A stretch of DNA of 64,000 nt from Taxawa tesnikishii (nom. ined.) (lineage: Eukaryota; Ascomycota; Dothideomycetes; Dothideales): NCBI GenBank assembly GCA_030247885.1, contig JAPDRO010000026.1, positions 62,001-126,000 on the forward strand, written 5' to 3'. This document shows positions 1 to 64,000 of this stretch, piece by piece (the first letter of the stretch is position 1; every line of letters begins with the position of its first letter). A model generated the notes under the pieces. It did not search any database and was not told the origin of the DNA. It worked only from the letters and a program-made list of their open reading frames with translations. Made by a program: the position numbers and the translations under genes.

Positions 1-18
1 TGTTGACTGTCGCCGGGG
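1..18 (-). other. Exon edge of a minus-strand gene leaving the window
   Basis: Read on the minus strand, positions 60 to 19 end in a textbook fungal intron 3' end: an ACTAAC branch box, a short pyrimidine-rich stretch TTCTTTCGC and AG, followed by exon sequence from 18 down to 1. A possible donor (GTACGT) lies at 599-594, after a run (600-900) that has no ATG and looks like a 5' leader. The simplest reading is a gene lying to the left whose leader is spliced. The product cannot be told from 18 bases. Confidence 0.35.
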
Positions 19-3000
19 CTGCGAAAGAACGTCTGTTAGTATTCAATATGCTATTCAATTTCATCTTGACGGCGCAGCTATCCCTCCTCGTACTAGGCCA
101 CAACAACGACTCGACCGACGGGAGCAACATCCGGTATGGTGTACTGGTGCACAGCACAAGGACTACTGACTGGCAGAGTTTTTCTCCGGACGACCAAGAC
201 TGTCAAGGTCCGAGTAATGTGTTCTTTGATGTTGTTCGCGACGGTGACTGTGATACGCGTTGTACGTCTCGATGGGGACCGTTGCAGGTGGTCTGTTCGT
301 CAGAGGTTTGCAGAAGGACGGGAGCTTGTAGGGATGGCGTGAGGTCAAAGCTGGGAATGACGCTGCAGGAACAGACAGGTCAGCGGTGGTCGAGCAGAAA
401 GCGACGAGTGGTATGTATGTGAAGGTATGTGGAGGTACTTGTGTGAGGCGGTTGGGGGGTGTTGTGACACGCGGGCTGCCGTTTGGAGAGTCGCGTAGCA
501 TTGCATGCGTGTATGCGTGGAAAGGGGATGAGGGTTTCAGGAAAAAGGAGAGGCGCGACGGGCGCGTCAACAAGGCTCTTTCGCGAAGCGGTCACGTACC
601 TTGATGAGTGTTCCAGCAGGCGACGACCAGCAGCACCGAAGGGTATTACAAAGGAGCGTGTGAATAGGCGTGCAGCAGCAAAGGAACGGTGGGTGCGTTG
701 TTTCTCTCTTCTCTGTTGCGCGTTGTCGAGGTGTGAGAGTGGACGAGTCGGGGGGACCGTGCGCCTTTTTCTGTGGTTCTGCGATCTTCGGCGCTAGTCC
801 GCAATCGATTGGCTCAACCCCCTCTCAAAACGCTCGCCGTCTAAAAATGACACACGAGACTTCGCACCGCCGGATTGCTGACGACCGCTCCCTCTCCTTT
901 GGTTCGTGACTTCAACAAAGTCACCGTAGTAGCTCCTCAAACACCGCGAGAACCGTCACAATCGGTTCAGCTGATTTGGTGGCGGCTTTTCGGCTACTCC
1001 TGTTGTTCTTCCGCCCTGCAGGTGTCCGCTGTCTTCAAGACCACGGCCGCCTCAAAAGCCAAACGCGTCTTCCGTCAGCAGATGCTGCTGGCGAATTTCG
1101 GCCCGGTCGGGTGGCAGGCCAAACTTCCGAAATTCGGCGTGTCGTTCGTCGTGTGTTGGTAGGCTGCAAATAGAAATCTCGTTCTATCGCAGTGTCGTCA
1201 AAGGGCTGTTTTTACGGCGTAAAGGCGTCTGGTTGCGTCTCTGTTTTGCTCGTCCGTAAAGGTCGTTCAGTCGTAAGTCTTCAGCGTCACTCGTATCTCT
1301 TCGTTTCCTCGTTTCCGACCTCTTCTGCTCGTAAGTATAAAAGCAGAGGCTGTCTCAACCGTCGTTCAGACGGGCTCCTGTGCAAACAGTAAGCGCAAGG
1401 CACGCAATGTAGAGCTGCGGTTCCATGCATACGTTATCGTTAATATCCTCCGGAAAGTTCAGTTTATCCTGTCCCGGACGGGATGATTCGCTTGGAAGGA
1501 ACACTCAGATGGTGATACCAGTCACTCAGCGGTCTTTCGACTTTGGGTAGATGGGTGGAATGCTTCTTGGAATGATGTTACTTGGAATGATGGTGTTGTC
1601 GTGGCAGACTATCAAGGTTCTGATGGACTGCGGTGGAAGGAGGCACTGGTTGCAAGCTCCAAAGCGCAAGAAGGCCTGTGTTCTGCAGGGGAGGGGATGG
1701 ATGTATCGATGAGCGATGCAAGGGCTATGCCTGGACGGTGTGCTTAAGTGCTGGTTATGCTCCGCAAGTAACGGCAGAGGGAACGTGAGGTGATGAAAGG
1801 GGCATCACTTGGTGGCCACTGCCCGTTCATATCTATACTCGCATGGTGATCTCAGCTCCCCCTGCTGTTGATCCCTCCAAGCCTGTCCGGTTTCCCGAGA
1901 TGCACTTGCCTGCCCTGTTCGCCAATCTTACCAATTGAACGGAGGGCATGTTTCTTGCGCTCTGATCAAGCAGCGTTAGGCCCAGGCCCTGCAGATGCCC
2001 CTGGGACAGGTCATGGCCATAGAGTCAGATCCGTCGCCCCCATAACGGCCTCGTGAGGCGACGGAATCTTATGGGACCTGAACAAACTCTCGATTGGGAC
2101 TCTCCAACTTGGGTTTGATCCAGAATTGCTTATACTAGTAGAGAAATCGGGGACAGACTGTGCAGCCGGATGGAGTTCCCGCCAGTTTGGCATGCAGAAG
2201 CGTGCCCTCCATCATGTCCGTCACTTCCTAGCGACGCCGTCGATGCATGTGCATGTGCATCATGTTAGCATGCCAATGTCAGGTAAGGTTTGGCGACGGG
2301 ACGGACCAGCCCTCGATCGGCATATCAGGCGCGCGCAAAAACTCGACGTGGTCTTTCCAGCACAAGCACAACCGCCGTCCATGGCCGTATCGCGTGAACG
2401 CGGGGGCCTCATGCTTTGCACGGACCGGAGGGGCACAAGCCTTCTGGCAAGGCTCAGCTGTTGAACGTTGTGAAAGCAGCAAATGCAGAACGGTTTAATG
2501 AAGGTCTTCAGGGAGAGCATGCACAGCGAGTACGTACTTGACCCAATCGACATGAGAATGACGATGAATTGCGCGCACGATGCAATCATACCCGCATATC
2601 CCATCGTGCATGGCTGCTACTGTAGAAGTTGCCTTCGAGTACGCACGAGTGCTTGGTTACAAGCGCCTGGGACCCACTCTTATAGTGACAATCAGCCACA
2701 AGAACGCCGGCCCAAAGCGTCGGATCGAAAGTATTTCAGTTGTGTAGGGCACTGTACCGCGACTTGTGTTTTCTGCTGAGATGCTACCGGGCTTGGGGAG
2801 CTGCGGGAACTTGACGGCCGGAACTCAATCAAGGCGCGACCCTGGCCACCCCGCTCCCTCGGGTCAGGTTAGGGAGGTGAAGCGCAAAAAAAGGTCGCAC
2901 TCAATAGTGGCATCGAAAAGGGTAATGGGTTTGTCGTCGGGTTTTCTTCACAAAAGGTTAGATAGATAGATGTGCGCCGATTGCAGAGTTCGTTTCTGCA

Positions 3001-3032
3001 TATCAGCCGCTGCGCAGATGTCTGTACAGTGG

Positions 3033-3060
3033 TATGCATGCATGCATGCATGCATGCATG
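3033..3060. repeat. (ATGC)n microsatellite
   Basis: About seven copies of the self-complementary tetramer ATGC lie head to tail. Because the unit is palindromic the tract can fold on itself on either strand. It lies in the gene-poor region and no gene is attached to it. Confidence 0.9.
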
Positions 3061-5075
3061 TCGAGCCACCGGCGATGCGGATCAAAAGCTCTGTCTGCCA
3101 TGGGCATTGCAGTGCTAAAACAAATCACGGTCAGATCGAAGAGGCAGGGAGCACCCGCCCCAAGGATCAATATCAGCGAGTCCAGCGACCTGGTCGGAGG
3201 CGATGTGGGCAAGCAAGCAAGACTCCTTGGCCCTCCCACTAAGCCCAAATCCGACCCGAAGGATGGGCCCGCAAGCCACCCGGTCACATCAAGTCCCATG
3301 TTTTTAGGCTGTCAGCTAAAGTGCTAGCGACGTCTCCGAAAGGTGATGTTGTGGGCCTCGCGTCGCAATAGGTCGCCATCTATATCCATGGTACCGACAG
3401 CCTGGATACGCTTGTACTGCTGTTGTTGGGCCCATTCGTGACTACGTGCACTCTAGGTGCAGGTGACCGTTTGGTACAGCAATCTGTTGCAAGCTGCAGA
3501 GCATTCTGTGCGGATCCTGGATCTCACGTCGCATCGAGCAGATTGATGAGAGTGCCTGGCTAAGGTAACTAATGTAGGTGTACTCTACCTGCTACGCCGA
3601 AGGGTTCATGCAGAGCAATGGCATCTGCGATGAGTCCACATTCGGCGCTGTATCATGCACGCCTTACAGATAGGTACAGTACCGACCAGGTTTGTGACCG
3701 CGTCGCGTCCGAGCACCACGAAGCACGAGCTTGGAGCGCCAGTCAAAGAAAAATGTCGCTTGGCCTTTAGGGCTCAGCCTCGCCTCCGGTTCGACGGAAT
3801 ACTCGAATCAGATCGCAGATGCTCCCCCTGTATAGGCAAACGGATGGGATGGCAGGAAGCATGGCAATCTTCCTACCTCCTCTGCTGATCAGCAATTCAG
3901 CATGGCATGCATTCCGGGATGATGAGGCCATGGCCCGCATCAGCCGTTCCGTGGTCAATGCCAGCTAATTGCCCGCAGGCGCGGACTTTGTTCGGGCCCT
4001 CCAACACCCCGATGCCCATACTCGGCTCTCGCAGTAGAGTAGAGCGGCCCCACGACGACTCCTCTCGTCGCTTGTACATACCACAGTTTGGAGTCCCTTT
4101 CCCCAATGCTCGTCGGGCAAACCCTTCCCCCATTGCTCTAGCTTGTCGGACCGCGCGCCAGTACCGGGCCGGCACGAGTATGACAATTCATGGTGGGCAC
4201 CGGGCATCCTCCGATGGCTTAACGCTACGATGGCTGCACGCTAGGTGACAGACGTTGGGCGACGGAAGATCGACTGGCACCACTCGACCTTCCCGCCTGT
4301 CACAAGGCGGCGCCTTCCTTTCACCGTCCATGCACCTTGCTTGGCTATCTATCCTATATGGCGCGCACCTCAAGCACGCTAACGACTCGACGCGGAGACT
4401 TTCAAAAGTACCAAGGTACGTGCTGTTACCGAAAGGGCCGCCACAAGCTTGAGCTACCAACAGATATCCTGGCGACTACAAACCTACCCTGGTTATCATG
4501 TGGCCCTCTCCCCGTCGGGACTCCACAGTTCGGAGCGCTTCTCCATGACGGAGAGGGAGATCACGATGATCGAGTTTCCTGTGACAGCAGATGCACCCAG
4601 GGTTCTGTTGACAGAAGAACATACCATCTCATCGGGTCCTGTGTGGACAGATACGCACGCAACTCGACCCGCACCTTTTCTTTGCCAATGGCAAAGTGTC
4701 AACACGCCGCCGGCCGCCAAGATAAGGTTCGAGACCCCCGATGCTACACTGCACGTCCGCTCCTCCTGCAGAAGTCCTTTCGCGCTTTTACGTTTGCCTA
4801 ACCACCCAGGTGTCGAACTACAGAAACACCGTCATGGTGGCTCTTCCCGCCCTGGGGATTTCTCACCCCACAAAGTCCATTACGCAACGACACCGGTGGC
4901 CATTCATTTCTCCTTTGTTTCCAGGCCCCTGCTGAAGCATCGCTCTGGGTCCAGCAATTTACCTGCATGAATAGTTCACCTGATCTGTGGAGAGTGTGTT
5001 CGACATGCTCCACTTCCTGCCCTTCAAGTGCCCATAGATCCCTTTCTGGACGGGCCGCAACTGAGACATCAACAC

Positions 5076-5419
5076 CTACCTCGATCGAGCGGGAGCAAAC
5101 CAGCAACCGACAGTTATCGCCAGACGGTCCTGCTTGATTGTCCAGTCGGCATAACGACCGTAAAGTGAGGCTTTTGTGCCCAGCGACCGGAAGGTCTCTC
5201 CTCGATCGGAGAAGTGATAGACCCAATTGGGGATTGTCTGCACATCGTCGATGCACAACTCGATTGCATGAGAAGCAACTGTTCGCTCAAACGTCAATGT
5301 CGCGTCGTGGTCATCAGCTGTGCTTGGCTGTACCAACCAGTACGATCGCCTTCGCACGTATGGCTCGTTCGGAATGCGCAGCTCGGTAGCACTCTCCCAG
5401 TCTCGTTGTAGGCGACCAG
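5076..5419 (-). other. Unassigned open frame, perhaps a gene remnant
   Basis: This minus-strand frame is open for about 115 codons and reads more protein-like than its neighbours, with mixed hydrophobic and charged residues and segments such as DWESATELRIPNEPYV and ETFRSLGTKASLYG. The first ATG on the frame is at 5355-5357 in one reading, and the frame is bounded by stops. I do not recognise a family. It could be the end of a decayed gene or chance; no flanking exons were found. Confidence 0.15.
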
Positions 5420-8400
5420 TGAATCAACCCCTTTTGCACCACCCTCGATCGTTCGATCTTGCAGTGAAGCTCAAGACTTCCGCGGAGGCGAACTGTCCAG
5501 AAGCGCGGTATGAACGAGTGTTTCGGCCGAGGCGGAGCGCTTTACCGCTTGCCATTTTTTGATAAGGACACGTTTCAATGTTTGTGCCTGTGGCTCTTCG
5601 TTAAGCGAAACCAGAACCCCAACATCTGAGTGTTTCTGCGGATACAGACCTCTCCGGGGGCGTCAGTTGAACGAAGTGAAAACTGGATGGCATACACGGC
5701 AGTTGTTCGTACCAGCTTCTACCGACTACAGGCTGGGACCGAAGTCTCGGACTTCTGCAAAACCTTAGAGAGGCAATTGCCGTCGCGATGCCAGGTTGTC
5801 GGGTCGTTTTTGCATCGAACACTTCGAGTCAGTGTCCTCTATCAGTCAGCACTGTCTCAGCCACTGTCGCCCATTACTGCGGCGAAGCTAGGGCGACGAA
5901 CTTCTCATGGTTTGACAGTGTAACCTTCCCGAATATACACGCTTGCCGACAACGAACGTACTTTCTTAGCATGCAAACCAGCGAAAAGCTATGACTACGG
6001 CGGTTGTGGTTCTTGCGCCTACCGGGGCAGTGTATGGAAGTGTCTAGTATCACAAAGTATGCTTCAGAGTGAGACTGAGCCACAGCGGGTGGGCATCCGT
6101 CTCTGGGTTTGAAGAAACGTGCTGAGTTCTAGTTCAAAACACGAAAAACCCTTGTATGGAGAAAAAGTAGGGCCGATGCGGTATTCTTGATTCCAAAATC
6201 GGTGGAGAAAATGCGCATCCTCTCTGCAGCTTGCCTTTCAAAGTTGAAGAGGTATTTCAACGCTTTGTTTTACGTATTGCGCAACAAATATTAGGTTATA
6301 CTACACAACACATATATTAAAAGATTTGTTATACCGAAATACGGGCAGGATCGACTTCCTACGCACTGACCGGACTCAGCTGACACATCACCTTTCAACA
6401 TACTGACATACTATTGTGAACTAGGAACGCAACACGTACGTTGGTATTGATTGCTTTTCCCAGAGCATGGCACGCTTTGCCGTTTGCGACCCGGAGACAC
6501 GGGGAAAGGGCACGTTGCCAAGCAGCCCTGCTTGCGCCATACGTATGATGAACATTTCCCCAACGTTTCCCAGCGGTTTGCTTACGATTTTATGGAGCAG
6601 GACGTTGATCGTTGACGAAGCACGAGTAGCAGTGCTACCCTTCATTCACCGGAGTTCTCTATGCAACGGGCGCTGCTATACGCCAGGTCCGAAGTCACGC
6701 TTTCGCTGAATGCTGTGGTCTCTTGCTAGTACGTGCGGTAAGAGCTCCCGCAAACCGTATAGCGCTCGAAATGCGGATGGAAGCGGCTTTGCAGAGGGAG
6801 CTCTGAGGAGTCTCAGTTCTGTTCCCGCGGAGCTCTAACGGTTTCTGACGAGTTCCGAGGGCTGCGAACCATCCGGGCCCTCTCGATTGAGTTTCACCTC
6901 CGTCCTGCTCGTCCGGACGAGGAGCACTGCTGCCAGGTGGTACCGTGTCCGGTAGACGTTAGAAACATGCTTGAACGGTGGACATCAGGGCACAGCGCTT
7001 CGATATGTGCCTCCGCGGCACCTGAGCCATGAGAGTTCCGATCGCAGAAGGCAAAGCAGAGAGGCTTTCACCTAAATCAGAGTCTACGCCGTCGTGAAAG
7101 GCCAAGACCACGACGACGTCGGCCGTTGGGCGAAGCAGTCGAAATGATGTTCGTTGCAGTCGGTCGACATTCGAGATTTGTCTGGTCCCCGATAGATGTA
7201 GAACACCGACGAACACAGATCTTCTTCCGTGAAAACCTATCAAGTTCAATACACTGTTGATGGATGAAGGTGATATTTAGGTGACGTGCTAAACTCGTTT
7301 GATCAACTTGCGGTCCGTCGCGCCGCACCCGCGATGCGAGATTGTTTCCGGGAAGGTTATGATTCAGGGGCGTGCTGTACGTGGCTGGCTGAGATGAGCT
7401 GTCACGACATTCGGATAGGAAGACGCGTCGGACAGCAGGGCGATTGAGGACATGACGCGTAAGCATCTATCATAAGGCTGGTGAAGGACGAAACCCCAAA
7501 AATTGCTCAATGAGCACTCATGGTCAAAGACGTCAGTCTCAAATGGCAACATACAATAGGGTATGAGGCAAGGCCACTGCTCTGATGCACGTCTTGCAGC
7601 ATGTCGAAAAAAGCCTTCGAGGAACAATTCGCCGCTCTCAAATGTATAAACTTGAGAAGGGGGGGGTGGTTTCAGGCAAAGAACGGTGGCATTGCTCGCG
7701 ACGAAGGGCACCTCTTTGCCGAGGAAGAGGCGATAAAGAGCCCCACGAATTAGAGCCTTCCGGACATTGGGCTGATAAAACAAATTGTAGACAGGACAAT
7801 GGTATATAGATAAGTGACGAGGGAAATGCATTCGAACCACAACAACACAAGCAAGGCGGGCCGTATGGAGCGTGACCTAACCAGTGCTTCCAATAGGCAA
7901 ATAAGGCCTAATTCATTGCTGTTGTGAGTTGGGGCAATGCGTTGGGTCGATAACTATCTATGCTCAGAAAGGGATCCCAGCTTTCCCTGGCTGTATACTA
8001 TGTTGAGTATGCTAACAATGCCTTCTCCTGTTAAACAAGGTCGACGTAGGGATGCTTCTACGCTACGCTTCTGACGTGTACAGATATGCCACTTTACACT
8101 GGGGCCAGGCGATACGCCGCTGCCTTGCGACAGCCATCGGGTTGGTAACTACATCCAGTGCGACCTGCAGCCTGATCTATGACAGTGAAGGGACATTTGC
8201 ACAACCAAACGAGGACCAAACGTAACCGGAAGAGCAACGTTATACAGAGAACGTATTCTTTTTTTATCTTCTTTTATGTAGCTGTCAAGCGAAGCAAATA
8301 CCAATCTCCGCCGCCAAAAGGATCCAAGTATCGCACCTACCTCTCAAAGAGGAACCAAAAGGATCGGATTGGTGCTCTGGATGACGGCCACCACGAAAAA

Positions 8401-8567
8401 GCACGCAAGCATGCCACAACTGGGGATGATGGAACGATTTCAAGCACGCAACAAGGTCAATGCAGAGATTGCTAAAGGAGGGGATGGAGCAAAGAGGCTC
8501 CCGAAGGATCGTCAGAAGAGAATGTTGGAGAAGTCGTCTGCCAGAATTCTCACGCAACGGCTTGGGC

Positions 8568-11500
8568 TCAGATGTACCAAGTGGTGTTAGCGAGCTTGTC
8601 GTGAACGCCACCGGTCCAGTCTGCCGTGCTGGCGTTGTACTGACTTCCAGTGTCTGAGCCGTGGTTCTCGTTCATCGCGGTATGGAGGTACTGTCTGCCA
8701 CGCTCGGCCAGGAGGTCGGCGTAGTAAGCTGGCGGACAGATAGATACCGCTTTGGTGGCACGGTTGAACAGGTAGCACAGATTGTGCGTGAATTGGACGA
8801 GCTGATTGACCTGGAACCCAATCTGGTCCATGATGACGACGTAGTGTGCTGGACGAGCTGTGCCTTGCAGGCCTTGGTGGGCTTGGAGATAGAAATCCCA
8901 CAGCCAGGCGTCGGTGATGCCACGGTCAACGTACGTGCCAGGCAGTGGGTTGCCGTTGTTGGAAGCGTCTTCCTTCTTCGTGGGATAAAAGCGAGCATGA
9001 TGGCGCTTTCCGACAACGATGATAGACATCTTGGGCCACTTCGGCTGGTCGCCGTAAACCTTCTGGAACGCTTCGCGGAAGCGTGGCAGCTCCTGCTCGA
9101 GGACCAATCTGTACTGGCCTTCAGAGACGCCGTCACGGTAAACTACGATCTTGGTCGGAAGCGCTTCGCTGTGGGTCTTCTGCCATGCTCTTAGCCTTTC
9201 GACGATCATCCTGCTAAGGCCCTCAACCATCTCTTGTCTTCCGGTCTGTACCTCCACGCTGCCTGGCCACTGGCATAGATGCTCATCCGTGCTCGCGACC
9301 ACGCAGGCAATGCTAGGTGCACCCTTGACACTGCCCGGAGACGGATGAGTAACATCGATACCCATGAGCATGGTTTGCTTATCAAGGGGCTTGCTCTTGG
9401 CCAGGGTACTGTTGCCGGTCAGAACGTGGTTGACGCCGCCGCCTTTGATGTTGAATTTGATGGCTAAGTTTCCCATGTACATCTCCTGCCCTTTGGGCTT
9501 TTGCAACTTGGAGCCCACACAGTTGATGGTTTGGATGCCGTACTTCACGTCACCGTAAAATTTGATCATCGCATAGGTGTACTTGTCATCGCCAGGCAAG
9601 ATAATGAAGAGAAGATTGAATTGGGCCTGCTCGGCTTGGCTGAAGTTTTTGTCCAGTTCCTCGTTGATTTGGTTGCGGTTGTCGTCACTAAAAGAGTTCT
9701 GAATAGTAACGTGTCTGACCCTCGGGTTGGCGTCCAGGACCAACCCGTATTCTCGTAGGGACCGAGCAAGTTTCGTAACAAGCTGGTTCTCTGGCAGCAG
9801 GGGCTCTCCGAATCGATCGTGGGTTTGAAGTGTGGGTCGGTTCGGGAGGTCGAGAACAAGAATTCCCCATTTTTTGAAACTGCCTGGCGTGTGGAATCTG
9901 GTTTGCTTGAGATTCCAGCTTCCCATGGCCGGGGTGATGACTCCGGCACTGTACTGCAGTGCAGGAGCGTTGAGAATTCTTCCATGCACGGTAAGCATTG
10001 AAGTGTTGACGCTGAAACCGAACACTTGCACGGTATCCGCTTGGTTATTCAGTCCATAGGTGACCAAGCCATTGCCAGGAGCGTTCGCAGTGCCTGCGAT
10101 GGACATTGCGTTTTCGCTAGGGGGCGTGCGGCGAAGCGAATCATGACGCTAGTCTGATTGCCACTCAAAAACTTCCTGTAGGCCTGGCCAGGAATGACCC
10201 TAGCAAGCTCCGCAGGCAGCCATGAAGGATCCCTAGCAGTTCCAGTGTTCAGAACAAGACCGCTTGGATTGAGGTTGATGTTATGCTGATTCCTGAAATA
10301 CTGCAGAACCGAAATGGGATTGCCGGAGCCGGATGGACGGAACTCAACCTGGCTGACGGTATGGCGGTTAGCGTTCACGGGAACAGCGACGATGGTCTTG
10401 ACTGTGCGAATCTTCTTGGGCTGGCCATTCTCAAGCTTGATTTTGCCAGATGCATCTCGAGCCTTGAGGTAATTGGTCTCCACCCGAATCAATTTCAGCA
10501 AAGCATGTAGGCTCTGAAGCTGTCGTTGATTCATGGGTGCATTGTTTGGCCCATGACCGAGGAACTTGTCGATTAGAACCGGCAGGTTGATTGGCTCGTA
10601 GAAGGCACCGTGTGAGACATTAAGGTTCAGCAAGATGCGGTTGGTAGAAGTGCGCACGCTGGAAAAGTACCCTCTGATAGCTTGAAGACCGGCTCCGAGA
10701 TCCATGTATTCGACGTTTGGGTGCCCTTGGGCGGGATAGAACGAATTCCGTCCGACTTGATAGATGTTGGCATGCCTGCCCGCTTGCCTGGCGATGATGA
10801 TGTTGAGCAGCTGAATGACATCTGCTCTGTCCTGATAGAACGAACCAGCAGCTGTTGCCCTGAGGTAGTTGACAAGCTCACGGGGAGTGAAGCTTCCGTC
10901 AGAGACAATGTTGACCTGCTTGGTCCTGCGCTGACGGGCTTGTTGAGCTTGCTGTGAGTTCTCATCGGCGGTGGCAGCAAGCTCATTGGCAGGGGCAGAT
11001 CTCCTGATCTCGACAGATTGCGAGATCCTTCCAGCTGGACCGAGATCCACATTCTTGTTGGTGACAATTATGTTAGCGTAATCGCTGGCAACTTTCATGC
11101 TGGCATCTTCCTGGAAAAAGGGCAAAGCAAGGACGGCATCCATGAGTTGTCTTTTCTTGACTCTGCTCAACTGCTCGACAGTGGAGACGTTGTATCTGTA
11201 GAGGCGGACCTCCCCCTTTCCTTTCTCATAGTGAGTCTCGAGGTGAAGAAAGTTTGTGCGCAAAACAATCTCTCTGCCTCCCTGATTCAAGTAGCCTGGG
11301 CGGCTGGGGTAGAGACCGTCGACAAGTTGACCTCGCTTGGCAACACGTTCATTCTCCGTCCTGGTGACATCGGCGTTGGGAGTTGCAACGGGCTTGCCCT
11401 CCCTACTTGATGTAAGTAAATGCACAAAAGCTGTGAAACGGTAATCACTCACAAGTAAACGCCGACCGCGCCACCACGGGGTCCACCACCATGGTCGCCA

Positions 11501-11760
11501 CGAAAACCACCACGTCCGCGATCGCCTCCGCCACGTCCACCGCCAAGCCCGCCACGCTCGGGGGCTGAACGATGTGGCAGTTCGCCATGGCCACCATCTC
11601 TTCCACCGCGATCCGCTCCATATCCTCCTCTTCCGCCGCGGTCGCTACCTCCGTGACCTCCACGACCACCGCGATCCCCTTCGTCACCTCTTCCGCCGCG
11701 AAAGCCACCGCGACCGCGACCGCGACCGCGACCGCGACCACGGGGTGCGTCGTCGGACAT
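8568..11760 (-). CDS. AGO: Argonaute (PAZ-PIWI) RNA-silencing nuclease
   Basis: Argonaute binds small guide RNAs and cuts complementary transcripts in fungal quelling-type silencing. Exon 1 (11760-11453) encodes an Arg-Gly-rich head with repeated RG and RGG units. A 47-bp intron (11452-11406) follows, then one long exon with ArgoN, linker and PAZ regions, MID, and PIWI. The PIWI catalytic residues are all visible: Asp in MGIDVTHP (about residue 786), the Glu finger in GRQEMVEGL (about 829), Asp in YRDGVSEGQY (about 861) and Asp in AYYADLLAERGR (about 1000), so slicer activity is expected. The frame breaks once, at the G run 10120-10124 (C on the coding strand). One more base joins FAARPPSENA to MSIAGTANAP and gives about 1048 residues, normal for the family. 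The RGG head is a likely arginine-methylation and RNA-contact region, by analogy with other Argonautes. Confidence 0.93.
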
Positions 11761-13264
11761 GATGCTCTAGTAGATTCTAGAAGTCTAGGCGAGTTCGGCG
11801 CGAAGGTGGGTGTGCTAGAGCAACGAGTGGTTCAGCAATGAATGGCTCAGTGAAACCTGGATATCTTTGGAATGAAAAATTAGTGTATGGTCAATGTACC
11901 AAGGACTGAAGGGGAAGTAACACACCAACGGATAGTTCCACAGTGTATTTCCGAAAAAAAGTGCTCGGTGAGGATAGCTCAGTTGTAGAGAGCTGCTCAA
12001 GTTAAGTTGCCTCAAGGATGCTTGCGTCGAATTTGGATTTAGTGAAGGCTGCTATTTGAGTCTGAGGGAACTGCTGACTGGGAGCGAAGTCCTGACGCAG
12101 TGTAAGACTGTGCTGAGCGGGCGGCGGTTGACTGTGAGCCAAGTGCGCCAGCTGATCAATGAGCAAGGTTACGGCAATGACAATCGATTCGAAGGGCAAA
12201 TGGAGGATTGAGTGATGAGTCTGAGTGACTGGAGGTGTGGTGCTAGCGAAGATAAGTGATGGTTGTTCCGGATGAGATGAAGAAACTGAAGGCAGAAGAA
12301 GGAGAAGGGGGTATTTGTATCCGCAGAAGAGATATAACTTACCTTCTAAGAACGAGAGCCGCCAATGACTGGAGTAAAACATGTGTTAGCTAGCAAGCAT
12401 TCTGAAAGAGGTGCGGGCAGCGGACAACGAATAACAGCATGAGAGAATGAAACCGGGAACTAGATGATAACGAAGTTGATTGATGTAGAACGAGACTGGC
12501 AATTGTGTAGCAGACAACGACGGGGAAGCGACACATCTGTTTGACCGCCACTTGCAATATGCCGCATGGCCTTCCAGACAACGCGGGAGTCTGCTGTGCA
12601 ACCATGTTTCCTTTGACGACCCGTTCGCGCCTTCGCACCTGCACGGATATAATGCGAGTGTATCCCAGGAAGCGACCAGCAACGGGGTAGACAACACTTA
12701 CGCTTGGCTCTTGTTCCCGTTCTTTTACGGGCAAAACGGTAGTGCAACGCAGGAAATAAAGTGCAAAGAGAGACTATGCGGGGCATGAGAAGGAGAAAGC
12801 AACAAACGGCGGATCGGGTTGTTTCTATAAAGTCATGTTCGACAGATGGGAGGAGAACTGTAGAGACGCTGGCCAGCAGCAGGCAGCATCGGCCGACGCG
12901 CTCCAGACGCGTGCTGAGGAGGGCGGCAAGCCGTGCGTTGGTACAGTGTATGCACGATCACGTCACATCACATCACGCGTCCCTTACGTGGTTCTCTACC
13001 ATTCGATAGCCGTTAGACCGGTCAAGCACGCTCACTGCATTGCATGTAAGCATACTGGAATGGGTGCAGGTTGACGCTAGACGCCTCGGACATTTCGTAG
13101 GAAGAAAGGGACATAGCATAACGTTGCCTTCAACTAAGGCTACGGTCAGGGTAAATCACTCGGAACCACACGCTCAACGTTTCACTCCGTGTTCCCCATG
13201 GCCTTCCCACCTCCCAAGAATACTTATTGTACATGCTAGAAACTCACGCCACCTCATGGGCCGC
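11761..13264. other. Intergenic: Argonaute leader and KGD1 3' side
   Basis: Both flanking genes are on the minus strand, so this stretch holds the Argonaute promoter and leader (left part) and the downstream region of the dehydrogenase gene. The short overlapping frames between 11.8 and 13.0 kb are compositionally random and match nothing I know. Confidence 0.5.
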
Positions 13265-16200
13265 TTACTCGCCCTTCAGCTTGTCCTGCTTGACTGTGTA
13301 AGCCATCTCCAGCAGATCTTGCTCCTCCTTCATGTGCGTGCTCTTCAGACCCGTCGCCACAGACGCGCTCGGGTTACGGCCCGCGTACAGGACGTGCCTG
13401 CGGTTGTGGTGCTCGGTCTCGTTGAGCAGGGTCTCAATCCTGGGCTGCGTGAAGCTCCAAGCACCAGCGTTAAGTGGCTCTTCCTGGCACCAGACAATGT
13501 TCTTCGCGTTCGGGTAGCTGTCGAGCTCTTCCTTGAGCTGCGCCCATGGGAAGGGGTTCAGCTGCTCGATACGGATGATGGCAGCGTCGGTGATCTTGTT
13601 CTGTTGACGGTACTTGTGCAGGACCATGAAGGCTTGGCCTGTGCAGAGGATCACACGCTGTACCTCCTCCTTGGGCTGCACCTGGAAATCCTCGCCCTCC
13701 TTGTGGAACTGTTCGGGGATGATCCACTGGAAGTGCGAGTCACCAGTAAAGTCCTCGATGGACGAGCGAGCAAGCGGGTGGCGGAGAAGGTTCTTGGAGA
13801 AGAACAGGATAAGAGCTGCAGAGATACGTTAGCTTCTCGTAAGTAGTGCAGTACAAGCTGAACTTACGCTTCCTGAACTGTCTGTTCATCTGCCGCCTCA
13901 AAACGTGGAAAGTGTTCGCTGGTGTGGTCAGGTAACAGATCTGCATGTTGCAGTCCTGGTGCTGGCGGTCAAGCTTGTCAGGAGACGGGAAGATGCGAGG
14001 ATCCTGTAACCACATCAGTATTCGTCCAAGTCTTTCCGTGTCTGTCGACCGGCTCAAGGGCTTACCTCGTTGCAAAGCTGAAGGAAACGCTCCATTCTGC
14101 CGGAACTGTGCTCTGGACCTTGACCGTCGTAACCGTGAGGCATGCTCATAACAAGACCAGATCTCTGCAGCCACTTCACTTCACCGGACGCAATAAACTG
14201 GTCGATAACAACCTGAGCATTATTGGCGAAGTCACCGAACTGGGCCTCCCACATGACAAGCGCAGATGGTGATGAGAGAGAATATCCGTATTCGAAGCCA
14301 AGAACGCCATACTCACTCAAACTGGAGTTGGAGATGACGAAGCTGCCCTGATCCTTGCTGAGGTGCTGCAGAGGAGTGTAGGTAGCCTCGCTTTCCTGAT
14401 CGTGAAGCACAGCGTGTCTTTGAGAGAAGGTACCACGCTCGACATCTTGACCGGAGACACGGACGTGGTGACCCTCCAAGCAGAGGGTTCCAAACGCCAA
14501 AGCCTCGCCGGTGCTCATGTCGATGTTCTTACCATCGGTAACAGTCTTGGTGCGGTTGGCCAAAATACGCTTGAGGTTGCGGTGGACGTTGAAGTCATCA
14601 GGTGGCGTTCCGATGGTGGTACCGACGTGCTTCAAGGTCTCGGCGTCGACAGCGGTGGGGAGGTGTGGCAGCACCTCGGTAGCGAGCTCCTTGGGGCTCT
14701 TGAACCCGTTCCACGCACTGGTCAACCACTCTTTGGAGTTTGGCTGGTAGTCCTTGCTGCGGGCGAAAGACTCCTCGAGCATACCCCAAACCCACTTTTT
14801 GTGCTCGTCAATGTCCTCTTTGGTGAAGGTCTTGCCCTCAATGAGCTGGTCAACATATTTGTCCAGGACCGGCTTTTGCTGACCGATCTTCTTGTACATG
14901 AGTGGCTGAGTGAAAGAGGGCTGGTCGGTTTCGTTGTGACCCTGCTTACGGTAGCAGACGATGTCAATGACGACGTCGCGCTTGAACTCGGCACGCCAGT
15001 CGGCAGCAACCTGACAAACGTAGTTCACGGCCTCGACATCATCAGCGTTCACGTGGAACACAGGGGCGTCGATGGACTTGGCGATATCCGAGCAGTACGG
15101 GGTGGAACGCGAGTAACGGGGGTCGGTAGTGAAACCAATCTGGTTGTTCACGATGATGTGGATAGTACCACCGGTCGAGTAGGCGGGGAGAGAGTGGAAG
15201 CCCATGGTCTCGTAGACGACACCCTGGCCGGCGAAGGCAGCATCACCGTGCAGCAGAACACCCATAGCAGAGTTGGCCTCCAACTCATCGTTGTTGTAGT
15301 GAAGAAGAGCTCTTGTCTTTCCAAGCACGACCGGATCCTCAGCCTCCAAGTGGGAGGGGTTGGCGACCAGCGAGAGCTGCACACGCTTACCAGAGGGCGT
15401 GGGACGTTCGAAGTTCATACCCAGGTGGTACTTGACATCACCGGATCCCTCATCCGTGGCCTCTTGGGAACCGCCAAATTCGCTAAAGATGGACTCATTT
15501 GGCTTGCGGACGACGTTGGAGAGCACGTTCAGACGACCACGGTGAGGCATACCAATGACAATGTCCTTCACGCCATAGTCAACGCTACGGTCAATAAGCG
15601 CCTTCATGCCAGGGATCAAAGACTCGCCTCCCTCCAACCCGAAACGCTTGTCGTTCGGGTATTTGGTTGCAAGGAAAGACTCGAAGCTGGAACCCCAGAT
15701 CAGACGATCCAGAATCCTCCTCTTCTCGTCGACAGAGTACTTGTATGGGGCTGGGACCTCGATACGCTCACGCAACCAGTCGCATTGTTCCCTGTCCGGG
15801 ATATGGATGTATTCGACACCGTAGCTTCCGCAGTAGAGCCTTTCGCAAGCATCGATAATCTCACGCAGTGTCATCTTCTGCCTGTTCTCTGTCCTGAAGC
15901 GGGGCAAGATACCGGGGCCAAGCTCGAATTCCTGTTGCATATCCGCGTCGGTGAATCCATAGTGGTCCAGCTTAAGTTCTGGTGGGTTGCTGTAACCGAA
16001 CTGGCTGGCTTCGTTGCGGATGCCAAGGGGGTCGATGCGGGCCTTGTGATGTCCTCTTGCCTGGTACGCGCGCACCAACAGTTGAATCTTCAAGTGGTTG
16101 GAAATGTTGGGGTCCTGTCCAGCTGCAGCAACGGCACCCGCCGCGAAACCAGGAGCAGCACCCTCGGGCGCTGGGACAATGGTAGGAGGAGGCTGAAAGG

Positions 16201-16607
16201 CCTGGGAAACGGGCATGCCGCCCTTCTCCATGTTGCGGAAGTAAACCTGCCATGAGATGTGCACAGAGGAAGGATCGCGCTTCCATTCCATGTACATTTC
16301 ATCGATATAGTTGGCGGTGTTGCCCTGGAGGAACGAGTCGTTTGGGTCCTGAATCAGCTATTAGCGGAACGGACGCTTTACCCGATCTTTGAAGGCGTTC
16401 TAAGCTCACCACACCCTTGTTTGTATCCTCAGCAGAGATGGCATAACTCCTCCGAGACACGTGCTGTGTAGCGAGCGCAAGCTCCCTTCTCTTCGAAACC
16501 AGGGATGATGTAGGTCGTTCTCTGACGATGGTGGAGAAGCTTGCTCGCGAGTAGGCACTGCCTCCAACGAGGCGTCTGCCACATTGCTGGAGGGTGGTCC
16601 GCAGCAT
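13265..16607 (-). CDS. KGD1: 2-oxoglutarate dehydrogenase E1, mitochondrial
   Basis: This is the thiamine-diphosphate E1 component of the 2-oxoglutarate dehydrogenase complex. It decarboxylates 2-oxoglutarate in the TCA cycle and passes the succinyl group to lipoyl-E2 in the mitochondrial matrix. Four exons (16607-16410, 16348-14066, 14003-13868, 13815-13265) join in frame to 1055 residues, the usual length. The start has an Arg/Ser-rich mitochondrial presequence. The mature part contains [14 protein letters not shown], the E1 core [11 protein letters not shown], the thiamine-diphosphate region with [13 protein letters not shown] and [12 protein letters not shown], the pyrimidine-binding domain ending near [16 protein letters not shown], and the C-terminal domain with [17 protein letters not shown]. 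Introns are 61, 62 and 52 bp with standard ends. Unlike many neighbours, this gene has no frame break. A long open frame on the opposite strand is only its shadow. Confidence 0.97.
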
Positions 16608-18638
16608 GATTAATGCTGCCTGTAAGGATCAAGATTAGGAGAGGAGAGTGGATGAAGGCCTCATTCGAGGAGGAGCTTGGGGATGGATGTATGGAGGCAA
16701 GATGATGGAAAGCTTCGGCAAACAACTTCGATCATTGCTCGGCTGACCGCACAGCTTGGTTGTGGCTTTCCCGTCTCCGCATCGCATCCATCACATCTGT
16801 CAAACTGCACCTTCGCAAGGTGTCATACTCTCGATTTGTTCTTCCTATGAGTACACAGCAATTAATCGCGGTGTGCCAGTGGAAAGGGGACCCATCGCAT
16901 CAAGCGCAAGGTTCCCCACAGGAACGAATCTGAGACTCTAGCTGTTGTTGTGTGAATCTGAAGACTTGCCCTTCCTTTCCAAGCATTCTGTCCACCTGCT
17001 TGCCCAGCTTCAGAAGCTCGTTGTCCAAACCGAAACTATATCCCTCACTATCCGTTTGTACCCGAAACTGAAACCCTATTCCATAGCTTTCTGTGATGCA
17101 TCTTGTAGATTTGCACTGAAAGAAGAGGCGTTCTCGCGTCGTTATGTCTACTCATGCATCTGCCAGTGAACAGGGCTGCTTGCAACCGTTTCCAACCGTT
17201 TCCTCTTCTGTCAAAGGTCTGTCAGAGGTTGTTGCCGTATATCAAGAAATGTAGGGCTGGTCTACCTCGCTACGATGTTGCCGAACCGCCTGAGCGATTT
17301 CGCCGAGTGTTTGAAGGATCCATGATCTTTCGTCTGTTGTCGGTGCTGCTAAGTGAGCCAGGACCGATTGCGACGACGTGAACGAGCAGTTTCACCGGCG
17401 TCCACGCAGAGTTGCAGTGCTGTAGCATCAACGAATGGAATGGACGTCCCGGGCGTGGTGTAGACCTGGCTTTCTTCATCCGGAGTTGATGAGGTGTTGC
17501 GTGCTCTGTGTGGTAGATGAATGGCCCCTCTTCCGCGGACGAGCATGTCAACCATTTGACGCAGTGCTCGACAGACAATGCCACTGGCGTTGCTGCGACC
17601 GTGGTAACCCTCGTGGTAACCCTCTGTGTCATTGGCGAATTGAGAGATTTCCATGTGCATAGCGGCGCTGGCGTTATCGGTGACGGCGCTCATTGGTGTG
17701 TCTGATCCCAAATCGTAGAGACTTCCTGGAAGGGATTGGACTTGGCGAAGAGAATAGATAGAACGGAAAGAGAACTTCATTGAAACGAATGTGCTGAAGG
17801 TTGACTTTTCCATACTGAAGTCTGACAGTGAAGACGAAATGAAATCAAGACCACCTCAAGTAAAGATTATAAACACTTGTAAGACAACACATAGAGCCAA
17901 TGGCGGGATGTGAAGCACAGCACACTATCTGGCAAGACTGTCGCCAGAACCACGCACTTGCGGATGCACTGCTATACGTTGCATTGTCACTGGATGACAG
18001 CATGACCTCCTCCAGTGCAGGCACTTTTCCACTAAAAACGTGAATGCTATGACTTATTTTTGAATGCGCAGCTCGATGAGTTGCTAGAATAGGTTGCAAC
18101 AAAAGGGTTGTATTTTCCAGTGATATACCGGGCCCACCGACACAGCATCTTGATTCCTTAAGCTGTCTCCGTCACAGCGAATGCTTTCCATCACGGGGTT
18201 CGCCTCGCCGCTCTCAGTGGCGTGGCTCAGCTTCGATACTGCTCTGCGCGAGATAGGAATGAGAGGTTTGATTTGAAGCACAAGCAAACGCCCAGTCATA
18301 GTCGGGAGTAAGACTTGTATAAACTCATCTGTTGTCTTTCTTGTTGGTTCAACGCAACAAAGTGCCGGCCCTCCTCTGTCAGGATACCGAAGAATGAACG
18401 AGAACACAGGAACGAGCCTGCGATGGGCCGGTCAATCGTACCAGCCTGGCGCTGGTCTTGGGAGGGATGCCTCTGCGGTGTGATCCTCATACGTTCTCCT
18501 GTGAGCTTTTGTAGGAGTGTTGTAGCTCTCAGCTTGCTCTGCGTTGATATGTGTGGCGCGAGGAGATGAATTTTGTATTTCTCAGCAACGGGACTGAGCG
18601 ACAACCCACGTGTTTGGATTAGACTCAGGTCTAATCGC
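16608..18638. other. Intergenic, 2 kb, upstream of KGD1
   Basis: The left part is the KGD1 promoter. No recognisable gene follows; one open minus-strand frame (17349-17813) is listed separately with low confidence. A short direct repeat of a GTGGTAACCCTC unit occurs near 17600-17625. I see nothing else. Confidence 0.45.
17349..17813 (-). CDS. Doubtful 154-codon open frame
   Basis: A single open frame starting with MEKSTFSTFVSMKFSF. It shows no signal peptide, membrane segment or known motif, and its GYHEGYHG segment comes only from a short direct DNA repeat. It could be a small species-specific gene or a chance frame in the 2 kb between KGD1 and the F-box-like gene. No splice sites or codon bias decide it. 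Confidence 0.15.
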   Translation of the reverse strand: MEKSTFSTFVSMKFSFRSIYSLRQVQSLPGSLYDLGSDTPMSAVTDNASAAMHMEISQFANDTEGYHEGYHGRSNASGIVCRALRQMVDMLVRGRGAIHLPHRARNTSSTPDEESQVYTTPGTSIPFVDATALQLCVDAGETARSRRRNRSWLT

Positions 18639-19436
18639 TCACTCCGCCTCGGTCTCATTTGGCGACGAGGGTAATCGCGATACAGGAAGGGAGGGATGAA
18701 GGACATCACCTTTGTTTGGCATAGCCATAAAGAGGCCCTTGAGCTCCTCCTTCAGCCTTTCAAACCCCTTCTCTCCACCCAAATGCCGTTTAGAATAGAT
18801 CTGGATATCTAGTTCGACACCAGCGACCTCCAGTCCCTTCAACGGTTGAAGCGATTTCCTCAGCTCTCTCGCGGGCAGTAAGAGCCAAAGCAGCTGGAGT
18901 CGCAAGTCCAGATTGAGTTTTGGTTTCCTCGGATTGGCCTCCATAGCGTCCGTGAGCCTCTTAACCGTCTCAGCCGCAATGCGCATATTCGCCTCCGTCG
19001 GCCTCGTGCAAGTAACGCGCAAGGTGAAATCATCCGCCAGTCTCAGGATGGGCGTAGCAAGCAGAGCCGCGACGTACTGGTCCATATACGCAAACTGTGA
19101 CCCTGGAACCACGCCCTGGAACCAGAATGTGAAGCCTCGCTGGCCGGTATACAGGATGGGCAGGGCTTCACGGTGGATCTGTCTGCAGGTGAGGAGGATA
19201 GATGGGTAGAGTGTGGCTGATGAGCGATAGCTAGTGCCGTCCGGGTTAGTGAATTCGGACTGAAGGGATAAGTGCGAGGGTGTCTTGTCGGCGTGGGTAA
19301 CTACCAAGCGTCCTGGAGCGAGGAGGAGAGAGCGGTAGATCTGGACGCGTAACTCCAAGGGCAATTGAAGTAGCTGGCAAGTGATACTGCGGGACACGCG
19401 CGCGGATTCAAGCTCGACGGCCATGACTGGACGCAA
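18639..19436 (-). CDS. F-box-like / 2EXR domain protein
   Basis: A single-exon protein of 265 residues (or 261 if the second ATG, giving MAVELESARV, is the true start). The segment LLQLPLELRVQIYRSLLL near residue 22 is the signature of the fungal 2EXR/F-box-like domain, followed by the usual ILLTCRQIHREALPILY element where members describe a structure reached by a short loop. Such proteins are abundant in Dothideomycetes and are presumed protein-interaction modules, some in ubiquitin ligases, but individual functions are mostly unknown. The C-terminal half is helical, with no membrane segment. The gene is divergent from the acyltransferase gene, which starts about 520 bp away. The frame is intact. 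Confidence 0.75.
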   Translation of the reverse strand: MRPVMAVELESARVSRSITCQLLQLPLELRVQIYRSLLLAPGRLVVTHADKTPSHLSLQSEFTNPDGTSYRSSATLYPSILLTCRQIHREALPILYTGQRGFTFWFQGVVPGSQFAYMDQYVAALLATPILRLADDFTLRVTCTRPTEANMRIAAETVKRLTDAMEANPRKPKLNLDLRLQLLWLLLPARELRKSLQPLKGLEVAGVELDIQIYSKRHLGGEKGFERLKEELKGLFMAMPNKGDVLHPSLPVSRLPSSPNETEAE

Positions 19437-19953
19437 CGGATCCAGGAGCTGGAGTAGTCAACCGGTAAAGGGTGGGCAAGGGGAGAGGGGGTTACGTGTC
19501 CGTGTCAGAGTTGCTTTTCTGCAAATGAGATGAACAGCTCGCAAGTGTTCCCCAATGCAGCAGCTCAATCGTCGTTTCAACCACGTGGAAGTGAGATAAT
19601 TGACATGCCAAGGAAAAAGTGTCAGGGTCTCTGCCTTGGAAAGTCGCACCACCCCGCCTCCATCATTCTTGGGCCATAGTTATATGCGGTACGTATTATG
19701 CGAAACTATTGACTCCCCATGCATACTACGAAAACCTGATATCCTGTGTTCACAACTACTGCCGCCCACCTCAGCCCACCCGAGCCTCTGACCCGAATTG
19801 CTACGCACCGCCACCCGAGGCAACGATCACCGTCGGTCGCATGCTTGCCTAGAAAGACACACTGACGTCGCCTATACGGCTTCACAGAGCTCCTTCCAGC
19901 ATCTTTCTCCAGCTTCACGGACACCTCTGACATCCAGCTCCACGCTTCCGGCC
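19437..19953. promoter_or_regulatory. Shared divergent promoter, F-box-like gene and acyltransferase
   Basis: About 517 bp separate two divergent genes, so both promoters must lie here. I see no clear TATA box or repeat. The acyltransferase ATG sits in a good context (GCCATGG). Confidence 0.5.
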
Positions 19954-22458
19954 ATGGCCATATCCTGGCTCGACATCACCTACGATGCCTTCCTCTGGAC
20001 CTTCTCGGTGCTGATTGACCTCTTCTTCCGCGAAGTGCACCCACGCAGTTCCTGGAAAGTGCCACGAAAAGGTCCCGTCCTGGTCGTGGCCGCCCCTCAT
20101 GCCAACCAATTCGTCGACCCGCTCATCCTCATGCGCGTTCTGCGCCATGATGCCCAACGCCGAGTCTGCTGGCTGATAGCCGAGAAATCGACTAAAAGAA
20201 AGTTCATCGGGTTTGGCGCGCGCATGACAGGATCCGTGCCCGTGGGACGAGCGCTGGATGCGAAGAAGCCCGCCGAAGGGAAGATATACCTGCCGGATCC
20301 AGAGGGTGATCCGACGCTAGTGAGAGGTGTGGGCACGAAATTCGATCATCCGGATTTCCAGGTCGGTGGGTTGTTGATTTTGCCGAGTGTGAAGAACGAG
20401 AGCGCGAATACAGAGATTAGGGAGATCTTGGGTCCGGAGGAGATCAGGGTCAAGAAACCGTTCAAAGGCGATGTTGCGTTGAGGCAGCTCACGGGTCAGG
20501 ATGTGTATGACAAGGAGGGGAATGTTTTGGATGGGCATGTAGAGAAGAGGGTCATGGATGGGTTTAAGGGAAGCAAGTTTAGTGTTGCGCCTAAGGTCGA
20601 TCAGACGGGCGTGTACGACGCTGTCTTCAAAAATTGCATGAAGGTGGTTGTATCGGCATCTTTCCGGAAGGCGGTAGCCATGACCGGACGGAGTTGCTCC
20701 CGTTGAAAGGTTCGTGTATATATTCTGCATCTCATGCGGCCACAACCACTGACAACCACAGCCGGTGTCGCTATTATGGCTCTTGGTGCTCTGGAAAAGG
20801 ATCCCGACTGCGGCGTCAAGATCGTCCCGTGTGGCATGAACTATTTCCACGCCCACAAGTTCCGTTCCCGGGCGGTGGTAGAGTTCGGCACGCCCGTCGA
20901 GATTCCCAAGGAAGTCGTAGAGATGTACAAGAGAGGAGAGCGTAGGGAAGCCATCGCCTGGGTTCTGGATACGGTATATCAAGCATTGGTAACGGTTACC
21001 GTGACCAGTCCAGATTACGACACGCTCATGGTATCTACGTTTTGTGTTCGGGCGATTCAAGATTGTGCGCTGACACTTGCCAGCTCATCCAAGCCGTCCG
21101 CCGCCTCTACAATCCTAAGGGCAAAAAGCTTCCCCTACCCATGATCGTAGAGTTAAACCGACGACTGGTAAAGGGCTACACGACCTACAAGGACGACCCC
21201 GTATCATCGAGCTGAAAAAGAATATCCTTGCCTACAACCGGCAGCTTTTCCAGCTCAACATCCGCGACCACCAACTTAGCTACGCCAAATTCTCCATCGG
21301 AAAAGTCATCTTCACCCTCTTGTACCGTCTGGGCAAACTGGCCGTTCTCAGCACAGCTGTGCTTCCCGGAACAGTGCTCTTCGCGCCCGTATTCATTGCT
21401 GGAAAGGTAATTTCGATTAAGAAGTCCCGCGAGGCCCTGGCCGCGTCGACCGTCAAGATACAGGGGCGCGACGTCATGGCAACGTGGAAGTTGCTGGTGA
21501 GCATGGCGCTCGCCCCGATCTTGTACACGTGGTACACATTCCTGTTCACGTACTGGACGTACCGCAACCGCGCGGGCGGACGAGTACCGGAGTGGGTTCC
21601 ACTGTGGGGCATCGTTCTCTTCGGCTACGTTTTCTTCCCCGCCATCTCGTTCGCCTCGCTCCGTTTCGGCGAGATCGGAATGGATATTGTCAAGAGTCTA
21701 CGCCCGCTGCTGCTGAGTTTGAATCCGCAGAGCAGCAACTCCCTCGTCAAGCTGAGGGAGCAGCGCGCGGTACTGGTCGAACAGGTCACCGATGTCATCA
21801 ACGAACTCGGTCCAGAGCTGTATCCGGACTTCAACCACCAACGCATCATCGGCGACCCCTTCCACCCGCTCTCCCCGGTCACTCTCGCCCAGGTACCCCC
21901 AGCAACCGCCGCCGCAGCGGTTCAAACATGCGCTCAGACCTTGATACTCTTTCCATGTCCTCGCCTTCCAGTCCCGAGTCCCCTCAATTCCGCCGCTCGC
22001 AGACCGCTGGCGCCGGCATCGGTGGTGGCTCAGGACACGGAAGCGACCAATTGCCGCGCAATGAGAGCTTCAAGAATCTCAGCGGGATCGGACTGTTTGC
22101 GAGTCGCCCGGCTACGCCGACGGGGAGGAGTCGGTCAAGGACGAACTCGCAAGGTGGGCTGGGATCTGGTGGGGTCAAGCCGATGACTGTCGGCGGTAGG
22201 GAGGGGCTGAGTAAGGATGGGATCGATCAATTGGGAGAGAAGATCCGGGGAGCCATGAGGGAGAGGGGACGTAGGAGGAAGAGTGGGAGTGACGGGGATG
22301 GTGGGTGGGATTTCACGGACGGGGCGGAGATGCCGGTTACGGATTTCGAGCCTGGGGGAGGCAAAGAAGGACATTTAGCTTGTTGGAGATTGAGGGTTGA
22401 TGTTGGAGTGTATGGGAGCGTTGAAGTCATGGATAACGAAGCTTTCGTGCTGGTTTAG
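19954..22458 (+). CDS. Glycerol-3-phosphate/dihydroxyacetone-phosphate acyltransferase
   Basis: This enzyme of the Sct1/Gpt2 family acylates glycerol-3-phosphate in the ER membrane, the first step of phospholipid and triacylglycerol synthesis. The start MAISWLDITYDAFLW is typical. Acyltransferase block I is AAPHANQFVDP (the HX4D type, here H-A-N-Q-F-V-D), and block III is IFPEGGSHDRTELLPLKAG. The C-terminal half has membrane segments (LLVSMALAPILYTWY; VPLWGIVLFGYVFF) and a Ser/Arg-rich cytosolic tail. Introns are 20710-20761 and 21031-21083. Three frame breaks close by one base each: the A run 20629-20633, the C run 21197-21200, and one of the C runs 21873-21876 or 21896-21900. With these the product is about 800 residues, normal for the family. 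The last 40 residues of the tail are less certain. Without correction the gene would be called as three or four fragments. Confidence 0.92.
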
Positions 22459-23183
22459 TTTGCCTTTACGAGAGCGGGCATGAGAAGAGGGGAGAGCGAT
22501 TAGATACCCAGTTACCTTCAACTTTCGCACAATCTTCGCACCTCTCTGCCTTGACACTCTTGGCTAGTGCCCTCCACTGCCGGGTCGGAGAAGCACACCC
22601 CTTTGGAGCAGATGCAGTCATGGCAGAAACATTTGAGCATGAGCGAGAGTCACTTACCGCCCTTGCTAGCGCGATTCCAAGGCAGATGAATACAGCCTCC
22701 ACGAGCGAGGTCCCCGCTCTACGCAATACGTGTGCTACGCATCCAAGACACAAGAAACGCGGTTGTGTCAAGTTTCATGGTGAGAGTCGAAGCGGCTCCG
22801 CCAAGCACGCGGGACAAGGTGCTCAGCCACGATGGGCGTCGTGCCGATGGTCTCATTGGCTCCGGCCCTCTCGCTTTCGAGTGGGTTTCGAGCTCCTCCT
22901 GCAAGTTCATCTCCTCGACACATCGCGGTTTGCGCTGCGCCTCGTTCAACCCCTCCCTGCACACTCAATTGCCCAGCATTGCCTGTGTTTGACCGGCGAA
23001 TTGCTTCGTTCCGTCGCAAGAACCCACAACCGCCAAGTAACGCCGGGCTCAAGGAGAGCTTCCTGTGTAGCTTAGCTTACAGCTCATTCCATCTGACCTT
23101 CGGCCCTTTGCAGCACGAAGCGTGTCGGATAATATATTCAACTATTTCCCGCAGTCAAGAACTGCCCTCGTCTCTTTTCCAAC
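22459..23183. other. Intergenic between acyltransferase and Ca2+ exchanger genes
   Basis: About 725 bp between two plus-strand genes, holding the first gene's 3' end and the exchanger's promoter and leader. Overlapping short frames on both strands show no protein features. Confidence 0.5.
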
Positions 23184-24853
23184 ATGATGAGTAAGTCCCG
23201 AGTTCCCCGTTCCATCCATCCATCCATCCATCAATCAACCCATCCATCCATCCATCCATCCACCCACCACCCGCACCGTTTCGATACAACCGTCCATCGA
23301 CAGCGCTGCGCTGCTCCCACGGCCAGCCACCGCCAAGCCACTCCCTCTGTCTCGTCACCGTCACTCGCGCACACCGCCAGACTGACAGGTACCACAGAAA
23401 GGATCCGCCACAAATTCCATCAAGAAGGCCGCGTCGGGCCCAAGGGCAGGACAACCATGCCTCGCGACATCGAAGGTCACCCGGACGAATCCACCTCCCT
23501 CCTGCCCAACGGGGCTCCTCGCGCCTAGGCAATCTCGCCAATCTGGGCCCCGCGCGCCCATCTCACCACTCCGACGATGAAAGAGCTTGGGTCAGGTATC
23601 CCATGCGCTTCTTGAGCACTACGTGGGCCGTTCTTGCCAGCAACTACGTTAATGTGCTGCTGGTGTTTGTGCCTGTAGGGATCATCTTGGGCGCCCTGGA
23701 CATGGACCCAACGGCTGTGTTTGTGGTGAACTTTTTGGCCATCATTCCGCTTGCGGCGCTGTTGAGCTTTGCGACGGAGGAATTGAGCGTCAAGCTAGGG
23801 CAGACGATCGGTGGGTTGATGAATGCGACGTTTGGCAATGCTGTTGAGTTGATCGTTCGTCTCCCGACCTGCCCCGTGTCTGCGCAGACGTCTGAGCGCT
23901 GCGCTGCGCTTGCGAGAGATGGGAAGGCAATGGCTGATGTGAGATAGGTCTCGATTGTGGCCCTCCGTCAGGGTGAAATCCGCATCGTGCAGAGCAGCAT
24001 GCTCGGCAGCATCCTGTCCAACATTCTGCTCGTGCTGGGCTGTTGCTTCATAGCAGGAGGCTTCCGACGGCAAGAACAGACATTCAACGAAACCGTCGCA
24101 TCGACCATGTCCTCGCTCATGGCCGTCGCATCCGCCTCCCTCATCATCCCGGCAACGCTCTACGCGGCGCTCGCCCGCTCCTCGGCCTCGTCCGACGACA
24201 ACATCCTCATCCTCTCGCACGGCACCGCCATCATCCTCCTGCTGCTCTACATCCTGTACCTCGTCTTCCAGCTCAAGACGCACGCGCGACTCTTCGACGA
24301 GGCCGAAGACACCAACGAGGGCGGCGAGCACAAAGAACCGGAAATCCTGACGCCCGTCCCGGCCGCCATTGCGCTCGTCATCGTGACTGTCATGGTCGCC
24401 GTCTGCGCCGAGTACCTAGTCGACAGCATCGACGCCATCGTGCAAACCGCGCACATTTCCAAAACCTTCATCGGTCTCGTGCTCCTCCCCATCGTGGGCA
24501 ACGCCGCCGAACACGTCACCGCCTGCGTCGTGGCGTACAAGAACAAGATGGACCTCGCCATGGGCGTTGCCATTGGCTCTTCGATGCAGATTGCGCTCTT
24601 CGTCACCCCGTTCCTGGTCATTCTGGGCTGGATCATCGGACAGCCGATGACGTTGCACTTCCAACTCTTTGAGACGGTGGTGTTTTTCCTCTCTGTGTTG
24701 GTGGTCAACTACCTCATCCAGGACGGAAAGAGCAACTACCTCGAGGGCTCCATGTGTTTGGGCATGTACATCATCATCGCCCTCGCCTTCTACGTGTACC
24801 CGGACGACGCGGGTGACCCGACTGGAGAGGCGCCCAAGTTGTTCGGATGGTAG
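23184..24853 (+). CDS. VCX1: Vacuolar Ca2+/H+ exchanger (CAX family)
   Basis: This is a CaCA-superfamily antiporter that moves Ca2+ into the vacuole in exchange for protons. Exon 1 is only 7 bp (ATGATGA), then a 198-bp intron (23191-23388) full of CATC repeats, exon 2 (23389-23854), a 93-bp intron (23855-23947) and exon 3. The joined start reads [17 protein letters not shown], followed by [12 protein letters not shown], a usual N-terminal motif of fungal Vcx1. Both alpha repeats are clear: [20 protein letters not shown] with [11 protein letters not shown], and [22 protein letters not shown] with [16 protein letters not shown]. About eleven hydrophobic segments and a short acidic loop ([16 protein letters not shown]) follow. 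The frame breaks at the G run 23511-23514; one more G joins LLPNG to [11 protein letters not shown] and gives 459 residues. If the first intron is not used, MPRDIEGH at 23458 is an alternative start. Confidence 0.9.
23211..23268. repeat. (CATC)n microsatellite inside intron 1 of the exchanger gene
   Basis: A tetramer tract of CATC, with slight interruption (CAATCAACC), fills the first third of the 198-bp intron. It begins about 20 bp after the donor site. Confidence 0.9.
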
Positions 24854-25930
24854 AGGGGAGATATGAGCCAGCCACCTAACCCCTACGGAAGAAGGACGCG
24901 AGAGAAGTTGGGAGATGCGAACAACGAGAGACGGGTTCGGAAACGCGGAACCGGGCCTTCATTTGTAAAAACAAGTATTTCCTTGTCGTCGGCAGGAATC
25001 GGATATATAGTCGATCGAATCTCTTCCTCTCAGTTTCACAGTTTCGCAGTTTCACGGTCTGTCAACGCTCGGCCACATTTCGAAGACCAGCGTAGGGCAC
25101 TGACACGAGCAATGGTACCGATCGGAAGATTGGCTTTTCGAGTCGGATGATGTGTCCCTTCATTCTCGCAACCGCAAGAACACACAACGCTGTGGTCAGT
25201 CAGTGTGAGAGGAAGGAACCGTTCGCAAACATAAACAGGGTGCCAAGCCGAATTGATCGAGCGGTGCGGGCTGCAACGTCCGCTGGCCAGACAAGCCCGA
25301 AGCCCTCCCCTCTACCTTCGAGATTTGATTTCTCTCTAAAACAGCATTTCCTTCTCCCTTTGAAAGACACGAACCAATGCCATTATTGCCCGCGATGATG
25401 GGGTGCTTGATGCAGGTACAATGCAATGCAATGCAATGCGCCAATCAAAAAAATCCCCCAATTCGAAGATGCTCGGCACGCACGGCCAGCCATGACGATC
25501 TCCGCGCACGTGCCATGTGCCGTGCGCTGTGCGCCGTGGGGACTGGGCGGAGAGAGCTCTCATGCACGATTGCGTAGGTAGCTACATGTAAAGACCCTCT
25601 GATGGCGTAGGAAGCTTGCAAGACCTGGACGGACCTGGATCCAAGTTTCCAGCCACGGCAGAGTTGGTCAATCGATTCCGGTTCCGATTCCCATTCCTCG
25701 ACCCCGTCCTCGACCTCGTCCTCGACCTCGTCCTCTCACTTTCTCACTTTCTCACTTTCTCACTTTCTCTGTTCCTACTCCCCTCTCCCCCAAATCATTG
25801 CTGTTCACCTCGACAGCACCTCCTGTTTCGTGCCCTTTTCCAGGGTTTGGACCTGCTGACTGCCTTCCGTCGTTCGTCTCCTGATTTCGTCTTGCGTACA
25901 GCACAAGAACACAAGTAGCCCAGGTGTGAC
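24854..25930. other. Intergenic with pyrimidine-rich leader repeats
   Basis: About 1.1 kb between two plus-strand genes. The right half (25680-25800) is pyrimidine-rich and contains the repeats listed separately; it is probably the promoter and leader of the DUF1989 gene. No gene is visible. Confidence 0.5.
25697..25770. repeat. CTCGACCTCGTC and TTTCTCAC short tandem repeats
   Basis: Two adjacent pyrimidine-rich arrays: a CTCGACCTCGTC-type array (about three copies), then four to five copies of the 8-mer CACTTTCT. They lie 160-230 bp upstream of the DUF1989 start codon. Confidence 0.8.
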
Positions 25931-28016
25931 ATGCCTGAGCAACAACCCATCCAAGCCCGCCACGGCACCGCCACGTTCGTGCCAAAGGGGAGCGTCATCA
26001 AGATCATCAATACGCATGGCACTCAAGTGATTGATACTTGGGCGTTTGCTCTGCCCACGCCGCCGAAATCACTCGTTGACAAGGCGGAGAAGCAAGCGAG
26101 AGCGCTTCTTGACAAAGACGCCACCAGCACGGAGAAGCAAGCGAGCAAAGGGGCCGAGAAAGAGGATGTCAAGAACGATGCGCCTGCCAAGGACGAGAAG
26201 AACGAGGACAGGAAGGAGGAGGTGAAGGAGGAACCCAAGAAGACCGAGACTACAAAGAAGGAGACGCAGACGCCCAAGAAGACAAAGGGCAAGAAAGATG
26301 ACATGGGCCTGCCATCCCAGGAAGAAGCGGAGCAATTGACGTCGCAGCTGCCGCAGGGGGAGCGGACGCGGCAGACGGACAGGCCAAGCAGCAGACAAAG
26401 GGCTGGTCGTCCTATCTGCCATCGTTGCGGGGCGGCAAGAAGAGTATCGAGGACGTCAAGAAGAGCGCAGACGACGGTAGGAAGGAAACAACGAGCGCGG
26501 AAGACGGCGCGAAGGAGAAGGAACAGAAGGAGAACACGCGTCGGTGGGCGAGCTTGATCCCCAGCGGCCAGGGTTTCTCGAGCTATCTACCTTCCAAGGA
26601 GACCATTTCCGCCGTCGTGGCTTCGGTGAGTACCAACACAAAAGAACCCACTCCTGCATCGTTTACATCTCAACTTCCGTTAACCGAGCTCTCCTACTCG
26701 CTTGCTGGTATCGAGTTGGGAAGAGCACCGACGGCTAACTGCGCAACACACAGCACCACCGCGACCCGAACAAATCCTACGCCGAACAACTCGCCGACTT
26801 CTCAAAGACCCCTGTAGGCGCGGCCTCGCTGTCCGGTATGTCCTACTACGTAGCCAACCGCGGCCGCGCATCCTCTCCCTCTTCCACTCGCTTAACGAAA
26901 CTAGCTATCACCGGCTCCGGCACCGCGTCCGCCCTCTACGCCGGCTACTCCGCCTGGAACGCCGAACAGGCCCAGAAACCCCAGATGGAGTATCTCAGCA
27001 TGCCGCACACGCGCGCCGCCACCTGCCACCTAATACCCAAGGAGGGTGATGTCTTGGTCAGCAATCTGCGTGAGCCCATGCTGACGCTGTTGGAGGACGG
27101 GAGTCCGGGCGTGCACGACACGCTCATCGCCGCGTGCGACCCGCAGCGCTACAAGGGCCTCGGGGTCGAGAACTGGGAGGAGCATGGCAGTTGTGCGGAG
27201 AACTTGGTTCTGGCGCTCAAGGAACTGAACGATCGCGCTGGGCTGAAGGGTGCCAAGGGCGTGGGCGCCGATGTCACGGTCAACGCGGTGCCCGCGCCCC
27301 TGAACCTGTTCATGAACATTCCCTGGACGGACGATGGCGCCTTGGAGTTTGCCGAGCCGAGCAAGAAGGCCAAGGAGGGCGATTTTGTGAGGTTGAGGGC
27401 CGAGAGGGACGTCGTGGTTGTCATGAGCGCGTGTCCGCAGGACGTGTTGGCCATTAATGCAAAGGAGCCCAAGGATGGGCATTTCATCGTCGAGGATGAT
27501 GAGGGTGTCGACGAAGTCCAGCAGGCGACTGCAACGGGCAAACCTTCCGCTTCTGCTGCCAAGGAGGACGCGAAGAAATCCGACAAACCCAAGGGCACGC
27601 CCAGGAAGTTGAACGCTGCGCCCAGGAAGGATTCGGCGTCCACGGCAGCATCCAAGGAAGGCGAGAACGGTGAAGCGAAGAAGACCTCGTCAGCATCTGT
27701 ACCGGCGCCGAAGAAGCCGGCTGCAACCTCCTCCCCCTCTCCCTCCTCCTCGGCAGCAGCAGCAGCACCAGCACCAGCAGCACCAGCAGCAGCGAAGAAG
27801 GCTTCGAATGACGCTTCAGAAGCAAAGTCCAACGGCAGTGGCACCGCTACGCCGCCGACGGAAAAGAAGAAGCCTAGGAAGTTGGAGCGGAAGCCCAAGA
27901 CCGCCGGTTCGGCCGCTCCTGCGGCTGCGCCAAAGCCCGCTGCCCCCGCTCAGAAGACGGACGCTGCCAAGCCTGATGCCTCCAAGGGTGATGCGGCGAA
28001 GACGGACGCATCCTGA
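25931..28016 (+). CDS. DUF1989 (urea-carboxylase-associated type) protein with long insert
   Basis: The N-terminus has the first strands of the DUF1989 fold (TATFVPKGSVIKIINTHG, then QVIDTWAFAL). The rest of the domain begins only at about residue 287 (YLSMPHTRAATCHLIP, then GVHDTLIAACDPQRY, HGSCAENLVLALKEL, VPAPLNLFMNIPW and VVVVMSACPQDVLAINAK). The roughly 245 residues between are Lys/Glu-rich and then Ser/Gly-rich, without a known fold. A Lys/Ala/Pro-rich tail of about 170 residues ends the protein. DUF1989 proteins occur next to urea-degradation enzymes in bacteria; the fungal role is not known. Introns are 26626-26753 and 26836-26904. The frame breaks at the G run 26356-26360; one more G gives about 629 residues, joining SQLPQGG to ADAADGQAKQQ. 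No urea genes are nearby. Confidence 0.85.
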
Positions 28017-28709
28017 TGAGTGAGATTTACGGGCCTCCATGTTGGACGAGAGATTGAAGATTGGAGATTGTCCTGGGTTAGCAATTGTTTGGTTGTTGTG
28101 CTAGAATCCGTCGTTCCAGGACCGAGGACGATTCGGAAGTATGCATGCTGTAATCTAGCGCATGTATCAGTGTTCGGTATCGCGTTTCGAGTATTGCAAT
28201 GAAGGGTTGTGCCTCGCAAGGATTATTCTGCTTGTGTTGAGAACACACACACACACACACACACACACACCGCCGCGGCTGCTCTGTGTTGTCGTCGACA
28301 TGATGGAGCGTTCTGGTTCACACTAGCGCTCGTCGCTCTCGATGGCGTTTCCGGAAACTGCAGACTCTAGAAAACGAAGGACTCGAGGCGTAATGTGAAG
28401 GTTCCTTTCTGGCGTTCAAAACAGAGGGAGGATTGGAAGGAAGCGCTGGATTGGCCTGCAGAGAGGTAGAGAGCAGGAATCAATAAGCCAAGATGAATGG
28501 TTCTTCCAATATTGCATCTCAAGCTAGATACCAACCCACGGAAAGGCGACAGCAGTCATCTAGACATTACCCCTGATAAAAAAACCCCCCACAGTCACTC
28601 TGCGCTTAAACACTCCCGTATCCACTATCCCCATCCTCCTCCCTCCACCCGCCCACCTTCTTCGCAACTCCCAAACACATCTCCACCACCCTGCCCTTGT
28701 GCCGCCCAC
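28017..28709. other. Convergent intergenic region with an AC tract
   Basis: The genes on either side converge, so this holds both 3' ends. An (AC)14 tract lies at 28243-28270. Nothing else is evident. Confidence 0.5.
28243..28270. repeat. (AC)n dinucleotide repeat
   Basis: A perfect AC run of 28 bp in the 3' region of the DUF1989 gene. Confidence 0.95.
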
Positions 28710-31650
28710 TTAGTCCCCCGCTCCTTTCCCTCCCGCCCACACCCTCAAACTGGTAGCCACGTCTTCCAGCCCGACCTTGCCGGCGTTGAACAAGACTTTG
28801 TCGTGGGCAAAAGCGGCCAGGACACGATACGCCGCCACGGCCGTCAACAACGTAAATGCCGAGGGCGGGAGGCGCAACTGTAAGAGCGTTGTAGCAGCGT
28901 GCACGCGCGCGGGCGTGGGCACGGTCGGTGATGATAGGGAGAGGAGTTTCGCGAGCGTGAGTGCGGTCCGGATGTCTGGAGATACGGGATTATGGTTGAC
29001 TAGGTTCAAGGGCATCGCCAACGGTGCAGTCCTCGCGCCTCCTGTTGTTGTTGTTGTTAATGATGATGATGATGATGGTGATGATGACGATGATGATGAT
29101 GTTAGCGATGGCTGGCTGGGCAGCGAATCGAGCGCAGCGGCAATACTAGCCTCGCGGTCGGAGTCGATGAGCACGGATTGGAGGACAAGAGCGCGGGTTT
29201 GCGTGCCAGATGCTGGCGGAGCGGTGCTAACGGCGAGCTTGACTTTCTCCGCAACCTCCTGCTTTACACCCTCCTCCGCGTCAAGGTCAAGCGAGCGCGC
29301 CAGCACGGCATCGATCGTCCTGTTCGTAAACCAAGCCGCAACGGCGTCAAGCGGAGATCTGATCGCGTGGTCGGCGACGACGCTGTCCATGGTCGGATTC
29401 GTGACTGTCTTCTCCGCGCTAGGCCGATTCCAGGCGAGGTTGTAGGCCCGCTGTATCATTTCGTCCGTGAGCACATTCTCGCACTCCAACTCGACGAGAG
29501 CGGCGAGATGAGGCGGTAGAGGCTCGATGCGCTCCTCCCACGCATCCTGAACCCCATCCTTCCCGGCGGCCAGCGCTCTCTGCTGGCTGCGCGCGCGGTT
29601 CCAGTAGGTCCTCCCGACCTTGGCTGTGACGTCCTTGAATACGAACAGGTTGCCGTACCCTGCGTTGGCCATTTCCCAGAAGAAGATGCGAAAGTGTACG
29701 GCCTTCTGCATGAGGCGAACGGGCGAGTCGGCCAGAGTACCGGAGGCCATGAGTGTGAGCAACAAGCGGTAGTAGCTAACCTCGGCATCTCCACCGGCCA
29801 GCTGTGCGTCAATGGCGATATCCCACGCCTTGATACGGGCAGCCTCGTCGTATTTGTTGAGCCCGGTGACGGCGGCGTACCGCTCGGGCCCGACGAGATG
29901 CCGCAGGCTGAGCGTGATTATCTTCGCCGTCACGGAAACGACTTCGAGGAGAAAGTGGCGTGGGATCCACACGCTTTGAACGGCTGTTTGCCAGGCTTTG
30001 CGGCGCACTTCGACAGGGGAGGCGAGCGAGGGCGCCGCGGTGAGGCGGGGACGTGGGGTGCTCTTGCGCTTCGCGCAGGGCTTGAAGTTGAGCAGGGGAG
30101 GATGAGATAAACGAGCGCGGCCGTGACGAGGAAGGCTTTGAGCAGGGACAGCCTGCCGGACGAGAGTGCGCCGAAGGAAGAGACTGGATCGTCGGGAACG
30201 TGCATGCCGCGCTTGAACAGGTAAGATGGCGCGGCGAACAATCCTCGGCCGGAAGTGCTCGATCCGCTCTGCTCCTGTTCGTGGAATCCTTCCATCACCA
30301 TGAGGCCAGCCATCGAGCCGACCATGAGTTTGCTCATGAAACTGTTGCCGCCCTGCGGGTTGACATACTGCGGCTGCCCGCCTTCTGCGCCAGTGCCTGC
30401 GTGCGTCTCGTAAGCTGGCTGAGCATGCTGTTGCATGTACTGCTGCTGGTTGGCGAAGTGCATGCCCCTCTGGCTCGGAACCACCACGCCTTGGGACATC
30501 GAATCCCTATTCGACCTGCCCGTGCCAGCAGTGCTCGCGGCAGCCTGTCTGCTTTGCATAACACTCGACTTCTGCACCGCCTTCTCCAGTTGCTGCAACC
30601 GACTCTTGAGTGCCGCCATGTCGTCCACCATGCTCTTGTTCCGCTTCTCGAGGTGCTTGATGTACTCTGTCGCTTTTGCGAGCACCGTCGCCTTGTTCAG
30701 CTTGTGGGCGGGCGTCAGCCCTTCCAGATCCTCGGATTCGTCGCCGTCCCCGTTCGGGCGTGACATGGCGCGCAATGATGGCACGCTGTCCCGCAGCTCT
30801 GCAATCTTGTCGTTGAGGTTGTTCCGGTACCGCTTCTCGATCACGTTGTGCGATGTCTTCTTCACGGGCGGCTCGCCTGTGTCGGGTGACTCGTTGTCCT
30901 TGACGCTGGAGCCTTTGCCTTCGTCTTCTGTCGAGGACTTCCTCTTCCGTCCCGCTCTTTTCTTGACCGGTTCGGGCGTGGTGACTGACGATATACTCGT
31001 GCGAGGCTGCGAGGCTGATGACGACATTGCTGACATTTCTGCTGTAGCGGGCTCTGCAATCGCTCCCGACAATGGCGGAATCTTATCACTACTCGGTGTT
31101 CCCAGGTGTCCTGTAGCATATGGCGACAACAACGCGTCCTGCGCCTGGTCCTGGGTGGGCAGGATCGGCCATGGCGTGTTGCGGGTGGCGGCCAGATCCT
31201 CGCGCAGATGGTCTACGATGGGCTGCAGCGCGTCGTCGGCGCCGAAGACGAACGGCGAGGGATCTTGTAAGCCATTGAGGTTGGCGAAGTTAAAGTCGAC
31301 GCCGGTGTCCAGACTCCCAAGTCCAGCAGCGCCAGCATCGAAGTCCTCCCCACGATGAGGGGCGGCGCGAAGTCTCGACCCGCGGGGTTTCCACTCGCCA
31401 GGCCTGCGGGTTTTCCAAAGTCGGGGTTGTTTCCGGCGAAGTCATTGTTGCTGTAGGCATTATTGAGGTCGGGGAAGCTCAGGCCTTGGATGGGCGAGTC
31501 GTTGGAAGATGTCTTGGTCGAGCTTTCGGGCGAGACGGGCTCGTTTGTCGTGTTTGGATCCCAACGTAGCCAGTCCTCCCAGTCGTCGGTCGTGTGAGGG
31601 ACGCCTCCGCCTGCCAAGTCCGGGAGCTTCTCATGCCAGTCGTCTTGCAT
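28710..31650 (-). CDS. sre1: SREBP-type membrane-bound bHLH transcription factor
   Basis: Fungal SREBPs sit in the ER membrane and release their N-terminal bHLH part when sterols or oxygen fall, switching on ergosterol and hypoxia genes. The start MQDDWHEKLPDL is preferred over an upstream ATG because it opens the acidic activation region. The bHLH (about residue 265-350) has HNVIEKRYRNNLNDKIAELR, with the diagnostic Tyr of SREBPs in place of Arg, and KATEYIKHLEKRN. A membrane segment (LLKAFLVTAALVYLIL) lies near 507, then LNFKPCAKRKS and the DUF2014 domain (EVRRKAWQTAVQSVW; IKAWDIAIDAQLAGGDAE; TLMASGTLADSPVRLMQ). A Ser-rich stretch from ATC/TCA codons interrupts the tail near 29.05-29.10 kb. 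Two frame breaks, in the C run 31348-31351 and the G run 30095-30098 (plus-strand letters), each close with one base, giving about 980 residues. No intron is needed. Confidence 0.93.
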
Positions 31651-31953
31651 CGTGTCGCGTGTTGGAGCGCAATCAAATGGCTGTTGGGAGTGTTGTAGAG
31701 GCAGGCGCAGGTGGCTAGCGAAATCGAGCCATGTGGGGTGATTGTGACGTGACGGCAGGGCGTTGATATATACGGTGAGGTGTGCGGTGAGTGTGTGGTG
31801 TAGTATAATCGCGGTGTAGGCGGGAGGAATCAAGTGCCAACGCTACCGTGGACCCTGAGGGCCTTTTTGTTGCTTGCAGGTGCAAGTGGTTCGATAAATG
31901 CATTCAAGCCCCTCGCTGCGCCTGCCTCGCCAACGTCGGTTTGTTTCTTGGCA

Positions 31954-32000
31954 AGCACCAAGCACCGAGCACCGAGCACCGAGCACCGAGCACCGAGCAC
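31954..32000. repeat. (GAGCACC)n 7-bp tandem array
   Basis: About six copies of a 7-bp unit read as AGCACCG/GAGCACC, the first copies slightly diverged (AGCACCA). The unit contains GAGCAC, the reverse complement of the unit in the array 140 bp downstream. Confidence 0.85.
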
Positions 32001-32143
32001 GAATCGGCGTCGAAGAGAGGAAGGAGCGATTCCGGCTGTCCGGGTCCGGCCACGGCAACAGCCGACTCGGATCCCTAGTTTCCGGTTGCTCTTCTTCTGT
32101 TCACTTGACAGGCAGGAATGGATTCATCACAGGCAGACAGGAT

Positions 32144-32206
32144 GTGCTCGTGCTCGTGCTCGTGCTCGTGCTTGTGCTTGTGCTTGTGCTTGTGCTTGTG
32201 CTTGTG
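32144..32206. repeat. (GTGCTC)n-(GTGCTT)n 6-bp tandem array
   Basis: Four copies of GTGCTC run directly into about six copies of GTGCTT, so the array has two blocks that differ by one base per unit. The GTGCTC block is complementary to GAGCAC units of the upstream array. Confidence 0.88.
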
Positions 32207-33005
32207 GTGCAGCCTGGCACTTGGTGTGTGTCTTGGTCGTTGGTCACCGGTTGCCTCACCATGCAGTGGAAGACGTCTCCCCGAGAGTCTTCATGGGATC
32301 TAGAGAAGCGCAAAAACGGTGTCTGACACCCTCCGGAAATGTGTATCATATCGGTTGCGATCCTACATTCTCCACACCCAGTTTCAAAGTGAAACCAGTG
32401 ACCCGCCTTCCGCAAATCCCATCGTGCTTCATCGAGACCCCATTCCGATACAGTCTCACCGTCTCTGCCTGCCTGGCTGGCCCGCCGAGGAGCGGAGGGC
32501 CATCTTCTCAGCAGCGAGCAAGCATGCTAATGCGTTGCAAAACGGTTCGGTGTCGACGACTATGGTGGCCATCCAGCTTACTCCACTCGCATGCTCGTCT
32601 TTCGTGTTCGTTCGCAACTGCCGGATGAACTTGTAATGAGAACAAGCTCCCTTCTCCAGTTATCCCTCCATATGGAAGATACTCTTCGGCATTACATAGA
32701 GACCGATCATCAATCTGCACCTCAGGAGTTCGTAACCTTCTGCCTTACTCGCTACCGAGTCTTTCAACAAACCTTCTTAGTCCACGTGTGTTCTTGCATT
32801 CTTGCATCCTACGCATCTGTTCAGTGCCAGCAACACTCACCTCTGACCCATGGTGTATGAGATAATCTGTAGACGCTCCAGATGACGCACCGCCAAGACG
32901 CGTTCCTGAAGCTCCCAAGCCCAAGCTCCCCAGAGTCTCCATCTTTCGTCGCATCACATCCCACAAGCACAAACACATGCATTCGCAGAACGTCTTGATA
33001 CACCC

Positions 33006-34355
33006 ATGAGGACGTCTCGCAATTTCCGCGATACCGCGCGCATTACACAAGCTCTAACAGCCAGGAAGCCCGGAGATGCGCCTACACGACGCTCGCTTCG
33101 TAACTTTGCGCATATTCCAGCTCAACCCGCCGACGAAGAAATTGACATGAAAGAAGACGCGGCCCCGGACTCAGATGCGAGCTCGGGTCTTTCAAGTCCA
33201 CCGTCAAGCCCCTTCAGACCCTCCGACAAAGCGGAAGCGAGTCCAGACCCTCCCTCACACAAGCGCAAACGAGGCGTGGACGCCTTGGCTGCCACATCGG
33301 AGAACATCGTCCGCCGCTCGTTACGACAAGCGCCCTCTCAGACAGAACCTTGCCTTCCCAAGAAAGCGCGCAGGCAGCCCGCCAAGCGTATAAAAGGCGA
33401 GAATGGCACCGTCAGAATCGAGCCACCACCGAACTGGGAGGAGGTTTACAACACCACAGCCGAGATGCGGAGACGCGTCCTCGCGCCCGTGGACACGATG
33501 GGCTGCGAGACTTTGGCCGAACGGGACCGACCGCCCCGCGATCAACGGCTGCAGACCCTCGTCTCGCTCATGCTGAGCAGCCAGACAAAAGACACCGTGA
33601 CCGCCGTCGCCATGAAGAATCTTCAGGAGAACCTACCCGGCGGATTTTGCCTCGATTCGCTGTTGAAGGTGGAGCCAGCCCTCTTGAACCAACTGATAGC
33701 CAAAGTCGGCTTCCACAACAACAAGACCAAATACATCAAAGCCACCGCCGAAGTCTTGCGCGACAAATGGCACGGTGATATCCCGGACTCGATCGAGGGC
33801 ATGATGAGCTTGCCGGGTGTGGGTCCCAAGATGGCATACCTCTGCATGAGTGCCGCGTGGGGCCGCGATGAGGGTATTGGAGTCGATGTGCATGTGCACC
33901 GCATCACGAACCTGTGGGGCTGGCACAAGACAAGCACGCCCGAGGAGACGAGGGCAAGTTTAGAGGCGTGGTTGCCGAGGGAGAAGTGGCATGAGATCAA
34001 TCATCTACTCGTGGGCTTCGGCCAGAAGATTTGTTTGCCCGTGGGTAGGAAGTGTGGGGAGTGTGAGTTGCGTAAGGGCTTGTGTCCTAGTGCTGTCGTG
34101 AAGGGGGAAGTGAAGAAGAAGGTCAAGAAGGAGGTTAAAGTGAAGGATGAGGATGGGAAAGTGGGCGCTAATCAGGAGGTGAAGGAGGAAAGGGAGAAGG
34201 TTTTGGTGAAGGCGGATCCGGACGCTCCCGATCTCGATACTCCGCTATCCGGTGCCGGAAGTGTGCCTGACATTGAGGGAACAGGGGTGGGAGCAGGCAG
34301 AATATCTCGGGCGAAACGAGGGGCACTCGGGGTGGGTGTGACGAGTCTAAAATGA
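33006..34355 (+). CDS. NTH1: Endonuclease III (bifunctional DNA N-glycosylase/AP lyase)
   Basis: This enzyme removes oxidised pyrimidines and nicks the abasic site in base excision repair, in nucleus and mitochondria. It is a single exon of 449 residues. The first 140 residues are basic and Ser/Pro-rich, with KRKR and KKARRQPAKR clusters that may serve for localisation. The HhH-GPD core starts near PPNWEEVYNTT and contains LVSLMLSSQTKD, the hairpin LPGVGPKMA with the catalytic Lys (residue 275), and GVDVHVHRITNLWGW with the catalytic Asp (residue 294). The iron-sulphur loop ICLPVGRKCGECELRKGLC has four cysteines spaced 6, 2 and 6. A Lys/Glu-rich tail of about 90 residues follows. The frame is intact. 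The gene is divergent from the SREBP gene and convergent with the dehydrogenase gene, from which only 225 bp separate it. Confidence 0.95.
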   Translation: MRTSRNFRDTARITQALTARKPGDAPTRRSLRNFAHIPAQPADEEIDMKEDAAPDSDASSGLSSPPSSPFRPSDKAEASPDPPSHKRKRGVDALAATSENIVRRSLRQAPSQTEPCLPKKARRQPAKRIKGENGTVRIEPPPNWEEVYNTTAEMRRRVLAPVDTMGCETLAERDRPPRDQRLQTLVSLMLSSQTKDTVTAVAMKNLQENLPGGFCLDSLLKVEPALLNQLIAKVGFHNNKTKYIKATAEVLRDKWHGDIPDSIEGMMSLPGVGPKMAYLCMSAAWGRDEGIGVDVHVHRITNLWGWHKTSTPEETRASLEAWLPREKWHEINHLLVGFGQKICLPVGRKCGECELRKGLCPSAVVKGEVKKKVKKEVKVKDEDGKVGANQEVKEEREKVLVKADPDAPDLDTPLSGAGSVPDIEGTGVGAGRISRAKRGALGVGVTSLK

Positions 34356-34580
34356 CGAGGACTTTCGAGCTCAACCGGACCGGCAACGACTGAACAGCAC
34401 GCACGCCAATGAAGTGGTTCTGATCTTTCCGAGGGCTGCGTGCATTAGAGCGTCAGTTCGCTGCATAGAATTTTGTTGACCTTCGGTTCAAACCACAAAT
34501 TTAGCTCTCAAGCAGCCCAGTCTTCCCAGCATCGAGCCTTGCTGCTCTTGATGAGACAAACCGCTTCGGCCGCTGCACCA

Positions 34581-35333
34581 CTACCAGGGCTCCTTGCTCG
34601 TCTCATCAACCCTCGCGCAATGCACCTCCTCCTTCCCGGCCTCGCAGACTCTGATCAACACCTTCGCGCCCTCCCTCGGATCCTTGAACCCCTGGAAATC
34701 ATTCAGGTTTGTGGCGCAATATCCCGGATCCGCAGACGACACAACGAATCCTTCCTTCTCGAGCGAGCGCGCATAGTGTACAACAATCATATCCAGCGCA
34801 GACTTTGTGCTCCGGTAAATGGGATAGTTCTCCCCGCTCGCGGGGCCTTCCATCTCGCTTGCCCATTTCAAGGAGCTGAGCCCGGATGAAGTGAAGGCGA
34901 GACGCTTGTTCTTGCCCTTCCGCAGCAAGGGTAGGAAAGCTTCGGTCGTCGCGGCCGCACCGAAAACGTTGGTGTCGTAGTGAGCCTGGTATGCCTTGCG
35001 CAGACTTCCATCCTCGACCTTTCCGCTCTGCGCGTGTGCAATTCCGGCGTTGTTGAGGAGAACGTCGAGTCTGCCGTACTTTTGCTCCACCGTCTTTACG
35101 GCTTGAAGGATGGAGGAGTCCGATGTGACGTCGATCTCTATGGGTGAGATGTACTTTGTATCGAGCTTGACGGAAGAGTCAGAGCTTAGTTCTTTGATTG
35201 CGTCCTCTGCTTTGCTTAGGGACCGGGCGCCGAGAAGGACGTGGTATCCTCCTGTCGCGGCCATTTGCTGCGCAGCGTAGTAACCCAGGCCGCGGTTGGC
35301 GCCGGTAACGAGGATGAGTGTCTGGTCTGTCAT
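34581..35333 (-). CDS. Short-chain dehydrogenase/reductase
   Basis: A classical SDR of 250 residues, the standard length. It has the nucleotide-binding motif TGANRGLG at residues 10-17, the NNAG motif (LDVLLNNAGIAH), the catalytic Ser in FTSSGLSS, and the active-site YRSTK (YxxxK). The Arg of LGARSLSKAED after the second strand favours NADPH. Members of this group reduce small carbonyl compounds; the substrate cannot be read from the sequence. No secondary-metabolism backbone gene lies nearby. The frame is intact and without introns. Its end is 225 bp from the end of the endonuclease III gene. Confidence 0.9.
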   Translation of the reverse strand: MTDQTLILVTGANRGLGYYAAQQMAATGGYHVLLGARSLSKAEDAIKELSSDSSVKLDTKYISPIEIDVTSDSSILQAVKTVEQKYGRLDVLLNNAGIAHAQSGKVEDGSLRKAYQAHYDTNVFGAAATTEAFLPLLRKGKNKRLAFTSSGLSSLKWASEMEGPASGENYPIYRSTKSALDMIVVHYARSLEKEGFVVSSADPGYCATNLNDFQGFKDPREGAKVLIRVCEAGKEEVHCARVDETSKEPW

Positions 35334-37100
35334 GACTTATATGGCTCGCCTTAGCACAACAGTAGAGGCTACGATGTTGTATGAAGTGGGTTGGACGTTT
35401 TGTTGTTTCTCTCCACGCGTTATGTATATATATTCCGTCATTCATTTCGTGTCACGGAGTTAAAGCAGCATGGCGGACTTACAGACGAACGGGGTAATGC
35501 CCGGCTGCATGGGGTATATGAAGTGGACTTAGCCTAAAAGCCGTGCCCTGGCTCCATTGATGGCGCTGCTTGTGACGCGCGAGCGATCTTTATTCCTCTC
35601 TGTATTGCGCACGTCTAGCTTTGCTTTGTAACGGGTTCAGTCCCAATCATCTCTGAACCCGGCTCTGTCAGCCTGACTGCGCCATGTACGCCGGGTCTAA
35701 GACATGAACAAACTATGCTGCCCGTTGAAGCTGTAGTTGTGCTCCATGAGCAGTCGGCAGCGCACTGTGGAAAGGCATAGCTCCAAAATCAGCTCGTTTG
35801 TGCGGCGCTTTTCAGGACTGCTGCCCTCACGTTCGATCCTTGGAGCTCGCGTGTGATGAAGACGTTAGTGCTGTTCCCTCTTTAGTGTGCAGAGGCGAGC
35901 TCCCCTGCACACAAAGGAAAGCCACAGGTAGGTCGAGGCAAAGGTAGTAAGAGGGAATGAAACGCCGATACTGCCTTCGCCGCTGACGGCGACGCTTGGA
36001 GCACTGAAGGAAAATTGGAAAGATGCGGCGGGCTTGCCAGGCAAAAGCAAGAGGTTGCTTCTCTGCTTGTGGCATTAGACAAGAAAGAAGAGAAGGCCAG
36101 AAACCCGTTGTCTTGTAGTCTCTATCAGCGCAGCGAAGAGCAGATCCCTTGTCACTTCCTAGGATAGTTGAGCAACACTACTCACGTGACGAACAGTTGC
36201 CGGGGTTACGACAAACGCAAAGGCGGGAAGGCTTCCGATCTAGATGGAAAAGGATAGACGTTGCCGTCAGTGTCGTCGAAGCTGGGAGTTACGTCTAGAT
36301 TAGAATTCTCTCTCCCGGTCAGCGTCAGATCTCCTAGTCAGACCTCCTAGCAGTGAAGCACTTATGAAGACGCTTGTCGTACGCTAACCATGACCTCGTA
36401 GCATATCTCGTACATTGCTCCTCATCGTTTGCAGCCCTGAATTTCCTCTCACGTGGCGAACGCATGCTCAATGCTCGTACATGAGCAGCAAAACAATATC
36501 TAACACACGATCTGGTAGAATTTCTATGAGCGGTCATCTTGATGACTAAGGCTTCCCAGAATACCTGCACTGATCCAGATGGAATTGCTACCCCTCTTAG
36601 ACCGTTTCTGTTTGGCGAAGTATCTGGAAACACTTTACGTGCTGCCGTAGGGCTTCACCTGCGCGTTGGCGGGTATGATGTATACTCGGGCATGATCAAG
36701 TCCAAACCCGGAAGCAGATCCCCTTCGCCAAGGAAAATCCCTAGAAACTCCAATGAATGACATGTTTTCGAGAGAACGACATGTTGTCTGCCTTCTCAGC
36801 AGCCTGGACGAACTTTGTGTATTGCCCGGAGTACAACACATGCACAGTGGCTGTGTTGCTGCTCTCTCATCCCTCGGGGATCCGATACGCGTCCCGGGTT
36901 GCAATAGCGTTTATGAGAGGCGCTTATGCTTCACTATGACGTACCGTGTCAACACGGCTGGCATGGCTTAACGGTATCCCTGACAGACGGACATCAAGAC
37001 AAACCTGAGTTTGCACTGCACGTTCATGCGTTGAGTTTTCTATTGCATCCATTTCCTTCCATTACGTTTCCCGAGGGTCCTCCGCTCACTCTGTGGTGCG
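35334..37100. other. Divergent intergenic region, 1.8 kb
   Basis: This lies between the divergent dehydrogenase and transporter genes and must hold both promoters. Short frames occur on both strands without motifs. I see no RNA gene or repeat array. Confidence 0.45.
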
Positions 37101-38435
37101 ATGGACAACGGCAAGGAAAGAAATGGTGCACCATCCCTTGCACAGAGCACACGTACGATCAGGGAGGTGATCAAGGACTTTTCACCAATATGGTAAATGG
37201 TCCTGGACTGTGTAGCACGACGTTTCATTGCTAATTACTCTTCAGGTGGCTCATATCCATGGACACCGGGATTCTCTCCATCATCCTACACCTCCTGCCT
37301 TACCAGTTCCGCGGTCTCGGGATCCTGTCCACGATAATGTTCACATTCAACGTCGGTCTTTTTGCCATCTTTTCCTGCATTGGCCTTGCCCGCCTATTTC
37401 TGTTTACCGAACACGCACGCAACCAAGCCATCAGCATGATCGAGGAGACCTCCTACCTTGCCGCGCCCTGTGTCGCGTACCTGACTCTTGTCGGCCAAGT
37501 CAGTCTAACTTGTAGCACGGCATGGGGTCATGGCTGGACCATCGCAGCCTACGTATTCTGGTGGATTGGGATGGCATGGACGGTGACGCTGTGCTCGGCG
37601 ACGGTAGTCATCCTGACGAAACGTAGCATCACGGACGACCGCAACATAGTGCCGGCGATCTTCCTTCCTCTGATCTCCGTGATGACGGCCGGGACTACGG
37701 GCGGCATTGTCGTGAACTACTCCTACCACATATCAGCGCGAATGGCTGTCCCGGTCATCATCGTGTCATACATGTGTATCGGCTACGCACTCTTTCTGTC
37801 CATCATGTTCTACTCCGTCTACCTGCATCGTCTCATGACCGAGGGCCCGCCCCAGTTTGCAAAGACGCCTACGATGATCATCACCGTATGTCCTCGGCCC
37901 TCTCGTCCTTCTCATAGTTGTCTATCAGTTCTCACTGAATCGCACCTCGCAGGTCGGACCACTAGGTCAATTCGCCACAGCCATACAAGTCCTTGGCACC
38001 GCGGCGTACACCAAAGCCGACTTCTCCCAATATCACAAGGGCACGTTCCTCGAAGCATCAGCCGGTTCAGTCGTATCGGCAGTAGGCACGCTGCTCGCTT
38101 TGCTGGTTGTCGGGTTTGCCTTCTTTTGGATTACTGTGGCTTGGTACATCGTGATCGAAGCCATGCTGCATAAATTGCCCTTTAATCTGACCTGGTGGAG
38201 CATGATCTTCCCGATGGGTGAGCAGTCACAATTGCCTTTCTCTTTGCTCATGCAATACTGACCGAGTCCGGGTGCAGGCGTGCTCACTACAGCGCTAATC
38301 AACCTGTCCGTGGCGATGGATTCTCCCGCCTTTCGGGGGCTGAGCACAGCGCTCCTGCTTTTCCTGCTTATTATCTACTTCTACAACCTCGTCATGACGC
38401 TATACAAGATCAAGTCTCTGTTACGGATCTCCTAA
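37101..38435 (+). CDS. TDT/SLAC1-family anion transporter (Mae1/Ssu1 type)
   Basis: A plasma-membrane carrier of the tellurite-resistance/dicarboxylate (SLAC1) family, whose fungal members move malate or sulfite. Four exons (37101-37192, 37246-37885, 37953-38217, 38278-38435) join in frame to 384 residues; introns are 53, 67 and 60 bp. The start MDNGKERNGAPSLAQ leads to VIKDFSPIW, the usual lead-in to helix 1, then MDTGILSIILHLLPYQF. About ten hydrophobic helices follow, including WTIAAYVFWWIGMAWTV, IFLPLISVMTAGTTGGIVV and LLALLVVGFAFFWITVAWY. In family members the pair of motifs around TAGTTGG and GPLGQ lines the pore. Malate against sulfite specificity cannot be decided from the sequence. 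The frame is intact. Confidence 0.88.
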
Positions 38436-39118
38436 TCAAGGCGAAGCAAGTCAGGATATGTTATATCTACTTACACAACAAAGCCGAGAGTTAAGAATGC
38501 ACAGCAGCAGCCATCTAATCTCGGTACAACCCACATTAACAACTCACGCGGTATGCAGAAAGATGTAACAAAACGTTCAGCAACGAGGATTCCCACACCG
38601 TCACCGATTGTAGTACTAGCTCGTCGGTCGACTGCTTATGTATGGCAGAGCGAACGGGATGCCCAGTTCTCAGCCGCCTATGGCCGAACGTGGAAGATCC
38701 AATCAAATTGTATTACAAGACCCTCGTGAATGGGGAGTGTTGGGCTGGGCCGGGCTACTATCGCTTCTCGCCAAGCCGCACTCTTCGTCGAACCCTTTTC
38801 TCCAAATCTTTTCCAACACATGTGCAACAACATCGACCCGGAGTTCAAGACGGACAATGCCGCGTAGAAAAGGAAACAACTCACAGTATACCTCGTCAGC
38901 TGCGTCCCTCTTGTGCCAGGCAACATTTTCCCCTTCGGAACCGACGGCAATGGCATCGGGCCGAATGCAGTCGCTAAGGACATCCTCGGCCGTAAAAACT
39001 ACGAGTAACTTTGATTCTCTGGGCTGGAGGTGCACTCGCTCTCATCCCGTGCAGCAAGGAACATATCGTCTCTGCAGGACCGGCGGTTTCATGATTTCAT
39101 CAAGTCGATTTACAATCA
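38436..39118. other. Intergenic between transporter and tRNA pair
   Basis: About 680 bp. The left part is the transporter 3' end. Frames on both strands are not protein-like. Confidence 0.5.
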
Positions 39119-39229
39119 TCCGAAATGGTCTAGTGGCTAGGATTCGCCGCTCTCATGTAGAAGCCACTACCCAACGGGTTGTTCTTCGACACGAGCCGGC
39201 GCGGCCGGGGTTCAATTTCCCGTTTCGGA
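39119..39229 (+). tRNA. tRNA-Glu (anticodon CTC) with a 40-nt intron
   Basis: Acceptor ends TCCGAAA and TTTCGGA pair perfectly. The D-arm TGGTCTAGTGGCTAGGATT is the conserved internal A box, and the anticodon loop CTCTCAC carries CTC. The T-arm CGGGG-TTCAATT-TCCCG closes with one G-U pair. The intron lies at 39156-39195, directly after base 37 as in nuclear tRNA genes. At 40 nt it is longer than most fungal tRNA introns. Confidence 0.92.
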
Positions 39230-39269
39230 AGGCATGGAGATGCTGGTTGCAGTTGCTGCCCTCGTCCTC

Positions 39270-39353
39270 GGTCGTATAGTGTAATGGCTAGCACATCGGA
39301 TTCTGAGCTATTTGTCATCTTCCGGTAATTCCGGTTCGATCCCGGGTATGACC
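39270..39353 (+). tRNA. tRNA-Gln (anticodon CTG) with a 13-nt intron
   Basis: Acceptor ends GGTCGTA and TATGACC pair. The D-arm is TAGTGTAATGGCTAGCACA, the anticodon stem TCGGA/TCCGG with loop TTCTGA plus T, the variable loop TAAT, and the T-arm TCCGG-TTCGATC-CCGGG. The intron is 39307-39319, after base 37. It follows the tRNA-Glu gene by 40 bp in the same direction. Confidence 0.9.
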
Positions 39354-39673
39354 TCTCCTCCCATCTTTTTGCCTTGTTTGAGGGGTACTTAGACTGCGGA
39401 TCGGCAAAGGGGATCCTCCTCCTCCAAATCCGGAGGAGGTTGAAGACCGCATGGAAGATGGCGTATGGCCTGAGGGGTTTGGAAGAACGGTGAGGAGGAT
39501 GGTGATGTTGACATGGAGGGTGTGTAGGAGCACCAAGGGCCCGGCGCAACGGACGGAGAGACGAGAGACGCACCTTGTCGTTCGAGCAGCATATGAAGTA
39601 TAGATATGGAAGCAGATTAGGGCAATTTAGACATTCATATTCGCGCTTCTTTTGCAGACCAATGTGTTTGTCG

Positions 39674-40780
39674 TTAGTCGCCACTTGTGCTGCCCGAAAC
39701 TCTCCCTAGCACCTGGATATGATGCCAGCACCTCACTGTCGCGTTCGTGGATTTGTCTCCACAGAGGTAGAAGGTGATGATGGAGAGCGATTTCGCCGTC
39801 ATCTCACTGTCGGCGGCCACCAGGATCTGCTCCTCATCCTGCAGTCTGTCTGCGATTTCCTCCTGCGGCGGCAGCTCTGTGTTGTCGATGATGGCTTGGA
39901 GAACTGTGTCCGCGGCCTTGTTCCCGAGGCGTCGGACCGCAATATCGGATTCGGCTTTTGTACGCACCATCTGCTGCAGATCGGCCAGCGCTGCCGCTTT
40001 CGGGTCTGCCCATCTTAGGAGGGAGACGGGCATACGCTTAAGCAGTGGATATGGAGATTGTTGTAGCGGGAAATTGTCGTAGCACGACGCAACTAGCCAT
40101 CTTCGCGATTACGCTTTCCTTCCAGCTGGCTCTGTAGCCTTCCTCCTTTAGATAGTCAAAGCTGGTGCCGTAGCAGCAGTGGGTGACAACATCCATAGTA
40201 AGTGTCATATAAGCGTGATCAAGGCGGATGACTTTGTTCGTCTCAGTGACGGAGGAGAAACGACCACAGAGGCGCTCTATTCTGTCTACTATGAGCGGCT
40301 CGACCTTGGTGATGGCACGTTTGGAGAAGAAGGGGTTAAGGGCACCGCGCCGGAGTCGGTGCAGATCGTGAGGAACTGTTGCGAAACTAGATGTAGGCGC
40401 ACCCGTCGGTCTTACCCAGGGACCGTATCTGTCGCGACGTTTTGAGGCCGGGTGCCAGCGCATAGAGCTCCTCGTAGTAGTCGGAGTCGCGGATATGCAT
40501 CTCGTGGGGGTTGATACGGATTGTTGGACCTTGAGAGGAGGTTTAGTTGGATGCGGGGAGTTGTTCTAGAGCGAAAGAGGCAATGGCTCGTCGCTGGTCG
40601 TCTGAAAAGAACTGTACCATATCGATCATGGAGTTCCTGAAGCTTGCAGACGAATCGACCGCGGTGATAGACATCGTGTAGAATTCGTACCATCCGTACA
40701 AACTCGACGCTGCATACAAGGGAATGCAGGGTGATAAAAGGTTCAAAGGGAGTTGAAGTTTTCGAGTTCGCGGAGCGTCT
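39674..40780 (-). pseudogene. Truncated cytochrome P450 remnant
   Basis: Pieces of one P450 lie in order on the minus strand: SLYGWYEFY with HDVYHRGRFVCKLQELHDRYG; then, after an apparent intron (GTACAG...AAG), GPTIRINPHEMHIRD; then TVPHDLHRLRRGALNPFFSK (helix C region), LDHAYMTLTMDVVTHCCYG, MPVSLLRWADPKAAALADL and the I-helix ADSEMTAKSLSIITFYL. The arrangement matches fungal monooxygenases related to trichodiene oxygenase and benzoate hydroxylase. The homology stops at the I-helix (about 39750). The ExxR motif, the PERF region and the haem-binding Cys are absent, and the first 50 or so residues with the membrane anchor are not recognisable. The breaks in frame go in both directions (one apparent loss near 40.68 kb, apparent gains near 40.43 and 40.05 kb), unlike the one-way losses in neighbouring genes. 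This is therefore real decay. Confidence 0.85.
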
Positions 40781-41850
40781 AGCCAAGGCGGTCCGAAACG
40801 GGCCGAGCGGACCGAAATGCTTGTGGAAGTGCCTGGAGTTCGGCAGCCTCTCCTTGTGCCATCTCACCCTCGACATATGAGGATGCGATCGGACCCGCCG
40901 CCTTACTCAGCACAGTAGCTCTTTATAAGTAAGAGAATTGCCCATGCATGAGACGTCTTATCCGGTCCAAAAGCTCTCATGAACTTCCCCGTCTTGCATT
41001 CGGACACCGCAGCGAGAAGCAAGAGGAGGTGTAGGATGCATATGGATGAGAAAAATTTGTGTCCAGCAAGACAGGCATCTTACCGAGATGTAGACTGCCG
41101 AGACAGCTACCTAACCCTCCCTGTGGTCAGGGTGCAGAGATTCAGAAGACGTCGAGGCTCAACACTTTCTTGGCTTCCAGAGGAAATCACGCCTACCTGG
41201 TTGTCTCAGTCTTCTCCTTGAGCTTACGTCTCAGGCATTTGTTCGCGTAGACATTCGGACCAGTCCAGAACAGACGGTAGGAATGGTGCAATCAAATAGG
41301 ACTTCCAGAACTATAAAACTTTTCCAGTAGTGTCTCGGATGAGGCTATCGCAAATACGACTATGCCCACAAGCAAGGAACTACGGCTTCTATTGCGACAT
41401 TATAGATGGCCTATCGAGTCACTGTTATACTTATCGAAACGCTGCAACGGTTGATAAAATGACAGTTGTATATCGATTGTGGCCGTTGAGCTTCGCCCGA
41501 ATCCTACCCACGGATTCCGGAGTCAATTTACCTGTCGCCAACCAATCGGTAAGTATATTCCATATGGTTGGAATACCGGTATGGCAAGTCAAGATCTAGA
41601 CGTGCCGTTGAACACATGGCACGCTCAAGGCACTAACACCGTTGTCCCGAATATCGCATAGAGTCCGCCGAGGACCCCCTCATGCCAAATGCTATGCGTT
41701 GAAATACGACTGATGTTACAGACCAGAACAGACATATATATACACAACTCGCGAAACTGCTTCAGTCTCTCACCCAGGATCCCAACTCACTCTCACTTCT
41801 AACTACAAAGTCGCTCTTTCCTCTTCTCTACTTTCCTTCAAAAAGCAAGA
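40781..41850. other. Intergenic, 1.1 kb
   Basis: This contains the lost 5' side of the P450 remnant and the promoter of the Ser/Thr-rich protein gene. A CT-rich leader runs from 41760 to 41850. No gene is visible. Confidence 0.45.
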
Positions 41851-42833
41851 ATGCGTACAACTGCATACACCGCTGCCATCCTGGCCGCTTGTGCCGCAAA
41901 CGCCACTGCGAAGCCAGTGAGCACCACCACCGCGAACAACCATGCAGTAGCCACGCCGGGACCAAACAATCTCGCTGTTGGCCATTCGGCCGACAACGCC
42001 GCACCTAAGAACAGCCATGCCAACGATCATGCGTTCGAGGACGAGACGCACAAAGGAGAGGCCAAGGGTGGTGAGGTTGACATCTCTCATGAGGGCTGGA
42101 GCTGGGGATATTGGGGCCGCCACACGTCGAGCAGCTCCGCAGTGCCTAGCTCCACATCTGCTGTGGAGAGCGTTTCCTCCCCAAGGCTTCATCGACCGCG
42201 GAAAGCTCGGTCACTTCTATTCCTGCAAAGAACTCCAACACTGCCGTTCCTGTGAAAAGTTCGGCTACGGAGAAGAGCTTTTCAACTGCGAAGAGCACCG
42301 TTTCTGTGAAGAGCTCCATCAGCACCATCCCAGAGAAGAGCTCTGTTACCTCAACTCCCGAAAAGAGCTCCTCCGCTGTGAAGAGTGCTTCGACAACCGC
42401 ACTCGCTTCCACTGTCCCAGCGCACACCAGCAGCGTCCATTCGTCTGGCAGCGAAGTGGCCTCCAGCGCCGCGTCTATCTTTACCATCACAGTCACCTCC
42501 ACCATCGTGCCCTCCAGCACTGAAGCGGTCCTCAGCAGCAGTACCGCTCTCATTCTCCCGTCTAGCCTGGCCACAAGCTCCAGCATCAGCCCCATCGGGA
42601 CTTCGAGCGCTGCAACGTCGATCGCCAGCGCTCTCGCAATCTCCAACCTGTCCACCAGCACGCTTCTCGCAAGCATCATCGCCTCGTCTAGCTCCTCTCT
42701 CAACACCACCACCACCACCGCCGCCGCTGCCGCAATCACTAGCACGATCACCAGCCACTCGTCCATCACGTCCACAGCTACCCCAGTCTCTGCAGACTTC
42801 CTTAACTATGGGAACTCCACCAGCACTCATTAG
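41851..42833 (+). CDS. Secreted Ser/Thr-rich protein
   Basis: The start MRTTAYTAAILAACAANATA is a clear signal peptide with cleavage likely after NATA or TAKP. A short His/Asn/Asp-containing segment with WSWGYWGR follows. The rest is a Ser/Thr/Ala/Val-rich tail with imperfect repeats of the type EKSSVTS/VKSSIST (PEKSS three times) and a poly-Thr/poly-Ala stretch. This composition suggests heavy O-mannosylation and a wall or matrix location. There is no C-terminal hydrophobic GPI signal, so it is probably free or trapped in the wall. The frame breaks in the C run 42179-42182; one more C joins ESVSSPKASS to TAESSVTS and gives 327 residues. I do not recognise a named family. Confidence 0.72.
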
Positions 42834-42854
42834 AGAAAGCTTGCTCTATTTCGA

Positions 42855-43380
42855 CGACGTCCTGGGTGACAGCGTAGAAAGGTCGCTCATTTCAATCCGT
42901 CTCTCTCTCCTTTGTCCGATCACTACTTCAGCATCCTGGGGACCGCGCCAAAGGCCGCGGCGATTGCGAAATTACTCACTGGCTCTGCCTCTCTCTCTTT
43001 GTCCACACTACTTGTCATCAAAAATGAACTCCCCACCGTCCCGGAGACGGCAACAATAATTGCGGATACCGCTCGCTTAATTCTTCTCCTCTATCCAATC
43101 AGTCCATCGACGTCCCTGAGACAATACTTATGCTCGCGAGTTCTGCGAAGACTCTGACGCCCTTTCTTACTCCTTCTCGGCCTTCCAGGAACGGCATTAT
43201 CGATCGCGAATGTCGCATAAGCCTCTCACTCAGTTTCTTTCCTCTGTTTAATCATCTCCTTAGCGACCTGGATACCGCGCAAAAGGCCGTGGATGTTGCA
43301 AATGCCTCTCATTTCTTCCTTTTTTCTCTCTTTCTCCTTTTCTTGTTCTCTTTGTCTGCTTGGTTGCAGAAGTTCTGACG
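42855..43380. repeat. Degenerate tandem repeat, unit about 75-105 bp
   Basis: By eye, about six diverged units follow one another. Each begins near a CCTGG/CCCGG/CCTGAG-like core (42861, 42935, 43040, 43114, 43185, 43267), continues with a purine-rich GACCGCGCCAAAGGCCGCGG-like part, and ends in a C/T-rich tract such as CTCTCTCTTTGTCC. The best pair is units 2 and 6 (ACCGCGCCAAAGGCCGCGG against ACCGCGCAAAAGGCCGTGG). The unit boundaries are my estimate. Confidence 0.35.
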
Positions 43381-44335
43381 GTCTGGTATACTGCGGATAA
43401 TAAAGAATGGCGCTGGCTGGCTGGCTGCTGGATAGACTAGATCACAGAGCAGTGATAATGACAATGATTACGATATTCTTTCATCAACGATCCGCTTCCT
43501 ATGCTCTCGGCGAAATCACCATACGAACCTCCGGGTCAGCCAGCCCTCCTGTGCCCGCCTCTGCCGTATCTCCATAAACTTAGCGGGTCGACATTGACTT
43601 CTAACCCTCTCCGTTCCCCTCTCACCTCATCAATCGTGTGATCTAGAGCTGTGCTTCCTGCATGTTTCAGACCGGGAATACTGTACGTTTGACTTCGGCC
43701 GAAATGGAGGCCGGATGGGCCATTCCAGCCACTCGCGGCCTGCTGGCCGTCGAACGGCATCTGTGATACTTTCCCCCGAATCCTAGGAGTTGGTTCAGCC
43801 GCCCCGGAGCGCATCATCGTCCTTGGCTCTCCACAGCAATCACTTGGCTTGCGTCTGCTAGGTTGTTCCCCCTCTCCGAGCTCTACAATCGAGTCATGCA
43901 CCGCTCGGTGATGGCACCGCCACGAATAGTGGGCCTGTCTACCCATCGCATTCATTGGAGGACGGCCAATCTCCGGATGCGCTACAAAAGTGTGGCGTCA
44001 AGAACGCCTATTCATGCCACTTCGCGTGGTGTTGTCCCGGCGTGAACTCCTCACCAAAAGCCAAAAACCATGCGGGCAGAACTTAACGTATCTCCCCTCA
44101 GATACACCCAGTAACTACACCCATCTTGGTCGCTTCCGACTGGACGACCTTCTCTCTCGACTGCTCCGAGATGCATATCCGAGGCCTCTCAGTGTGTTCG
44201 ATAGCGCCTTGGTACCAAGCCGTTCTCTGCGTACAGAGCCGAAGAAGATCCATGATGAGGTATAAGAGAGTGACGGCACTCTAGTAAATGAGACGGTAGG
44301 CAGTTAGATACATTTCTCTTCTTGCTATTCCTGTT
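43381..44335. promoter_or_regulatory. Upstream region of the GH3 gene
   Basis: About 950 bp in front of the GH3 start codon. No RNA gene or repeat array. A minus-strand frame (43536-43955) is open but without motifs. Confidence 0.4.
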
Positions 44336-47287
44336 ATGGCGCCTCTCAACGTAGCTTCGCTGGGGACCGCTTTGGTGGCATTGCTGGGTGCCGCTTGTGC
44401 GCAGAACACCACTTGGAATCATTCGCTTTACACCACCAGCCCTCCTGTATACCCAAGCCGTGAGTTCTCTCCCAGTTTAAAAGAGTGTGTAGTCTGCTCG
44501 CTAGGCTCCACACGCTACTCCGTAAAGCCTGGACGTCAGAGCGATCCGGCCTGTCGGCCGCTCTGGCGCCCAGATCCAGAACACGTGCTTGCAACGTAAC
44601 TAACTTGATCATAGCCAACTCCACTGGTATCGGCTGGGATGCTGCCTTCGCTCATGCAACTGCCTTCGTGGCCAATCTGACTCTAGAAGAGAAGGTTGCT
44701 CTTGTAACAGGAGATCCACTGGGTCCATGCATTGGTAGATTCTATGTGTCGCCTTGTTGATCATGCGCTCATCCGAGAAAGGTAACATCCCGCCCATTCC
44801 TAGGGTGGGCTTTGAAGGTCTCTGTTTGCAGGACGGACCACTTGCGATTCGACAAGCTACGTACGCGTCCGTTTTCCCGGCCGGATTGACGGCTGCTGCA
44901 TCATGGGACAAGGGACTTATTTACCAGCGGGGTCTCTACTTAGGAGCTGAGTTCAAGGCCAAGGGCGCACATGTTGCGCTAGGCCCTGTCTGCGGTCCTC
45001 TCGGTCGGTCAGGGTATGGTGGAAGGGGTTGGGAAGGTGATTTGGTTCCATCGATTCATGGAAAGCGTATCACTTACTTCTATTACCCAGGGTTCTCTCC
45101 TGATCCATACCTCACAGGTGTGGCCATGGAAGAAACGATCACGGCCATGCAACAGAACGGCGTTCAAGCCACTGCTAAGCGTAAGTCTCGGCAAGAAGCT
45201 TGTCTACTTAGACTGATGCCACCAGACTTCATCGGCAACGAGCAGGAAACGCAAAGAAATCCTGACCTGTCTCCATCCGACCGCACCATTGAGGCGGTTT
45301 CATCTAACATCGATGACCGTACCTTGCACGAGCTGTACCTCTGGCCCTTCGCCAACTCTGTACGTGCCGGTGTCGCCGCCATTATGTGCTCCTACAACCG
45401 CATGAATGGATCCTACGCGTGCCAAAACAGTAAGCTGCAGAATGGGATACTCAAGGAAGAACTTGGATTTCAAGGATATGTTATGTCCGACTGTCAGTAT
45501 CTGATCGTCAGAGATGAAATTTTTCGAGTTATCAACGACTGACTGTTTCGGAAAGGGGGCAACCCATGCCGGTGTTGCATCAATCGAAGCCGGTCTAGAC
45601 ATGGACATGCCCGGCGGTACCGCGTTCTTCGTCGCGAACTCCTCCTTTTTCGGCGGAAACATCACGGCAGCTGTGAATAACGGCACCTTGGCCGAAGAAC
45701 GCCTGGACGACATGGCCAGGAGGGTCATGACTCCTTACTTCCACCTCCAGCAGAACGTGGATTACCCACCTATTGACATGGAATCCTCTGCTCTTAATGT
45801 CCTGCAAACTCTTCCCGTAAACCAAGCATACATTACAGGTCCCGCCAACGTCGACGCGCGCGACGCCCACACACAACTGATCCGTGACCTTGGTGCTGCT
45901 GGGACGGTTCTGTTGAAGAACACGAACAACGCACTTCCGTTGAGGGCCCCTAAGAACGTTGGCGTCTTCGGCAATGATGCTGGAGACCCGACCAATGGAC
46001 TGTACTACCTGAGCTCCAATTATGAGTACGGAACCTTGCCTGTTGGCGGAGGATCCGGGTAAGTCTCTCGGCGAATGGAAATCCTTGCATGTCCAAGTCT
46101 AACGGATCGTACAGAACTGGACGATTCAGTTATATTGTGACGCCGCTCGACGCCCTTAAGACTCGAGCTGCCAGAGATGGCTCTATCGTGCAGTACCTCC
46201 TGAACAACACACTCATCGCCAGCCAGGGTCTTGGTGTTGGTGCCCTAGCTGGCGGGATCGCGCCTTCTCCGCCCGACGTCTGCCTGATCTTCCTGAAGAC
46301 ATGGGCCAGCGAGGGTGAAGACCGCTACACCCTCTTAGCCGATTGGAACAGCACCGCGGTCGTCGAAGCTGTCGCACGCGACTGCAACAACACCATCGTC
46401 ATAACTCACAACTCGGGCATCCAGATCATGCCATGGGCCTCGAACCCGAACGTGACGGGCATCATTGCCGCACACTTCCCGGGCCAGGAGAGTGGCAATG
46501 CCATCGTCGACATCCTGTACGGCAACGTCAACCCTAGCGGGAAGCTACCCTACACCATCGCGCACCGCGAGGAAGATTACGCCTTCGCTGACATCACCAA
46601 CTCGACCGAGTTGTTGGAGACGGAGGACCCCAACGCGTGGCAATCCGATTTCGAAGAGGGCTTGTTGATCGATTACCGCCACTTCGACTACTACAACCAG
46701 TCCGTGCTCTACGAGTTCGGGTACGGGTTATCCTACACCAACTTCTCTCTCTCAACCTTACAGTGCGCAACGTCTACGGTGGCGGAGCAGCAGGTTTCAA
46801 CATCACGGCCGAATCACCCGTAAGTACCGTCCGGGACTCCTGATCGCGAGATTCCACATCGCTCACAGTTTCAATAGACCGCACCCATCGCCCCCGGCGG
46901 CAATCCAACCCTCTACGACGTCCTGTTCCGCGCCCGCGCCACCGTAACCAACACCGGCGCCCTCGCCGGCGCCGCAGTGCCTCAGCTCTACCTCTCCCTA
47001 CCCCAAATCTCGGGTCAGCAGCCCACGCCCTTGAAGGTAGTATACGCAACCTTAACTGCTTTGGCTACCTGCTAACCATATATCCCTTTCAGGTCCTGCG
47101 CGGCTTCGAGAAGATCAGCCTGCAGCCCGGCCAAAGCGCCGCCGTCAGTTTCGACCTCATGAGGAGAGATGTTAGCTACTGGGACACGCGCAGGCAGCAG
47201 TGGATCATTGCCCCGGGGAGTATTGGCGCTTCGGCTGGGTTCAGTAGTAGGGATATTAGGGAAAGGACGAGCTTTACGCCCTTGTAG
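44336..47287 (+). CDS. Secreted GH3 beta-glucosidase-type enzyme
   Basis: Family 3 enzymes split beta-linked glucosides or xylosides and act outside the cell here: the start MAPLNVASLGTALVALLGAACA is a signal peptide. Nine exons are visible, with introns at 44460-44614, 44735-44781, 45037-45090, 45181-45225, 45493-45555, 46059-46114, 46820-46877 and 47037-47092. Domain 1 contains GFEGLCLQDGP, GRSGYGGRGWEGFSPDPYL, the substrate-binding KHFIGNEQE (split by intron 4) and GFQGYVMSD with the nucleophile Asp. Domain 2 starts near VLLKNTNNALPL, and the C-terminal fibronectin-type domain has VLRGFEKISLQPGQSA. The junction at intron 5 does not close in frame; SDW-GATHAGV would need two more G in the run 45555-45559, or another splice choice. 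Near 46745-46753 a TC-rich run lacks one base (FSLS then NLTVRNVYGG). Corrected length is about 806 residues. Confidence 0.88.
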
Positions 47288-47749
47288 GGAAGAGGGACGG
47301 GGTTTGGAGTGCTTGGATGTGAGGAGGAGGGAGAGGAGCGCTATGGAGGGGGATCATGAAAGTGATGTGGATATGCACGCTATGATTACGAGGTTGCCGA
47401 TCTGCATGGGGAAGACGATGTTACAAATCGCCAGAAAGATTGAACAGAGATGGGATTCATGGCACCATCTTACCCAGGAATGAGGAGGAAAAAAGGAGCA
47501 CTGCTCTCATTCCCATTAATGACGAAGCATCCCATCCTTCACTATTGTCATAAACATCGTAAATATCATTCAACGCCAACAGGTCTCAAGCCCCGGAGCC
47601 CGAAAGGTGCTATGCAACTGGGGGTATCGACCTCTCCCATCTCTCCATCATGCCACGATACCCATGATGCTCACAAGAAGAAAGAGGAGACCACAAAACG
47701 CCGCCTATGCCATGTCCTCGTATCGACATTCTTCTCCATCCTCATGCGC
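47288..47749. other. Convergent 3' region between GH3 and GH76
   Basis: About 460 bp between converging genes; only 3' ends are expected. Nothing else is seen. Confidence 0.55.
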
Positions 47750-49247
47750 TCAGCTCAATCCAAATCCCATGCCCCAAACCAACGCCCCCAACGCCGCAAC
47801 CAGCGCAACCGTGCCCGCCTTCTCTTCTTTCGCCCGATACACGACTCCATCAGCAGCATTAGCATCGGCACTCTTACTAGAACGAGAAGTCTGCTGCGCC
47901 CCGAACCAGCACTACTATCCGCGCTCGTCGTCGCGGCCGCGCTCGGATTGAGCGTACTGGTTGGCGCATCTTCAATCTTGACGCTGTCTTGCCTCATCAG
48001 AGCCGGGGCATCGCTGATCAACAACGCCTGCACGACCTCTAACGCGCTCAACTCTTGTCCAACACCATAGTTCCCATCATAGGCGCCCGTATACCACTTG
48101 GCACCGCACGTAACGCCGTCGTTGCCACCCGAGCAACTCCTTGCTGCGGCTTGCGCGGAGGTGTTCAGCATTGGCAGGACGGCTGAGCGGGTGAAGGGCG
48201 CCACTATGGTGGTCTTGGCGAGCCAGCGCGCCATGTACGCTTTGAAGGAATACTGGTCGTAGTTGCACGTCCCCTGGGGTTCGCAACTCGGTTCGGAGAG
48301 CACGTTCGAGGCGTTGGAGTACTCGTGGAAGAAGCTTCGGTTTGCAGCTTGCAAAAGTCCGGCGGTGCGGTCGGCCCAAATGGTGGAGGCGTTGGTGTAG
48401 TTGTACAGGATCGCGGTGCCGTAGATGAAGATGGCCGGGTTGTAAGACCAGAGAGTGTGGTCCTGCCGCGTGCAGTTGATCGTGTCGTCCGTGCCGTCAT
48501 AGACATCGAAGTTGGGGCCGATCAAGCCGACTCCTTGGGTCCAGTCCCAGATCTTTTCCGCCCATTCATAGTACGTGCTGTTGCCGGTATAGTGAGCCAG
48601 ACGAGCCGCGATCTGGAAGAATCCCCGTTGGAGATGCTGTTCTTGTAGTCGTAGCCGGCGTTGTATGCAAATATCTGCCATTTAAGTCCTCCATTACAGC
48701 TCGTCATGTCCCAGCGCGGTACCATAGTGTTGAAGACTGCCTCTGCAAGCTGTAGCCACTGCGGGCTCCCCTGTGGCGGATCGGGAAAGCCGTACTCGAG
48801 TGCCGTAAGCACGGCCGTCGCCCAGAACGCCTGGTCGTCATTGCCCAAACTCGAGAAGTACGCTGGCGGCATGTAGTTGTTGTCCGGTCCAACTTGTGCC
48901 AGCAGCGCTTGGGTGATGGTAGGGTTGTAGCTTGTGTCGTTTGTGTAGGCCCAATAATCGATCATGGCGCCCCATACCGCGCCCGCTTCCCACCAGTACG
49001 AGGGCGCAGGGAGCGTCCCAATGGCGGTTTCGGCGGTAGAGGATTGGTTGTTCTGGTACCAGGACATGACACCGTAGGCGAGGGTGGACGAGGCATTACG
49101 AAGAGATGCTGTACGGACATCTGGTCAGTTAGACGCCATGGAAAGAGAGCGCTGGGGGCAGGTACCTGGGGATGTCAGGTCAAGTTGAAGGGCGTTCGTC
49201 AACTGCAGACCAGCTGCAGCGGCTGTGATGGCAGTAGGGATGCGCAT
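47750..49247 (-). CDS. GPI-anchored GH76 endo-1,6-alpha-mannanase (Dfg5/Dcw1 type)
   Basis: Dfg5/Dcw1 proteins act at the plasma membrane and link GPI-mannoproteins to wall glucan. Exon 1 (49247-49166) has the signal peptide MRIPTAITAAAAGLQLTNA. After a 57-bp intron (49165-49109), exon 2 contains YWWEAGAVWGAMIDYW, the catalytic Asp pair in LGNDDQAFWA, TSCNGGLKWQIFAYNAGYDYKN, TQGVGLIG, YNPAIFIYGTAILYN and TCGAKWYTGAYDG. The end VALVAALGALVWGMGFGLS is a GPI-attachment signal after an Ala/Ser-rich stretch. This tail appears only in a shifted frame. Two breaks each close with one base: the C run 48623-48626 (ISNGG-FFQIAARL) and the C run 47899-47902 (SAGSGAQQTSRS). Corrected length is 480 residues, normal for the family. 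Several Asn-X-Ser/Thr sites are present. Confidence 0.92.
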
Positions 49248-52200
49248 CTTGACGTTGGTCTACTTTGTGAGGTTCGTCGTGACAGTGGTCGGTATGGGCA
49301 GAGGTGGTGGAGGGTGAATGGCGGCCGCCCAATGGGGGCATGACCGCGGCGCATTTCCAAGGCAGTTGGCGTGTGAAATGGTGTCGACGATGACGATGAC
49401 GATGTCGAGGTTCTGCGCCAAGCCATGGCATCGCCGGAGAAACAGAGCCGCATCCCCGAAGCCGAAACGTCCTTGCATTGTTACACACCCCTCCGGTGCC
49501 AGCGTTCGCACCTGCCTACATGTCCTTTGCAGAGGACCCGTCTTTCTGCAATCCGACTGCTCTCCTGATGTGGGATGGAGATGGCTTGTCTCCGTCGTAA
49601 CATCGACCTCACATGCTCCTTGAAGTGAACCGTGTCCTGATATTTCATGAGCACAAGACCTGTACACCGACTGCGACGCCTCTGGACGAGCAATACTCCA
49701 GAGCATACGAGGGCAATGTATTGGGTTACTGAGTGGCAACTCCTCTCCCCACTCACGAATGATAGAGTGATTGCTCCGATCTCGATGGTTGATTCCCGCC
49801 TCCTATACGCTCCATTCCGCCGCAGCCCCCAACGGCATTGTTAGAGGCCGACAAGACTGTGCAGGGATACTCCTTCTTCCATCATCGCTGTTTGAACACA
49901 AACGCTGTTCTACGATTGACTGGCCCGAGGAAAGGCGCGGTCGAGCCACGGATGCGCAGGCCTGTCTCAAAGAAGAAGAAGAAGAAGAATCCTTCCATGG
50001 CCGGGCCAGCATTGTCCGGTACGGTCAACGGTTTGCTTGTTTCGTTGGAGCGAAACAATAGTGCTATCGGCGGGGTTGCTCGGCTTGCGCTTCACAAAGA
50101 CACGGACGACGTGCTTGAAAAGGCGACGCAAGAGGTGTGGTAAGGCCTTGTTTCCATAGTGAGAGCACCATCGGTGCATTACCCTGCAGTGGTACGTAAG
50201 ACAACCACGCTCTAGCCATTTGAGGTAAGCAAGAGGCGTACGTCAGCCAACCAAACACAGCCGCAGCCTCATTGTTCGTTAGACCAGCTGTATCTCCCAT
50301 GCAGCTTGCGGCTTTCTTGTAGCTCGGCAATGTCTCTTCGCAAACGGTTGCCTTAGGAGCAAAGGATCACAGTTCTACTCTGTCTCGCAGTCAGTCCCCT
50401 GACTCAGGGCTTTGGAGCTGTTAAGGCTGGATTCCCGACGTGGCGCGCGATCCGCGCTGTGTTCCCTTCTCAGGGATTACATATGTTGGAGCGGTGGGAA
50501 AGATTTGCGGTGCGGCGCTCGGCGCTGTTTAGTGGCTGTTGGTGTAAGGTTTTGTACCGCCGAGAAGGAGGTCGCGGTGGGTTTACAGTGACCAATGGAG
50601 TATAGCTGAAGGAAGAACGAGACAGAACTGATGTAGAGGTAAAGGGAAAGCAGACGAGCGTGAGGTATGGGATACTAGAATCTCGGGACGGATAGATGAA
50701 GAGCAATGCAAAATGAACAAGTACATCTTCCAATTCTCTTTCTCTCTCTCAGGTCGGCAAGCATTTGCGAAGAGGAATGAATGGTCCTGACTCGTCTCCG
50801 CTCTCAAAGACCTTTCACGGAACGGACTACAGAGAACGCTCAAGAAGCACTGTTTCGCGACCATCTTAGCCGAGCTTTCAAGCAACGATGCTTTTTCCTC
50901 TTCTCACACTCTCTTCTTTTGGTTTGCCTTGAGTGTGCCCTGAATCGCCAGATCACAAAATGATGATTCCTCCCGGTCATCTTTCCCGCCAGCGCCTCCT
51001 ATTGGTATCTGCCAGAGGTCAGTCTGGCCAGATAAATAGGAAACAGCTGTCAAAACATGACAGCAAAGCTGGGCCAATCAAGGGGAGGAATCAACAATCA
51101 ACAATTTTGGGGAGCCGCGTGGACAGGTCCAGGCATACATCCTGGCATGGGCATGTGGTAAAGTTCGACTTGTTGTCTCATGGAGGTGCAGGACTTTGGT
51201 GTGAGAGCAAGACGCGTTGGCATCTTCGTGGACTTGCTGCGAGGCGCAAGCCGTGCAAGCCACTGCCAGGGTTACACAATCCATCTTGGAGGGCTCGGAG
51301 TGCATAGGCGGAACTTCGGTGGTGCATTGAGGAATTCAAGCATCCTCTCCGTCTCACTACCGAAACCGGTCAAGCCATAGTTTATCGAGCGTTATCATTA
51401 ACGAAGATCATTGTTCGATAGAGATGAGGCTTTGCTATCGCGCAGTGCTGTCCACCAAAAGCGGCATTGATCCGAGTAGGCATCGGATTAAGCTCTGTAC
51501 TGGTGAAATGCGAGAGAAAACAAATAGCAAAAAAAATAAAAAAATAGAAGGTTGCCTCTGCTTAGTGTACAGCAACGTGGAATCCGCGAAGGGCTGAGTC
51601 GCTGTGACTGAAGTCTGCCACGGACGGACGTGAAGAGTGCGAGGAAAAGGTTGAGGGGTGAAACAAGAGTGCAGGGATACAGATAGCGGTCCATGCTTTA
51701 GTTTTTGGCACGGTCGGGGCGGGGAAGCCACAAGCGGACCCAGCCACGTACTTTGACTTTGCGAACACCTGATCTGAGATGCACTGCATGCGCAAACCGC
51801 CAACCGTCAACCGCCAACCGTCGCCCGGTGCGCGTCTGCGCGTCTCTCAATCCAGGAACGGTTATTGTTGCCTTGCGGCTCGCCCTCCGGTGTTGCGGTA
51901 GTTGTGAGGAATCGGACTCAATCAGCCTCGACCTAGTAGCTCTCTTTCAGACTCTGCTATGAACTCGTGCGGCAGTTGAGTAGGTTGTGTGCATCCGCAT
52001 CAGCCGATCCGATTTTCCCTGCAGCACACGGCAGGTTTGAAGAATCTCGCGCAGGGCCTTTCACGAATGTCATCATCAGTCTGGCTCGTGGATGATTCGG
52101 GTACGTGTCGTGTCGTGGGCCGCGCAATGCCGCCGTGACGCCTGGTGTGCTTAGGCGGCAGGACCCATGCGTGGGCATTGCGCAAGGCCGTACCTGTAGC

Positions 52201-53400
52201 CTTGCTGACTAGCTTGCACACAAACCCGCTGGTCGAGGCCATGCTTGGAGGCATGGCCATGGCCGTGCCGTCCGCTGTGTGGCGCCGACGCGTCCGACGC
52301 TTTGGCTCGGCGACGGTTGAAACCCTGATAGGAAAAGCGCCAGGAACATTGTCGTTGGACCTCAACCTACTCTCCACTTCTCTCCACCACCTGCAGAAGT
52401 GTGACATTCGGCGCAGTGCTTCCATGCAGGCACGTCTCTGTTGGACAGCCGTCATGCAAACGGTCCTTCTTCGTTGTTCCTCGCCCTCGCCCTCGCCCTG
52501 CGCCGTCTCACTAATCACTTTTCATTCAAATTCGTTCACAGTGGAGCTTGTCCAACATGGACATAGAGGTACGGTACGTTCCGTCTCGTCAAGGGCTTCC
52601 ATCTCGGTCCATGTTGTTGACAAGCACATGAAACACTGAGAAGCAGTCTCTGTCGCTAGCAGCCGAGCAGCCGTACAGCCACCATAGACACTCATGTGGA
52701 GCCCTTGGGAGAGCGAGTTCATTACGTCTTTGCAGATAGGCGGGCCTCCAGGCAGGCTTATCCAGCTTGAACCTTGCTTGTCGTAGCTTGAAAACTCGCC
52801 CTCGTTCGTCCTGCTGCACTCTAAAGTTGCAGACTTGCCAGGATCGGTATATTTTGGGATATGGATCCGGTGGCTTTTGCCGTCGTCACCGGCATACGCG
52901 TGCAAGATACTGTCTGTATCCCGGACGCCCTGACGGGTACTGCGATCTGCTCGCTAGCACTCACTCCACGCTTGCTCCCGGATGGCGAGTTTCCCTAGAT
53001 ATTCAACAAGAACGGTCTTTTCGCGGGATGAAGTCTAATATTCGAAGTGTTTCTCTTTTCCCTACCACTCTTGCGTTTTTGATTTGCTCATCAGGTCTCT
53101 TCGATCATCTCCACTTGACTCCATTCTCTGATTCCGCCTTTGCCTCCGTACACTTTATCGCCGCACTACGTGCTACGCAATAGCGTTCTCCTTCCCCTTT
53201 ACAAGCACTGTAACTCCGCGTTATCTTCTCGAGATCTCTTTCCTCTTAGCTGCGAGTGTGTGACGCGCCTCCCCAGCTATCCCTTCATTTCAGCTTTCCC
53301 ACGTTTCGACCGCTGGCATTCGCATGGTTGCTGTCTGTCTTAACTGACAAGGCGTTTGCATACGTCTGTGAGGCCTGGATCATTCGTTCCAGGGTGCTTC
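49248..53400. promoter_or_regulatory. Long divergent upstream region, 4.15 kb
   Basis: This lies between the divergent GH76 and alpha-glucan synthase genes and is the longest gene-free stretch outside the left end. Open frames are short and overlap on both strands. The last 350 bp before the synthase ATG are C/T-rich with scattered TTTC and CTCC blocks, as in strong fungal leaders. No RNA gene was recognised. Confidence 0.45.
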
Positions 53401-56400
53401 ATGATGCAACCACGATGGCTGCTTACTCTGGTGCTGCTCGCCCAGACGGCGCCTGCCTTGCGTTACGATGAACGATACGTGGATCATAACCTGAACATGA
53501 ACCAGGACACTGCCAACCCGTTGGACTACTATACTCTTTACGACAACCACACATACTTTCCTAGCCCGGCGAACTGGCGGTTTCCTTTCTACAGCTTCTT
53601 TATCGACCGTTTCGTGAACGGTGACCCTACCAATGACAATGCGTTAGTTTGCAGTCTTGCGTTACTCAGTGGCTGTGGTTCGCTGACAATATGGCAGTAA
53701 TGGAACCCACTGGGAGCACGACCCTACCGGGACTCAGCTTCGGCACGGTGGCGATGTCCAGGGCGTCCTTGACTCTATCGACTACCTTCACGGACTCGGA
53801 ATCCGTGGTCTTTACCTCGCCGGCTCCTTGCTCTACAATTTCCCTGGTCCTCTGATTCTTACAGTCCCCTAGATCACAGTCTCCTGGATCAACACTTCGG
53901 CACCATTAAGCAATGGCGGGAGGTCGTTGATGCGCTGCACGCAAGAGGCATGTACGTGATTGTTGACAACACAATGGCCACGATGAGCGACTTGATTGGC
54001 TTTCAGGGTTATTTGAACGAAAGTACTCCCTGGTCTTTCAAGGAACACAACGCCCTTTGGAAATCTGATCAGCACTACTCTGATTATTCCTTCGACAACA
54101 CCTGGTACGATGAGTGTCCAGAGCCATACCCACGATTCTGGGACCAAGGAGGACACCGCATCGATGATTATAACACCTCCAAGATGGTGGGCTGCAGAGC
54201 CAGTGAGTTCAACCAGTACGGAGACGTGGGTGCATTCGGAACCTACCCCGAATGGCAGAAGCAGCTGTCCAAGTTCAATTCTGTCCAGGATCGCCTTCGC
54301 GATTGGCGGCCGTCTGTCCTTTCGAAGATCCAGCACTTCTCCTGCATGATCATCAAGGGTTTGGACGTTGACGGATTCCGCATCGACAAGGCCATGCAAG
54401 TTACTGTTGACTCTCAAGGCAACTTTTCACACGCTATGCGAGAGTGCGCTCATTCTGTCGGCAAGCACAACTTCTTCATCCCTGGAGAAATCGTCAACGG
54501 CAATGCAGACGGTGCCATCTACCTTGGCCGTGGAAAAGAGCCCACGATGGCTTTCGACAATTTGACCGAGGCCATTCTCACGAATGGAACCTACATTAGA
54601 GATGACCAACATCACGCGCTGGACGCTGGTGCCTTTCAGTATACCACCTACCGAGGCCTTATGCGGTTTCTGGGTATGGATGGTGATCTTCTGGCTGCGA
54701 ATGACGCTCCGGTCAACTTCATTGATGCCTGGCATGTCATGATGGCAACAAACGACTTTGTCAACGCGAACAACGGAGAGTACGATCCGCGTCACATGTA
54801 CGGAGTTTCCAACCAGGATGTTGTCAGATGGCCAGGATTGATCAACGGAACGGAGAGACAGCTGGAGGGAGCCTTCATCACGACTTTGCTGATGCCTGGT
54901 ATCTCGATGGTGTCTTGGGGTGAGGAGCAGGCCTTCTATGTGCTGGATAACACAGCGGACAATTACGTGTACGGCAGACAAGCGATGACTTCCTCCAGGG
55001 CCTGGCAACTTCATGGGTGTTACTATGTCGGAGATGAAAACCTCTCCACCTTCCCGGTCAACAGCTCCTCTCACGGCTGCAAGGATGATTCCGTGTCCCT
55101 TGATCATCGCGATCCGACGAGTCAGGTCTACAACACCTACAAAATGATGTTCGAGATGAGACGTCGATACCCAGTTCTCAACGACGGATTCGGGGTTGAC
55201 CAGCTCTCGAAGCACACCTGGAACTACACAATGGCCGGATCTTTCGGCATCCCTACTGAGACTGGTGTTTGGAGTGTACGCAGGTCCGCATTCGACGGCG
55301 TTCAGGACTTCAGTGGCATCGCTGCAGGCAATCAGGACGTCTGGCTCGTGTATTCCAACTACAACGACACAAGGGATTGGGAGTTTGACTGCAACAGCAC
55401 AACTGGCCATGCTCTGATTTCTCCATTCGACGAGGGGACCACCGTCAAGAACTTGTTCTACCCTTTCGATGAGTGGACTCTCGAAGCTTCTCGATACAAG
55501 CTTGGTGTCAACGGTTCGACGGAATACAACGGCTGCCTTCCTCGCATGAACCTGACGAGATACGGATACAAGGCATTTGTTCCCGTTGATGCCTGGCAAC
55601 TTCCTTCTCCAGTCATCACGAAGCTGATCCTCAACGACACTTACGTTGGTCACGACCAGAGAATCCTTTCCAGCGTCGGTAGGGAAGAGCAAGAGGCTCT
55701 GACCATGGAGCTTCGCTTCTCCGCTCAGATGGACTGTGATTCTGTGCGCAATTCGCTCAACATCACGTCCACCACCGAGGATGGCTCGCAGGCGCAGATC
55801 AACGTCGACAGCGTCGACTGTCTGACCGTCGATCCCGACGACATGCCGATTTACTACGGCGCTGTACCGTCTATCTGGAGATACAAGGCTAATATCACCG
55901 GCATCTCGAATGGTATTCACGTCATTTCAATCAACAACGCGACCTCCCAATCAGGCGCCTTCACCGACTCTCTGGACAAATTGATGTTCCGCATCGGTCA
56001 AAGCGAGAACCCCATGATATTCCCAGCGACGGCCAACTACAGTTCAACGCTGCTTTACAAGCAGGATACCACAAAGCGCGCAACGGAAGAGGAGTCCGGC
56101 CTTTACGTTGCACACAAGGCTCCCGGTGCAGACAGATGGCGCTACACAACGACCTGGGGTAGCACTTGGTCCGAATGGCTGCCCTACAATGGCGGAAACT
56201 CCACCCTGGAGAAGCAGTTCTGGAGTGGCACCAAGAAGCAACAGTGGGAAGGCGACCACGTCAGGATCCAATACTGGTCCAAAGCAGCGGGCTCCAGTGA
56301 CCATATCCAAGAAGCCGATTTGTCTGGAGGAAACAATACCGCGCGCCGTTTCCCTCATCTCTTTATTCATGGCCCGTTCAACCAGTATGGCTACGACGCT

Positions 56401-59400
56401 GGGCTGAACACTGAAATGAAATTCATTGGCAATGGCCAATGGGAGTACGATTTTATGACGGAATGGCCTGCGCAGTTTCAGGTCAATGTTTGGGGCATGA
56501 ACCCCGACGGCGTGCCGGATACCACTTTCGCCTACGGTGATGTTGACAACGACACCGTCCTGGACAGGATTGCACCAACGTCTCTGGAAGAGAGCGTTGT
56601 AAATATCACCAACCTCGGACCTGATTCGCCCCATCTCGCTTGGAAGATCCATGTCAACGATGGTGACCATCGCTTCACCCTGATTCCTGTTGGCAACCGC
56701 TGGAGGCAACTTGCACTGTGGATCTTGCTCGCCATCATTCCTGTCGTGACTGCTGTTCTTGGTGTATATGGGTACCTCAGGGCGTTCTACCAGGTCAAGT
56801 TCAACCAGATCGGCTTGAGTGAGGCAAAGAGTGTGCTTCCGCTCGCGATTAGAAGGAAGCTGAATCGCAGTGAGATTCTCAAGGAGAGGGAAAGTCGTCC
56901 ATCGACCCCGGATAGCAGCGCAGCAGGCTCGGTCATTGTTGATGGTATGAGCACTGTCGCACCAGGAACCACTATTGGTGCTGCCGTCGTCGCGCCCCGC
57001 AGGACTGTGCTCATTGGAACCATGGAGTACGACATTTCCGACTGGGGCATCAAGATCAAGATCGGCGGCCTAGGTGTCATGGCTCAGTTGATGGGGAAGA
57101 ACCTTCAACACCAGGACCTCGTTTGGGTTGTACCCTGCGTTGGTGATGTGGATTACCCCGTCGATACACCCGGCGAACCTGTGGATGTGACTGTGCTTGG
57201 CAAAGTGTACGAAGTGCAGGTGCAATATCATAAGCTTGAGAACATTACTTACATGCTTCTCGATGCGCCTGTCTTCCGTCGTCAGACCACAAAGGAACCC
57301 TACCCTGCTCGCATGGACGATCTCGACAGCGCCATCTATTATTCAGCTTGGAACCAGTGCATTGCCGAAGCTTGCAGGAGATTCCCTATCGACCTTTACC
57401 ACATCAACGACTATCACGGAACGGTGGCTCCACTTTACCTTCTCCCGCAAACTATTCCTTGCTGTCTGTCTCTGCACAACGCCGAGTTCCAGGGTCTCTG
57501 GCCCATGCGGAATCCAAAAGAAGTGGAGGAGATCTGCTCGGTCTTCAACCTGCCGGAGAACGTTGTTTCCAAATACGTTCAGTTCGGTGAGGTTTTCAAT
57601 CTGCTGCATGCCGGTGCCAGCATTCTTCGCCTGCACCAGAAGGGCTTCGGTGCCGTTGGCGTTAGTAAAAAGTACGGCAAGCGATCCTGGGCTCGTTACC
57701 CCATCTTTTGGGGGTTGAACAAGATCGGCGCTCTCCCTAACCCGGATCCTTCAGACGTTGCTGAATGGGATAAGAAGCTTGCGGATCCTAAAGATATCGC
57801 CATTGACCGCGAGTATGAGAATTCCCGTGCCGATCTCAGACGCCAGGCCCAAGAGTGGGCAGGTCTTGAAGTCAAGCCTGATGCGGACCTCTTCGTCTTC
57901 GTTGGTCGATGGAGTATGCAAAAGGGTATCGATCTTATCGCGGACGTCTTCCCTGCCATCCTGGAGCAAAATCCGAACACGCAGCTGATCTGTATTGGTC
58001 CAACAATCGATCTTTACGGAAAATTCGCCGCTCTCAAGCTCGACAAGATGATGAAGAAATATCCAGGCCGCGTGTATTCAAAGCCTGAGTTCACGGCTCT
58101 CCCGCCGTACATTTTCTCTGGTGCCGAGTTTGCCCTCATCCCTAGTCGTGACGAGCCCTTCGGACTTGTCGCCGTCGAATTTGGTAGAAAGGGCGCTCTC
58201 GGTGTTGGATCCCGTGTTGGTGGTCTGGGCCAGATGCCGGGATGGTGGTACACTATCGAGAGCCAAACGACGAAGCATCAGATGCAGCAGTTCAAGATGG
58301 CTATCCACGGTGCCCTCAAATCTGATTACGAGACGCGTGCCACAATGCGTGCTCGGTCAGCCAAACAGCGCTTCCCTGTCGCACAATGGAAGGAGGATCT
58401 CGAGATTCTGCAGTCGACATCCATCAAGATCCACGATAAGCGCATGGCCAAGGCGCAAGAACGCAAGAGGCTTGGCGTTGCGACCGGCGCAACCACGCCA
58501 GCTGGCAGTGGCTGGAACACTCCTCATCTTCCCGGCTGGATGACACCTAGATCTGGATGGGCAACCCCTACTGGAATGACCACTCCATGGAACAGGACAC
58601 CCGTCTCCAGTAGACCTAACACAAGACCATCCTCTCCGGTCAGAACAATGCCCAACTCCGTTGCTAACTCTCCAGCAGTCTCCCGGTCCAACTCCTTGTC
58701 TTTGGGTACCAGAGCAGGCCCCGGACACTCGGTTTACGGGAAGCAGAGCTTTTCCAATTCGCGCCCAAGTCTGGGATCTCGCAGGAACTCCCTTGAGGTT
58801 CCAGCCGGTGGTGCTCGGCCTCTGAGCCGTATTGAGGACGAAGAGGTTGCCATCAGTCAGGAGGATGCCCAACATGCCCAACGTCAGTCCAGGTACGAGG
58901 CAATGGGGTCTTTTGACTTCAGGGCGCACAACAACGAGCCACAGCCAGGAATGCTAGGCGCGCCCCAGCCCGTTTTCTCCCCACTTGCTACTCCCGGCAT
59001 GATCACGCCACAGGCGTCTTTCCCGTTCCTCCTCGAGCCATACACACCACTTCGATCAAACACGCCAGAAGCGCCACTGAGTACGGAGAGAATCCTCAAT
59101 GAGAAGGAGAACAAGCAACCTCAAGATCTTACGCCGTTCTTCGTCGACACCACTGGTCTTTACTATCGAACCTTTGAGAGGATGCTCGATAATCTTAGCG
59201 CCAAAACGTCTGAAAGCTCGTTGTGCATTGAGACATATCTTGAGAAGAGTGAAAAGCAGTGGTTCAACCGCTTGCACGATGCCAAAATGTCCAAGGCCGA
59301 CCTCGCAGGCAGCACCGCTGTGAACTCGCCTGCGGGTTCCATCTTCAACGAACCGGTCGACGCTGAAGAGGAACCCATGTCTCAATTCTTGCTTCCAGAG

Positions 59401-60735
59401 AACTACAAGCCGCCAACCGGCCTGCGCCGCCTGATGATGTACAAGATCGGAGATTGGCCTGTTTACTCGTTCCTCCTGGCTTTGGGTCAGATCATCGCCG
59501 CCAACTCATACCAGATCACGCTCTTGACCGGACAAATTGGAGAAACGGCCACCGAGCTGTACGTCGTGGCATCCATCTACCTGGCCGCATCTCTGATCTG
59601 GTGGTTCATCTTCCGTCGATTCGCTTGCATGTACGTGCTCACGGCGCCGTGGGCCTTCTATGGCTTAGCTTTCTTCCTTCTCGCCATGGCGCCCTACGCC
59701 TCGAGTACCAACGGGCGGGGCTGGGTCCAAAACGTCGCCACCGGACTCTACGCTTTCGCGTCCGCCAGCGGATCCTTCTTCTTCGCTCAAAACTTCGGCA
59801 GCACGGGCTCTGCACCCGTCAAGACGTGGGGCTTCAGAGCATGCACCATCGCCGGAACTCAGCAGTTGTACATTGTCGCGCTGTGGTTCTGGGGCAGTGA
59901 GCTCGACGCCGCCAGCGCAAAGGGCAAGACCGCATCCAGCCTCGTCACCTATGGTCCTACAATCACCGCCATCTGCGTGCCTGTTGCGATCCTGCTATGG
60001 GCCATCGGACTGGTGCTTTACTTCGGTCTGCCCAACTTCTACCGACAGGCGCCCGGTGGCGTACCAAGTTTCTATACGGCCGTCATGCGCCGCAAGATCA
60101 TCGTCTGGTTCTTCATCGCCGTCTTCATCCAGAACTACTTTCTCTCCGCCCCCTACGGCCGCAACTGGAAGTACCTCTGGAGCTCCGACCACGCGCCCGG
60201 CTGGGCCATTTTCCTGCTCATCCTGTTCTTCTTCGTCGGCGTTTGGGCCCTCATCCTCTGGTACTTCTCCCGCCTCTCCGTCACCCACTCCTGGTTCATT
60301 CCCATCTTCGCCGTGGGCCTCGGCGCCCCAAGGTGGTGTCAGATGCTCTGGAGCACAAGCGGCGTCGGCGCGTACCTGCCCTGGGCCGGCGGTCCCGTGC
60401 TCTCCGCCCTGCTGGGGCGTGGGCTCTGGCTCTGGCTCGGCGTTCTCGATTCCCTGCAGGGTATCGGCTTCGGCATGATCCTCCTGCAAACTCTGACGCG
60501 CTTCCACATCACCTTCACGCTCATCGGCGCGCAAGTTTTGGGCTCCGTCGGGACGATTTTGGCACGTGCGACCGCGCCGGACGCGACGGGTCCTGGAAGC
60601 GTGTTCCCGAACTTTGGACTGGATTGGAGGGCGGGGCTCGCGAGCCATAATTTCTGGATCTGTTTGATCTTCCAGGTTGCGGTCTGCGTGGGCTTCTTTA
60701 CGTTCTTTAGGAAGGAACAGTTGAGCAAGCCGTAG
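53401..60735 (+). CDS. ags1: Cell-wall alpha-1,3-glucan synthase
   Basis: This very large membrane enzyme makes alpha-1,3-glucan from UDP-glucose and exports it to the wall. The start MMQPRWLLTLVLLAQTAPALRYDE is a signal peptide followed by the usual NWRFPFYSFFIDRF segment. A GH13-like outer domain has DVDGFRIDKAMQVT and FFIPGEIVNG. A membrane helix (ALWILLAIIPVVTAVLGVYG) lies near residue 1085. The cytosolic GT5 synthase domain has KIKIGGLGVMAQLMGK, CLSLHNAEFQGLWP and the IPSRDEPFGLVAVEFG motif. A Ser/Pro/Thr-rich linker with GWxTP-type repeats follows, then about ten membrane helices (from YSFLLALGQIIAANSYQITL onward) forming the presumed export channel. One intron (53643-53697) was found. 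The frame breaks once, in the C run 53842-53844; one more C gives NFPWSSDSYSPLDHSLLD and a total of 2426 residues, the normal size. A start at 53356 is possible but would mask the signal peptide. Confidence 0.96.
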
Positions 60736-61781
60736 TTGGCTGACTGCGTTCCCTTCCCTTCTTAGGTTCCTTTGTAGTGACTCTTCTTTCCTTGGTCAGA
60801 TGTGTGTTTTCTTGTTCTTGTGGCATCATGAGCATGGCCGAGGGAGCTCAGTGGCTTCTTTTTGATTTGATGTCTTTGGGGCTTTTATGTACATGTAGCT
60901 TATACCCTGTAAACTACGATCGTCGTATTCGTGTACTGTTCTGAGCCGAGCAGCTGCATCTGGTGCCTTGCCTATTGTGCCCGCCACATAGGCTTCTCTA
61001 GGCGAGCTCGATCGACTCGTGTGGGCCTTGACTTATCACCCTGTTCTAGAGACACCTGGTCGAAAGGGAACTGTCCGGGTACAGCTCAAATGAGTCTAAG
61101 GTGAGGCGTGAACGAGTCCGATGCCTGCCGGTGATGGCTCCCTTCAAGTTTCTGTAGAAGAGCACTCTTGTATCAAAGCTGTCGAAGCGATACAAAGACC
61201 ATCACCTTCATAGCAGCCGATTTCCTCTGCTGCACAAGGAAAGCCCCCAGCCCTGTTCTCCGTTCATATACACAAAGAAGAAGCGACAGTTCGATCTCCA
61301 ATAGCAAGTTCTTGCTGCCAATCGGAGCTCTTCGCGAAGCTTGCACGTTCGATCATCCCTTCCCCTTCTACCTCCGACCTCCGTATCTCCCATCAGCAAC
61401 AAACAACACACGAAACTCTCCCGCCCCACCCCCCGTGCGCTTTTCATTGCCCTTTTCCCTTTTCCCTACAACAGCATCCCCGAAGAAATTCCCCTTCGGG
61501 AAGCAAAATATATCACCAGCCCCAACGCCGGCACATCCGGAGATATACAGCATGTCTCATCTGAAATACCCCGCACTCTTTACTTTTTGGCTTCCCTTAC
61601 GCAAGAAGGAGCGTCTCGCGTGCATGGGCACGGCACGGCTGAGGCGTCAGGCGCCCAGGCCCAGTGGCTTCAGAAAATCGACCTTGTTCCCTGAATACGT
61701 CATGGATCGGCAATGCTGTGCCACAGAGTGGACCGGGGAAAATGTTCCATGTAGAGCGCAGCGTGGACCGTGATAACCGTG

Positions 61782-61820
61782 GAGCTTGAGCTTGGGCTTG
61801 AGCTTGAGCTTGAGCTTGCT
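61782..61820. repeat. (GAGCTT)n hexamer array
   Basis: About six copies of GAGCTT with one GGGCTT variant. Confidence 0.85.
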
Positions 61821-61948
61821 GGGAAGGATCACGCGCCGCGGGGTGTGTGAGTGATGGTTGTCAATTGGTTGCTGCGACTCTGATGGACCGCCGGGTCTGG
61901 TTCGATGATTTTTGTTTTCTTTGTTTCCCTTGGGCAAAGTCAAGGGGT

Positions 61949-61950
<2 letters not shown>

Positions 61951-61984
<34 letters not shown>
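61951..61984. repeat. (GT)n dinucleotide repeat
   Basis: A perfect GT run of about 34 bp. Confidence 0.95.
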
Positions 61985-61986
<2 letters not shown>

Positions 61987-62764
61987 AGACTTGTGTAAGC
62001 GTTCGCGTTGCTCAGGTGAGGTACAGTGTTGATGTTGATGCGTGGAGAAAGGTGCCGGAGCCGAGTCCATCCGGTCTTGATTCCCGTGTGGTGGGGAGAT
62101 GGCTGAAGTGGTGGGCTGGCACGGAGTCGTACTCCGATTCAGTGCCGTCTTCACCCTCTTGCGTCGGCATCACAGACGTGACAGCATGGAAGACGGCTGA
62201 GAAACGTTCGAGACATTGGCTAGACAGAGAAGCAAGTTCTGGACGACACGTGGGATGAGTATGGTGTTGTGAACATGGTATGTATGGCGACTGCGCACAA
62301 AAGTGCCGTCAAAAAGCCTTGCCATTCATGTGCTATCTAAGGCGTCTTCACCTTTGTTAGGCGGTGGTATAGTTTCCGTTTTCCATCCGTGTACGCCAAG
62401 TCAACGTAAGAAAAGTGAAGCGACAAGCCAGCAAACCAGCCGTGCTGCCTAGTGTGCTGGCTTGTGCCTTTGCTGTCTTCCCGAGAAGGAAACAACGAGT
62501 GAAGGTTGGTTCTTTCCTAAAAGACTGAACCAAGTAAACGAGCCTCCGTGTTTCCCCGCCCAATATCCCGACCTGCAAAAGAGCCGCTCTGGGGTTCTTG
62601 GGTCTGCATGTGGTATCTCGAAAATACGAAATGTGCTGAATGATTCCGAAGAAGAGAACGCCGTTCGCTGTGCTTGTGTCGCAAGTTTTTGATGACCGAA
62701 TCGTGATGCTGGTGTCACTTTCAATGTGAGAGGAACCGATAACGATGAGGTGATTTCACCATCA

Positions 62765-63520
62765 TCAGCTGCTGGTGGAGGAAGTCGGCGAGTGGTGGCT
62801 CCGTCTCGCTTCCTCTTGGATCAACTTCTCCACCAACTCGTCCGAGTGCGTGCCATCCACCTCCCTCGACGCTCTGGCGCCAGCAGTGAGATAGCCGTCC
62901 GCTCCTTCAAGCTCGAGCGGTGTAACGGGGCCCGGACTACCCAAGGGCACCAGGCTGGGAGTCGTTGGATTGTCGCGTGGTGGAGGCATGGAGCCTCGGT
63001 GCAGGGCTAGTGTCTCGCGCTGGTAGAGGTAGAGCTGCTTCTGCGCTTCACTGTACATGCGCTGCTGTGCACGTGGGGATACGGGCGGCTGAGGGCTGTT
63101 GGGCCCCGTCGCGGGCGTATTAGCGGTCGACGAGTGCTGCGAGGCGAAGACGGCGGGGTGGAAGCGGGGAGTGAATGCAGCTTTGGCGCTCCTGGTCGTC
63201 GCGGTGCCGTGTTGGCGCTGCGCGGGTGCAGTCCTCCCCGGGCGGCTGGTGGGAGCATCATGCCGTCGTGTCTAACTGGGGACTCGAAGCGTGGTGAGAG
63301 AGGGGTGGTGGGCCGGAGCGCTGGGGACGAGCGTGGAGAGGGCATCCTGGCGCGAGGAGAGAGAGGACTGCGGGACGGAGACGGGGATATTCCTCGAGAA
63401 GGAGCCGTCGTGGGCAGAGCGCTGCGGGAGAGTCTTTCTATCTTGTCGGCCAACTTGGTGCTACCGGGGGCAGACGCCGTGCCCCAGCGGAGGTCGATGG
63501 TTGTACGTAGTTATCTAAGG
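62765..63520 (-). CDS. Unknown Ser/Pro-rich protein, 5' end unresolved
   Basis: The reading runs through TIDLRWGTASAPGSTKLAD, KIERLSRSALPTTAPSR, SPSPSRSPLSPRARMPSPR, RFHPAVFASQHSSTANTPAT, PNSPQPPVSPRAQQRMY, SEAQKQLYLYQRETLALHR, LGSPGPVTPLELEGADGYL and an acidic/Ser end. The SP and SPR sites suggest phosphorylation by proline-directed kinases. I do not recognise a family, though the LYLYQRE and GSPGPVTPLELEG segments look constrained rather than random. The frame breaks in the C run 63236-63239; one more base continues PPAARGR into TAPAQRQHGTAT. Upstream of about 63520 there is a stop on this frame and no ATG, so the first exon or exons, or a further break, remain undefined. An internal start at MPSPRSSPAL is possible but unlikely, because the reading before it also looks like coding sequence. 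Confidence 0.6.
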
Positions 63521-63863
63521 CTAGGGTTCACTGCTGGAAAGCGTCGAGCGAGTCTTTGTGCTATTATAGTGGCCTGACCGTGGAATGTTCTACCGCAGAC
63601 AGGGCAAGAGTCCAAGGGTAGATCTTGGGCTTGGGTGGAGGTGGGCTTTGTGGATTTTATTCAATCGAGTCAAGCCACCCGAGCAGTTTCCAACCCAGCG
63701 GGTGCAATGATGGTGTGTTGGCGTGTATCTGTACTGTGCCGCTTCAAACGGATCTGCGGTCTTTTGCCCTGCAGCGTGTCTGTTTACCGTGAACCCTCGC
63801 ACAATCTGCAGGGAAGCGAGAGGGTCACCTTTCCAGAAGTGCTTTTTGGCTTTGAGTCGAAGC

Positions 63864-63901
63864 GCTTGGTCTTGGGCTTGGTCTTGGTCTTGGGCTTGGT
63901 C
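63864..63901. repeat. (GGTCTT/GGGCTT)n hexamer array
   Basis: About six hexamers, alternately GGTCTT and GGGCTT, related to the GAGCTT array at 61.8 kb. Confidence 0.8.
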
Positions 63902-63949
63902 GGGATTGCGGCGAGCAGGAGTAAGGTGGGGCACGGCGCAACAGGAAGT

Positions 63950-63973
63950 CAGGCACAGGCACAGGCACAGGCA
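63950..63973. repeat. (CAGGCA)n hexamer array
   Basis: Four copies of CAGGCA near the right edge. Confidence 0.85.
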
Positions 63974-64000
63974 TCCGACCTCGTATCACAGTACCGTACC

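What the first reader, a model, noticed from the sequence alone, without database searches (positions are those of the whole stretch)
8568..63520. One-way, one-base losses in homopolymer runs break ten of fifteen protein genes
Reading homology through each break gives a single pattern. Breaks lie at G run 10120-10124 (Argonaute); A run 20629-20633, C run 21197-21200 and a C run at 21873-21900 (acyltransferase); G run 23511-23514 (Ca2+ exchanger); G run 26356-26360 (DUF1989); G run 30095-30098 and C run 31348-31351 (SREBP); C run 42179-42182 (Ser/Thr-rich protein); a TC run near 46750 (GH3); C runs 47899-47902 and 48623-48626 (GH76); C run 53842-53844 (glucan synthase); and C run 63236-63239 (unknown protein). 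All fourteen need exactly one added base and none needs a base removed. After that every well-bounded gene closes to a whole number of codons and a normal family length. True decay would give mixed indels, stops and substitutions, as the P450 remnant does. The likely cause is homopolymer under-calling in the assembly.
Basis: partly seen in the sequence, partly recalled or inferred. Interest (0 to 1): 0.72.

Follow-up and report, generated by a model that had tools for sequence, protein, structure and literature searches.

The report
Assembly errors breaking fungal genes
Many genes in this fungal stretch look broken most likely only because the assembled sequence is one letter short in runs of identical letters, an ordinary and documented sequencing artefact that also turns up elsewhere in this genome.

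Summary
All fourteen reported reading-frame breaks in this window (part of contig C19 of a 29.37-Mb, 34-contig fungal assembly) shift the frame in the one-base-loss class. The evidence is strongest at GH76 and Argonaute and weakest at the Ca2+ exchanger and the unknown protein. A codon-model scan of the window plus 25 ten-kb stretches from 24 contigs called 30 loss-class and 1 gain-class breaks; on artificial genes it found planted losses and gains about equally often (34/60 and 28/60). Of 29 located losses, 22 contain a run of four or more identical bases, against 8.05 expected. Elsewhere in the genome a chaperonin (PF00118), an HSP70-like and an MCM gene show the same loss-class break without an intron-sized gap; only six MCM loci were found, so a real break there should be lethal. 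Best explanation: genome-wide homopolymer under-calling in a long-read assembly. Hidden introns, true decay and recoding fit worse. The cause is known, so interest is low. No reads or second assembly could be examined, and the species was not identified.

The parts
8568..11760 (-). Argonaute gene (ArgoN, ArgoL1, PAZ / ArgoL2, Mid, Piwi) with one loss-class break, located to 10101-10147
   Evidence: Pfam pieces in two frames; PDB alignment runs to about 10115 in the first frame; scan
19954..22458 (+). Acyltransferase gene with three loss-class breaks, near 20629, 21193-21208 and 21886-21954, plus introns
   Evidence: Pfam Acyltransferase in the first piece; scan calls the last two; first break from three-frame translation by eye
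23457..24853 (+). Na+/Ca2+ exchanger family gene, probable loss-class break near 23511 (weaker evidence; gene start judged by eye)
   Evidence: Pfam Na_Ca_ex in 23948-24850; three-frame translation; not called by the scan
25931..28016 (+). DUF1989 gene with lysine-rich insert, loss-class break within 26308-26382, intron about 26626-26753
   Evidence: Pfam pieces; scan; three-frame translation
28710..31650 (-). SREBP-type bHLH regulator (HLH + DUF2014), two loss-class breaks, within 30088-30111 and 31300-31367
   Evidence: Pfam pieces in two frames; scan
41851..42833 (+). Ser/Thr-rich secreted-type protein, loss-class break near 42179 (start judged by eye)
   Evidence: three-frame translation: signal-like start in one frame, S/T-rich part in the next; not called by the scan
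44763..47287 (+). Glycoside hydrolase family 3 gene with introns, one loss-class break within 46720-46768
   Evidence: Pfam names the family; the break rests on scan and three-frame translation
47755..49067 (-). Glycoside hydrolase family 76 gene, loss-class breaks within 48613-48638 and near 47899
   Evidence: contiguous Pfam and PDB hand-off for the first; hydrophobic C-terminal tail in another frame for the second
53401..60735 (+). Alpha-glucan synthase-type gene (alpha-amylase + starch synthase domains), intron about 53643-53697, loss-class break near 53842
   Evidence: Pfam; three-frame translation reads across 53808-53872, judged by eye with a recalled motif
62765..63510 (-). Protein of unknown family, probable loss-class break near 63236 (weaker evidence; extent from two overlapping open pieces)
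   Evidence: open pieces and three-frame translation only
13265..16607 (-). 2-oxoglutarate dehydrogenase, no break seen (internal control)
   Evidence: Pfam N- to C-terminal domains across called introns

Best explanation
The breaks are consensus errors of a long-read assembly. Runs of identical bases, in this window mostly G or C runs now read as three to five long, are reported one base short at a small fraction of sites across the genome, so open reading frames shift in one direction. The genes in the organism are very probably whole. Shown: direction, occurrence elsewhere in the genome, association with runs, presence in genes expected to be essential. Inferred: that reads would show the longer runs, and that the platform was nanopore-like with no accurate short-read polishing.
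For: Loss-to-gain 30:1 in 58 modelled genes over 120 kb; near-equal power for both signs on artificial genes and 0 shift calls in 60 genes without an error. 11:0 and 4:0 at stricter penalties. 22 of 29 located losses contain a run of 4 or more against 8.05 by chance, maximum 14 in 500 draws; 8 contain a run of 5 or more against 1.34, maximum 5. Loss-class switches without an intron-sized gap in a PF00118 chaperonin gene (G run of 4 at the join), an HSP70-like gene (A run of 4 at the join) and one of the six MCM loci found. No G/C run of six or more in 86.5 kb of long open frames; 28.7 expected by codon shuffling, minimum 17 in 100 shuffles. On accurate E. coli K-12 the scan with introns off made 18 calls: 17 within 48 nt of an annotated CDS end and one in prfB, a natural frameshift gene.
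Against: No reads, transcripts or second assembly were available. 7 of 29 located losses have no run of 4 or more; by a recalled MCM motif the MCM join is at a very short run, although the overlap of its two matches also touches two runs of four. One gain-class call exists. With introns off the ratio drops to 40:14. The scan leans to losses in E. coli too, 14:4 with introns off and 8:3 with introns on, through fused neighbouring genes. Long G/C runs are scarce in E. coli also, 2 against 10.9 expected. Conserved domains gave only three gapless switches in 103 match rows from seven families, a lower rate than the scan suggests.
Confidence: 0.94

Rival explanations
1. Unrecognised introns: the frame changes are ordinary splice junctions and not lost bases.
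For: The scan at the middle penalty placed introns over several sites (Argonaute 10117-10172, glucan synthase 53808-53872, acyltransferase 21201-21244). The SLAC1 frame change is best read as an intron. In 60 artificial genes with a planted loss the scan made 25 false intron calls, so the two are easily confused.
Against: Those three candidates have poor splice donors. Argonaute homology runs across its candidate. GH76 hands over with no gap in DNA or protein. The chaperonin and HSP70-like pieces likewise abut. Introns would give both shift classes.
Confidence: 0.03
2. True decay or a mutator strain: real one-base losses in homopolymers, for example after loss of mismatch repair.
For: Mismatch-repair loss is known (recalled, not tested) to favour one-base losses in runs.
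Against: One of only six MCM loci found and a chaperonin gene are hit, and the runs involved are short. Decay apart from the shifts was not tested systematically.
Confidence: 0.02
3. Programmed recoding: ribosomal -1 shifting or transcriptional slippage at short runs restores the frames, so the DNA is correct.
For: The direction is the one such recoding would need.
Against: About 22 located breaks hold a run of four or more, while gene spans hold roughly 1,043 such runs (the gene sets differ slightly), so recoding would have to ignore nearly all of them. Runs of four G/C are not known as strong slippage sites (recalled). Recoding would not by itself shorten long G/C runs.
Confidence: 0.01

Closest known systems
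Nanopore assemblies of the fungus Drechmeria coniospora (PMC7500977; passages read)
   Same: Homopolymer length errors break reading frames of conserved fungal genes; short-read polishing corrected them.
   Different: There the errors were more often over-lengthening of runs; here nearly all called errors are losses.
Nanopore assemblies of filamentous ascomycetes (PMC9453082; passages read)
   Same: Names homopolymer indels as the main accuracy problem, leading to frameshifts; in three BUSCO genes inspected, indels fell with read depth.
   Different: Raw data were available there; here only the assembly.
Gene-fragmenting errors in long-read assemblies (Kastor, PMC12007338; search listing and start of abstract only)
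   Same: Frameshifts and premature stops from long-read errors that make false pseudogenes.
   Different: A detection and correction tool for small genomes; not used here.

Membership tests
Homopolymer under-calling artefact of long-read assemblies | Frame breaks in the loss class | tested here: met
   14 of 14 window sites (eight of them by eye); 30:1 by scan
Homopolymer under-calling artefact of long-read assemblies | Breaks lie in or beside homopolymer runs more than chance | tested here: met
   22 of 29 against 8.05 expected; 7 of 29 do not
Homopolymer under-calling artefact of long-read assemblies | Genome-wide, including genes expected to be essential | tested here: met
   12 of 25 sampled 10-kb stretches hold at least one located loss; PF00118, HSP70-like and MCM genes
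Homopolymer under-calling artefact of long-read assemblies | Deficit of long runs in the assembly | tested here: inconclusive
   0 G/C runs of 6 or more against 28.7 expected in long open frames, but E. coli also shows a deficit; G/C runs of exactly 12 and 13 do occur genome-wide, 25 and 22
Homopolymer under-calling artefact of long-read assemblies | Accurate reads show longer runs at the sites | not testable with these tools
   No reads held
Spliceosomal introns (as cause) | A gap in DNA but not in protein, with splice signals, at each break | tested here: not met
   GH76, PF00118 and HSP70-like joins have no DNA gap; not tested to this standard at every site
Pseudogene decay | Indels of both signs, stops and substitutions | tested here: not met
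   30:1 direction bias; stops and substitutions not tested systematically

The most novel reading that the evidence does not exclude
The DNA is correct and the fungus routinely restores frame at short homopolymers by transcriptional slippage or -1 ribosomal shifting, including in chaperonin and replication genes.
Probability: 0.01. Interest if true: 0.9.

Novelty: not a real feature. Interest (0 to 1): 0.1.

Why it matters
It is a warning and not a discovery. Gene-loss or pseudogene claims from this assembly would be unsafe: on the scan's figures (30 calls in 120 kb of gene at a power of about 57%) there may be roughly one false break every two to three kilobases of gene, though conserved domains suggest fewer. 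The test used here (shift class plus run enrichment) needs no reads and could flag other assemblies.

Tried and rejected
Rejected: a window-specific cause (losses occur at a similar rate elsewhere). Rejected: an intron at Argonaute 10117-10172. Rejected as a counter-example: SLAC1 near 37886, read as an intron. Rejected as evidence: the tRNA-synt_1 frame change on C1 near 574083, which by eye looks like an intron. Not resolved: the other frame changes between adjacent family matches, which by eye have DNA gaps of 25 nt or more and were taken as introns without checking each one. A seeming excess of exactly-13 G/C runs in my sample (4 in 314 kb) is not a genome-wide peak (22 of length 13, 25 of length 12). 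One paper search aimed at identifying the assembly listed two papers, neither fitting by title. A plasmid search with 1.2 kb of the window found nothing.

Limits of the scan: the 25 stretches were picked by coordinates and not at random, and one adjoins the window; genes scoring under 20 are left out; 26 of 60 planted losses were missed, many turned into false introns, and 8 false introns appeared in 60 error-free genes; the E. coli run shows that adjoining genes can be fused with a false shift. The model was trained on the same sequences that it scanned. Intervals were computed only for genes that end at a stop codon. In the E. coli control the distance of each call to the nearest CDS end was judged by eye from the tables.

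Full report
Setting. The window is C19:62001-126000 of a 29,367,862-base, 34-contig genome. Its genes carry fungal-type domains such as DUF2014 with HLH, GH76, and an alpha-glucan synthase-like architecture. The tool stated that this genome has no relatives held, so tests had to be made inside this assembly, against Pfam, and against solved structures.

Check of the sites. All listed runs are present. Open pieces were matched to Pfam separately. Frame arithmetic gives class 2 (one base missing, modulo three) at all fourteen sites: one search covers twelve and the two later acyltransferase sites. Eight of those twelve rest on frames judged by eye in the translations, where the motifs used for the acyltransferase, glucan synthase and GH3 proteins are recalled and come from no alignment. 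Homology to known proteins decides two cases. GH76: the two pieces align to residues 38-200 and 201-413 of 6ry0 and meet on the DNA. Argonaute: the first frame aligns to an Argonaute-1 chain up to about position 10115, across the whole of the candidate intron 10117-10172. For the SREBP-type regulator the HLH and DUF2014 domains lie in different frames, and the scan placed the switch without an intron. For DUF1989 and GH3 the Pfam pieces are also separated by introns, so those breaks rest on the scan and the translations.

Scan. I wrote a three-periodic coding model with introns, stops and one-base shifts of either sign at equal cost. On the window and 25 ten-kb stretches chosen by coordinates (314 kb) it called 30 losses and 1 gain at the permissive setting, 11 and 0 at the middle, 4 and 0 at the strictest. 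Artificial genes with a planted loss gave loss calls in 34 of 60; with a planted gain, gain calls in 28 of 60; with none, no shift calls in 60. With equal odds, 31 calls would split 30:1 or better toward loss with probability about 1.5e-8 (my arithmetic); with the measured powers, about 2e-7. Intervals could be computed for 29 losses; 22 contain a run of at least four bases against 8.05 in random intervals of equal length, and 8 contain a run of five or more against 1.34. Window: 8 losses; sample: 21 located losses in 12 of 25 stretches.

Accurate control. On 100 kb of E. coli K-12 the same scan, introns off and permissive, made 14 loss and 4 gain calls. Against the annotation, 17 of these 18 lie within 48 nt of an annotated CDS end, where tightly packed genes are fused by the model. 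The remaining one is in prfB, whose CDS is annotated as joined from two pieces and is a known natural frameshift (recalled); it was called with the gain sign. With introns on there were 8 losses and 3 gains. So the scan has a loss bias of its own in packed genomes. The run enrichment, the gapless domain-level breaks and the 30:1 ratio go beyond it, but it must be borne in mind.

Conserved genes elsewhere. Seven families were searched in the whole genome (103 match rows). Three pairs of matches follow each other in the profile, abut or overlap on the DNA and change frame: a PF00118 chaperonin gene on C1, an HSP70-like gene on C3, and one of the six MCM loci found, also on C3. All three are loss class. 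The first two have a run of four at the join. The MCM matches overlap over 37 bases that touch two runs of four, but a recalled conserved motif puts the join at a very short run. Other frame changes had, by eye, DNA gaps of 25 nt or more and were taken as introns. This rate is lower than the scan's.

Run lengths. In 86.5 kb of long open frames there is no G/C run of six or more, 28.7 being expected after codon shuffling, and 6 A/T runs against 19.8. In E. coli the figures are 2 against 10.9 and 41 against 54.7. A shortage of long G/C runs is therefore partly natural, and this line is supportive only. In gene spans there were 81 G/C runs of five, none of six to twelve and one of thirteen.

Literature. 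The phenomenon is documented. In three nanopore assemblies of the fungus Drechmeria coniospora most errors in conserved genes were in homopolymers and altered the frame, and short-read polishing corrected run lengths (PMC7500977, passages). A study of filamentous ascomycetes names homopolymer indels as the main accuracy problem (PMC9453082, passages). In the first the errors were more often over-lengthening, unlike here.

Verdict. The breaks are most likely not in the organism.

Noticed in passing
   Followed up: no
25931-28016: The DUF1989 gene carries a long lysine- and glutamate-rich insert: profile positions 3-38 match near 25949-26056 and 34-168 only from about 26952.
   Followed up: partly
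L024:1946, L025:6862, L026:5403, L028:2012: Four of the 22 exactly-13 G/C runs listed for the whole genome lie in the five 10-kb stretches fetched, far more than expected; no cause found.
   Followed up: partly
18639-19457: An open piece with modest 2EXR (E 1.8e-6) and DUF7730 (below its cut-off) matches.
   Followed up: no
about 23195-23280: A low-complexity stretch upstream of the exchanger gene reads as repeated His-Pro-Ser-Ile-like units.
   Followed up: no
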